From Tubiluchus corallicola (Eukaryota > Priapulida > Priapulimorpha > Priapulimorphida > Tubiluchidae): 64,000 nucleotides of DNA. The stretch's first letter is position 1. The number at the start of each line of letters is the position of its first letter. Both the position numbers and the translations under genes were made by a program. The DNA lies in NCBI GenBank assembly GCA_030141605.1, contig JAQGDQ010002367.1:744501-808500 (forward strand), in the 5' to 3' direction. The notes below the pieces were generated by a model. The model had not been told where the DNA came from, searched no databases, and was given only the letters and a program-made list of their open reading frames with translations. Of the stretch, positions 1 to 64,000 are shown piece by piece.

Positions 1-839
1 TGTGTCGCCTACACTACATCACTCTGCGCCACAACATCCACAAACAAACACAGGAATAAAAGACCTTCCTGTGTGAAAGATTTGACTAAAACACAGCACA
101 TTGAGAGATATGATGTCCCGGGGTCATGTGGCGAGGACAAAGGTCGCAGAAAATAATGAAGCGCAAATGCAACGACAATCATAAGACACGTATATAAACT
201 TACAAAATGTTACAGATCGCTTCAGTCCTGACTCATTAACTCAGCAACAGAACCTGAGTAAGTACTATATGAGTCGAAGTCGATAGTTGCACCTGTGAAA
301 CTTTGCAAAATTCACAGGGTTTAAGAACTTTGTGACTTTGCAAGACGGCGAAAATCTTTGGCTTGTGTAGTCTATCTAATCCGCCCAAATCAACTACGTA
401 GGATTGGATTTCAACACATGAAATTCAGGGTTTATCATGTAATATAATTATGGCAGTAATGTTTTGAATTCAGCATTATAAATGTAGAATAGTTTTCATT
501 ATTGAATATAGAAAAATTTTATGCCGTGTTCTTCATATTCCAAGGAATTCTCGTTGTAGTATGAGAACATGTATTGCTAATACGCATCTTCTTACAAAGA
601 TAATTGTTAAACATACTCTGAATTTCTCGAAATTTATTGATAACTTTAATAATGTGTACTGTCAACCTTAAATACTCACATTAGCTTAACAACATTGGAA
701 AAGAATAACATTTTTGTACATTATTAAGATGATAATTATGGTTTTAATACGGATAGCAACTGAACTTTATTGGACGTTGAACAGCGAGATATTAATACCT
801 CAACTTACGTACGATGAAACTGAAACTAACTCTTTGGAT

Positions 840-872
840 CAATTAATTAATTAATTAATTAATTAATTAATT
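840..872. repeat. (AATT)n microsatellite
   Basis: About eight perfect tandem copies of AATT. Confidence 0.9.
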
Positions 873-2671
873 TAGTTACTTATGTTGCTACCATTATACA
901 GACTTGTCAATGTATTGCATTATGATATGCGGATAAAGATGACATCTATATTAAATCAGTTGTCCAATATCTCAATATCTTTTCAAGAAAATGGTTATAA
1001 TGAGAACTTAGTTACAAACCCTTGTTAGTAATCAAAAGCACGAACTAAAGCGCCTATAGTAGTGGTTTGAACCCGTGTATGTATGTTTATCTTATGCTCT
1101 AAGTTTGTCAAACAAAATTGCAAACTAGATGAGATCTGAACGATTTACTGATATTAGTTGGACATTTAGATTTTAAAAATTTAAATATTTAAATATTGAT
1201 ATTAGCTACGCGTTTTTAAAGGAATCACGATTATTTGGATTGGTTACTATTTTTCGTAATCAGCCGGGAATTACAAAAATTCGGTGCGTTTGGGAAAATA
1301 CACGGAAGTTGACGAAACACGTAATCTTCACAACTTGCGACTCATTTGTAAATGGATATTACATGGATATTTCCCATGCCGTGCATACAGCTTACGTAGT
1401 TTATTGATGTTTACTTTGGAAACTAGTGCAAAGCAATGCTTTCAGTTAGTTAGTTATATATATATCTATATATATATATAGAGATAGATAAATAATGATA
1501 TATGTACAATAACGCTAAAAATACCTGATCACGTCCTTTTTTATTTCAAAATCACCCAACGTTTGCTTTATTTCATGTATTATTCCTTGTTCACTTTCAA
1601 TGTTTCTTCCTTAACTGGATTACTTGACAAGATATATTCTTTTGAGAATTGGTTTTCTTTTAATTCGGCAAACTATACAACAAATGGGTTTTCCTCTTTA
1701 ACTTTTTCTGATTATTTACCAATTTCTCGATTTCTCTATTTCTTTTTTCTTTATTGTTTGCATTAATTTTTTTGCTTAAGTTTCTCTTTATTTACTTCTG
1801 TCCCATCGTCTTAATCTTCTCCTTTTCCGATCTGTCTCTTTTTAAGCATTTTTGTCACTTTTTCTTGTTCGATTCTTAAAACCATGCAATCATTCTTTAC
1901 GTTTATATTTTTGAAGTTATAAATTTGGTTACATTTTCGAATTAAACAGAATTCAAAAACTTTAGTTTATTTCTTCCATTTACCATTTGGCTTAGAATTA
2001 CAGAGTCTAGCCTTAGCAATGTTTACTTTCTGTACTAATGAACCTTAGTACAAAACAAAACACGTACCGTAGTTATCATTACCCTGGAATAAAGATTGTA
2101 CCTGTGCACTAGAAATTAATTAATGTTATCTGTGGTATGCAATATCACCTGACCTGCGGCGAGCTTAACTGTCTTACAGACGGACAATTTACTTATAAAT
2201 AAATAAAATGTTCGAAAGTCATGATTATAGTTATAGATTACGTGGTTGTTTAGTGTTTATTAGCTATGTCTAGCACCAGTCACGTATAATGCATGCGTTT
2301 ATACTCAGACTTAAGCGTGGTTACCCAAACTGGCTATGACTGTGTACAGCGCCATGCACGTGTAAGACATGCATTAAGGCCAAAAATGACTGACGCAGCC
2401 ACAAGAATAAACCTCCATAAGGATATTTTGTCCAAAAAATATGATTTCGCGCAATTTTTAATAATTGCGATATTGGTTGTGCAATAATACATTTGTTAAA
2501 TTTATGAACAAAAGTGTCATTGTGTCATAATTCAACGTTATGTACCAAAAATACTAGTCAGAAACCAGCCTGTAGGAAGGTTCCTCCAGCTAGATAACAA
2601 ACCACAAAATTTGTCATTATGTGTAATAAATTTCACATAATTATGTAACAATCATTATGTAAAAAAAGTTA

Positions 2672-3475
2672 AGCATTATACATAACAGGCTAAGGAAGTG
2701 TTGGTGGAGTGGCTTGAGCATTGGTTATGTCACTATCTGGGTATAGTGTAATTACTGGACTGGATCAGTTTCTCTATGGATGCGGTCGATCTCAGATCTG
2801 TTTGATCGAGGCTAGGGCCTGTTCTGACTGGAGACTGGTAAACGCGCCATTCCGTATGGAACTATAGGATTCCAGCTGCACACGCTCTGATAAATCAAAG
2901 CTCTTTCGTCACCAAGCCCGGAGTTTAACTAGTGCTGGGACCAAATGAAAAGGGACGTTTTTGGATCTGTCGTGATTCCTAATTTTTCGTCTTCTTGTTG
3001 GAGCAGCTTCTTGTACACATTTATCTTTGAAAGCACTCACAACCAGCCAACAGGCTCCATCAAAGAGAGTTGAAATTTTGCACAGGTTAATGCGCAGGCC
3101 AGATGGGAGCCCCAAATCTCCCATCAAACCTGTTTCCGATTACAATCGAAAATACACTCTATAGAAGCGTCACAGCCCCACGATGCACTTGTAAAAAACC
3201 CTGTACAGAACCTAACAAGTGAGGCTGTGACTCAGACAGGACCCAACCCATACAAAGACATATTCGGTTAGGCGTCGCTCTCAGACCAAACACTGCCTTA
3301 CCTTGAACAGAATGGTAAATAAGACATTGAAACAGACCAGAAGCCAAACAGACCAGGCTTCAGGCCTTTAGAACGAAAGAAATTAATCCAGTTCCATTAG
3401 AGCAACCCTGGACGTGACAAGACCCTACCACAGACCGCGACGAACCCTATATTAGCATGTTGCATAATGCATTAA
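2672..3475. mobile_element. Candidate TIR element, non-coding
   Basis: The left end reads GCATTATACATAACAGGCTA. The right end (TTAGCATGTTGCATAATGC, about 3455-3473) is its imperfect inverted complement. A sequence like the right-hand 70 bases recurs at about 14885-14970, so the family is repeated. No transposase frame is seen. The boundaries are approximate and no target duplication was identified. Confidence 0.3.
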
Positions 3476-3747
3476 TTTTGTTACTAATTCAATAAACTTT
3501 CTTAGGAGCGCTTTATCAACACCTCTCTTGTTAGGGGTCTGCAAAGAAAAAGCAAGGTAACTTTTTCTTTAAGACTGAAAAGCGAAGCATGGCAAACTTT
3601 GTACAAACGAAATTAGAAATGAAAATTGCCCAAAAAAATCCCAAAGCGTGTGAGCCAAAAGAGCGTTTTTTAGAGAAAAAACAGAATTGAATAAGTCGAA
3701 AACGGAATGATTCCGAAGTCTAAGCAAACATAATTTTCTTTTATACT

Positions 3748-3893
3748 GGTCATCATCATACGCCCATTACGTCAATTGTCACAATTCTAAGATAAAATAA
3801 AACAGCCCTCAAGACAGGTAAATACAGCAGTAAACCAGTAAAAGAAAACAGACACTACTATGCCAGTGGCTTGTCAGCACCACTTTCGAATTT
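3748..3893. repeat. Dispersed repeat copy A
   Basis: This segment (CATCATCATACGCCCATTAC ... CAGCACCACTTTCGAATTTT) is recognisably similar, with gaps, to 50288-50436 on the same strand. It is non-coding. It could be a solo fragment of a SINE or MITE family. Confidence 0.4.
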
Positions 3894-5591
3894 TACACTG
3901 AAAAAATAATATAATTATGTACTTTAGTATAGAGTACAGTAGTAAAGCCATGTGTAATTACTTACGTGAATACACTGACATAACAGAATGTCTTCAGGGG
4001 TGACTAACTTTCTTCGTATGACAACTAACCAGGCCTTTGAATATGATAAAGCTTGTTTTCTTAGCTTACAGGTATAAAAGTTAATTTTTTATTAAAACGC
4101 TCATATATACAATAAAACAATATGCGTAAAACAATAAAATATGTACAATAATAAATAAGACAGGTTAAAATCGATGCATGAGAAACACAAAGAGTAAAAT
4201 CACTATTTGCATATGTTTGCAGAAATACAAATGTGTTGAAAAGTTAGTTTTCATTAATCTTTGACAAAATAATTTACTGGAGGCGGCATTTACCAGTGGA
4301 GACACAGTTAAATAGTCTTCAAATGTCTACAAGTCCACTTTGAAAAATAGACACCCTGTCGCTAATTATTTCCTTAAGCGCTCTGACTATTTGTTAGATT
4401 AAAATAATAAGATGTAAAATGTCGTAATTAAGAAAAGGAGTTAAAACCTTATTTCTAGTCTAAAATGTCAAAATCTTTTGTACTAATCATGTTGTAAAAT
4501 TGTATTAATCGTTTGTGCTTTTAAGGTTTTTCAATCATCATGTAATCGTATCGTAAATAAGTATTTGGTCATGTTATCTTAATTCTGCGTTTGTGTTGTA
4601 TTCATACCGGTGCAAACAAGATTTAACTAGTACCCAAAAATAGTAATCACAGTTTTCAGGTTTCAGTAGCTGAGAATAGATTTTCTCAGACTTCCTTTAG
4701 ATTAATAAGGAAAAACGTTCGAACTAATGGGCTAAGAACTATTTAAAAAATCATACACTATTGAACTCCAACAAAATTTCCGAATGGACAGAAAGGAATA
4801 AAATTAATTTATTTTATTCTTGAATATAAAAAACACGATACGTGTATGTTCTTTATATACTAGCTTGCAATTTTGAAACTTTATGACAAAAGAAAGAAAT
4901 ATGTTTTTTACACTACAATTATTATTAAAATATGGCCTCAAAATAACAGTAACAGACATGTTCCAGTGATGACGTACTCTCGGTTTAGAGCAAAATATTG
5001 AGGGGATTACCCAGACACCTCATGAGAAGTCAATATTTGACAAGCTTGACATAAACTACATTAGCAAGTACTGGAAGTGGTGCACAGCACAGGAAACCGG
5101 AAGTGACCCATATTAAGGGAAATTTGCTTTGCGTACACGATAGCAGGAAGAACTTTTTAACCCATCCTTTAAATCATTAATTTGTAATGTTATTAATCTA
5201 CGATGAATCTTCTTCAATCTTGTGAAAATGTTTTTAAAAATCGCCGTTTTCTTTTATTTAAGTTTGGCTGGTATTCAGTTAAGCAAGTAGCTGTCGCCTT
5301 GATGTAATTTTGGTGATGAGAAGCTGGTCCAGCCTTTTATATATATATATACTAATCTTTATTATTTTGCCAATAAAAACGGATGTTCATAAGCATACAA
5401 GCATTGAACACCGCAGCATGAGAATAAAATTCACACAACTGTTAAAGGCAAATGCGTCCAGCACAAACTAAAAACTACTGAGCACAGAAATTTAAAACTG
5501 AAATATATATTACAATATTACACGCAAATTATAATATAGACTATATACATATAATTTAAAGTGTACGTGTGTAAATAAAATTTGCGGATGA

Positions 5592-5618
5592 ATATATATA
5601 TATATATATATATATATT
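5592..5618. repeat. (AT)n microsatellite at LINE 3' end
   Basis: An AT dinucleotide run directly downstream, in minus-strand terms, of the LINE reverse-transcriptase tail at 5620-5835. Simple-repeat 3' tails are common in CR1/jockey-type LINEs. Confidence 0.7.
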
Positions 5619-5619
5619 A

Positions 5620-5835
5620 GCATTAGCATATGTAGGGTTTTCAAACGATTTAATGTATGCATTTTTAATTTTGATTTGAATTCGTCAAAAGACTTGATTT
5701 GTTTTAAATTTGATGTCAGGGCATTCCAGAGTTGAACTCCTTGTTTGGTGATGTAAATGTTGCCGTATTTGTTATTAATGCGTGTTTCTTTAATATTGTG
5801 TTCTTGGATTTAATGTTAGCTCCGGGAGGAGTGGA
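5620..5835 (-). pseudogene. LINE reverse transcriptase C-terminal fragment
   Basis: Minus-strand translation gives the pattern typical of the end of a non-LTR retrotransposon ORF2. A TRINNKYGN-like stretch is followed by QGVQLWNAL and then SFDEFKSKLK, the widely shared pattern 'G...WN.LP......FK..L'. One in-frame stop interrupts the upstream part. The upstream palm and fingers are absent, so it is a 5'-truncated dead copy. The clade (jockey, CR1 or Rex-like) is not resolved. Confidence 0.6.
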
Positions 5836-6041
5836 AGCTTATTTTTGATATTGTTTTGAAGCCTCCTCTGGTGATTATAATTTTGCCAGTTCGAGTAATA
5901 TTAAAATTTACTAAAGTAAATTACTTGAAGACATACAGTCATGCGATGGTAGAAACACATGAAAGACAGAAAATTTCAAAACAAGGAATACTATTTGGAC
6001 CTTGGAAAGAATGACCTTTGGACTGTCATAAACCGCGAGGA

Positions 6042-6113
6042 CGCTGTAGTCTAGAAGTTTATGATGTCTTCCTTGTAAGCAGAAAGTCGTTGATTCAAAT
6101 CCAGCATGAAACC
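6042..6113 (+). repeat. tRNA-Thr(TGT)-like SINE head, copy A
   Basis: A tRNA-shaped sequence of about 72 bases. The anticodon loop CTTGTAA reads TGT (Thr), and the T-arm carries GATTCAAATCC. The acceptor and D arms pair poorly. It is followed by ACCAACTTTTTCTCATT. A second copy at 56009-56082 on the minus strand shares both the head and the CCAACTTTTTC flank. I therefore read it as a tRNA-derived SINE rather than a working tRNA gene. Confidence 0.5.
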
Positions 6114-7539
6114 AACTTTTTCTCATTTCTCCTTTTTGAAGTTTAATTTCAAAATTTAGTAACAATTATAGGTTTACATAACCATTAATAATAGTCTTGA
6201 CATTAAATAACTAATAGTCAATTATTCAACACTGTGCGCGTAATATAAGCTTTGATGAACAGTGAACAAAATTTAATTAGACCTCGTAGAAAAGACCAAA
6301 AAGCACCTGCACACCCAGGAAATGTCAAATTATTAACGTCCCAATAATGACAGGATCATTGCCGAAACTGTGCTGAGTTTTTTGCTCACGTTTGGCCGCA
6401 GGTCATGTAACACAATATCCATATCAGAGGGTGTTTTAGAAACAAGCCCTAAAGGTGTCACGACAATGTCATGCAGTCATGATGCCTCCCACACTCTGTA
6501 GGCGAAGTTCATCCAGGTAACAAATAATGCCGGTCATTTCGATGTGAAAATCACTGACGCTTGAAATTTGGGCGAGTACTTATCTAGACCTTATTGTGAA
6601 TTAGTTAAGCTTAGCTTGTTAAACATCATGAGGGTTTAGAAAGCGGCTAAACCTATAATATCAACAATTTTCTTTTTTTAACAAACAAACAGTGCCTTCT
6701 GATGGTTGTGGTTAATTGTGCAATCGAATAGATATCAAAAATTTACAAAGTCGTTATCATTATTATCACCGCCATGGTTTTCATCGTTCGATCGCTAAGA
6801 TTCGTTGTCAACGTCATCATGAAAACCATCATCGTGATCATTTCATTGCATTTCTAAGACCAGCGTTAAATTATTGTTCTCCCTGTTATTGCAGTACAGC
6901 TAAATGCTGTGTAATTCATCAACAGGAGCCTACCAGCATATTCTCCGAGGTGTAGGCCTTTTTGAAAGAATAATTATTTTGCGGAAATTCGCTTTACAGA
7001 TTTCGCCTCCGCCAGGTGTCAGCACTGCACTGCAGCAGACGCGCCAAGCGTTTTGCAATCACCAAAACTTTCGTTAGTTAATTCATCTTTCAGTTTATCA
7101 ACCAGCAAGGCATTAGTAGCATATATAAATATATATGCTATAAATACACACGCTGATTTATATTTATTAATTAGTGCCAAAAATAAATACAAAATAAGAA
7201 ACAAGACATACATTCAATTTCAATTAATTGTGTGGCGACACTACAAACAAACAAATACAGTATTTATAAAACAAATTATTACAAGATCGTTCTTGTTAGT
7301 TGCTGTAGTCACTTAAATTAAAAGTTTAGTGATTAGTGTTTAAAATAAATTATGTTGCTCACATGACCTCATTTTCAATCATATGATTGTCACATAGTAT
7401 TTTTGTTCATTATGTCTTAAAAACGCTTTTCCAGTAATCAATAAATGCCTTAATTACTTGTAAATCACTGCTTCCCGTCAAGAATAAACTTTATTTAGGA
7501 TCGTTCACAAGTAAAAATTTTGGTATAACTGCATTGACT

Positions 7540-8570
7540 GATTAAATAATTTTTCTTTTGAGATCATTGTAATATGGGCATTTTACAAAGTGTAGTTCGT
7601 CTTCAGTTTCATTTCTTAAACAGTGTGAATAAATACGATTCTCAGCAGGGATTTAGACGTATTTCCTCTTATGACTAAGGTTTAACGTATTTTCCTCTTT
7701 CAATACACAAACTATATGCGAGCTGATTCTCAGTTTTGTCAATTTTGTTATAACGTATTTGGAATCACCAGAAATCAAATAATTTTCTAGTTGTTAGTGT
7801 CTTTAGAAGGTTCGGTATGTCTGCTGTTTGTTTTGTCTATCAGGTTTGTATTCGTTATAGATTTCTTCTTTCCAAAATAGGCTATAATCAGCTTTTATTC
7901 TTTTCTTCCAATTTATTAAGCAGTCGCTTAGGTGAAAACATTGTCTAAACATGTTCAAAGCTCCGTACACGTAATAATACTTAACAAAAGTAGTCAATCA
8001 AAAATAGTTCTCGGCTAAGCCTCGGTTTTCATTGTAACACTTGCCATACATGACTATCGCAAGGTTGGCTAATAATATGTATCCAATAGCGGACTGTATC
8101 CTTAGTTATCTTAATAAAAATCGGAAAACGGACCAATACCAAAACATTACTTGTTGTCATTCAGAAGTAGTCTGTATAATTTAGCGCTGGCCGCCTGTAT
8201 ATGCAAACAGTCAAATTTCGTTTGAATGCGCCGATGATTGGTTTTAATTTTAATAAGGCTAGGCCCCCATACATAAATGCCGTATAACGTGATAGGTTCT
8301 ACAGCGTATTGTAGTTATATAATAAGTTAATAACAGTAATAAAGGGGTTTGCGCAGTTTGAAATGTATTTTTTCACACAGTAAAAGCTTTTAATCCTTTA
8401 CCTTTTAGTATGATACTACTTTACCTGAAAGCGCTAGACATTAAGAAGTTGACCAAAGAATCCATGGGTGAAATTTAGATCTTTTAGAATTCTGGCTGCT
8501 TTGGTAAAAACAATAATTTCTGTCTTTTTGGTATTAGCATTCAGAGCCCAGTCGTAGTTTATTAGGCATG
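7540..8570 (-). pseudogene. Decayed LINE ORF2 (RT thumb to C-terminus)
   Basis: Read on the minus strand, a chain of broken frames matches the end of a LINE polymerase in the right order. Near 8540 is WALNANTKKTEIIVF (after the catalytic palm, 'W.L..N..KT...F'). Near 8270 is LYGIYVWG (the 'lYG...WG' thumb motif). Near 7700-7760 is LTKLRISSH. Near 7560-7620 is a Cys/His cluster with EDELHFVKCPYY. Many stops and shifts separate the pieces. The upstream RT core and endonuclease are not seen. It differs in sequence type from the fragments at 16.5 kb and 24-26 kb. Confidence 0.6.
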
Positions 8571-9842
8571 GCAATCCAAGAGCATATAAACTACTCGATC
8601 GGTGAGTTGGTCGTTTAGTTAGTTGGCTGATTGGAAAAGTAGTTTGACTGGTGTGTGGAAGTTTAGTGGAATTACGTGGTGTTGGTAAATTTGTTGGCTG
8701 ACTAGTAGGCCACATGGCTGCTTGTTTGTTTAAAAAACTCTTACGCGCAGAGGGTTCTTTTCAGATAGCTAAAACTCTAAACTTTTGTGTTAACGTTGTT
8801 GATAGTTCTTCAACATTTATCAAGAACGCTTTTTGTCTGGTGTCATCGCGCTTTCCTTTATAAATCCGATAAGTGGCTTCATTTTTATTCATATGTAAAA
8901 TTGGACAAAAGGTGTTAGTTTTTAACGTCTTGCCTTATTTTCAATAGTTATCATTTATTTTAAGTTGTTTAATGCGATCCTCTAAAATTAAGACTTCAGT
9001 ATGAACTTTTGACACCGGCAAGACCTGTTTTTGTCAAAATCGGGGCGCGTACAGAAGGATAGAGGTTCTCAACTACTTTGTTTATACAAACTATACAGTC
9101 TATACCGCGAACTCTTTGGTGCGTGCAAGTACATTTACAGACAACCTTTGAAAAATCCTCTAAAAACTAGTGTTAACCCCACTGTTAATGAAGTGCCGAT
9201 AGGAGCCGGGTATCGGAGTCTCATAGTACAATTAAAAGTAGCATTCAACAGATGCCTTATTGACTTTTGTTATTAATTGTCAAAGTATAGAATAGCGGTC
9301 TTCTTTCGCAGATAGCAATAATTTCAGTGGTCTTTTGTATATTGAGCGGCGTTTTTCACTGATAAACTAGTAATCTGAATCTAGTTACTAGTTAATTTCT
9401 GATATAATGATAGGTCTATATTTGGTGCACTAATCCCAAGGTGGGCGATATCTAACTACTTGCCTAATTGAATCCAAGGGGAGCCAAAAGTTACAATACC
9501 TCGTTCTTTTTCTAAAAGAAGGTAGCAAGAACATTAGTAAAATCTTACTGGTTAACTGACCAATGAATGTAGGTGAAGGTTACGTTATTGGTAATATGAT
9601 TCTATTGTGAAAAAATATTATTTATATAGTTGGCATTTGACGGGCTAAGAAAACAATAAAAAAATCACTCACACAGCAGGTAGTGACGAATTTTACGATG
9701 AATTTTTCACTATTTTAGATGAGCTAATACACATGTGTGAATCAATTCATGATTCGTTGGCAGGAAACTTGAAACAAGAACAAATCTTTGATTTGAAAAC
9801 CTACTGAATGCAACTAAATGTATTTCAATTTTTGTCGAATCC

Positions 9843-10077
9843 TTTTTTTAGGCGCAGCCTTGAACCGATATCGTGTTCCGTTACAATGCAAGTATTGTTT
9901 TCTTTAATTTGTCCAGGCACACCTGTTTGCTCTGAAAATTAATTTCTGCCGACTCATTTCTTTTTAGGCACAGCCTTGAACAGATATCGTGTTCCATTAC
10001 AGGTAATAGCGCAAGTATTGTTTTCTTTAATTTGTCCAGGTACACCTGTTTGCTCTGAAAATTAATTTTTGTCTTCA
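9843..10077. repeat. Two-copy tandem duplication, about 115 bp unit
   Basis: The units share TTTTTTAGG(C/A)GCAGCCTTGAAC at the start and CCTGTTTGCTCTGAAAATTA at the end. The copies begin near 9843 and 9959. They differ by scattered substitutions and a roughly 9-base insertion (GGTAATAGC region) in the second. Confidence 0.75.
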
Positions 10078-10568
10078 TTGCACGTTTTAACGGTTTTTGT
10101 TGTTTTGCCTTTTACAAAAGCTATGAAAACAACGAAAAATGGACAAATTGTGAAAGCTTTTAACTTGGCTATTACAATTTTTCGTCACCAAACAGCTTCC
10201 CTTTCTTTATTTGCTTTTTAGGTTTATACCAGACCTTTTCAACGTAGTATCCTAGTCAACTGATTGGCTGAACAAGCAAATTATTGAGTATTGACTAATT
10301 AGTTGCTGGCGGGTTTATTACTTGGTTGGCAGGCTGCGTGATTACTTAAATTTTAGGATATCTTTGAAGTCGTGGTAACTAGATGAATAGTGTTGTGAGT
10401 AATAGTTTTCCATTTGAAAATTCCTTGTCATGGTTAATCGATATTTTTGAAATACTGTAAATTCGATATCTACTTTTAATAAGGGTACTGTTGACCACAC
10501 AAACCATTGGCCTAACCTATAATAATTGTTGCGCCCAATTTTGTCTATAGCAATGTTAACGAAAATAA

Positions 10569-10622
10569 AGAGGATGATGATGATGATGATGACGATGATG
10601 ATGATGACGACGACGACTATGA
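10569..10622. repeat. GAT/GAC trinucleotide-rich repeat
   Basis: An imperfect run of GAT and GAC triplets. It produces Met/Thr-rich or Ile/Val-rich artificial frames. Confidence 0.8.
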
Positions 10623-10737
10623 TGACAGTAACAACAACGGGATTGACGACAATGATGTTGACGGCTGAGACAGTAGTGCTAATCATGGTGATTAATCTCT
10701 CTATTTTTCCTCAACCACTCTCCTTTCTCTCTGTGTG

Positions 10738-10840
<103 letters not shown>

Positions 10841-12312
10841 TTTCCTCTTTGCTCCGTTTCCCTCCCCTCACTTTTTCTCCTCTCCTCCCCTCGTGTAAGC
10901 ATTACTGTTTGCATTAATATGAAATAAAAGATAAACAGACCACTGCAAAGTGCCTGGAGCATCCTTTCGCAACGTAGTCATAGGATCTCTCAAGTATTGT
11001 GTCCTGTGACTCTCTTTTGACCTTGAGAGTCGATAGGATTCTTCCTCTGTTGAAGAGCGGTACACAAGAAAGAGACGTCAAATAGTTTGGCTTAAAACTT
11101 GTGCACAAGGCCAATAACTGGCGGACGGAGAGGCAACGGGAGAAACGGACGAATGAACAAACAGGTACACAGACACACACCGCCAAATGAACTGGCAACT
11201 AAATAACTAAATGAACAGATACAGAGGCAAGTAAGCGGAAGGTGCAGATAAACATATGAACGGGCAGACAGACAGATATGTTGAAAGCTGACTCTTTTAA
11301 AATGTTACTCCGATCTGTAAATAACAGAAAGGTTTTTGTTTTAAATAGCAGGCAGTAATTTGGCTGTAACTTACACCTGTCCTTGAAAGCAGCCAAACGT
11401 GGCTAATTAGCTTTTTTAGAACTTCACTCTGGGGTTTTCCGCGAGTGACAGTTAAAAACAGATTAGCACAGGTAAGAGAGCACGTAACGTGGCTTCGTTA
11501 TACATGAAGCCAATTACAACGTCCTCGAGAGACAAACTTGTCAAAGCAATTTCTATCTCCTGACTGTAATAACTGAAGCCACTAGTAAGATCGCATGCGC
11601 GGAAATGACGATTTGATGAGTGTGTACCTTCTCTTTCTCAAGCGGGCACAATTGCAGCATTATTATAACAATGAGCAGAAAGCTAGCGTCATTTGGAGCT
11701 GAATATGTGTGTGAACCGAAATTTTGAAGTAGTTTAAGCTTGCTATTGGGAAAGTGAAATTAATTTTGTCAATTTTTCAGCTGGCTGTATATGCCAACGG
11801 AAACTTAAACTTTCTTTGAATGGGCCTACTTACTACAAACTATTTTTAGAAAGCTCGTTTGTCAGTGCAACAAGAACTTTTGCGCTTTTAATTAGATTCT
11901 GCGATAAAACAAAATGCCTTTTTGATACGGCTATTTCGACCAAAATTTAGTGATTCTACGAAATGGTAAAGTATGAAATAAAGAAGATTTACTTAAAATA
12001 TCTGTAATGCTGAACTTGCCTGTCAGTTCGCAAACCTTGAATTCTTTGCAAATATCACTAATTTGGTGCTTTTCATGAATTTGTTTGAATCTGGTATTGC
12101 TAAGTGTGATCAAGTAGGCTTGAAACAAAAGAAACTTAAGTAGTGTTCTTTGGAACTCTGCACAAACTGGTTAAAGAACTGCAGAAATGTTCTTTCACTT
12201 AAATGTGGTTTGTTAAAAACGAATTGCGATAAAAGTGACCGTTTTAGATTAAATCAATTTGAGCAGCACAGGAAACAGCCTTTCTGTATCAATTAGGCAA
12301 TTTTCATGAAGC

Positions 12313-13407
12313 ATGGACATTAGATTAGGCAACGACAGTGACATCAGTTCACTTCCCACTGATAACATTCACCGTCATCACGATCATCATCACCTCTCCA
12401 TTGTTACTTTGTACGCAAATTGTCACGGCACAGTCCAAGACGGCAACTGGACAACAAAGGACGTGATGTGGGGAGGTATGTACGGTTTTCTCAGTCTACT
12501 CACCTTCACTGGAAACATCATCAACATTCTAGTATTCTCCTCTACAAAGATGCCATGTTCTGCTTTCAACACTTTCCTTTTGGGTCTTGCTGTATCCGAG
12601 GGAACCCAAGGAGGCGTCTACTTTGTGGAACTGACGGTGGCAACGTATGGACCTAAGCAATGCAATCAGAAAGCCCTCAAGTGCTTAGGTTTAATCGGTG
12701 ACATGGCTACTTACACCGCAACGTGGATAACTGGTCTTATATCTGTGGTTCGGTGTTTGGCTATTGTTAAACCAATAAAGTACAGTAACAGCTACGCGAG
12801 TTCTGCTTTTGCCGTTAAGTCCATTCTGGCTTGTACTTTAATGCTTTCTGTACAGGAGGTTGCCATGTGGATTCATGTGTTTGGTCAGCGATTTGAATCG
12901 GAATTGACCGTTCTAGAGCCCATACGACAGACGTTCGGACGTTTCATACCTATCGGTTTTGCGCTTCTTGCGACTGTCATCTCTGTAGTAAAGATGAAGA
13001 ATTTACACAAAATTCGAGACACCCAGTCAGGCGAAAGAAGCCAGAATTACGTCCTAGGTGCGCAAGGGAGGAAAGCAAAAGACGAGCAAAAGGTAATCCG
13101 GATGCTGCTAGCTTTGCTAACTGTGTTTTTTCTGACCAATGGCTATGCTGCTATCAACATAATCTTACAGGCAACCACTGACATTGAATTCAGTCTTGTA
13201 GTGCTCTGGACAGTTCCATTAGCTTTTGGTTGTAACACCTCAGCTAATATCTTTATTTATTTTATCATGACACCACTTTATAGGAAGGTTCTTTGGCAGA
13301 AATGTCTGTTTTCCAGACGCCACCGCGTTGCTTCTGTGAAAGCACTTTCGAAGCCAGTTCGAGTAAGTCACGTGACTTTCGATAATGGACAAGAAGCTGA
13401 ACTATAA
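12313..13407 (+). CDS. Intronless class A-like G protein-coupled receptor
   Basis: A 364-residue protein with seven hydrophobic segments at roughly 53-78, 86-108, 124-150, 166-189, 208-227, 262-286 and 295-318. Rhodopsin-family landmarks are present but modified. TM1 has GN (N68). TM2 has LAVSEG with Glu96 where Asp is usual. Cys124 opens TM3. The DRY position reads V-R147-C. TM6 lacks CWxP. TM7 ends NTSANIFIY, so Asn312 and Tyr316 remain but the NPxxY proline is Ile. The extracellular N-terminus has N-glycosylation sites (N7, N45) and a His-rich patch (20-27). It probably signals at the plasma membrane; the ligand is unknown. The TM7 pattern resembles some peptide-receptor-like orphan GPCRs. 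The start is the first in-frame Met, and the whole frame sits in one exon, common for invertebrate GPCRs. Confidence 0.88.
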   Translation: MDIRLGNDSDISSLPTDNIHRHHDHHHLSIVTLYANCHGTVQDGNWTTKDVMWGGMYGFLSLLTFTGNIINILVFSSTKMPCSAFNTFLLGLAVSEGTQGGVYFVELTVATYGPKQCNQKALKCLGLIGDMATYTATWITGLISVVRCLAIVKPIKYSNSYASSAFAVKSILACTLMLSVQEVAMWIHVFGQRFESELTVLEPIRQTFGRFIPIGFALLATVISVVKMKNLHKIRDTQSGERSQNYVLGAQGRKAKDEQKVIRMLLALLTVFFLTNGYAAINIILQATTDIEFSLVVLWTVPLAFGCNTSANIFIYFIMTPLYRKVLWQKCLFSRRHRVASVKALSKPVRVSHVTFDNGQEAEL

Positions 13408-13751
13408 CAACTATAGCTGGTATCTTTTCAGTTCAAAATCCGACTGCCCTCATGTTAACGCAGGTTTGAATATATTTTTTGCATATCAAGTGACTTGATA
13501 GGTCTAGCTCATAGTAATTTATAAAGTATTGTAAATTGATTATAAAACATGATTTAGTCAAAGATGACTTTATTGATCATGCAAGGAATTATATAAATAC
13601 AAATTCACAAATGCACGACATGTATATGAATGGTATATTACTCGGTAAGCTCCACATTCGAGGAAGAAAAAACTTGCTCCTTTACACTTTGTTCTCTCCA
13701 CGCCAGGATGCGCATAAAGCTAAGATACCTATTCCCCTTCCAAACTATCTT

Positions 13752-14066
13752 GCCTTTTGCCACCATTTTTACTTCTTTCCAGGTCCTCCACCCTATACTT
13801 CTCAGTCTGCTTTGCCACTGCTTTGACTTCTTTCCAAGTCCTCCACTCTATACTTAGTCTGATTTGCCACTGCTTTGACTTCTTTCCAAGTCCTCCACCG
13901 TATACTTCTCAGTCTGCTTTGCCACTGCTTTGACTTCTTTCCAAGTCCTCCACTCTATACTTCTCAGTCTGCTTTGCCACTGCTTTGACTTCTTTCCAAG
14001 TCCTCCACTCTATACTTCTCAGTCTGCTTTGCCACTGCTTTGACTTCTTTCCAAGTCCTCCACTCT
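13752..14066. repeat. 55-bp minisatellite, about 5.5 copies
   Basis: The unit of 55 bp contains TTTGACTTCTTTCCAAGTCC and TATACTTCTCAGTCTGC. The first copy (from about 13752) is the most diverged and the internal copies are nearly identical. It lies about 350 bp downstream of the GPCR stop. Open frames across it on both strands are repeat artefacts. It is not a CRISPR array, because there are no unique spacers. Confidence 0.9.
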
Positions 14067-16520
14067 GTCTTTCTCAACCTACCGCTTTTCTTCTTCATAT
14101 TTTTCCCCTCCCCACTTTCTCTTGTGAGGCCCGGTGTCCACCCAATCGCCGTCTCACACTCGTCTGCACTTTCCCTCAGCAGCAATCCATCTTCTAAGAT
14201 CGTCACTTACTACGATCACTGGTGCCCTGTCCGCCACCTCCCGGTCAGTCACCCAATCCTGCCATCTAATCCTGAGTATCCGTCCCAGGTACTTGGAAGG
14301 ACAGAACAGACTGAAAATTTAAACAAGCTAACTCTGCTGCTATGCTCGCGTGGCACGTTCGTCTGCTGTTATGTTCGTTGGGGGAAATCCTTGCTTTATA
14401 TGTGAGCTAGAACAAGCACTAGAAAACAAACTTATGGTGCTCACTGTATCATAATTTCTTCAGATTGGTACATTTCTATAAAGCATATTGTATCTCACGC
14501 CCACATCGTGAAACTGAAGATTTCAAAACAATTAATCACCCATTTTGACTGATGCCATTAATGAGGTTTATTAATCATCGTCTGGGTGGTTACACCATTG
14601 CGACATACGCGACATGTTATTTAAAACCTACTTGCGTGTTAGATGTCATTGATTGTCATTGTATTGAATGTCTCACACGTTCTACTAAACCATCTGTACA
14701 GTGATTATTTACCCCATCGGTGTATGTACAGTGTGAAACCACAACAGACATTTATTATTATTCAATACTAATGTATTTCAGTCCCGTAGTGTGGTATAAG
14801 GCAATGTTTGCACGTTTTTTATTAAGCTATTTACAAATGTGAAAGTGAGATAAACTTGAGACAGAGCAAACCTAGACAATGGCAAAACTCAATCCAACCA
14901 AACCTAACCAGACCCACAAACCGTGACCAACCCTATGTTAGCCTGTTACATAATGCATCATTTTTGCTACTCGCCTGCGGAGTAACTTATAAAAAGGTCT
15001 ATTTCGCCGTGACATTGTCGTTGTTTGTTATATAGTTGCATAGTAACGTAAAATCTGTTACATAATAACAATGATTGGATTTGGTACATGGTGCAGCATT
15101 TTTTCTTAAATAATGTTGTATTGTTACATAATGACGTTTTTTTTGCATAAAGAACATGAACAAATGGGTTAATGGGGGCTGGTTCTGTTAGTAGCCTCTC
15201 CAAAGTTTATTACTGTGTGTATTCTGTGTTTATTGTAAGGTAAAAGATTAAGCGTTGGGGGAAGAGTGCAAAAAGTCAAAAGTAGCTTCATTAGATTAAG
15301 CTAAAAGTTTGTATAAATTATTTTCGGCACAAAAGGAAGTCTGCCAAACGCGCCAATAAAACCCTCAGCGAAGATAATAGCAGTTTAATACGTTGATGTA
15401 GCATATTCGTTTAAAATGGTAATAATTATTTCTTAATTATCCTAGATTAGTAGGATGTACGATACATACAGTGTGTACGATGTGAATCGGCACTCCATTG
15501 TCGCCAAATTTGCACGGTTTCTTTAAAATATATGTTGTAACGATTGCACATTGCTGTAAATGCCCATGGTTTGCCAATTCTCCACTTTAATTACATTCGA
15601 TTGATCCTATTTCGACATATCCATATTCCTATGCAGTTGGATCCATTCACATAGCATTGTAATAACAACTGGTAATTAAAGGCGGGCTTTACAAAGGTCT
15701 GGGTACGTCGGTAGCAGCTTAATTAGTAGGCAACACGATGTGTCAACTACAGGTCATAAAGAGAAACGCGATACCTAAAACAAAGTTTAATATAAGTTTA
15801 ACTGTTAAATTAAACAACCAGTAACTTAAGCGTAGAATATAACTTTGTATCAACAATATTCTTTGTTGATCTTAAAAAGTTGATTTTAATCTCCGACCGT
15901 ATAGCACGATTTTCTCAAAGAAAATATTTTTGAACATGAAAAAAGCGAGAAACTAAAAACCGCTTTTTCCTGCCGCTCTTTTAAAAAATTAATCTAATCT
16001 AATCTTTTAATCACAAATATCTAGCAACTTTCGGTGTTTTTATGCGTTGATGTACCTCACCATTCACCAGCAGACATTCAAATAAATAACAAGTTAGGCT
16101 TAAATCCCTCACTTAGTTGGGCTTGATGAAAATACGCTAATTTTCGTTCTTGTCAAAGAAGAAAAAACACTTTGGAAAATAACGACTATTGGTAGCCAAT
16201 GCGAAGTTAGACTCGGATAACGCAAGTCGATTGAAAAACCAATATTGGACCTTCAATATCCTATCACATTGTTACGCCACTGTAGGGGAACAACATATTA
16301 ACCTTATATTCCCAAAGGACGCTTTGTTAGTTATATTAGCTACATTTCAATTAGAGTAATGAATTCTGTGAAGTGCTGTTGCAGCACGTTAATACGCATC
16401 ATACGATGCACTACACAGACAAATTATAGTTTAGTAACCTGATCGAACGTTAGTCAGAGCGGTCAGAGTTTATTTACATTATAAAACACGAGTTACGAGA
16501 CTCACAATAACTCAGTTTTG
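14067..16520. other. No supported gene
   Basis: Pyrimidine-rich flank of the minisatellite, then AT-rich DNA. The segment at about 14885-14970 resembles about 3405-3480 (both contain an ACCCTAT(G/A)TTAGC(C/A)TGTT core). I see no coding exon, RNA gene or intact mobile element. Confidence 0.55.
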
Positions 16521-16534
16521 AAGAATTCCTACTA

Positions 16535-17111
16535 CATGCATCAACTAAATTTTCGCAGTTATATATCTAAGAAAATTATTAAAAGTAACATAATCTTTGG
16601 ATTAATTAGTAGGACCATAACTTCAGGAAGAGATGAGATAATTCGCCTACTATACAAAACTCTTGTTCGTCCTCATCTCGAATACGTCAGTCAGGTATGG
16701 GATCCTTACTATCTCAAGAGACATCCGGGCTCCCGAACAAGTACAAGCACGAGCTGTGGACATGATCATAGGTCTTGAAGGATTCTCATGCTCTCAAAAA
16801 CTGCAAAAACAAGACCTGTATCGACTTTCTGCAAGAAAACGTAGGGGAGATTTATTGAAATGTTGAAGATTCTTAAGCGATTTACTGGCATCAATGCAAA
16901 GCAGTTTTTTACATCTAATAGAAGCATTACACGTGGGCACGGTGTTAAATTGTTCAAGCATATGGTCAATACTGAAAGGTATCGGCATAGTTTTCCACAA
17001 GCTGAAGCGATAATGTGGAACTCGTTACTGCAATTATTAGTAAGCGCAAACAATGTAAATAATTTTAAACATAAACTTGATGTAGAACTCCGTGCGAGAA
17101 ACCTATTTTAA
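16535..17111 (+). pseudogene. CR1/jockey-like LINE RT C-terminal fragment
   Basis: Successive plus-strand frames give the C-terminal end of a LINE polymerase. They read IIFGLISRT, then LLYKTLVRPHLEY.SQVWDPYY, then RRGDLLK, then KILKRFTGI, and finally AEAIMWNSL with FKHKLDVEL. The order and spacing match the family. At least two frameshifts (near 16720 and 16860) break it. The 5' RT core is missing. It ends near an AAT microsatellite tail at 17251-17291. Confidence 0.75.
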
Positions 17112-17250
17112 TACCAGTTTGGTATATTACGAGGAGAGTAAACCAACAACGCATAACTGGAAAAGGTTGTTCTTTAGCTAGCTACTCAGTGGATGAGAGA
17201 TTGATCCAAGACACAGAAATCAAAGCTTGCTCACCGTGAAGGTGACTTGT
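17112..17250 (+). mobile_element. LINE 3' untranslated tail
   Basis: This follows the LINE frame. Its segment GAGAGTAAACCAACAACGCA recurs at about 18445-18490 as GAGAGTAAATCAACAACGAA, so that second site is another 3' end of the same family. Confidence 0.55.
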
Positions 17251-17291
17251 TATTAATAATAATAATAATGATAATAATAATAATAATAATG
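17251..17291. repeat. (AAT)n microsatellite
   Basis: An AAT triplet run with one interruption, at the 3' end of the LINE fragment. Confidence 0.85.
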
Positions 17292-20200
17292 TTGAATACA
17301 CTAATTCTTAGCAGAATCAATTCGCACCACTTAATTAAGAATCACCTATAATTGAAATTTTATACATGTAGTTAATTAACAATTTCTTAACTTTCACATG
17401 TAATAGCAATCCACGGATCGGGAAAATTTTAATATCAATGAGCAAGCGAGGGCCCACCTCGCAATGGCCAATCAAGTGCTTTTTTTATATTCTCAACTAA
17501 CGAGTTGATGAAAGCTACTCGTAAACACACCTGGAGAATGTATTGAAATATACTGCGAAATCTAACGTCGACTGTGCATTATTAGTATTATTTTTATTTT
17601 TTCTGCCCCACAAGATTTCTGCAAATAATTTTTTAGCAGTAAAGCACAGACATTATGATAGTGAAACGTTGTGCTTGGGCACTTCATGCAGACGTATGTC
17701 TACAAAGATTAAAAACAGATTTATTATAAGTTTCTCCAGGCCAAAAAGACTTAAGTGCCCGTTTATCAGACCTGCGTTATGCGTTTTTTATACAGTATTT
17801 GCTATTCATTTTCGGCAGGTGGAAGGCGTATACCGAATGCCAGCTAAATACAACCTTATACAATCAGGGCAATTTATGAGTGAGTAAAAAGCTTATTTAA
17901 CAAAGACGAGAGTATTCAATATTGATGTAGCAACTAGCACTACCATTAATGCACAGGCTAAAAAAGCCACATGTAGCCCAAACAGAGTTCACCAGAACAA
18001 AATACCGAAAATAAATGAACTAGCATTTTAGACTCTCAAATTTTATTGTACAAATTTTCATAAAATCAATCGTCTACATGACAAACTAACAATATTTAAC
18101 AAAGTTTGCTGACAAAAATAAACAATAGTGGTAATATGATTGCAGAGAGTAACACTATCAGATTTACAACGACAGGTGACCCTGACAGGTGCATTTAAAA
18201 GCAACAGTAAGTAAGTAAACCACAGAATAGCAATATACTACACATTATATGCACTATATTGTTATTCTGTGCAGCTAACATAATTTTTAGCCAAGTTAGC
18301 CATGAACTTTATGGTAGATCAGGTGTGAATTCCCCCAATATTTAGTCATTTAAAAGCAACAGTACGTAATAATAAGCCACAAAATAGCAATATATTACAC
18401 AATACAATTATGGGGTATTCTGGGAGAAGTAATGAATACTACTTGGTATGTTAGGAAGAGAGTAAATCAACAACGAACAACTGGACAAGATATTAAATTG
18501 AGCTAATGCAAATTTCATACACTCATAGACACGCTAAATTTGCAAATAAAATTACAAGGCAGGTCAGTATGTCTGTATGATGAGTTAACACAATAAGGTA
18601 TAATTAACTAAAGTACACTTTTCGCATTTTTGTATGGTCTTGTTCATAAAGAACAGAAAACTGACACACAGGTTGTAAATTTGTATTTAAAAACTATTTT
18701 ACTAAACGCAGGTAAAGGTGGGTGCACATCTTGCATTAATAAAACCAGTTCGACAATATAATTTGCTAGTATCTTTCAGTGAATACAAATGTAAAGTCAC
18801 CATGGTAACAACAGATTCAAGAAAATACTATTACAGCAAGGCAACACATTATCATTATATTGTGATCTGTCTGGCAAGTAAACTATTAGGTAATATAATA
18901 ACAATGTACTGATATTTAGCCAGATGTCAAGCAGCAAATATGCAGAGCTGACCAGCTCTACGAGTATGTGGATAGCACAGCCATCAAGATTAACCAGATA
19001 ATCACAGCACTGTCACTGTAGCAAAATATATAGCATAGCATGCAAAGCAGTTCTTTCTAGTAATGCTTCTGTGTAATAAATTGATGGTAAGCTGAAAATG
19101 CAGGTGCCTATAAAGAAGAAACTTATAATTTTAATCTGTTTAAACTTTAAACATTAAAGCACGGATTGACAAAAAGCTGATGTTTCACACTTCAAGCTTA
19201 CACACATTGCAACCATTAATAGCAGAATAACAGCCATGAATCGTTAAACTTTAAAATCGAATTTACAAAGCCATCATCACTTTTGTCAAGCACTGCAATG
19301 GAGAATATCATCATTACATGGTTACTAAGCAATATGCAATATGTTCTTGCATCAACAAATGACAATCTGCCACTACCACATTTAACAAGCCAAACTGACA
19401 AAGACATTCTCCTGCTGACAAATGAAAACAGTTAACATAAGATGAAATGAGTTCTGCATTTAATAATGCCAAACTCAACTAATAATAATAATAATATGAC
19501 AAGTCAAATGTTACAAATTTATATAAAATATTAAAATTTGCCTGACTGACTCCAGCATTTTGAACAAAATTATAGATATGAAATTAATTATAAGATATCA
19601 GATTAAGTCTTTAAAATACTTTAATACATATAAAAAATCCCTGCAGTTTCCGGAAGAAGACAAATTTACAAATTCTCATACTTCAGTGCAAATTTACCAG
19701 TTCTGCAAAGCTAGATCACAGTGATATTTAACTTGAATGCCCACAACTATGCATCTGACGAAAATTCTGGCTAAATCATTGCTTATAAAGAAGTGTACAG
19801 GTACAGTATTAATATATCTACTCTTTACATATATTTATTGTACTATATCAGTCGTAGTAGTATATCTACCGTAAACACTTAATGCTGGTGTTGCAATTGC
19901 TGTACTTAAAAGTAACGTATAAATAAAAGTAACATGGAAATTATTTACAAATTTAATATTCAAAATTTGTAAGATAGCGAAATTGTTTACGAAGAAAAAA
20001 CCTGTACTGTCGTCACTATCTCTGTGTATTTGTAAAGCAGATTACACGAATTTCTCCACATTTTCTTAGTTATACAATGTACATGTCAATACTGAAAGGT
20101 TCAGCAGAAAGATTGACACAATATTATCACGATAGTGGACTGAACAGATGAGTTCTGTACATATAGAATTTGTCATCATTAGGTTACTATTTAGACTACA

Positions 20201-21237
20201 ATCAATCACGAACCCAGAGAGGGTAATTGGTAAATAACTGGTGAACCTAGGCAAAGAACAGTGCTCAGCAACTAAATGTTAGTTGGAGGAAACATGTATC
20301 AATACAGAAGTTACAGAACCATAGGAATCAGGAAAAAAGTTAAAGCTTAAAAATTTATAGTGATTGAAATACGAAACAACACAAAAAACTGTACAATAAA
20401 TTATTTCTCCTGGTGACATTTACACAAATTAATATGGGAAAATTTTTCAACAGTTTGATTCTCAGAAAATAACTCCAGTTAGTTGAAAATCTCCAGTTTA
20501 TGCAGACTTAACTGTTTAGAATTTCACTGGAGTGACTGTTTGTATGTTTGTATTTTGATTTGTGTCATACGATTTTCATTACGTACTATTACAGAGTTAC
20601 CATCTGTTTTTACATTTAAGTTTTAATTTTGAGTAAATCCTTTTCTTTCAAACGGCTGATTGTCATGTTATACAGTATTATATTCTTTCATACTCTAATC
20701 ACAAAATCTCTGAGTGTACAATTTCTTTTAATCTCTATCATTGACAGCATTTCACTAGTATTTTAAATTTGTACCTTAATTTTAAATTCACTGCCAACTT
20801 TATTATATTGTAACGTGTGATGAAACGTAGTGTATTGCTTGTGAGAAATAAATTATTACTATTAAGATACTGTTCATAATACTGATATTCAACTGCACAT
20901 CATAAATTCTGTAATTATTAAACTGTCTGCATATTTACACCATTTCATCTTTACTTACTCAACTAATTAGTGCAAAGCCATCCCAAATCCATAGTTACAG
21001 TACTACAGCACTACAGCCAGGGGCGGATTATGACCTTTTGGGGTCCCTAGACTTAGGAAATTATAAGGCCCCTCAGACGGAGCTACCCGCTAACTACAGC
21101 AATAGAGACAGTATTCAACTGACAATAATTAATTTTAAAACATGTAGCACCATGGTTAAAACGCAGGCACCTGCCGATGTACTTTTCGCTATACCTAGTC
21201 TGAGACATGCATGCCCACTGAGATCAGGAAAACATGT
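17292..21237. other. No supported gene; ETFRF1 downstream region
   Basis: I see no coding exon. The stretch holds a second LINE 3' tail (about 18440-18490), two diverged copies of a roughly 60-bp segment (18192-18250 and 18350-18410), and a hAT-like terminus CAGGGGCGGATTATGACC at 21018 with no identified partner. The minus-strand 3' UTR of ETFRF1 must enter from the right. A minus-strand AATAAA exists near 20801-20806 but is not proven to be used. Confidence 0.5.
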
Positions 21238-22821
21238 TCATGCATCACTGTAATACCGTTTCTTCATAGCGCGATATTTACGCAACTTGTACAGAGCTTC
21301 TAGTTCTTTCACTACATATTCACCACGCATAATCAACAGCTCGATTTGCTCAGGATCTTTAACATCTTTGTTTTTTGTAAAAGCTGCTTTTAGTCGTTCG
21401 TGAAAATATTCGGCACCTTTCGGATAATCTCGTCCGAGATAATGTAACTGAAATTATACAAAAATTTTAATAGAAAAGAACAGGTTATTTTATGGTTCTG
21501 CCTGATCTTTTCCATTTTACTATAAGGTATCAGGAAAATATGAATGTAAAATCAATTTTAAGAGAAAGAAATACAGCAAGAAAAAATCAGACCATTTGAA
21601 CAAACTGGTCACTCCATGAAACATGCCTTGCCTTTTTAATCCATTTATACAGTGGCTTAAAATAATTTCCTAAAATAGCCATCTATTACAACTGTTTAAT
21701 GAGCAATAAAATTTTTTACACTTCCAGCCAATGATGATAAGTGTGAAAAGGTCAAAGTGAACTAGACAATACATTTGTGTACACATGACAACGCCTCGCA
21801 GCAGATGCTATTGTGATAGTAACAGCTTTAACAGCTAGCTAGAAGATGATCTAGTTCATTTTTCTTGTTCCCCAAACAAGATCCTGCTAATAAATCATTC
21901 TACACAGAGACTGATGCATAACTGATGCAAGAGACGGCTTTGCTTTACACACATGTCACGTGACGATTGTAGCTAAGACGCGTTGCTGTGGTACACTTAA
22001 TCTTTAACCTACAGCAACGGTGTGCGCTCGATGAAATTGTGAAAAGCCTTATTCTATTTGCAATTTGTAATTCTATTTCTAATAGCAACAGCAGATGCAA
22101 TGACGTTAAGTAAATGCATATATTGACGATACATGCATTTGTCGCATTTCCAGATATTTTGTGCCAGAAACCAGTTAGCAGTGCAAAAGCATTAATCTAT
22201 TGGCCACCAATGATATTTCTTCAAAATCAAACATTAGCAAGCTGACATTGTATCTGGCCGAAGTGTTGAGGCATGTTTGAATGTGAATGCACACTGCCTC
22301 AACAATCCAGATGAAATCAGTATGGTGAATGAAATCTAAGATTAAAGCTGACGGTTGGCCACCTATTCATAGACTAGCTTTCACGCAGCTTTAATTGCTA
22401 ATATTCACTAAGCAGTGAGCAAACAGTCACTTTGGTCACTCCGGATCTTTCCTTGCCATATAAATCAAGATTTATTTAAAAAACCTCATCGTCTTCTTCC
22501 AAAGAAAGGAATTTTTTTAATATTTTAGGCAGGCTTTTCTGGCAGCTTTAACATCATAATGCTAATTTCTAACAATTATTCAACAACAATCAATTTTAAT
22601 GAGCTGTAGACATTAAACAAACAGAACACAACATAAATGCTTCTATATACGTTAACACAGTACCTAAATATGACATATTGTAAAGTTCATGTTACCACTT
22701 ACATCACACTAGTAGTCATAGCAGAAAATGTTATTTAAAATATGCATGGTAAAATTTTACATACATTTTTATAAAGCTGGATAACTCGACTACGAAGACT
22801 AGCATGAATTTGTGACGACAT
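21238..22821 (-). CDS. ETFRF1: ETFRF1 (LYRM5), LYR-motif electron transfer flavoprotein regulator
   Basis: Two coding exons, 22821-22765 (19 codons from ATG) and 21447-21238 (69 codons plus stop), joined in phase 0 by a GT..AG intron. The 88-residue product is close to the length of the animal family. The N-terminal LYR-type helix reads RVIQLYKN, followed by [11 protein letters not shown]. The C-terminus has the family-typical [19 protein letters not shown] block. Known role: a mitochondrial matrix protein that binds electron transfer flavoprotein and regulates its FAD content, and so fatty-acid oxidation electron flow. It is transcribed away from DNAI7, head to head, as in vertebrates. No frameshift or missing block is seen. 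Identity is by motif recognition. Confidence 0.93.
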
Positions 22822-23020
22822 TTTTGTGCTGTTTTCACCTTAATGTGCCGTGTTGGATATGCATAAACCTAGTTTTAACCTGCAAAAACACAATAACACG
22901 AAAAAATCTTCAAAAGTTTGATTTAAGAATCGCCACGATAATTAACTATAAAAAGAAAGAAACCAATGCTCCTTGATCATAACTAATTCCCAGCAATTAG
23001 CCTAATCCAGTTTAACCCAA

Positions 23021-23275
23021 TTAGCACATGCAATGGTAGCTGGAACAAACTGAACTAATCACCACAAAAACATTATGAGAGTATTCAAAGTCCTTCAGAT
23101 TGTTAAAAAGATTTCTGATGTACACATGTTTTCTGATGTATACACCATCCTTTATATACAGCTTGCTAAAATATCTAGCGTAATCTAGAATTACGACATT
23201 TTTCGTGTCAATGAAATGACCAGTATCCCAAAAGTGTTGGGCCAACTCTTTAGCTGCCTCACTACACTAGCATTA
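23021..23275 (-). pseudogene. Retroelement C-terminal fragment (GIY-YIG-like context)
   Basis: The minus-strand frame contains AAKELAQHFWDTGHFIDTKN followed by a YIR motif. This resembles the segment 'LAEH...TGH.I....' found near the C-terminus of GIY-YIG-carrying retroelement proteins such as Penelope-like elements. Only this short piece is present, so it is a relic. Family assignment is tentative. Confidence 0.4.
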
Positions 23276-23706
23276 GGATGAAACAATAAGTAGGATTTCA
23301 CCAATTTTTATCATTTATAATAGTTATTCAGAAATTATATGCTTAATAAATGTTATCTCTTCACTTAAGCTATCCTCAGAACTGCAATAACAAAGAATTA
23401 CCGAATCTCAAGATTAAAAGAAGAAAAAACACAGACATGCAGGACAGATATCAATTATGTATGCATACAATCTCACACATACAACTTAATACACATTCAT
23501 TTGTTCACACACTCACATACAATGTAATCAATTATCAGTTCTCTCATGCACACATATTGTATAAATACTCATTCAAATGAACAACACACACACACAAAAC
23601 TTCATGCACAAACACTTACTCATACAGCCACCCACAATGAATGTAATCAGTGATCCTGTCATGCACAACTCATACTCTTTATTGTAATTATGTGAGTGTG
23701 TACTAA

Positions 23707-23707
<1 letters not shown>

Positions 23708-23744
<37 letters not shown>
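23708..23744. repeat. (AT)n microsatellite
   Basis: A perfect AT run. Confidence 0.9.
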
Positions 23745-23746
<2 letters not shown>

Positions 23747-24099
23747 TCAATGTTTTTCAAAGATATGAATCGAATTAGCAAGTTTTAAGCTGTTGGATAG
23801 TAAATTTCAAGTTTTTGGTCCAATATTAGAAATGAATTGTTTTACAACAACGGTTCTTAGCTGAATACTCTATTAATTAAATCGAGTATTATATACTTTA
23901 TTATTTATTTAAACCGGATTGTCAAAAAAGTTGGAAGTGAGTTTTAAACATAAAAATTGAAACCTTACTAATATAATATATATATTATACTATAAAAATA
24001 ATATACTAAATCATCAAATTTTAAAATTTTACAGTTTAAAAAGTGGGAGTTATTAACTTCTGCATGTTTGGGCAAATTATATAAAATCCCGATTAGATT

Positions 24100-26390
24100 C
24101 ATTATACTAGTGGGGTAAAGTTAAACATCCTTACCCGGTGGGGTAAGTTAGACCAAAAAATAACTGAATAATTTAAATAAGGAAATATATAAGGAAATGA
24201 ATAAGGAAAAATAAGGATATATAGTATAACCAACAAAGCAGCACATAGATTTTGACTAACACGGGAAATTGTTCCAGTGTTTTTTGCAATTTTTGTGCTA
24301 ATCATATTCATATTCCAGCTCAAATTATCATTAATTATCGCCCCAAGAAACTTAATTTGGTTAAACATGCTATTTGGCAAATTTGGAAAAAACAGTAGCA
24401 TTCTGAGAATTGAACCTTGTGGAACTCCATGGGCAATTTCTATGGGACTAGAAATAGTATTGTTACTGGTGACAGATTGTAAACGAGTAGATAAGTAACT
24501 CTGAAACCAGCCACAGACAATTCCTCCTCAAAAATAGAGTTTACTCATCAAGATATTAAGTCACAGGCTTTTGACAAGCCATGGAACACACCAGCAGTGA
24601 CAGAATTTTCCTCAATAGTATTCACAAGCTCTTTACATAGCGATACAAGTGCAAGTTCGCTAGAGCATACTTTACGAAATCCAAATTGTTTGGTGTTAAT
24701 TATACTATGCTTTTTCAAATAATTGTTTAGTTGATTGTACACACATCTCTCCAGAAGTTTAGAAAAATTGGCAAGAGTCAAAATGGTCACTAATTATACA
24801 TACAAGTTGAATCACCAGATTTAAATAAAGGCGTGACTAAAGGCTATTTCATTTTATCTGGAACTATGCCTGTACCAAGAGATAGACTGATTATGTAACT
24901 TTGCGGTGTTGTGATATATTGGATAACATCAACAATTATTTTTGGAGAAAATCTATATATATTAGAACTTTTATTTGGATTTAAATTTTTACTTGAGCTA
25001 ACTATATCATCATGAGTAACAGGTTTAAAATAAAAGGAATCTGTGTAATTCCCATAAAGAAATTGATTACATTTAACATCAGTACATTCAATTTGGTTAG
25101 CAAGTTTTGGCCCAATATTAATAAAATAATGATTAAAATTTTCAGAAATCATTTGATTATTCATTACAAATTTATTTTGGATTTTAAGCCTGATGAGTGT
25201 AGAATATTAGATTTATTCATCAATTCCTTTACAGTATTCCAATTTTTTTAGTATTTTTGGCATATAATTCAAATTTCTTTCTATAGTAATTATTTTTTGT
25301 ATGTTTTAATAAATTATTTAATTTGTTATGACATTTTTTATAGTTAGTAGTTTCTAATGTAACACGAGTTTTCATAACAAATTTATATAAACGGTATTTT
25401 GTATGACTGACTTTAATAAACCAAAAGGAATCCAAGGTTTATGGGGATATTTGAATCATTGACAATTTTTTGTTCTTTAATATGTCGTGAGTAAATACTG
25501 CTAAATTTCAGGCGAAACATGTACATACATACATGTATATTAGCATCATTATTACTTAACACATCATACCAACTAACATTACTTAAATCATGTATTAGAG
25601 CATTTTAATGTCATTATGATACACAATTTTATTGCCAGAAACATGAGTGAGTAATGGAAAACACAAATTAGTTAATAAACACACCGGTAGGTGATCAGAT
25701 ATACCTGTTAGAAGAAAACCAGATTAAAAGTCAATCTCAATTGCATTGGTAAATACGTTATCAATAAGTGTGGCAGTGTAATCTGTAACTCTTAGTAGGG
25801 CGAATTATATTTGGGAACACATATTGACATAGCATAGTATTCAAATAATATTTGATATGATCGTGTTCAGAACGGGATAGTAAATTTATACTGAAATCTC
25901 CTAAAAGAAAAATAATTTTACCACTATTATTAACATCAGTCAAAATATTGGACAATTTATCTGTAAATCTTAGAGAAGGCTGTTACCTAGTGGTCGATAT
26001 ATACATCCAAGTACCTTACTTTTATCCTTGTTACAATTAATTTCAATGAATAAAGCATCAATATCATCACCAATAACACAAAGATCATTACATTGGGTGC
26101 ACGAAATATAATCATAAATAAACAGTGCCACTCCACCCCCTTTTTTTATTTTTTCTATTCAGACACAAAAACCTATAGTTGGACAGTATAAACATATGAC
26201 CTTTTTCATTTTTTAACAAAGGTTCGGTAAGTGCGATGACAGGAAACTTAAACTTAATAATTTCCGGGTAAGCAAAAAAATGGTCGAAGTTTGCTTTGAG
26301 ACTACGAACATAAAGATGTATTAAAGTAAAAGGATTATTGGGTAATCCTTTTAGTTCTTTCATCACCCTTTTAACACTAATCAATAATTA
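24100..26390 (-). mobile_element. Decayed jockey/CR1-like LINE with endonuclease and RT
   Basis: Minus-strand frames line up in ORF2 order. Endonuclease start (26384-26112, IHLYVRSLKANFDHF) is followed by endonuclease middle (25955-25761, FLLGDFSINLL and PNIIRPTKS). Next are the linker (25435-25229) and the pre-RT region (25164-24844, FNHYFINIGPKLA). RT fingers follow (24790-24548, FSKLLERCVYNQL and QFGFRK), then GVPQGSIL near 24415 and the thumb (24401-24102, IKFLGAIINDNLSW). Frameshifts and stops separate the blocks. The palm piece with the YxDD catalytic motif is missing between GVPQGSIL and IKFLGA, indicating an internal deletion. It lies in the ETFRF1-DNAI7 gap. Confidence 0.75.
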
Positions 26391-26465
26391 CTTTTGCGCT
26401 TTGTAATATTATTGTACGTTGTCTGTCAGGATCAATATAACCATCGTAGGGCGCAGAGTACGCCA

Positions 26466-27265
26466 CTAGCCGAAGTAGGACACGTCCGCTAAAACGCATA
26501 CATGTGCTAAATTTGCAGAAAAGCAGTGTTGTACATGGACAGCCCAAGTAGGACACTGGCGATTTCTGTCGAGAATCGATAATTACAACATAATGAAACA
26601 TAAAACTAAAGTTATTTTAGAAAAAAAGTAACTTTATAATAATGATGGATAATCCTTGACAATTTACAAATGCATTTTTCACAATATATCATTATTATTA
26701 GCTCCATTAATATAATCATAACACTAAACTAAATATCTAATGCTTTAAAGCAAGAAACTATGTAGGGCACATAGCTTGCTAGCCCATTTACCTAGTAGAA
26801 ACAATTATTTGCCCAAGACTAAGAGGCAGTGAAACGTATCACCTATCTGTGAAGCGAGACAAAATAAAAAAATGATAGACTTAAACAAATGTTGGTATTA
26901 CCTAAAAGGCGAGCTTATTTTACTTCAAAAAGATTAATAGCAAAGCCAAATATAATATTGGCCGTTCTACTAGCTCAGAATAAGATCCTTTAAGACTTTA
27001 TTACCATTACTGTCAAAGGATAGAGGTTAAGCATAAATAGCTTATAAACCTCTCCACTCTTCCTTGTTTACTTTATCAATATTAAAAATACAATATTATC
27101 AGATGTATAAAAAATTATTCAACGTGTATTGACGTTTTCAATTATTATTATTAAATAAACAATGACAACTGACGCTGCCAGTACGATTAACGATTCATTT
27201 CAGGACCTGTCTCTAGTGTCCTACTTGGGCAGCCCATGTGCGACGCACCCTACTTGTGCTAGCCC
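26466..27265. mobile_element. Non-coding element with about 55-100-bp inverted repeat arms
   Basis: The left arm contains CTAGCCGAAGTAGGACACG (about 26468) and CATGGACAGCCCAAGTAGGA (about 26534). The right arm, read as reverse complement from 27265, contains CTAGCACAAGTAGGGTGCG and then CATGGGCTGCCCAAGTAGGA. Both arms have the same two blocks in the same order, with a shorter spacer on the right. The 650 bp between them is AT-rich with no transposase. It is probably a MITE or foldback element; the superfamily is not identified. Confidence 0.5.
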
Positions 27266-28835
27266 ATCCCAACAACCATTATTAGTTATTGTCGAAATTA
27301 AAGTCATTTTCACTGTCATCATCAAATACCTGTAAGTTGAAAGCATTATTATCCAGTAAGTTACCAAGGTTGGAAAATCTAGCAAAAAATTTAAATTGAT
27401 CCTCGTCAAGAATATGATTAAAATAAATGGATTAGCCTCCATTACATCCCGGAGCTTAAATTACTTACGAGTTTTCAGAGATTATTAAAAGTAAGTTACA
27501 GTGACACACCACTAAACTTTTATTTTACTACGTATTGCAGCAAGAATTAGTTAAGTTTTGATGATCATCAATTATTATGAATAAAATGTTTAAATGTTTA
27601 TCATACAAAAACCTCCAGCACGTGCAAGCTGCGTGCAAACAAGACTCTTGTTGCACCCTCTGACGGACGCAAACATAAAGTTTGCTTAAACACTGGATTT
27701 TATTTAAACTTTATTTGTTAATGTCAATAAGCTTTCAATCATAACTTGATTGCCTGCTATAATTTTTAAATTTTTGCAAAGTTTTTATGTGTCAGTTTGT
27801 TTTATTTGTACAGCTTACAAAATGCTTTCTTGCAATCACGTGACGGCAAATTAGCGTCATTGGCAACAGGTTACAGGTACTTTAATTTCTCCAGCACTGT
27901 GCGGTGAAAACTGTTTCTATATAGTATATTTAGTTTAAGCGGATTTACAAATCGTTACAATCGTATAAAATTATGTACGACTCGCCAGTTGTATTTTTCA
28001 GACTACACTTTGGAAAGATTCTTTTTGTATCAATGCTGTTAACAGCAGCACATTTTATAACATTAGTCCTATATAAATAAATTGCGCCGTATCAGTGTAT
28101 GAGTGTAGCATGACTTGATATATTCAGCTTCGCCATCTTTATGAACTTGATGAACATTCTGTAGCGAAATAGTTACGTAATTGGTGCACTATGGGGGTAA
28201 GAAGGTTGCGGTATGAGTTGTGTTACTGCACTTTAAATTAGTCTTGTAGTTGTAATGTAAAAAAGAACTAGCAACATATCTAATGTAAAGTCGAAGTGGT
28301 TTAGGTTTGAAATTGTTTAATTTCATTTTCTTTAATCCAGTAATTCTTACAACTGTTTTTGTACATCCTTCCATGCTATTTATGTTGTAAAGGCAATGAT
28401 CTAAGCTATGCCTTGTCCTGTAAGTGCCTTGTTCTCTAGTTTTCAATAGTTGAAATAATTAATAAATAATCAGCACAGAGAAAAAAGCCATGGCTATAGA
28501 AAACTGAATGAGAAGCTGTCAAATGCAGCAATAATTAAACATTCATACAACAAAAATGTTGGTGGCAATTAAAAATAATGTGTTAACTAGAATTGCATTT
28601 TAGTGCTTCATCTATTATGCCTATATACTAATCTGTACCTAAAATATTTTAAAGGAAAGCTAAACAGATTAAACACTGACCAGCTTAACTGTGCAGCTGT
28701 TGCAGTGACATTTGCCGTCACTAATGTAAACCAAAAGTTGTGAAGAAAATAACTGGCACTGTAATTAACATGCCATGCAATATAAAAAATCAATTTCACA
28801 ATTAATTAGAAGCAAATTAAGCAACACTCAGCAGT
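27266..28835. other. Presumed DNAI7 upstream region
   Basis: AT-rich with no recognised coding exon. Regulatory DNA and untranslated first exons of DNAI7 are expected here, but I see no motif strong enough to mark. Confidence 0.4.
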
Positions 28836-31800
28836 ATGGCACAAATCAAGGTTGTTAGGTAATAGGTAATTTCATCTACCTAATTTTATCTGTATTAGGG
28901 ATATATCTTACCTACTTTACCTGTCTGCATGATCAGCTGTATTAATTTATCTCTATGAATATTATACGCATATCGTGTTTCATCACATCTTTGAGTAATT
29001 TGATTTAAAAGTTTTGTTACATTGTGTCTTTTATTACTCTGTTTAGCCAAAGAAAAAGAAAAAGCTCTCTAAAGCTGCTAGACTCAAAAAGAAAAAATTG
29101 GAAGCTGCAAGAAGAGCACAGGAAGAAGGTATTATTTGCAATTAATGGTTTGATTTTCATTTGTTTCTAATTTGCTAAGTTGTTTGTTTAAAAATTAGCT
29201 TCTAATTTATTTGTTTTTCTTTCTTTCTTTTGTTCGTTCTTTCTTTCTTCCTTTCCTTCCTTAAATTCTTTGTTTTTCATCTTTCTTTTTTCCTTCTTTC
29301 TTCGCTTTATTCAGTCTTGCCCTGAGTTATTCACTCATGCATTCATTGACTAGTTCTTCATTTTTTTCATATATTCATTTTTTTTAGTTGCACACACACA
29401 CACATACACATACACACTCAACATGAATATTTTTCAACATTTTATGACCATCATTTGTAAAAATGGCAAAATTATTATACTGTGTCATTAACTGTAAGGA
29501 TTTTCAAATTTTATAATCTTGTCGTGTGCCTACTTTGTCTATGATATACTATATGCAATGTCACTTATAATTCTTGTATAGAAGAAGCCAGGCTTCGAGC
29601 AGAACAGGAGGAGTTGGAACGACAAGAGCGAGAACGAGTCGAAGCAGAAGAAAGACGGAAACAAGAAGCTATTGTAAGTAATTGAATTACTAAGCAAATG
29701 TGATATGCAGAATACTAGTAACAAATTTTATATTTGTACTTCATTTTACATACTTTACAGGTTTACATATGCATGTTATCACTCATAAGTGTAAAGTATC
29801 ACTTGAGCTATATACATATTTAAAATGTGAATACAAATTGCAGTTTGAAACCAATAAAATTAAAAAAAGTCTTTGTTGTTTTCCAGTTTCCTTTTATACG
29901 TAATTTCCTTTTTAAAAACTACGTCAATTGTTAATCTGTAATTTAATCTAATTACTAATCCATTATAAATTATTGTTTGGAATTTGTGCGAAGGCAAAGA
30001 TAAGATGTGTGATATTGCAGTATGAAAAGAGAAAAATTACGCTTAGGTTGAAAGCATTGTTATACTTTTTTTACACATTTCAGGAGCATGAGATCTGGTT
30101 GGTTCAGAATGCTGAATTGGAAACATTTCTTGATAACTATAATTCAAAACTAAATGATTTCAACGACAAACGCCGGAAAGATGAAGCGGTAGTATAATTT
30201 ATTAAAACATGATGAGTGCCTGAGGTATTGCTGTGTTATTGCAATATAACTGTGAAATCAAGTTTCAATTTCAATAAAAAGCAAATATTAATTATTGTAA
30301 AGAAATATAAAGTAAACTAAACCGAAGCAAAGCAGTCAATTTGGGTCAGTTAAATCTTATGAGATCTTTTATCTGTGTTTACATATTTCAGTGGAAGCGA
30401 TATATGGATTGTTGCGGATTACCGGATCCAACCATACCTGGAGAAATTAACACCTACATAAATCAGTGGAGAGAGGATTCCACTCATGACCACATTGATT
30501 CAGTTCTACACGAAAGCGTAAAGGTCCTTAAGGTAGTAATATGTCCTGCTGTAATCCATTCATGTGTTGTATAATATAATGTTATTTACTGCTTAAGATA
30601 TTTACTACTTAAGATATCATTCAGTTGACGCACTGTGCAGTTTGGAAGCAACTGTAAGCTGTACTTGAATTGCATTACAGAACTGTTAAGGACGATGAAC
30701 AAAATAAATTTAGAAACAAGAAACACTTTTCTTTCTTTTATTCACCGACCTATTTACTAACCTGACCCTGCTTAAATTTACACCTGAGTGTAAGAGCACT
30801 ATGGCTGTGACTATGCACTTCAACTGTGCCAACACTCCCCTTTGTCGCATTGTTTACATCCTACTTGTGACATAGGCATTTTTGCTTAACTATTAGCTTC
30901 CACCCAATCTGGGCGTCCTGTTGTAGTCCGCTGTAACGTTACCAACTTAAGCTGATGAGTCTGTTGCTATGAAACTTCTTTACTGTTCTCAATAAAATAG
31001 TTATTTTGGCTAAATATGTGTAGTTGTAGTGTTTCCTGTTAGTGACTTTACATGAGCACACAGGATGACCACCTGGTTGTTTGGTTGTTGTAGCTAGGAT
31101 AATTTTGGACCTTGATATGCATATTAGCTGATTGCTTTCAGTTAGTGTCAGGATATTACAAGCTTGAGCAACTTTTTGGGAAGTATTTTTTTTGTCTAAG
31201 AGCTCTTGTTAGGAAACAGTGTCTCATCTCTTGACACATAATTAGTGGGCAATGGGGCGATGAAATGTTGGTAGCTCAGCATAGCTTATTCTGATTATCT
31301 TCTCTAACAAGTGATTACCCGCATTTAGTGATGTTTGTCGGTATGTGTGTGTCTATCTGTCTGTCTACGGCCATATCACGTTGAAAACACCGGTTCTTGT
31401 CTGATCACCAAAGTTAAGCAACGTAGAGCCTCGTTAGTACTTGGATGGGTGATCACCTAGGAATACCAGGTGCTGTAGGCTTGCGGGATTGCTCAGCCAC
31501 AGTTGACGCAGCAGCTCCATCAATTTGATCAATAACTGACTCTCTTAGCGCACACTCCATTGTCTTCCGAGACAGAAGGGTGACAACAATATCTGTCTCT
31601 AAGGTCTTCGGACAGGTACAATAAAAAGAAGTTTCATTCACCAAACTTGGCACAGTGATGGGTCTGCAATGGGCAAAATAAGCTAGTTGCTTTTTCTGGT
31701 TCAAAGACACAAGATAAAAAAATCAAAATAAACTTGTTTTTACCCATGCACTGAATTTCATGACAAAGCATAGGCCTGTTTTCATTGTAGTTCTTATTAT

Positions 31801-34450
31801 TTTTACGTCAGCTCTAACTTCATTTAGCTTATAGATGAATTGGATTACAAGCTTGCTGACCTACCTAACGAGGGCAATAATGAACTCCGCACTGAGTGCG
31901 AAGAAGTTTCACTGGCATTACAAAGCTTACTTCAAGAAAAGCTAGATGCTGCTACCTATCATCTATTACTGGTATTGATACTTTATTTTTATTATATTAT
32001 GGGTTCTCATTTACGTTGAGCTTTCCACTATGTTTTTAATTCTTTGTAAAGTTTCTGATTTTTAGCGGCTGTGCTGGGATTTCTGGGAATCACTGCAAAA
32101 ACAAATTTTCTTGCTCATTACAAATTAAAACCTAAAACCTGGGTTTAATATATACTGTTTTTAGCTGTTTAAGATTATTCTCTACTAGATATATATAGTA
32201 GTCTGCTTACAATAGTACATTATTAAAGCCAGTGTCATTCTGACATAAAAGCTTGAGCAGCGTGCATTTTTTTATTCGTTTTAAATATATGACACCAATT
32301 GAAATGCATACTCGTCTTCACGCTTATGCTTGACTTGGTTTAAATGGTTCTTTTACAGGAAGCTTCAAACTTGGCTGACTCAGATACTTTGAATATGGAG
32401 AAAGTTTATGGCAATCAACATATTCAACTTTGTATTTGGGGAAATATCAGCAAGAATCCTAGGTGCACTTTGACATTAGTTATGTCATAGGAATGTGAGA
32501 TTTGTTCCAGCCTTTTTAGACAAATAATCATCTTTTTTGCCGTTGCCTTACACCATAATGCCGTAAAAAGTGTCCATAAGAAAGAATTGAAGAAACAATG
32601 TTTCACTCCTTTGTGACTAATAGTTTTTCCTACTGGGTGAGAAACAAAAAAGGTTAAAAGTGCTTTAATACACAATCCACAAAACGGAGAAGAGCGGAAA
32701 GAAACACAAGAATCACTAAACGTAATCATTAATTCTAAGAATACACAACACCAGATAATCAACAAGAAGACAGCAGAGTGGCAGAAATAATCAGTAAAAA
32801 CCACATAATCAGTCCTATAATATGTCCTATTAGTGCTACTGCATTTTTAGTGATTTTTCGTGATATTTTGTGCTTCGCTGTTATTTAGTATTGTTCTAGG
32901 TGAATTAGTAATTGTGTTAGACTTTTTTTGCTTCTTGGTGTGACTTTTTGTGTTACCCCTTTTGTTGCCAGTATTGGAACTTGTAACAATGATACTTAAT
33001 GCTAACATACAGTAGGCGCCGCTTAATAAACTCATGGTTAATAGACTCAATCACTTAATTGACTCAAAAATGCCTGGTATGAGCCACTTCTGTTCAAATG
33101 TACATAAGAACTGTCGGTAATTGACTCAAATAATTCTACATAATTGACTTTTTTGCTTCACATGCTTCAGTAAGACACTTGTATGACTAATAAACTTTTG
33201 CGACTTTTACATCATCTTAGTTTGCTTTTGTCCTATAATATATATAAAAACAATCATGTTAAGTACCGTTTTGTTTGCAAGCAGGAACGTTTATCCTGTG
33301 CTAATATGCTAGCCTGATGGTTTCCTTTGATCCGCCCGTCCATTACAATTAACCTTGTTACTCAAGAATTCCTGGAAGCTAAACATTTAATCACTTGCAT
33401 AGCGGTTTGCTTTTGAAGTTCTAGCTGTCTTAGCCAGAAAGTTTAACAGTTAGATGTTGCTGTTATGCCAGGGATGCAGGTACAGTACAGCAAGTACGTC
33501 ACAATTGTAGAAAGCGGGAACTTAGCTGAAATTACAGATGAAGCTACTTGCGGGGAAAACACGGCACCACCAACAGTTTAAGCACACCAAGCACTAAGTA
33601 TAGTATGAAAATTTGTGCATCATACAACAACAGATTTTCAACGTTTTTATCATTATGAGAACTTTATCAGCCAACTTCTTCGCGATAAAATGAAGCAGCC
33701 GACTTTGAAGAAATTTTTGTAAGTTTTGCAGATGAACAGACTTGTGAGATTTAGAAAACTATACTTTTTAATTTATTGCTAATTCACTTATATAAATTAA
33801 TATTTTAAAACATTTTTTTTCTAACTTTTAACTGCACAAAAGAATTTAGGCATTACTTTATTTCTAAAATTCATTAAAATGCAGTGCATACTAACCTGAT
33901 GGCTCATACTTCTATACCAGTAATACTATACCCTTCAGTTAATAGGTTCAGTCGGTTAATTGACTCAAAACACTTCGGTCCCAAAGTGAGTCTATTTAGC
34001 GGCACCTACTGTATTTGATTCCTTTACACCTTCACTATTTTTGCAATTTTGTACCAGTTTATAATCACGTTTTGCTTTTTCTTCATATATAGTGCTGTTT
34101 TCTGAAAAAAAGTAAGCCAAATTCTTAAGCACTGCCACAAAATTGTGTTTTTTTAATTTGATTATAACTTTCACACTTCTGAGTACAAATTTTTTAAAAA
34201 AAATCCAACCAGTCCTGTACTAAGAAAGTAAGTGTCATCAAATAAGTATCGTCATAAAAATAAGTTTAAGTTTAAGTTTAAGTTTATTGTCATATAAAGT
34301 ACATACAAGTATAACAAAATTATTATTATTTACAAGCGCAATAAAAATGAACTATAGCACGTAAAAAATTGACTCTATAGCTTAGATATTTTGATGACAT
34401 GGAGGTGTTGAAGTTCACTGACTTATTCACCTGCTTATGTTGCAATGACG

Positions 34451-34527
<77 letters not shown>

Positions 34528-37500
34528 TTATTCATTTCTATATATATATATATATATATTTATCTTTTGTTTGTTGACTAATAAAAATTGTAATAGTAAT
34601 TAAGACAAAATCAATCACGTATCTCAAGCATATGATGGAAGATTTTTACAACCAATGTCAAGCGTCTTAACAGAGACATACACAAACAGCCTCACTTAGC
34701 TTGTCACGAGACATGCATAGCCAACCTCAAGTGCCTGGTTGCTATGTGATTTGTACTGACTAAACATTACTGTTGTTTTTTGATCATTGGATAATATGTT
34801 AACATTAATGTTGATAGGATAAAATCGCATACTTTCAAAGAGCTGAAGTACACATTTGACATACCAAAGTTACTCACAACTGCTAGTGTTGCTGCAAGAA
34901 TTCTTTACACAAGCTATGATCATTATTCTCATCTGTCACACAGTTTTCTGCCAAGGACACAGTTGACTGCTCATACATACGGAGGTAATAACTTCATTAA
35001 GTAAAGCACTTAATACTTCAAAGTTCAAATCAGATTTCTAACAAAGTTTAAATCACAATTAGTCAATGTAATATTTTATTTAAAAGAGAGATAAATTACT
35101 AGGTGTTCTCTTCCTCCCCTTACCAACTTTTTCACTATGTAACTCTGAGAAGCTGTTACCAAATGATCATAGTTTGATCAAAGTTTAACTTCATTCTCGT
35201 TTGCTAAATTCTTTAATTATAGACGCAACAGATCGTTCCATTAAAGCTGAAATTGTAGATGGTGATGTGACTATTGATTCGACTGGAGAAATACAACTAA
35301 CCACCAGCAACGTGTTTGAAAAAAATGGCGCCAACCCTATGACTGCTCCTGATCAGAAAAACGACGAAGTTCGCTCAACCCTTTCTGTAATTAATTTTTA
35401 TTGTTTTCTACAGTAGTTAATAAAATTATAAGACCACTAGTTCCTCAGATGTTGGTCAGGATAGCTATACCCATCCCTAGTTGTTCTTGATCCAGTAGGC
35501 ATGGTTAGTCCATTATTGGACTTTTGATGTCAGCACTCACAATGTGGTCGCACTGGTGTGGTAAAATTTGGCCCATTTTACTATATTTTGCTTTGCCATT
35601 TTATGGCATTTTATTTTCTTAGCAATAATTAATATGTGATTTAGATGTGAATAATCTAATTTTTTGTAAGAAAATGTGCTTTTCTCAGTAAAATTGAATT
35701 CAGGGATACAGTGTTGATGATGTCAGAGTTGTCGAGATGATGACATCAATGGATGTGAGGTTACTAGAAATCCTAATGTACAGTTATGATCCGACCATGC
35801 CTACTGCCTTTCAGTTGGCCATAGACGAATCAAGAACAATTAAAGATATTAATTCCTACCAGCAGTCTGGGGAATAAGTGGCCTTAAGCTTAATAACTGT
35901 AATTAACACATTTAACAACACAAAAATGACTCAAGTTTGATTTTTGTTAGAAATAAAAAAAATCAGCACGACTTAAAAGTAGAAGTTGCTAGACATTAGT
36001 TTTGGATATAATTTTAACTTGACTTGTTAAATTGTTTAGCAAATTATTTGATTTCTGAAACTTTCATATCGTAATTACAACAGAATTTCTTTTCAGGCTG
36101 TTTCGCACATGAGTCAAGTTTCCGATTCTAAGACACCTACAGAGAAGATGTCTAAATCGTCTGTTTCCAGAAGATCCAAAACGAAAGCGTCTTCAACTTC
36201 TGTGTCTAGCAAGGTGCCTAAAGAGAAAAATTCTACAATTTCTGTACCCCGAGCTCGCAGAACAAGATCAGCTTCCAGCAGATCTGTATCATCTCCAGGA
36301 GATGATGAAAGCAGAGTCAGCTTTGGTGATGATGAACTATTAGTTACTAAAAGCTTGGCTCCCACAGTACTTACTGTTGATGGTACGTTGTTTTGGGCTG
36401 TTATGATGTAATCTGTTATTTAAATTCTTTTATGCCATAATACACGTATAAATGCTCTTGTAATGTTCCATTATCATTTTTCAAGAAGCATCTGAAATAT
36501 GAGGAGTGGGGGTCTGTTGAATAGGTAAAGGCCAGACCAGAATTAATGGCTGAATAGGTATTCGGGAGCTTTCTTAAATTTGATGACCACAGAATGTAAT
36601 TCACTGATATATGGAGAAACTGTTTGGCGATTGCTTAATTGTCAGTTTCTATTCTTGTGTTGAATGTCCTGTGTCATTGTTTGGTTGAGTCCTTGTAGTT
36701 GGTTGGATGTACATTTTAACTCTCATAAGTCCTACCATTAAAATATAAAGTATATATGGAAAAAAGGCTATTTAATAATATGAGGATTATAAAAATATAC
36801 TTTGTTTTTTTCCCTTTTAGGCTGATGGACACGGAATAGTAATTTATGGAAAAATAATAATCTTATTCTGCCTTATTTATTGTTCATTATCTAGAAGAAT
36901 GTGGTGGTGGTTTTTTGCATCCATTTGAAACCAATCTTCGTGAATATGCAACAGTAGGCGGAGTCGTCACTTTTGAGTTCATTGCATTGCCGCCGCAACC
37001 TCAATACGTGAAGAAGTGGACGCTAACGCAAGGTAAATGGGGGAATAAATAACAATTACTTAATGCAAATAAAGCACATACTTTATTTTAAAGTATACAA
37101 TGTGCAATACTTGTTTGAGTTGGGTATAGATATATTGATACTGATTAATTTGATTTGTTCATACACACGTATTTTCATGAGTTGCATATTTTCTCGCCGT
37201 ATTTCAACAACCAACACAACTGAGAGCACGTTGGTTCTTTACATCCCCTGACTTCCCAGGGCTCCACGTCAGAATTCTGACAATTGGAGCTATAATGTTA
37301 TAAAGGCAGGTTTTATCTAGAAAAATGATAAGTGTAGATGTTAGGTGATTGGTGACAATTTTTTTGGACAATGTAATAATCCTGTGCTCAAATATGTATA
37401 CCCTAGAAATTGCCAAAAATATCAGCACTTGTCGTAGGAAGTTTAGATGTGAAAAATGTTTGACATTATTTGACTAGGGGGCACCCCTGGGAAATCCATA

Positions 37501-40500
37501 TTTTGCCAAAGAGAATGACCTTGTGTCAGATGTCAAGACCGATCTAGATGTCAAAAATGAGAGTCAGAAAACACAGCGTGTTTATGTTTGGATTATCTTT
37601 TGTTCATTTACAACCCTAACCCACTTGAGCAAGGCGAGGAATCACATCCCTTTATGCCCTCGGGGTGTCTAGACCATTCAGGCAGTGATACAGACAGTGA
37701 GAAGTGTCTCACTAGCTATGCAGTATATCACTCACAAAATTTATAGAGCATATACTATAAATCAGTGAACTCCATCAAGTCTTTTTCTCTAACATACCGT
37801 GTGACCCAAAACAAAATTTAAAAGGGTGGTGGGTTGAAAACCGGAATCTGTAATAAGCAACAGATTATATTTTCAGAGTTAAAGAGGGCTAGACAAAGTC
37901 TTCAAATTTTTGTAAAATTTTAATAGCCGACTGTCAATCATTCTCAAAAACAGTACCTAAAATAGGACGACCTCCTCAGTTGCTATATGTCCCAAAAACT
38001 TATGCGTGTCGCCAGATGGTTTACACACATCTCGTATTTCGGTATGATAAACACGGAGTTAGAAAACACAGCGCCTTTATGTTTACATTATATTTTGTTA
38101 TACTTGATGATAGGTAGGTAATCCTGTCTAGAGAACTCAACTTAATTTGTGGCATTTTGCCTTATTCATACTGGGAGTGAAACAGCTAGATACAGCCTTT
38201 CTTTAATTTTTTAAAGCAGCAGGGGATACATGTAATACATTCATTTCTTTGAATGTTCCTCACCTTGCTGCTGAGTGTATTAGATAGCATCGATGCACTG
38301 CTGTAAATCCCCTAACTCTCATGTTTGACATCTTCAGGATGGCTCTAACTTCCCACTCTAATTCCTTATTCTGACTTGTGTATCAAAAGAGAAACAAGAA
38401 AAAGGAGTTCATGAAGTAGGTTTCAGAACAGTCTTGCTTTAAGTTGCAAGTCACTGTAGTGTGAATATTCCAGAGAAAGCAAACATATTCTTTACAGAAT
38501 GCCAGCTTTTTAGTATGACTGATGAAGAAAGTACTTTGCAATCACCAGTGTGGCTAGCTGTATTGTAGCTGTGATGGTCCCCCATCCAGCAGATTACTGC
38601 AACTAATTATTTTTCACTTTAAGTATTAATCTTAACGGTATCACGAATTGTTTACCTAATGATTGATAATATTGATGTATTGATTTTTATGTTCCAATCT
38701 TGTGCTGCCATCTTTAGTCAAGAGTAGCATTATTTTCGATGAAGTTATCATTAAATGAAGCCTTTTTCTGTTAAGCTACCTTAAATATGTAATTGGGCAG
38801 AAGAAGATGAAATTCGTTTCGTTTCAACATGACTTGTATTTTTCAAGCGAAAATACGTTTAGCAACAATTTTTTCCATGATAATATTATGCCCGTGTTTG
38901 AACAAATGTGAAAGCTTCGTCGCTGTACTACTGAGGTCACTTCACCCAGAACTCGTTTCTGATTGGTCGGCTAGCTTTTGAGGGCTGGATATTAGACATA
39001 TTGGCCTACGTGGCGGGGAGAGTAGAATGGCCGTGTTGAAAAATGGTCTGATATAACTATATCATGGTTTCTTTTACGATGATTGAACAAGAAAATGGAT
39101 GGTTTGTTCATTACTATGTTCTTTTTATTCATTGGTGAACGCTGTTCCTCTTTTGTTGGTGAAACCTCGTCAGTTACGCAACTGCTGAGAGACATTTGTT
39201 AAATTAGGCATTCGTTACATAGCCTAATCACCTCCTCGTTGGATAAAGATATTGTCACCTTTGACTTCACGTTCGATGATCTAAATCGCTTCCGTTCTGT
39301 GTGGGAACTCGGAGGAGATGATCTTCTCATTATCCGATCTCCAGAGACTCTACTACGTGTCCGGCCTGTTGGAGGGAAAGCTGTGTAAACCGAATTCTGC
39401 TGCATTACCACAACGTGCGTGAGGAAGGACCGGTCTTACCCAAGTACTGGAGGAGACCTCGCCTTGTATGCAGGACGTCACGTGAGCGCAAGAAGTATTA
39501 CAATATTCATATGTTACTATGTTATTTGTCAGCTAAATTAGACTGATTCATTGCAGTAACGATGTGGATTTAATTGTTTTACTCAGGTAACGATAATTAC
39601 TTAATGCCTAATATGGGCACATTATGTTCAAATGTTACATTGGTGTCAGAAGTTTTACCGAGTTTAATATTAATAGTATATAATTGATATTGCCTTCCTA
39701 TTAGCACTTAAATGCAGTGGAACTGCTACGTTGGTTGTGAAACTGTCATAATTTTCAACCTGTTGCATAAATATTAGTAATTTGCTTAAACTGATTAAGC
39801 GTCTTGTAAGCTTTTGGTAACTGTGAAAGATATCACGTTAATTCACTGGAATTTTCCCAAGAATTTATTCAGTACAGGCTGTATAATCTAATCTGTTTCT
39901 CTACACTAGGTATAGCCATTTCTAGGTCAATTTTACCTTGCTCATACGTTAGCTTTGCTGCTTGTTTATAAAATCAAGTTGTGAGAAAAATATTTTGTCC
40001 GGGTCGGGCAGATAGCTGGTTCAAGGTCGCCAAAACTTGAACGTGGTTTCGCAGCAGTTATAACAGCAGCGAAAACGGTTTAATAAGATTATTTTTCCAA
40101 ACTTGCTTTTAACATTTCGCATAAATTATTTTTGCCCTGCCAAAAAGTCGGTTGATAGTAGCTAACGCTGATGTGTAAAGTGAGAGTGAGTGAGAGTGGT
40201 TAAACATAGATTTACTCCTTACTTTGTGTACCTACTTGGCAGTCTGTAGTCATCTTGCAAAGTATAAAAATGTCTGATGTTAGATACAAACTTTCAGAGT
40301 TAATGACTCTTAATAAAGAGCAGTTGCAGAATATTGTAGCAGAACTACATCTCTTAGTCGACCCTACTTCGAGACGGGCTGTTTTAATTACTGCCATTCT
40401 CAAGGCCGCGGGTTGCCCTGAAGAGGGAAAACGTGATGAGGGTGCAGAACTTGACACTTTCGACGCGGGTATGAATCAGCCTTTACTATGCGCGGAAGCC

Positions 40501-43500
40501 TCTGACCCGACAGAAGCAGCAAAAACCCCTGATGTCAGTGTGAAACCAAAACATATGATAGTTACAGAGCAGTCGCCAACGCCGACTCCTCGTCGTAGGA
40601 GAACTACAGAGAGAATGACAGACGTTACTTTAGAGTCTCTTTCTACAGTTAACGAAGCTGCTGCTCAAACATTTCTGCAAATTCGACGGTTAGAAGCAGA
40701 AACTGAAGCAAAAAAGTTACAATTAGAGCATGAGCGCATTATGGCCGAGATGGAGTTACGTAAACTTGAATTGACCGCTGCCAGTCCAGTCAGTCAGTCG
40801 CCAATGATGTCACAGGCCAGTCCTTTCTATAGTCGTCAAGCGGACTCTACCGTTGACAAATTAAAGCTCATGAAAATACGTCCCTTTGATGAAACCAAGG
40901 ACGATATACAAAAGTTTCTTGATTGGTTTCAAGCTTGTGCTGCTGCAAACAAGATTGATAGATCAGACTTCGCGGCGTGTATTGGCCCATCTTTGTCTGG
41001 CAGAGCAGCAGACGCGTTTCAGCAGATTCCCGAGTCTGAAATGCGGAACTACACATACGTTCGCAAAGCTTTGCTTGGCGCGTATATTCTAAGCAATGAC
41101 GTTTACCTGGAGAGATTCCGCGGTACAATAAAGCTTAAGAATGAAAGTTATCGCCAGCTTTTCAGACGCTTGGATAATAGTTGGCGCGACTATCTTGAAG
41201 CCATACAAGCCGAGACTTTTGAGACTGTTAATGAAGCAGTAGTAATTGAACAAGCGCTTAGTTTGATGCCACACGATTTGGCCACTTGGTTAAAGACGGA
41301 TAGCATCAGGACAATTGAGAAGATGGCCCAACGGGCAGATCAATTTGTCGCAGCGAGACAAATCACTTCCCTTCCTGGGAAAAATGTTTATTCATTTAAA
41401 AAGACTGGTAAACCCAATGTTGCCACGTCGCAAGGTGAAGGCGCGAGCAATACAAATATGAGCCAGAATCTTGCAACCAAAATGCATTGTTACGCTTGTG
41501 GAAAGCCTGGTCATAGGCGCAGCGAATGTCGATCGCGTTTGGGAACTGAACACGTCATGCGACCTGCTAATGCTGCTGTATTTGGTAAACCTGGCAAACA
41601 ATTGTTTAGCACACCGGAAATAAAGATGCCAAATAATGATGATGATTGGCATCATGTACCTGGCCGAAAACAGCCCGTTGGTTTTACAGCAAAAATTAAC
41701 GGTTACGTGGTAAAAGGTCAAAGAGACACTGGAGCTGGTGTAAGCATGTTACATGCTAAATTCGTTCGCGCTAATCAGTATTTAAATGAACTCCGACACA
41801 AGTTCGTATGCGCGTGCGGTGATATGAGGCAAAGTAAATTAGCGAAGGTTGAAATTATTGGGCCTGGCTTCTCTGGTATTCTGACTGTAAGCGTAAGCGA
41901 TAATTTACCCGTTGACTTTTTACTTGGAAATAATTACGAGTCAGCGTTAAAGCCATTCCCGGAGAATGCTGAAAAAGCTTCAAAATTTAATAAAGAAGTG
42001 GGTAAATACAGCGTTAAACCAAAGAAGAATGCTGCAAGTAAATCACCACCGAAACAAAAGCCTCAATCAGCGACAGATGTGGAGTCAATTTATGCAATAA
42101 CTCGCTCGCAGGCTGACAAGCTAGAAGCTCAAGTCAAGCAGGACACGCTGTTACAACAGCAAGTATTTGATTCGTCAGCATCAAACGATGGATTAGCGGT
42201 TAAGGACTCGCCTGCTGAAGATCAGAAACAACTTCTTGACGTCACAATTGAACAGATCAGCGAAGAGCAAAAAGTGGATGTCACTATACGAAATATTATT
42301 GATAACGCGTGCACAGAAGAAGAGGCATATAAATTAGGCAAAGGGTACTTTTTGCGCGGAGGTGCGTTATTCTATTTATCTAAAGGAAAACGGCACCAAG
42401 CATCTAGGGAGCTGCTTGTACTACCCAAATTTCGCCGCAAGGAAGTTTTACAACTTGCGCACGGAAGTAAATTAGCCGGACACTTGGGCATAAACAAGAC
42501 AACTCGGAGAATTCTTCAAGAATATATATGGCCTCGTCTTAAACGTTCCGTAAGGGAATATTGTCGTTCCTGTCTGACGTGTCAGAAAACAGCGCGTTCA
42601 CGCAGTGCAGACAGAGCCCCTTTGAAACCGTTACCTATTGTAGACACGGCATTTCGTACCATAGGGATGGACTTAATTGGGCCGCTTGATCGTACACCTT
42701 CTGGTAATCGTTGGGCTTTAGTAATAGTGGACCATGCAACACGTTATCCGGACGCATATCCGCTAGTAGATATACAGACTGTCACCGTGTTAAATGCACT
42801 GTTGAAATTCTGTTGTAGATACGGCATCCCTCGCCAAATATTAACGGACTGTGGCACCCAGTTCACTTCAAACTTGACCAAAGAGCTGGAGGATCAGCTC
42901 GGTGTCAAAGGTATTTTCACTAGTCCATACTCACCTTCAACGAATGGACTCGTCGAGAAATATAATGACACGCTAAAGAAGTCTATTTTACGCCTAACAC
43001 AAGATTTCTCGTCTCTTCCCTGGGATCTCGCAATTGATTATGTGCTTTTCTCATACCGTGAAGTTCCACAGGATTCCACAGGGTACAGCCCAAATGAACT
43101 TGTCTTTGGCTACCCAGTACGTGGTCCGCTGACCATGCTTAAAGAGCGATGGGGTTGTTCCAAACCGCCAAGTCTTGAAGATGTCGATGAGTATGTTGCA
43201 CGAGTTATTAATGCATTAGAGACATCGACAGAAGACGCTCATAAATCGCTTCAGGAAGCCAAATTATCCCAGAAACGCTGGTACGACCGGGTGTCAAAAG
43301 AAAGAAGTTTCGAGGTTGGCGATAAAGTGATGGTTCAGAGGATGAGGAAAGGCAAAAAGATGCAACCAGGATGGAGAGGCCCATATCAAATAACAGACAA
43401 AGTATCGGATTGGACTTATAAAGTTTGTTTTGGCAAGAAGGGTAGACGGAAGGACACTAGAATTGTTCATATCAATAAGCTTAAGCAATATGTGTACAGA

Positions 43501-46409
43501 GAGGAGTCCCTGATCCTTAGCAATGAGCTTGGACAATGATGGAACAAACTTGAGTGAAGTTCTAGCATATGGCGTTGATGAAGATGTTGAGGAAGATGAC
43601 ATGTATGATTTGGCAATAATAAACCTCGGCAAAGGAATAGTAGAACCTGGAGGTCTCCCAGATTATGCTTTTTTGCCAACGGCCATTGCCACACAGTCAG
43701 TAAATGATGTCACTTTACCAGACGATCTATCAGAGCAACAACGCACAGAACTTCGTTTTTAACAAGTATCCGGAAATGTTTACGGATTTTCCGCCTACGT
43801 CCTCAGCAGAAGAAGCTACAACAAATATGTGATTTTCCACGGCCACAAACAAAAACTCAAGTACGTAGATTCCTAGGAATGGTGGGCTTCTACAGACGTT
43901 TTATCGAGAACTTCAGCACTATCGCTGCACCTCTGTATTCTTTAACAGAAAAATATTCCCCCACTCAAGTACCTTGGACAGAAGCTTGTGAGAAGAGCTT
44001 TCTTACCCTTCAGAATGCTTTAACTTCTGACAGTGTTCTACATTCCTCTGATTATTCGAAACCATTTATCCTAACTACAGATGCCAGCTTTGTGGGCATT
44101 GGTGGTGTACTCACACAAGATCGTATGAATGGCTTGGGAGAAGTGCCTATCACATATGTCAGTCGTAGGCTTACACCCACCGAAGTCAGATATTCTGTAG
44201 TTGAATGTGAACTTCTGAGTGTTGTATTTTGCATGCAGAAGTTAAATTACTATTTAGAAGGCCGCCAGTTTACATTGCGCACTGATCAAAGAAGTTTGCT
44301 TGCGCTCAGAAAAATGCTTAAGAATAACAATGTGTTACTGGGCACTCATTCTTTCAGAATATTGCTTTACAATTGAGCATATTGCTGGCGCTCAAAACCT
44401 TGTTGCTGATGCCTTAAGCCGGAAATAAATATAAAGCGTCAGAGTATGAAATGCTCAACAAGTTGTAGTACTTTTTCAGTGCTTAAACAAGTTTTTTTTT
44501 GGTGTTATATATCATATATTTGTTTGATGATACATTTGTGGTGTATGATGTAATGATCAATTTGCTTCTTTTTATCTTTGTTTTGTCTGAGTTGAAAAAT
44601 ATGTAATAACTCAGTGAGCTACAAAGTCGTTACTTCTATTCATGTTTGTCATTGCATATGTATGACGTTATCGTATCTTGGCAGTGAAAAATGTTACGTT
44701 TCGTAATCATGATCTTGAAATATTTAATATTCTTTAGGGGAAGGCTCTGTGATGGTCCCCCATCCAGCAGATTACTGCAACTAATTATTTTTCACTTTAA
44801 ATATTTTTCTTAACGGTATCACGAATTGTTTACCTAATGATTGATAATATTGATGTATTGATTTTTATGTTCCAATCTTGTGCTGCCATCTTTAGTCAAG
44901 AGTAGCATTATTTTCGATGAAGTTATCATTAAATGAAGCCTTTTTCTGTTAAGCTACCTTAAATATGTAATTGGGCAGAAGAAGATGAAATTCGTTTCGT
45001 TTCAACATGACTTGTATTTTTCAAGCGAAAATACGTTTAGCAACAATTTTTTCCATGATAATATTATGCCCGTGTTTGAACAAATGTGAAAGCTTCGTCG
45101 CTGTACTACTGAGGTCACTTCACCCAGAACTCGTTTCTGATTGGTCGGCTAGCTTTCGAGGGCTGGATATTAGACATATTGGCCTACGTGGCGGGGAGAG
45201 TAGAATGGCCGTGTTGAAAAATGGTCTGATATAACTATATCATGGTTTCTTTTACGATGATTGAACAAGAAAATGGATGGTTTGTTCATTACTATGTTCT
45301 TTTTATTCATTGGTGAACGCTGTTCCTCTTTTGTTGGTGAAACCTCGTCAGTTACGCAACTGCTGAGAGACATTTGTTAAATTAGGCATTCGTTACATAG
45401 CCTAATCACCTCCTCGTTGGATAAAGATATTGTCACCTTTGACTTCACGTTCGATGATCTAAATCGCTTCCGTTCTGTGTGGGAACTCGGAGGAGATGAT
45501 CTTCTCATTATCCGATCTCCAGAGACTCTACTACGTGTCCGGCCTGTTGGAGGGAAAGCTGTGTAAACCGAATTCTGCTGCATTACCACAACGTGCGTGA
45601 GGAAGGACCGGTCCTACCCAAGTACTGGAGGAGACCTCGCCTTGTATGCAGGACGTCACGTGAGCGCAAGAAGTATTACAATATTCATATGTTACTATGT
45701 TATTTGTCAGCTAAATTAGACTGATTCATTGCAGTAACGATGTGGATTTAATTGTTTTACTCAGGTAACGATAATTACTTAATGCCTAATATGGGCACAT
45801 TATGTTCAAATGTTACAGTAGCATGTCATATTGCTCTAGCCAAGCGAAAAGTGTGACACATATAAAAGACAAGCTTCTCTTTTTACAAGTACACAACTAA
45901 ATTAGAAAACTGTTGTGGTCACCTGATGTGATCTAGTGAATTTATTGTTGAGCTCAGTTACCAGTGATACAGTTAATGATGTAATGTGAATCTTGTGCAT
46001 GTCATTAGATGGTTCTCACTTTTTGCAAAGTTGAGCAGGTACAAAGACTGAGTTTTGTTGAACTTGGCAAACAACAGAAAGGTGGACCCACAGGAGCACT
46101 AGGAGGTGACCGTCCCAGTTCAGCAGCTGGAGAAGAAACAAAGAAGTCGCACAATGTTTCTTTGCAAACTGGTCTTCAACCATTAAATGTTACTTTCAGG
46201 TGTGTGTTATATTTCATGCATTCCAACTTATGCTGATTTAAAGGTTAATAAACTTGTGGCTTTGTTAGTTAGTTGCCAGTTTGTGTCATTATATGTAACA
46301 ATGTATATTGATCCTTAGGATTATCCGACACATGAATATGATATTCATTTCAACCGTGACTTTGTTTATTGCAAACTTTACTAGACGATAATATGGCATA
46401 TGAGAGAGA

Positions 46410-46477
<68 letters not shown>

Positions 46478-49400
46478 TTGTATGTAGTTTTATTATAGTA
46501 TATAGATGATGACTGCTACAATTGCAATAATTGCTGCTACTACTTCTACTACTGCTGCTGCTGCTGCTACTACTACTACTACTATTTCTACTACTATTAC
46601 TACTATTACTTATAAGTAAAATTAACACACATTTCTATTCAGCGAATTTTGCGTGAATAATGTGAGTGACTAATATGCATCATTCCTTACAGAGTCCCAG
46701 ATAACGCCTTAATTTGGGATCAGCCATTAGTAGCTCATTGGAGCCATGAATTTAAACATTGGAGACATGATAACATAAATGATGTAACCTATAATGAAGG
46801 TAAGAAAACAAGTGTGTTTTTGTTTAGATTATCTTTTGTTGTACTTGATTATAAGGGAGGTACCTATGTCTGGAGAACTAGACTTAATTTGTGATATTTT
46901 GTGGTATTTTCCTATTGAGTGGAAATAGATGCAGCCTTTTTTAATTTTCAAGAACAGCCCTGTGATGGCATTGCCCAGCACCCAACTCTCCCTGAACTTT
47001 CTGAAATAATAATGCATCATTGAGACTATAAAGGCATTATGTTTTTCATCTTAAAGATGACATATCTCAAGAGAACTCTCTCATATAACCAATCCATTTC
47101 ATTATGTAGAAAAACAACCCAGTTGTTTACACTAGTACTAAGCCATAACAGACTTGCCAGTTGATGTCAAGACAAACTTCTTTTACGGTTGTGGATTTTA
47201 ACGATCTGTAATAGTTCATCAAAGTTGGTGACCACGAAGTGCACATGAACAGCGTTGCTTAATCATTCTTTATGATCAAGAGATTATAATCTCCATCTTT
47301 TTTGCAATAGAGAGTGGTACCGTCGCTTTCAAGACAACCGTTTTTGGAACATTTGCATTGCTGCAGAACAAATACATAACCATGCCATTTTGTTCTTGGT
47401 GGTTAAAGCACAGTGGTGCTGGTGTCGCCATCTATAGCATAAAAGCACCTTATGTGGAAGTAGTATTTGAAATAAAGGTATGCTCTACATGTGCACAGGG
47501 TTTCTGTTAGTGAATTTTCTTACACACGCATCATTATTCTCAAAACAAAATTTATAATAGTATGCAAGTGTAATGTCAGATTGATGTTTAATGTTTTTAT
47601 CCTTTTGCACTTAACTGAATAAACAAAATATCAGAGGAAATGTTATTGTCTGCATTTTTTAATCATCTTTGAATGCATTAGGCACTGTTTACATTGCAAC
47701 TAGTTCATGATAAAGATACGTTTGTCCACAAATGCCCCAATATGAACAATTATTGTATAGAACCATCATTGTAAAAATTATACGTGTCATTGTGCTAAAT
47801 TATGCAAAAATTGCTGTATCACCCTCTCTATAATTTGCATCTTGGTGATTTTTAGTTTTATTTTTCTTGTACTACATGTACTTTTACTATAGTATATCTA
47901 CTTTTACTATTCTATATGTACTATACAAAAAAATAAAAATGATGTAATTTTTAGGTACCAGTGAGCTTTCTTATGCTGTTATTGGAATTCACCCATGCTT
48001 TATATATAAATATAATTTCTTTTGTACACATGAAAAGGCTCAATGGCACCCAAATGTGCCTAAGTTTCAATAATTGTAATATATATTGTGAGTCTCATGA
48101 ACACTACTAGTACTACTGATTATGTTATGCTTGGTACTGGTGGCAAAGGAAACCATTTAAGTCAGATGATTTGCAAACTTGCGTGTGAAGTTGCAGAATA
48201 AGTTGAGAACTGAAATTTGATGTGCTCACACATGTGAAAAACTTAAAATGCATGTGACACATGCCTAATGTGTGAGAGTTGGCAGGTCTGATGATGAATG
48301 ACTAACATGGTTAGAGTATACCATTCTATTATAGCAAAACCTGGTGCGTCTCACTGAGCCAACTAGTGAAACCTGCCCGCAGTTAAGAAGTTTTGTAAAT
48401 GAGTGGATGATGCCATTTCAGTTAATCATGGTTTGTTCCTTTTGTTATATGTATATGCTTACTTTTTATATTAATGGTTTGATTAGCACATGGCTTCTCC
48501 TTAATTCCCTAGTTCAAGTCTAGATCATTCTGTTTAGATCAGTTTTTGTATATTTTTTATATCTTGCTTGCAATTATTGTGTTCGTGATACATATACCAA
48601 TTGAACAAAAAGTGGCAATAAAAATTTAATTAATACATTAATTAACTAAAACAATTAACTAATACACAAAAATTAACTAAAACAATCTTTTGACCACTAT
48701 TAATGAATAATATCCTAAATTAGGGATCAAGTTTTGAGATTATACTCTAAAAGGGAAGAGGTAGCTACTGGTAAGCAATTTTTCACCTTTGATTGGTAAT
48801 GTCCCAGTCCCCTTAGCTACTGTGACTGCAGTCTGCAATCTAAAAGCCCTGCCTAAAGTCGTTTAAGGGAGTCGAGTGTTTTATATTGTTTGTCATATTG
48901 ATTGATGAGAGCTAGAATGTAGCATTGTTTCTTTAGCTACATTTGGCAAAATTAAGACAATTTATTTGTGGAGCACAACAATTAACAGTTATTGTCATCA
49001 GCAGCTCAGTAATACAGGTTTACAATAAAAGTGACTGCAATAAAAATATAAGCACACTATAATTCAAGCATTCAAGCACACAGAACAGTCACAGAAGTAC
49101 TTAAAGGCACATTATAATGTTACTGATAAACAATGTAACAGAAAATTGTAAGATTTTGTAGTAAGCTACGCATCTCCAGTTAGATTTTTACTAAGCTACT
49201 TACTATTATTGTACTTGTCTGACTTGCCAGTCAAAAGTCTATCTATTGGCATTAGAGTAGTTCAGCAAAATTTAGTTTCAGTCTAAAGTTTGAAATGTGA
49301 TAATGCATCTGTAAGATGATTGTGATGATTGCTGTGACCGATTATATTTGAAGAATTAATTACTTTAAATTATTGTGCCTATTTTTAACTTTACAGAAAA

Positions 49401-52213
49401 TGCGTTGTGCAGGAATTAATCTATTTCCGGAAACAGACGCGACGAAATTTGTTACCGTTAATCGAAAGATCCCTTCCGTCGAAGCAGTCCTATATCAAAA
49501 CATGGCTATCATTGCATGTTCAATCTCGTTTCGTTCTTCTTACTGGAACAGTCAAGTGGATCAAAAGCAACTGGTGCTACAGGCCCGCGAACAGCTGAAT
49601 GACGATGATAATGCCAATGAGGTACATTATAAAGTTTACCGAAATTTCACACACTGACTGTGATGAGAACTTTATTAAAAGCTTTAATTTACATTTTTGT
49701 CTCATCTTGAACATTGTTCAAAAAAGTTTACATATCAAGATTTTTGGTTTCTGGTTAACACTTCTGGCAATTATCAATATTTTTTGTTTGTGCATCTTAG
49801 AGTAGGTATCATCATTGTATTTCTTTACTGCCTTCCTTTGGTAGTTAGCTAATGCAGCTGCTATGGCACTGTTTTCAATGACAAAGTGCTATTTACAATC
49901 ACTGTTATGCTGTAGGGTTGCCGCTTCATCATTTGAGTTCATCCAAACTCAGGAGTTCAGCAGCAGTAGAGGGTCTGTCTGGGGGAGTGCTGTATTTCCT
50001 GTATTTCAGACGAATTAGGAGGCCTTTTTCAGAAACAAAAATTGAGAAATTTAATTTACATAGTAATACAAATTTCTTGACTTTAGACTCTAACAAAAAC
50101 CTTAAAAGTGTAAATTAAACTTACAAAAGTACAAGGAACACAGAGCATATCTGGAGTTCCTTCTCAGTCTTAATAGATTTCTTGCATTTTATGAGATTTT
50201 TTTGTATATAATTCGTAGCGATCGAATTATTAGGAACTTTATATTACACGATCAAAGCTAAATCTCCTCTCCGTGTCTTTTCTCTTATTCATCATCATCA
50301 TGTACTCATTACGTCCATTACAGACTTTGAGCAGAGAGAATTGTAAAAGAAATCTGCCTTTAAGACATAAAAACAGCAGTAATCCAGGAAAATCTAGGTA
50401 TTGCCATTGTCTTCAATCAGCACCACTTCCAATTTCAGTTATTGGTACATGTAAATTATGCGTTCACAATTTGACTCAAGCAAAGTGAACCTACTTGTAT
50501 TACACTTGCTGCTGCGGCAAAAATTGGCAAAAAATATAAATAGGTGAAAAGATGAAGCTTTCATCAGATTAAACTTAATTTAGTATCTTAACAGAGATTC
50601 TGCTGGCTTTAGCAATTAACTTTATGTAGTTTCAATAGCGTTAAAGCTGTATTTAGGTATTTTTTACTTAAATTGCAATGCATTGGTCGAAATCCAGAGG
50701 TTTCAGAACTTTTCAAGAGTCTAATCGAATTACGGATCTGTGTCTGAATTTCAAGATACTCATGGTGAAATCCAGTTTGGTGGCAACCCTAGCACCTAGT
50801 GCATTTAATGATCGAATAACATACAACAACTGTTTTATAGATTTATAAACAAGTAAATTTTTTTAGTAATACCAAAGTTGGATGACAATTCTGGCTTATT
50901 TAATTTTATTGTGTGAAACAGCTAATATGTGAAATTTTGAGATTTTGTAAAGTTCAGATCACTTAGTCCAAACTCACATAGGTAATTATAATTCTTAATA
51001 CTGACAGTTGAACTGCCATCAAACAATTTTAAAATTAATTTAAGACAAGTCCATCTAATTATGTTTATTTTGTTTCTTAACAGACTGATTGGTGCTTGAT
51101 ATCATTTTCATGCAAACGAGCTGTTAAACTTCAAATAAAGGAAGATGCCACTGAATTCAGTGAGGAACAGAATACTGAACATCCAGTAAGTTTCAAACTG
51201 TAGAAGCCAAAACTGCTAGCCTTGATCTCTGCTTGAATGCAGCAGTATAAGTTCTTTTACTTTCTGTCTAAGGAGCACTTTTTGGCAACTTTGATAATTT
51301 TAAAAAAAGCAAGGAACCAAAGCATGAATTTAAAGAGAATACAATTTGACGTGATTTTATTTTATTTGTTCTCGACTGGTCATATCAGGTTATTTGCTAA
51401 ACACTTTTTTATGATGTGAGTAAATTTCATTTCAGTTTTAAATTCATTTATTACTTCTAAATTAGAGCATTTTGGTAACTTTTACTTATATGCCATGTAA
51501 TGAAAAATATAATTTTCTAACAAGGTCATGCTGTATTACAAGATGTGAAGGATTCTTTATGTCTTACAACGGCAATACCGCATTGTCCAAAACTTCAGTT
51601 ATACGAACACTGAACAAAATTCAGCAACTATCTAAAAGCTGCAGATTATTGTGATGAAGCTTTTAAATTCATTTGACTGTAATTCACTAGGCTAAATTCT
51701 CTTATGACTCATCATTCGTGTATTTCATTAACAGTGTGTGTAATTAAGCTCCACCCATATAAAATGTGTTTAGCAGTTCGTGAAACTATGGTTACTCTCC
51801 AAAAAAAAGCACACCATGTCTCATGCCTAACTGAAGCTTTCGTGATTCAAAGCTCTGGAATGTAAAATAACCATAATCATATGGTTTTAAGTTTTTATGA
51901 ACAAATGTCTTGGTTGTTAAAACTGTTAATGAAACTATCCCTGCTGCTTTATTTAGTAACTCAAATCTGGAAGAACATTTTTCTGTGACTGTTGTTATAC
52001 GTTTTCAATATTATAGAATCATAAATAATTGCTGTATTTTTTACTCTGCAGTACTACAGTGATCTCTACCATCTGATAATGGCAATAAGCTCAGAGGAAG
52101 TGAAAAACAAAATAAACAACAACGAGGACTACACCTGCATTGATACTATACACCAGATGCTCATGGCTACAAAACCACTGTCATTTACTGTAGCAGCCAG
52201 TAGAGTTGCTTAG
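28836..52213 (+). CDS. DNAI7: DNAI7 (CASC1), axonemal dynein-associated protein
   Basis: Seventeen phase-consistent exons: 29047-29128, 29582-29673, 30084-30188, 30392-30532, 31828-31971, 32359-32462, 34818-34984, 35223-35386, 36097-36382, 36895-37032, 46031-46199, 46693-46799, 47311-47477, 48335-48430, 49397-49621, 51084-51185, 52052-52213. They give about 816 residues. Exon 28836-28850 (MAQIK, phase 0) is only a candidate start. The N-terminus is a Lys/Glu-rich coiled coil. The CASC1 N-terminal domain follows ([25 protein letters not shown]). A Ser-rich linker precedes the C-terminal domain ([36 protein letters not shown]). Known role: ciliary axoneme/dynein component, implying motile cilia. 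Weak points are the acceptor at 46031 and the donor after 48430. Intron 37033-46030 holds the LTR retrotransposon. A polyadenylation-like ATTAAA lies near 52242. Confidence 0.9.
31363..31482 (+). rRNA. 5S rRNA-like sequence (probable pseudogene) in DNAI7 intron
   Basis: 120 bases, the normal 5S length. The terminal helix pairs (GTCTACGGC with GCTGTAGGC). The internal control region is recognisable, with an A box around AAGTTAAGCAACG and a C box around TAGTACTTGGATGGGTGA. Differences from typical eukaryotic 5S are mostly C-to-T or G-to-A at CpG sites (CTTGTC, CACCAAAG, GATCACCTAGG). No T run follows the 3' end for about 200 bases. I therefore favour a decaying retro- or dispersed copy over an active gene. 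It is in the same orientation as DNAI7. Confidence 0.8.
33010..34011 (+). mobile_element. Pogo/Tigger-like DNA transposon, defective
   Basis: A 1,002-bp element in a DNAI7 intron flanked by TA on both sides (33008-33009 and 34012-34013). The left end CAGTAGGCGCCGCTTAATAA matches the inverted right end CAGTAGGTGCCGCTAAATAG at most positions. Subterminal 'TTAATTGACTCAAAA' motifs occur in both halves. TA duplication plus CAGTAG-type ends are typical of pogo/Tigger elements in the Tc1/mariner superfamily. A transposase remnant near the right end supports this. The element is far shorter than a complete Tigger. Confidence 0.8.
33510..33721 (+). pseudogene. Tigger-type transposase C-terminal remnant
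   Basis: Inside the element at 33010-34011, an acidic stretch is followed by [15 protein letters not shown] and then [10 protein letters not shown] and a stop at about 33719-33721. Tigger/pogo transposases commonly end in a 'KQ.TL..FF' tail after an acidic region. In-frame stops upstream (near 33580 and 33606) show it is dead. The DDE catalytic domain is not recognisable. Confidence 0.5.
34256..34325. repeat. TTTAAG-type tandem run, probable LINE 3' relic
   Basis: Four copies of AAGTTT followed by ATTGTCATATAAAGTACATA. Short tandem hexamers next to TTTATTGTCA are often LINE 3' ends, but no coding part is present. Confidence 0.35.
34453..34523. repeat. (AT)n microsatellite, about 70 bp
   Basis: An AT run, with a second shorter run at about 34540-34560. 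Tyr-Ile open frames across it are artefacts. Confidence 0.95.
35445..35525 (-). repeat. Inverted partial copy of 35780-35875
   Basis: The plus-strand pieces TTGTTCTTGAT and CAGTAGGCATGGT (35481-35506) are the reverse complement of pieces at 35789-35807 and 35829-35840, in matching order with a roughly 28-bp gap. The flanking bases also align (TCCTCAGATGTTGGT). The two arms are about 300 bp apart and could fold back in RNA. Confidence 0.55.
35704..35877 (+). other. Candidate alternative terminal exon of DNAI7
   Basis: After a good acceptor (TTGAATTCAG) there is a 57-codon open frame in phase with the preceding DNAI7 exon (35223-35386), ending in TAA. The translation includes [20 protein letters not shown]. 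An AATAAA follows at about 35952. Because exon 36097 also joins exon 35386 in phase 0, this segment would be skipped in the full-length message and would make a short isoform if used. An inverted partial duplicate lies at 35445-35525, so a mobile origin is also possible. Confidence 0.35.
37548..37610 (+). repeat. Dispersed repeat fragment
   Basis: Shares AGAAAACACAGCG and a 'TTTATGTTT..ATTAT.TTTTGTT' segment with 38046-38200 and 46803-46950. Confidence 0.4.
38046..38200 (+). repeat. Dispersed repeat copy
   Basis: Aligns along about 150 bp with 46803-46950: the 'TTTTGTT.TACTTGAT.ATA' block, the 'TCT.GAGAACT..ACTTAATTTGT' block and the 'GATACAGCC' end. It is non-coding and both copies lie in DNAI7 introns. 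Confidence 0.55.
38565..38569. repeat. Target-site duplication GTAGC (left)
   Basis: GTAGC directly precedes the 5' LTR and directly follows the 3' LTR (45818-45822). A 5-bp duplication is standard for Ty3-type integrases. Confidence 0.9.
38570..39639 (+). mobile_element. 5' LTR of Ty3-type retrotransposon
   Basis: 1,070 bp, starting TGTGATGG and ending TGTTACA (TG...CA termini). By eye it differs from the 3' LTR at only about five sites: three within the first 60 bases, one near 38977 and one near 39434. Short open frames inside it occur identically in both LTRs and are not genes. Confidence 0.95.
39640..39657 (+). promoter_or_regulatory. Primer-binding site
   Basis: TTGGTGTCAGAAGTTTTA directly follows the 5' LTR. 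Its complement ends in CCA as expected for a tRNA 3' end. A tRNA-Leu primer is my guess from similar TGGTGTCAGAAG sites in other elements. Confidence 0.7.
40270..43539 (+). CDS. Gag-protease-integrase polyprotein of the retrotransposon
   Basis: A 1,089-residue intact frame from ATG at 40270. Order: a charged coiled-coil region (about 130-175), gag capsid-like region (about 195-375), CCHC zinc knuckle ([14 protein letters not shown] from 407), aspartic protease with DTGA (D486), and a linker. The integrase HHCC zinc domain (about 731-771) precedes a catalytic core with Asp801, Asp860 and Glu896 (35 residues between the last two, DD35E). A GPY/F module (WRGPYQI) sits near the C-terminus. No RT lies between protease and integrase, unlike ordinary Ty3 elements. 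All catalytic residues named are present, so the protein may be functional if expressed. It encodes the particle, processing and integration steps of transposition. Confidence 0.93.
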   Translation: MSDVRYKLSELMTLNKEQLQNIVAELHLLVDPTSRRAVLITAILKAAGCPEEGKRDEGAELDTFDAGMNQPLLCAEASDPTEAAKTPDVSVKPKHMIVTEQSPTPTPRRRRTTERMTDVTLESLSTVNEAAAQTFLQIRRLEAETEAKKLQLEHERIMAEMELRKLELTAASPVSQSPMMSQASPFYSRQADSTVDKLKLMKIRPFDETKDDIQKFLDWFQACAAANKIDRSDFAACIGPSLSGRAADAFQQIPESEMRNYTYVRKALLGAYILSNDVYLERFRGTIKLKNESYRQLFRRLDNSWRDYLEAIQAETFETVNEAVVIEQALSLMPHDLATWLKTDSIRTIEKMAQRADQFVAARQITSLPGKNVYSFKKTGKPNVATSQGEGASNTNMSQNLATKMHCYACGKPGHRRSECRSRLGTEHVMRPANAAVFGKPGKQLFSTPEIKMPNNDDDWHHVPGRKQPVGFTAKINGYVVKGQRDTGAGVSMLHAKFVRANQYLNELRHKFVCACGDMRQSKLAKVEIIGPGFSGILTVSVSDNLPVDFLLGNNYESALKPFPENAEKASKFNKEVGKYSVKPKKNAASKSPPKQKPQSATDVESIYAITRSQADKLEAQVKQDTLLQQQVFDSSASNDGLAVKDSPAEDQKQLLDVTIEQISEEQKVDVTIRNIIDNACTEEEAYKLGKGYFLRGGALFYLSKGKRHQASRELLVLPKFRRKEVLQLAHGSKLAGHLGINKTTRRILQEYIWPRLKRSVREYCRSCLTCQKTARSRSADRAPLKPLPIVDTAFRTIGMDLIGPLDRTPSGNRWALVIVDHATRYPDAYPLVDIQTVTVLNALLKFCCRYGIPRQILTDCGTQFTSNLTKELEDQLGVKGIFTSPYSPSTNGLVEKYNDTLKKSILRLTQDFSSLPWDLAIDYVLFSYREVPQDSTGYSPNELVFGYPVRGPLTMLKERWGCSKPPSLEDVDEYVARVINALETSTEDAHKSLQEAKLSQKRWYDRVSKERSFEVGDKVMVQRMRKGKKMQPGWRGPYQITDKVSDWTYKVCFGKKGRRKDTRIVHINKLKQYVYREESLILSNELGQ
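43523..43762 (+). CDS. Post-integrase linker ORF of the retrotransposon
   Basis: Begins with an ATG 17 bases before the stop of the long frame, in the +1 frame, and runs 79 residues. It is acidic (VDEDVEEDD) and ends [11 protein letters not shown], which resembles the region just before RT in such elements. It stops at 43760-43762. In another frame the text continues with a '[13 protein letters not shown]' stretch typical of pre-RT sequence. The frame was probably open further in an intact copy. Confidence 0.5.
   Translation: MSLDNDGTNLSEVLAYGVDEDVEEDDMYDLAIINLGKGIVEPGGLPDYAFLPTAIATQSVNDVTLPDDLSEQQRTELRF
43763..43830 (+). pseudogene. Junction where the reverse transcriptase core is missing
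   Basis: Pre-RT sequence (MFTDFPPTS in one frame) is followed within about 30 bases by post-RT sequence ([17 protein letters not shown] in another). The RT fingers and palm, including the YxDD motif, need about 500 bp and are found nowhere between the LTRs. I read this as an internal deletion with its breakpoint at about 43785-43805. Confidence 0.75.
43828..44429 (+). pseudogene. RT thumb/connection and RNase H remnant
   Basis: Starts with the connection motif [17 protein letters not shown] and [10 protein letters not shown], then [13 protein letters not shown] (RNase H first Asp), YSVVECELL (Glu) and RTDQRSL. One frameshift near 44322-44340 breaks the frame. The remainder ([18 protein letters not shown], third acidic position, then stop at 44429) is in another frame. 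RNase H downstream of integrase is the key domain-order observation. Confidence 0.85.
44733..44747 (+). promoter_or_regulatory. Polypurine tract
   Basis: TTTAGGGGAAGGCTC directly precedes the 3' LTR. The purine core AGGGGAAGG is the expected primer for plus-strand synthesis. Confidence 0.65.
44748..45817 (+). mobile_element. 3' LTR of Ty3-type retrotransposon
   Basis: 1,070 bp, same ends as the 5' LTR and about five differences from it. Followed by the GTAGC target duplication. Confidence 0.95.
45818..45822. repeat. Target-site duplication GTAGC (right)
   Basis: Matches 38565-38569. Confidence 0.9.
46401..46475. repeat. (AG)n microsatellite
   Basis: An AG run with one GG interruption near its start, in a DNAI7 intron. 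Confidence 0.95.
46511..46617. repeat. CTR/CTA trinucleotide-rich repeat
   Basis: Imperfect CTG, CTA and ATT triplets. The Ser-rich minus-strand frame across it is an artefact. Confidence 0.8.
46803..46950 (+). repeat. Dispersed repeat copy
   Basis: Aligns with 38046-38200; see that entry. Confidence 0.55.
50288..50436. repeat. Dispersed repeat copy B
   Basis: Similar, with gaps, to 3748-3893. Located in a DNAI7 intron. Confidence 0.4.
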
Positions 52214-54860
52214 TTATGTTTTTGTATCCGCTGTTTAGTCATATTAAAGCATGCTGCATTTAAAACACTAAGCCGTCTCGATTGTGTCCTAATTACTTTA
52301 TTCCAAACATATTAATAATATTACAGCCAGCAATGTAAGCATTCTAATATTACAAAATCACAAAATAAGTACAAAATAAACTATGCCACAATTTACACCA
52401 AAAATGGCATACACCGGAAGTAATCTTGTATATCTTTTACACCTACATTTACTATATCTTATTAATATTTACAAAACATTTATTACAATTATGCTCAATC
52501 CAAAAACATGGTTCCTGTGCTACTTACTGTAGGAACCTGTAGAAAATTACATAACATATCTGATTGTTACCTGCAACTTCCCGGACAACCTGTTAGCAGT
52601 CCCCTCATATTTAGAAAGGCTTTCACTGTCACAGCAGTCTCTAGTGTTTGTTGAATAAAAGTGCTATTTTTACTGGTCCTGAAGCAGATTTCTTTCAGGA
52701 CTTTGTTTGTTTAGATGAACCTGGCAGCGATGTACAATATATAACATTATACTAAATGATAAAGGCAAATTATTTTATACAAACTGCCCCATGCAAAGCC
52801 GTTGGCACTTAAAGAAGGAGTTGTGCAGAATTCCATGCAAGGAAGAACCTGGAATTACACAACACTCGCTCAAGATGTCTAGAAATACTTGTATAGTGTA
52901 TTCATTCTGAACGGAAAATTTACAGTTTCGGGAAAGTTGAATAGACCTGACGTTACACAAGCAAATTATGGAACTGTCAAATGACATCTTTGCATGGGGC
53001 TCAATATTTTTGTCCTAATTAGCAAAAAGCAACACACCTACTGTTTTGCCAAGCACAGCATATCACTAGTCACAAAACACAGTGACATGTTTTATTACCA
53101 CAATGACATAAAAACTAATTTTATTAATAAAACAACAAAATAACGAACTTCATTCTATAACTTTGCCGTGACCAATTTACTACATTTGAAATTTATATAA
53201 TCAGATCAAAAGATTCGATTTGCCGAACAATGCAGCCACACGTAAGTTCATATACATGAGACATCTCACTTGGCTATAAACCCAAGTTATAACAGTGACC
53301 TTTACAACACTAAATAAAAAGTTTAATTCCAAATCACACCACAAATTCTAAAAAGAAAATTTAACAATAAACTCATAATAAACATAAACCCAAATAAAGT
53401 GAGATTATAAATGTGAGATTTATAGTGCGGAAGTGATATACATAACAAAACAATGAGAGAAAGCTTTGCAAATTAATTAACATAAAATTAAAATGCAGCA
53501 CAAATACCAATTCCCTGAGATAGCAACACAACTCCCTAAGCCTTAAAAAGTAAAATTAATCGCTTTGGTATACTAATGTATAAAAAAGCACCAGCAACTT
53601 AGCTCATAAAAGACTAATCTCCAAACCAGAATCTCATGAAACAACAAAGTAACAAACAATGAAAGAAACTAATAAACATGATGATAACTGACAATGACGT
53701 AATTGCAAACAGGATTATTTTCCTTCTAAGATCCTATGAATGAACAGTTACTGCACCTAACAATATGCTGTTATTTTCCAAATCAAATGCTTAGACATTT
53801 TTACACAATGCATTATGTGTTCAACCATCTATCAAAACATGTGCAAAGGAATGATTGAAAACGTTTTCTGCATTTTGCATTTCTGATTTCTTGTCCACGA
53901 CATCAGAAAACTAAGAACAGGAAATTCCCCGCACACAACATGCTAGTTGCGTCATGTTTTTGACAACTTGGACTCTATTCATCAGCTTTATTTCATCTTC
54001 ACAATTTCTTTGATAACTACACTCAGTTATTATTTTTATTACATCCTATGTGCAGCATATAAATAAACTATTGGCTTGGCCCGTGTCAGATCTCCACATA
54101 TTTACAAGTGGTAATATCCCCCCCTAACATTTCACCAGTTAGCATGATTAAAGAACTTGTAAACTAATTCATGCATATGTAAATCAGTAGACGTTATTTT
54201 CACATAGTTATCAATAGGACCTTCCGCCCAACATTAAACTATAGAATTAACTTTCAATTATGCTACAGAAGAGCATGTGCTGCAAAAATTTTAACGTTAT
54301 GTCATGTTGCACTTCTGAACTATAGTTTGTATTACTCAAACATAATCACAGAACTTGTCAAACCTACTCACAAACTCTAGCGACAATATCACCATCATAG
54401 ATGATATACTGTTATTATGGTATCTTGAACATTTATGAGAGGTTACTGTATTCGCATAATCGCATACTGTATTTAAATACACATTGTGTAACTAGGTATT
54501 GTACTAAATGTATAGTACATACTACCACATGAAACGATGCATACCAGTTCACTAATGCACAAAAATAGACTGAATATCTTGTGCACTTCAATGAATAAAC
54601 ATTACCTGAATGCTGTAATATTTTGTATCATTACAACTAATTGCATTGCTTTATATCACACTTAACAGACAATGTAATTTCTAGCTGGTGCTACCAAATT
54701 CACAGACGTATTCTTCTTCCTCGCACTTTTTAATAGAGATGCGAAAAGGCCCAGTATTATCACAAAGTATTTTGACACAATGCAGCACTACAAGCTAATG
54801 TTTGTTTACCAGTATCACATTGAGCTGTTTGATCTTGTATAAACATAAACGGCGAGCTTT
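52214..54860. other. Convergent intergenic region, DNAI7 / SLC13
   Basis: Contains the DNAI7 3' UTR (ATTAAA near 52242) and the presumed SLC13 3' UTR on the other strand. I see no coding exon or recognisable element. The small minus-strand frame at 52775-52987 has no family signature. Confidence 0.5.
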
Positions 54861-57513
54861 TCACGTCGTTGGTACAGTAGGAGATGCCCATGATGGCACT
54901 TGATTGAAATTGAACACATAGTAACCATAGGTATTAGCAAATGTCATGGCTAGCATGATTCCAATAAGATCCATGAATAGGCCAGTTTTTACCTGCAATG
55001 AGCAAAGCATATTTGAAAACAGAGATGTTCTTACGATAGAAGAATCACTTTTAATCACAATTAATTTTTTTCTCCCGAAGAAGTCAAAGCATCCACGTAT
55101 GAAGTAAGAATGACAGGGTTTCGTAACTGCACATCTGAATTGGAACACTTAATGAAACTCACTGAATCTACTAGATTGCTTTGATTTATTTATGTAATCA
55201 ACAGTTGCTTACCATGTCTATCACACGTAGTTCGCCCGTGGCAAAAACAATTGCATTCGGTGGAGTAGCTACGGGTAGAGTAAAAGCAAATGATGCTGTT
55301 ATTGTGACTGGAAACATGAGCAATAATGGACTGACCTGCATTACATTCGCCTGTAAAAAATCAGGTGATGAATAATTTAGTAACACAGGAAATCACTTAC
55401 ATTTTTACGACTGTCGTTGATTTCTAACAGTTAATGACTTTGATTTTTAGTCGTACTTTACTCTTATACTTAAAGCCATTTAATGCTTTTATACCAAAAG
55501 CATTTAGTGTGCATTCAGATGAAGCGAGTTTAACTATTACCGGTATCAAATTTCTCGACAGTCATAACAAATTTAAGCTTAAAAACAATATACTGCAAAA
55601 CAGCAATTAGTCAAATTAATATAGTAAATATACCAATTCTGGAAGCAGAGAAAGAACTATGTTAGCCGTTGCCGTGTTGCTGACAACCTCCGTCATACAG
55701 CCAGTCATTACGCAGCAGATGAGCACGATGACCCAGACGGGTAACGAGCTGAGACTCGTCAGATGAGAACTAATGTAGGTAGCCAAGCCAGATAACTGTA
55801 AACAATGACTATCACTGATCAATTCTGAATGTTAAAACGAGAACTAGCTAGAAATACACGATGAAATAAGACACAGTTTTATATTAAATTGCTTGTTAAT
55901 CATAATGTCGGCATTATTAATATTATTAATAATTACACAAACCCACACTAATTAAATTTTTGATAATCAAACTTGAAAAGATTTTTTTACAAAATCATGA
56001 AAAAGTTGGAATACACCACGAATTTGAACCAGGGGTCTTCTGCTTACAAGGCAGATGCCTTGACCACTAGGTCACCATATTCCCAGGTGATCAAACCAGT
56101 CCCTTTCTGTAGCTTGCCAACAAAATTTAGTAATTACGGTAATAACTACTATTACCTAGGACTAGAGGCGAGTAGCAGGGGGGGCGACAAGGGGCAATCG
56201 TCTCCAGGTGCAAGAGTAAAAGGGTGCAGAATTCTCTTCTAATGACTATTAATGATTAATTACTAATCAGACATTAGCAATTAATAAAAGTTTTCAAATC
56301 ATAGCAAAACAGCATAGTCAGAAATGATCATAGCTGATTTATTTACTACGTACAGTTTAGAAAGAAAGCCAATGTTGTTACTTAACAGCGTGTGTAGGGT
56401 GGTGCACGGGGCTTAGCAGTCTGATAATTTTGGGAAAAACAGTAGCGTCACTCTCTAAATGCCAGTTGTATTACTGTGAAAACCTGTAGTATTTGGTATC
56501 CTTATATTTCATTATCTTTGCATGTCTTAATGCTGGAGCTGAATATTTAAGAATAAGGACTGTCTTATTACGAGCAACTAATACAAAGAAGTGCATTTCT
56601 GACGCAGTACCGCAAATCAAACTCAGGACGATTCTTAGAAAAAAATTTTGTTTACCTTTATCCCGTCAAGTTGAAAAAGAAAAGCCGCCCCCAGGGACGC
56701 AAAAACTCACATAGTCTGTGGCTTCACCCACGAAACAAATGATAAAAACATTAAAGATGTAGGGCTCCAGAGGTTTTTTGTTCCCGGCGCCACAAGCACT
56801 TGGTACGCCACTGCCTAGAATGCTAAAAACATGACATTATCTGCTAAGAGTCTAAAAACAGGACATGCAGCATATACACTTACCTCTACACCCTTGGCAA
56901 GAGCAAAGCCACCACCCAACAGGAAGACTATACCCCACGGCATCTTGTGCTGGACAGTGTGCCAGTCTAACAGTGGCTCTCTAGATTCTGTAAAAGACAA
57001 CCAGCTGGGTAATTCAAAGCATCACCTCAACAAAGATTTAAAAAAGTACTACAGTGGAAGCTCGACTTACAAAAACCCTATTATATGAAAATTCGGAATA
57101 CAAATCGGGCCAAGAAAAAATTTCCGTCCCATTTAACGGAAAAATATTCAAGATACAAAAACGAAAATCGAAAGTGCCGCCCGACAGCGGTCCTCTCAGA
57201 ATGCATTTCGTAGAATTATGTGATCTTATCTCACGCGAACGCATAACCATGGACCCAAAAAATATGAAAGTGATATCCGTTTAAGTGCTATCGCAGGGGA
57301 GTATGAGCGTAACCCTTCGACGATCGGTCATTAACAAACTTTTCAGGTGGGTACAATATTTACACTTTATACGACTGTTTTCGGGGGGCTGGAACGAATT
57401 ACGCCGTTTATATGGTAAATCTTGTCTCATAATACGAAAATTCTAAGATGCAAAAGCACCTCCGGAACGAATTAATTTCGTTCTCGAGCTATCATTGTAT
57501 GATGAAAAAAACA

Positions 57514-57544
<31 letters not shown>

Positions 57545-60500
57545 CTGTTTCGAAATATTGTAATACAATACACTCATTGAGTTAGTTACATAAATAAATA
57601 ACCAAAAAACATGTCAGTTAATAGTTAAAAAGCCTCACATTTTTACGTAAATACAAAGTGCTAAAAAGCTACATACATTATGCAATAATGACTTGATTTT
57701 ATGTTACAGAATCACAAATTATTAGCAACAAAAATGTTGTAGAATATATCACTTAACTGCCGATTGTCTATAAAGGGAAAATCATTTCTGCTTAAGTCAT
57801 TTAAAACATATTGAACAAATGAAAGAGTGATGCTTTGAGCCCATGTAAGCTCCCTAGCTTTCTTAGATATGAATGTTTTAATATTATTAATATCAGTGTT
57901 TATATCTACCTGGATTGGTAGGAGTCCAAATGCGCCACAAGCATCGCGGCGGTTCTGCAGGTAACAGAAAGAGTAAGAAGCCCACCACCAGAGCAGCAGT
58001 AGCATCAGATGCCATTGAGGATTCACCGCCATACTTGAAAAAGGCACCCCACCCCGAAATGAACTTTGGATCACGGGAAAACCAAAGCAGGACTAACAAC
58101 AGGAAGCAAGCGAGAACTTCACATTCTGCAAACCTAAAAATAAAATTTGCACATGAAACCTTCTTTGTGTACAATAAGATGCAATGTTACATAATTTCAG
58201 GCATGAATTTAGCATGTGAGGCCCACATTTTTAATGATTTTAGTGAGTGTCACACTGGTATGCCAAAAGCTCAATGCTGCATTTTTTGCTGTTACATTTA
58301 TCAGCGTACACAGCTTACATTCTCAACTGATAATCGTGGTTTCCACAAAAAAACATTAGATGGTTCTCTGACTGAACTAAAAATTTGCTATTAGCAAGGA
58401 TTAAGTCTCCAAGATGAGATAGTAACTTCAGATACTAACAGATGACTTAATGACTTAACTTATACTATTAACAGATACTTAAAATGACTTAATGACTTAA
58501 TACTAACAGATCCGATATTATGATCGGAATGTATATACATATACAACTATCAGCAAGGAAAATAGCTTAAAGCAATATGGCAGATGATATAAGGAGTTCT
58601 CCTGGCTGGCACCCACAATATACAAATCACACAACCTGCTGTTGCTGAACTACTAAGCACACAACGTTAAGTCACTGCAGTTGTAATAACTTCATAACGT
58701 GCGCGTAAACAGTATTATTCATAGCTAAACAAATTTTGAGCCCTTGGCAATTCCTACACGACTACCTCTTGCAATGTGACCAGTAACTGCAAAATTGTTT
58801 CAGAAGATTGGGCACAAATCTTTGTTAAATAAATATTGTACGTAGATAGACATGATAACATACGTCATGCGTCCCATGCGCCTGTATTGATCTCTAATTA
58901 CCCTCTCCACAGACGGATCTGACGAGTCTCTGCCAGGAATGAAACATCCACATAGGGCTCTGTAAAATTCCACATATAATTATAATTTGCATAATATATC
59001 TTCAACAAATGCCAATAAAAATGCTTGCAAACAAATTTTCACAAGTACAGTTTGTTCCAGAAGAAATGTGCAGCAGAAATATACTGATATGATTATATTA
59101 TTGCAATGTACAAGAACCAAGTTATATGGTAGAAAAAATTAGAACTACGCAAATGTATTTGTCTTACTACTTTTATGTCATAACGTAGAAGTCCATGGTA
59201 ACATTTCTTTACAATTTGACCAGCACTCTTCAGCAAATCAGCATATTTCTACTATAGTGTTTCTTCTGTACAAATATGGTACACTCGTTAACTTTCCTTA
59301 CCTATTATTTACACTTGGCAGCTTATTAAGATACAACACTATAAAAACAAAGCAGGATAGAAATACCCGAAATGACACAAGCATAAAAACAATAATAAAA
59401 ATTGTCTCTAGATCTTTTCTAAATAGCAGTAAAGCTCGTGTATTTTACTTTACTTTACAAGTTTACACATTTTATTCTATTTAATCCATTTAGTCATACT
59501 TATCTACATAAACAAATTTGTATTTACCTCCATCCCAGGAAAACCAGTTGCAGCCAAACCCAGAGAATAAAGAGCATGATAAAAGCTCCTGGAGCAGCGT
59601 AAGAAAACCAGCTAGCAAAATTCACTCCGGCTTCTTGTCCGTAATAACTAAAATTTAAAACAAATCTCATCTTTACAAGAATTACACTAGTTCACAGCAT
59701 TTATGAGGGCACTCATGCTCAGACTCAGCCAGAAAACATCACAGAAGAAAGGTTTTTCTCATATTATATTTATAAATTAGTCCCTCTTTTTTAACTTCAA
59801 CGAGTCAACTTTCATTTGGTCTGCTGGTGTTCAATTTTCAAAAGCCATATTTCCAGGCTCCAGATACGCATGAGAATCATTCTGGAAATGGGGGCATGCA
59901 AATGGGATTATTGGGATTTCAGTGAAACGTGTCGAAGTTAGATCAGACCAAATCCATGAGGAAGGTGCACGTTGCAACAGTTCAGAACAACATTTGGTTG
60001 CCACTACCACCTAAGCTGTGTGAACAGGTGCACTGTCTTTGGAGTAGTCAGTTTGTGGACAGCGATATAAGGGTTTATAGTATGCAATTATGGTCCAAAA
60101 TGGGAGTTAGGCTCGTGTCACATATTAAAAAAACATGTGCAGCAAGCCATAATCTGTAATCCATAAGGTGTTTTCCATAAGGCATATATCACAATATGCA
60201 GTATGCTCCTTAGTCTGTTCAAATAGTAAGGCGCTCGGACATAATATATTTCGGCAATGCATGTATCTAATTACAATATTAGTGAAATGTCGTTCTTAAA
60301 ATTGATTTGTAATGTTTATGAGACCACTCTGTTATGATTTCTTATAATATAAATGAATTGCAAACTGTAAAAACCTAAAAATACTCTAATTACATTAGTG
60401 ATGACCCAAAATTCCTTACAGCAAATAAAATTAATGGCCAAATTCATTTCGCAATGAGGCGCCTCACAAACCACTCAAAACAGCTTGTAAGGAGCCTACC

Positions 60501-63500
60501 GTGGATTATGGCTGAGGGCTGACGGTAGTCAAACCGTGGTAGGCAAGAGATGACAAATGGATTATCTGTGAGACAGAAAACCATTGATTAGAATACGTTC
60601 ATTTTTCATGAGGCAGCTTTTTTCCTCACGGCTTACGGATGATGTCCAGCTGTGTGACAAAGGCCTTATGCTCCTTACTTATGAGCAAGGCCCTGGAACT
60701 TTTTAAAGTACCCTTGCATAGTATGTATTTTGAAAAACGATTTGAAGAATACAGAGTAAAGATACAGCAAAATGTTACTAACTCTCTCATCAAATACTTA
60801 CGATTCTAAAAGACCACTGAGCACAAGATTAGGCGGTGTCCCTGTCAGGGTTGCGGTACCTCCTACGGCAGCCCCGTATGCTATACTCAGCAACATTCCC
60901 TTTGCTAATGTATTGTCTTCTTCATCTCGTTCGATATCTTCCAATTCATAGGTACCAGATGGACTAAATTTGGCAGAAAAATAAAATTTGTAATTATTAA
61001 CTAATTCTGCAATTTTGAAACAAATGTGCAGCTTTAAAAAATCGACTTAACAAAATCTTGCCGACTTTTCTGCTTGAACAATTTCCGTGCAGGTAATATA
61101 AGCTTGGTTCTGTAATAGAAGCGAGGATAGCGGTACTTCTAACCATAGAGCACATACAGTTTCGTAAACATGTTGATGGATTCTTGTTATTCAAAGTAGC
61201 CATCATCCAAGATTCATTTATGAGCTTACACAGGGCCATAATGATATAATATGTAAACATGGTAATCATGAATAACCTAAAGCAGACACAAGCTGACACA
61301 GGTGTAATAAGATATTTAATCAATAGTTCTGAACATGATTAAGAAGCCTAAGCCAGTAAAGGCATTGCTTTTGCAACAACAGAAACGGTAATTTGCTGTC
61401 AAGGGAGTATGGGGATAAAGGGAGATGCATTCCAGTATTCGTCTCATCCTGTGACCTAATAGCATTTAGAATTGAGATGGAGAAAGGGAATTTACTTGCT
61501 GAGATGTAAAAGTACCAAGTTGCAATTTTACATGTAAATGTAAAGATAGATGGTAAATAATGAAATACAAAACTCAGTAATGCAATCAACAAAAATGCAG
61601 GTAAGTCTTTTGCAACTACCGACCTTGCCAGTTTTTGTTTGCACTTCTACTACATGTAGTTATTTTTATGCACAATATTTTACATATAATTATCTAAACA
61701 CACATGACTATGTAATGCATGCTTGAACATAAACATGCATATGTGCTTTGCTCCAGGAACACACCAACTGCAGTTGAATCAAGGGCATTTTTTGGTAAGT
61801 GGTATTGCACAAAAAATAATAAATAGATGCTAATAATAACTTTAAACAATTTACCGCTTTGGATAAAATATTTGAAAAGTTAGACAAATCAAGGTGGACA
61901 AAACTCATAAGTCATTATGGCAAACATATTTTCAAACCCAAACCAACTGTAGTTGTATGGCTAGAGTTAACAGTGTGTCAGTGTCAGCAAATGAAACAGC
62001 ATGCACCTGTAATACATTATTCACATGCAATGGAGGCAAACACTAGTGCGACGATACTGCAGCTTTTTATCGATTTTGTTGATAGTTTTGGTTACAAAAC
62101 CCTTAACAAAGAAAACTAAATGGCTAGTTCAGATGTTTTTGTACAGTCTGCAAGTCGCTATCCTGTGCACAGCGATAAAACTGGTCTACTTAAAAGTGAA
62201 TGCGACAGGACTGGAATCTAGCTCACTATCATGAAATCCTAACCACATTTGAATACTTGTATTCGACGTATTTACTTACTTAGCTTGGCATTGCTTAATT
62301 TTAATTACTAGGAGCACTTTTCAAACTAGGTACCACTATTCAATGGCAAAGCTTAGTAAATGAAGGTGGTTGTGAAAAATCTAGCACCTATAGCTCAATA
62401 TGAAGAATAATTTCAGCCAGGTTTCAATGTGTAAATGTCCTACCTCAATGAGGTAAATAGCTAAGAACAGTATAAAAAACGTAACTCTACAAGAACAGTC
62501 TTCCAGAGGTCGCTTATCGATTTACCGAACTTAAGCGGTGCTAAGCTTGATGCTGCTTAACTTCGGTTACTAAGCACACACCATGACTACTCAGCCAACA
62601 AAGTCTACATAATGCATAAGTCTACTCTCTTAGGACCTGAATCTAGATCATAATCAAGGACGTCTGGAATCTTTTGATGCATCATCTACATTCTACCCCT
62701 TCCAATATTCCCTCACCATTACAAAATATAGATGTTAACACTAAGTTTAGTTATATTCATGCACCAATGAAAAGAAATTTGAACCTACAGCCGAACTCTA
62801 TTTTTAGATCCACGTTGGGGTAAATATCCCTCCTCTGTGGTGTCGCCCTTCTCCACGTCCTGCACAATGTGACCATTCTGCTCCTGGGAAGGTTTAATCA
62901 TAACATCCATCTCCTGCATGCCGCTATTGTCACTGACCGAGTCGGAGCGGCGATCCTCTTCTTGAAACACATTTAAGAAATTCATCATGGGCATATCCAG
63001 CTCCATGTCATGCTCAGAATTCCTATCATATAACATGGGTGTGAGAAACAACTAGAAACAAAATCATTGTGTGTGTGATTAGCATGTGCAACATAGACAG
63101 AAAAACTGCACAAAATAAATGTGAATAGGTGGTGTTTAATTGGGTGCTACCTGCTATGAAACAGGCACCACAGTTTCCTCAAAAACAACAGTGTTCAGAT
63201 TGTGTGCAAGTTTCCTGTGAATACCAGCATACACACCTATTTAACAGTAAAAGTAATGATCAATGTAGGCCATGATCATGATGCCATTAAAGACCTGACC
63301 TAGTTCTCAATTGGCTTCATTACCTGAAGGTATTATTGTTGTTAGCAATTACTCTGACACGCCTTTGCGGCGATGCATTTCTGACACTAAGAACAATACA
63401 GGTTTTGCTTGCCTGACGTCTCTCTAAAGCTAGATTACTCAGTGATAACCTGCTTGTACTAAACTGCTACATTTGCTTCTTCAAAGTAAAGTGATGAGTG

Positions 63501-63971
63501 CCAGCAAACACTTTACAAACATGCCAATCAACAAAGTAAATTTAACAGGACAAACTCACTTGTGTTCAATTCCAATATGCTCAATGTCCGCCATGTCCTT
63601 GACATCTTCGTCTGGAATGCCACCAAATTCTTCTGCATACTCCTCAATCTCGCGTGCCTTTATCTCGAACTCGGGCTGAGTGAGAGTCGTTCCACTACGG
63701 TCACGGTAACCGCGCATACTGGCTAGGCGTTCTCGGTGTCTCCCACCTGGACCAACACCGCCAGTCATGCTGCTTATGGTGTCACCGCGAGGCCTCCCAG
63801 TCCAACTGGTTATAGTGTCACCACGCGGTCTGCCCGTCCAGCTGGTCACAGTGTCACCACGCGGTCTACCCGTCCAACTGGTCACAGTGTCACCACGTGG
63901 TCTACCTGTCCCACTGGTTATGGTGTTGTGACGTGATTTCTGTTTTTCCTCTTCATAGTTAGGATTTGCAA
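54861..63971 (-). CDS. SLC13 family Na+/carboxylate-sulfate cotransporter (5' end outside window)
   Basis: Ten minus-strand exons, phase-consistent, in gene order: 63971-63560, 63022-62789, 60963-60802, 59647-59528, 58959-58864, 58133-57910, 56987-56884, 55795-55634, 55350-55213, 54992-54861 (stop). About 594 residues are visible. Family marks: [63 protein letters not shown] (second SNT motif); and [17 protein letters not shown], an exact fit to the PROSITE family signature. Known role: plasma-membrane uptake of di/tricarboxylates or sulfate coupled to Na+. The N-terminal membrane segments and first SNT motif must lie beyond 64000. The visible first two exons form an unusually long hydrophilic loop of about 230 residues. 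Substrate (citrate, succinate or sulfate) is not decidable; the motifs look nearer the carboxylate branch. Confidence 0.93.
56009..56082 (-). repeat. tRNA-Thr(TGT)-like SINE head, copy B
   Basis: 74 bases. The anticodon stem TCTGC/GCAGA encloses loop CTTGTAA (anticodon TGT), and the D loop reads TAGTGGTCAA. The acceptor arm pairs (GAATATG with TGTATTC, including wobbles) but the T stem is poor and the T loop too long. The 3' flank CCAACTTTTTCATGATTTT parallels copy A at 6042. A weakly conserved real tRNA gene is less likely than a SINE. Confidence 0.5.
56163..56813. mobile_element. hAT-like non-autonomous element (candidate)
   Basis: The left end reads TAGAGGCGAGTAGCAGGGGG, and the right end as reverse complement reads CAGTGGCGTACCAAG. 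Such 'CAG(A/T)GGCGTA.C' ends are typical of hAT elements. The 8 bases outside are CCTAGGAC on the left and CCTAGAAT on the right, a possible diverged target duplication. No transposase seen. Lies in an SLC13 intron. Confidence 0.4.
57052..57497. mobile_element. Pogo/Tigger-like MITE
   Basis: 446 bp flanked by TA on both sides. The left end CAGTGGAAGCTCGACTTACA matches the inverted right end CAATGATAGCTCGAGAACGA over most of the first 14 bases. Short 'GGAACGAATTA' blocks are repeated inside. It is non-coding and sits in an SLC13 intron. Compared with the element at 33010 it has different TIRs, so it is a different subfamily. Confidence 0.65.
57519..57543. repeat. (AT)n microsatellite
   Basis: An AT run just outside the MITE. 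Confidence 0.85.
62479..62597 (-). pseudogene. Degenerate 5S rRNA-like sequence
   Basis: The minus strand contains AACCGAAGTTAAGCAGCATC, matching the 5S A-box region. Downstream, GATAAGCGACCTCTGGAAGA and TTCTTGTAGAGTT resemble the C-box and 3' end. It is followed by a T6 run (positions 62474-62479), a potential Pol III terminator. The 5' third does not align. Could be a 5S pseudogene or a 5S-headed SINE. It lies in an SLC13 intron on the same strand as the gene. Confidence 0.45.
63776..63919 (-). repeat. 36-bp coding tandem repeat, four copies
   Basis: Four exact-length units (63776-63811, 63812-63847, 63848-63883, 63884-63919) inside SLC13 exon 63560-63971. Each encodes a 12-residue unit of the type (V/I)[11 protein letters not shown]. 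Units differ mainly at third codon positions. The copy nearest the N-terminus has TSGTG instead of TSWTG, and the last is followed by ISSMTGG. Confidence 0.9.
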
Positions 63972-64000
63972 CTGAAAATAAACATCATTATTGTACCAAA

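Follow-up and report, generated by a model that had tools for sequence, protein, structure and literature searches.

The window analysed here, a stretch of 64,000 nucleotides of the priapulid Tubiluchus corallicola, carries two genes placed back to back, i.e., ETFRF1 on the minus strand (21238-22821) and DNAI7 on the plus strand (28191-52213), in a divergent arrangement with the start codons facing each other (22821 vs. 28191). The span that we report, 21238-52213, runs from the stop codon of ETFRF1 to the stop codon of DNAI7. The window is located within a contig of 1.05 Mb (C1787) in an assembly of 343.5 Mb, and profile searches of the assembly contigs placed each gene at one locus only. Both genes are also found on contigs C2138 and C2264. 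These were 100% identical to the window over the parts compared (50 kb and 3.1 kb, respectively) and have therefore been taken as redundant copies and counted as one locus; the same identity led us to reject the possibility that they represent a second haplotype. The region is thus present three times in the assembly, without any difference where compared, and copy counts have to be divided.

ETFRF1, a mitochondrial protein that binds the electron transfer flavoprotein and strips its FAD, is represented here by a LYR protein of 88 amino acids, encoded by two exons spliced in phase 0:
21238-21447, minus strand: ETFRF1 coding exon 2, including the stop codon (the frame 21238-21453 alone matches Complex1_LYR at 1.9e-9; acceptor TTTCAG)
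22765-22821, minus strand: ETFRF1 coding exon 1, with the start codon, 19 amino acids (donor GTATGT)
The spliced model matched Complex1_LYR at 9e-14 and was 70% identical to human ETFRF1, although the human query was a sequence entered by hand and not a database record, on which this identity and the 103-bit tblastn score below depend. The LYR profile gave six matches in the genome, corresponding to three other loci (L001, L002 and L006) and to the present locus (L003) in its three contigs. When this human sequence was compared by tblastn with these four loci, only the window gene was matched (103 bits), indicating that it is the ortholog; the alternative of a paralog was ruled out by the lack of matches to L001, L002 and L006. 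With the window protein itself as query, there was also a weak match to L002 (37 bits) and one to L006 (E 0.12). No relatives of ETFRF1 were found in the viral and prokaryote sequence collections searched.

The model of DNAI7 has 19 predicted coding exons and 847 amino acids. The start exon and 17 others were placed by open frames and splice sites, and a missing exon (46031-46199) was added later. Where no other basis is given, the exons listed below have, besides an open frame and splice sites, a match to the solved DNAI7 chain 8j07_k3:
28191-28196, plus strand: coding exon 1, predicted (Met-Gly, ATGGGG followed by GTAAGA), best donor among 12 candidates
29047-29128, plus strand: exon 2
29582-29673, plus strand: exon 3
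30084-30188, plus strand: exon 4
30392-30532, plus strand: exon 5
31828-31971, plus strand: exon 6
32359-32462, plus strand: exon 7
34818-34984, plus strand: exon 8
35223-35386, plus strand: exon 9, linker, placed by open frame and splice sites only and unaligned to the chain
35704-35777, plus strand: exon 10, donor uncertain (splice-site choice; a longer form reaches a TAA at 35875)
36084-36382, plus strand: exon 11, acceptor uncertain, mostly linker (splice-site choice)
36895-37032, plus strand: exon 12
46031-46199, plus strand: exon 13, found later than the others, its end aligned to the chain
46693-46799, plus strand: exon 14
47311-47477, plus strand: exon 15
48335-48430, plus strand: exon 16
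49397-49621, plus strand: exon 17
51084-51185, plus strand: exon 18
52052-52213, plus strand: exon 19 and stop codon
The profiles Casc1_N (4.7e-51) and Casc1_C (8.6e-14) fell one on each half of the model. The comparison with 8j07_k3, which we take to be the human chain, gave an E value of 2.9e-98 (333 bits) and covered residues 3-275 and 352-715 of 716, the identities being 108/277 columns for the first stretch and 89/288 for the counted part of the second. Casc1_N had nine matches in the assembly, all of them at the present locus on the three redundant contigs. The tiny first exon had initially been picked by eye; its donor scores 6.4 vs. 5.9 for the next two among the 12 candidate start exons above threshold. 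The uncertain junction between exons 10 and 11 falls in the linker that is unaligned to the solved chain. These gene models, together with the domain and chain matches, bear out the initial annotation in reading ETFRF1 on the minus strand and DNAI7 on the plus strand with starts facing. The annotation had also named a non-orthologous paralog as a way in which the pair might prove spurious, and both genes look like true orthologs, DNAI7 by the chain match and ETFRF1 by the comparison of the LYR loci.

Some other features inside DNAI7 are worth describing. Exon 10 (35704-35877) runs into an in-frame TAA unless the weak donor at 35777 is used, which could possibly reflect an alternative ending or a variable linker. 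Intron 5 includes a full-length match to 5S rRNA (31363-31481, 98 bits), either a copy of the 5S gene or a SINE headed by 5S. Intron 12 is occupied by a mobile element:
38570-45817, plus strand (sense to DNAI7): young LTR retrotransposon, LTRs of 1,071 bp, 99.5% identical, flanked by a 5-bp duplication (GTAGC)
It is the near identity of the LTRs that indicates its youth. Integrase_H2C2 (8.4e-20), SCAN (3e-8) and RT_RNaseH_2 (1.2e-32) were above the cut-off and the zinc knuckle and protease below it, while RVT_1 had no match in the frames scanned, which covered part of the element. The order of the Pfam domains is SCAN-like gag, zinc knuckle, protease, integrase and RNase H, and integrase ahead of RNase H is the order of Gmr1-like elements.

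The start codons of ETFRF1 and DNAI7 are 5,369 bp apart, given the Met-Gly exon 1. The distance of ca. 6 kb in the initial annotation has thus been corrected to 5.37 kb, because the predicted exon of six bases at 28191-28196 brings the start of DNAI7 nearer. The gap is composed as follows:
22822-22945, minus strand: candidate 5'UTR part of the ETFRF1 start exon, up to a candidate acceptor (score 9.9)
22979-23262: low-copy repeat, by eye similar to Penelope elements (3 of the 50 non-self genome matches)
23380-23700: dispersed repeat (47 of the 50 non-self genome matches)
23756-26445, minus strand: broken LINE relic, aligned to a relative over 23756-25440, the endonuclease-like remainder (to ca. 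26.4 kb) recognized by eye
26446-27265: MITE-like repeat with inverted arms
27266-28190: CpG-retaining stretch of 925 bp beside DNAI7, candidate shared promoter domain (CpG counts and two-state model)
At least 3.5 kb of the gap corresponds to the LINE relic and the MITE-like repeat, and further repeats adjoin ETFRF1. The genome search with 22822-23700 gave 53 matches, three of them the locus itself, and in this search 22822-22978 matched only its own locus. The LINE relic was related by tblastn (best E 1.5e-32) to a LINE copy ca. 57 kb to its left, the frame of which matches RVT_1 at 2.7e-22. When eight pieces of the gap, the Penelope-like one included, were scanned singly, the only match was RVT_1 at 0.057. 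Partial copies of the MITE-like repeat, 78-92% identical, are located at 96.4, 98.9-99.1 and 102.7-103.6 kb (in window coordinates), and a scan for inverted repeats across the gap brought out only its arms and an AT run. No other copy of 27266-28190 was detected within the 164 kb searched. The description of the gap as nothing other than relics of transposable elements applies to most of it, which is largely mobile DNA, with the exception of 22822-22978, for which the genome search showed no other copy, and 27266-28190, for which none was found within the 164 kb.

The distribution of CpG dinucleotides provides an indication of where a promoter might be located. Having masked the LTR element as well as simple repeats, we applied a two-state hidden Markov model to CpG vs. 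TpG plus CpA and obtained an undepleted segment at 26129-28209 between two depleted ones (21503-26126 and 28214-49335). This is the sole undepleted stretch between the two start codons, and the depleted domain on the ETFRF1 side extends 3.3 kb upstream of the ETFRF1 start codon. The gain of two states over one was 57.6 log units, compared with at most 1.9 in 12 permutations. The right edge had its median at 28219 (95% interval 27692-28414), and the start codon of DNAI7 had been chosen beforehand; the left edge was at 26128 (25585-26730) with nothing extra masked, and became loose once exons and LINE were masked. Out of 400 samples, 394 assigned position 27.5 kb to the undepleted state, a number that went down to 389 upon masking of the exons and to 338 when the LINE was masked as well. 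The coincidence of the right edge with the start of DNAI7 is good support for exon 1, and the reading as one single domain is no more than suggestive. Coding exons are undepleted as well (e.g., 21074-21499 and 49339-49618), indicating that the undepleted state does not always mark a promoter. Within the 164-kb stretch, the start of an SLC13-like gene (ca. 74773, by eye) is near a CpG boundary (75254/75260), a near match that means little since boundaries are frequent there. For a laminin gene starting at ca. 122.5 kb (placed by eye), no undepleted DNA was seen in the 1.5 kb upstream, so that one of the three starts examined (DNAI7, SLC13-like and laminin) does not fit the boundary pattern.

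Simple counts gave a similar picture. In 27266-28190 there are 23 CpGs vs. 24.3 expected (observed/expected 0.95), compared with 8 vs. 22.0 (0.36; p 0.004) at 22822-23755 on the ETFRF1 side and 5 vs. 20.3 (0.25; p 0.002) in intron 1 of DNAI7. This split of the gap by repeat content was made after the two-state model, and an earlier, coarser comparison (22822-24100 vs. 26621-28190) had p 0.10. The MITE-like element has 20 CpGs vs. 23.9 expected, and the short piece 22822-23020 has 4 vs. 5.2. Three segments of DNAI7 outside the LTR element had observed/expected values of 0.38-0.52, compared with 0.94 in the element itself; the left and right flanks had 0.80 and 0.61, respectively. Judged by CpG content, the long CpG-depleted gene domains with an undepleted stretch ending at the start of DNAI7 resemble the situation in invertebrates in which gene-body methylation is mosaic and promoters are unmethylated. 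According to the accessible text on Ciona, promoters form unmethylated domains adjoining gene bodies that are methylated (PMC3827831). Similarly, in that on two annelids upstream promoters are hypomethylated, although promoters make up just 7.7% and 14.1% of the unmethylated regions (PMC11292947).

The strong candidate acceptor at 22945, which precedes the ETFRF1 start codon by 124 bp, is the second best of 288 minus-strand AG sites in 22822-29000. Of 300 simulated stretches of 200 bases, 1.3% attained its score, for a region chosen after viewing the sequence. The matrix is crude, as the real ETFRF1 acceptor at 21447 scores merely 0.5. The best donor in the undepleted segment was no better than chance (equalled in 49% of simulated sequences). 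The promoter motif scan gave no clear excess: RFX, NRF1, ETS, YY1 and SP1 motifs were below the density of the window and TGACG at that density, while the raw counts were above it for CACGTG (4 vs. 1.8 at window density, each palindrome being counted twice), CCAAT (16 vs. 12.7) and a loose FOXJ1-like TRTTTR (56 vs. 40.2).

For the comparison with mammals, we take DNAI7 and ETFRF1 to be divergent in human (12p12.1) and mouse, with less than 100 bp between them in human and presumably KRAS as the next human neighbor. The initial annotation had named the same pair in the same orientation for human, and of this the adjacency is in print for mouse, the order at the Pas1 locus being Bcat1-Lrmp-Casc1-Lyrm5-Kras-Ifltd1 in the accessible text, with Casc1 (DNAI7) adjoining Lyrm5 (ETFRF1) (PMC3990522). 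The priapulid locus is like the mouse Pas1 locus and human 12p12.1 in this adjacency, and differs in having the start codons 5.37 kb apart and in its neighbors, an SLC13-like gene and then a laminin chain beyond DNAI7, and a rhodopsin-type receptor, a TGF-beta ligand and DRC5 on the ETFRF1 side. The orthologs are adjacent and divergent here and in mouse, with the mouse order as printed and the mouse and human orientation as we take it to be. As to a wider synteny with KRAS, of the Ras-family matches listed (150 of 270 candidates scored), none was on C1787, C2138 or C2264.

With orthology and orientation supported and the mouse order Casc1-Lyrm5 in print, inheritance of the linkage is the most probable reading by a wide margin. 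The head-to-head pair is real and, to judge from the comparison with mammals, its linkage is probably ancient. For the linkage of exactly ETFRF1 and DNAI7, in the orientation that we take for human, inheritance is a much better explanation than chance: we estimate that one named pair would be adjacent in one orientation by chance about once in 10,000 cases or less. A scan over many windows would encounter some chance pairs, and a genome-wide reading of this kind, like the redundancy of the assembly, leaves a little room for an adjacency that arose independently here and in mammals or for an assembly join. We consider this very improbable given the figure just mentioned and the position of the pair inside a 1.05-Mb contig and on two further contigs (identical where compared and so not independent).

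The explanation that we favor, with a probability of about one in two, is that ETFRF1 and DNAI7 are an inherited pair kept by one divergent promoter beside DNAI7, with mobile DNA in the ETFRF1 5'UTR intron. The two genes would already have been linked in the common ancestor that the present animal shares with mammals, and would have remained linked since both were fired from a single divergent promoter. This promoter would most likely survive as the CpG-retaining DNA at 27.27-28.19 kb, directly upstream of DNAI7. The LINE, the MITE-like element and the smaller repeats would have been inserted into the 5'UTR intron of ETFRF1, lengthening the intron and leaving the promoter unsplit. The shared regulation that the initial annotation had thought possible has acquired a candidate bidirectional promoter, suggested by the single CpG-retaining stretch beside DNAI7. 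More tentatively, and with odds clearly below even, an ancient bidirectional promoter may have gone undisrupted because the several kb of mobile DNA were confined to a 5'UTR intron in one of the partners, in which case the apparent distance of 5.4 kb would conceal a promoter that is still shared. The pair is like conserved bidirectional-promoter pairs in being adjacent, on opposite strands, with facing starts and with one mitochondrial partner, and differs from them in that its start codons are more than 1 kb apart; provided that ETFRF1 possesses a 5' intron, the CpG-retaining stretch would allow transcription starts within ca. 0.9 kb.

The inherited linkage might also involve two promoters parted by mobile DNA, the CpG-retaining stretch serving DNAI7 only and ETFRF1 starting in the short unique DNA that immediately precedes its own start codon, a possibility to which we give a substantial minority share. 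The near-expected CpG count of 22822-23020 and the lack of copies of 22822-22978 elsewhere fit this arrangement, and a distance of 5.37 kb would be large for a core promoter used by both genes, which in conserved human pairs is most likely under 100 bp according to the accessible text of PMC3024869. However, the CpG counts are tiny and would equally fit an exon. The CpG loss on the ETFRF1 side could stem from methylated mobile DNA, as the stretch holds dispersed repeats; yet depletion beyond 22.95 kb would need such methylated repeats, and the left flank of the window is undepleted even though it contains, at 16.6 kb, a piece resembling a LINE (E 4e-5). Overall, CpG retention leans, without being decisive, to a shared promoter over two separate ones. 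We find it rather doubtful that the linkage was never kept by a shared promoter and is a passive remnant or the result of another constraint, e.g., a distal element in an intron of one of the two genes. Much of such linkage is distal and not a matter of a shared promoter, but here the head-to-head orientation has been retained.

A conserved head-to-head pair is of a known kind, and what is modestly interesting here is the particular instance and the promoter hypothesis. We know of no pathway common to ETFRF1 (mitochondrial) and DNAI7 (ciliary). A list by Irimia et al. from 2012 may include the pair. The initial annotation saw no obvious reason for the pairing; unlike functions are not odd in themselves, as human RNA-processing and DNA-repair genes in divergent pairs mostly have partners of other function, preferably related to mitochondrion, ribosome or nucleolus, according to the accessible text of PMC3815023. 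In the accessible literature that was searched, we did not find the pair described as divergent or conserved outside vertebrates. Within their accessible text, two papers name both genes merely as amplified neighbors or list entries (PMC2717977, PMC4342812) and that on the CASC1 duplication of songbirds leaves LYRM5 unmentioned (PMC4377847). Should the linkage prove as ancient as it seems, the pair would be well suited to testing what keeps unrelated genes linked. CpG retention is a possible means of distinguishing shared promoters that have been retained from those that have been split. If the undisrupted promoter were a general situation, the distance between start codons would seriously underestimate how many old divergent pairs of repeat-rich invertebrate genomes have kept a common promoter, and such pairs could be recognized by CpG retention from sequence alone.

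Several observations concern the neighborhood of the pair. A single-exon rhodopsin-type GPCR (12310-13404, 7tm_1 at 3.3e-10) is located in the undepleted left flank. About 60 kb to the left of ETFRF1 there is a DRC5/TCTE1-like gene (L029:573-2311), a second motile-cilium gene near the pair, of which the piece 573-1328 matches the DRC5 chain 8j07_5 at 1.6e-48, the remainder having been recognized by eye. On the other side, the SLC13-like transporter (54800-74773, minus strand), which extends past the end of the window, is tail to tail with DNAI7; its matches to CitMHS (6.5e-6 and 2.3e-5) are below the cut-off and its further exons were placed by eye. The DNA between the 3' ends of these two genes is CpG-depleted (observed/expected 0.50), and can be likened to the methylated intervals reported between some convergent gene pairs of Ciona in the accessible text of PMC3827831. 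A tRNA match (56009-56081, minus strand, 33.5 bits) was also found, perhaps a tRNA-derived SINE.
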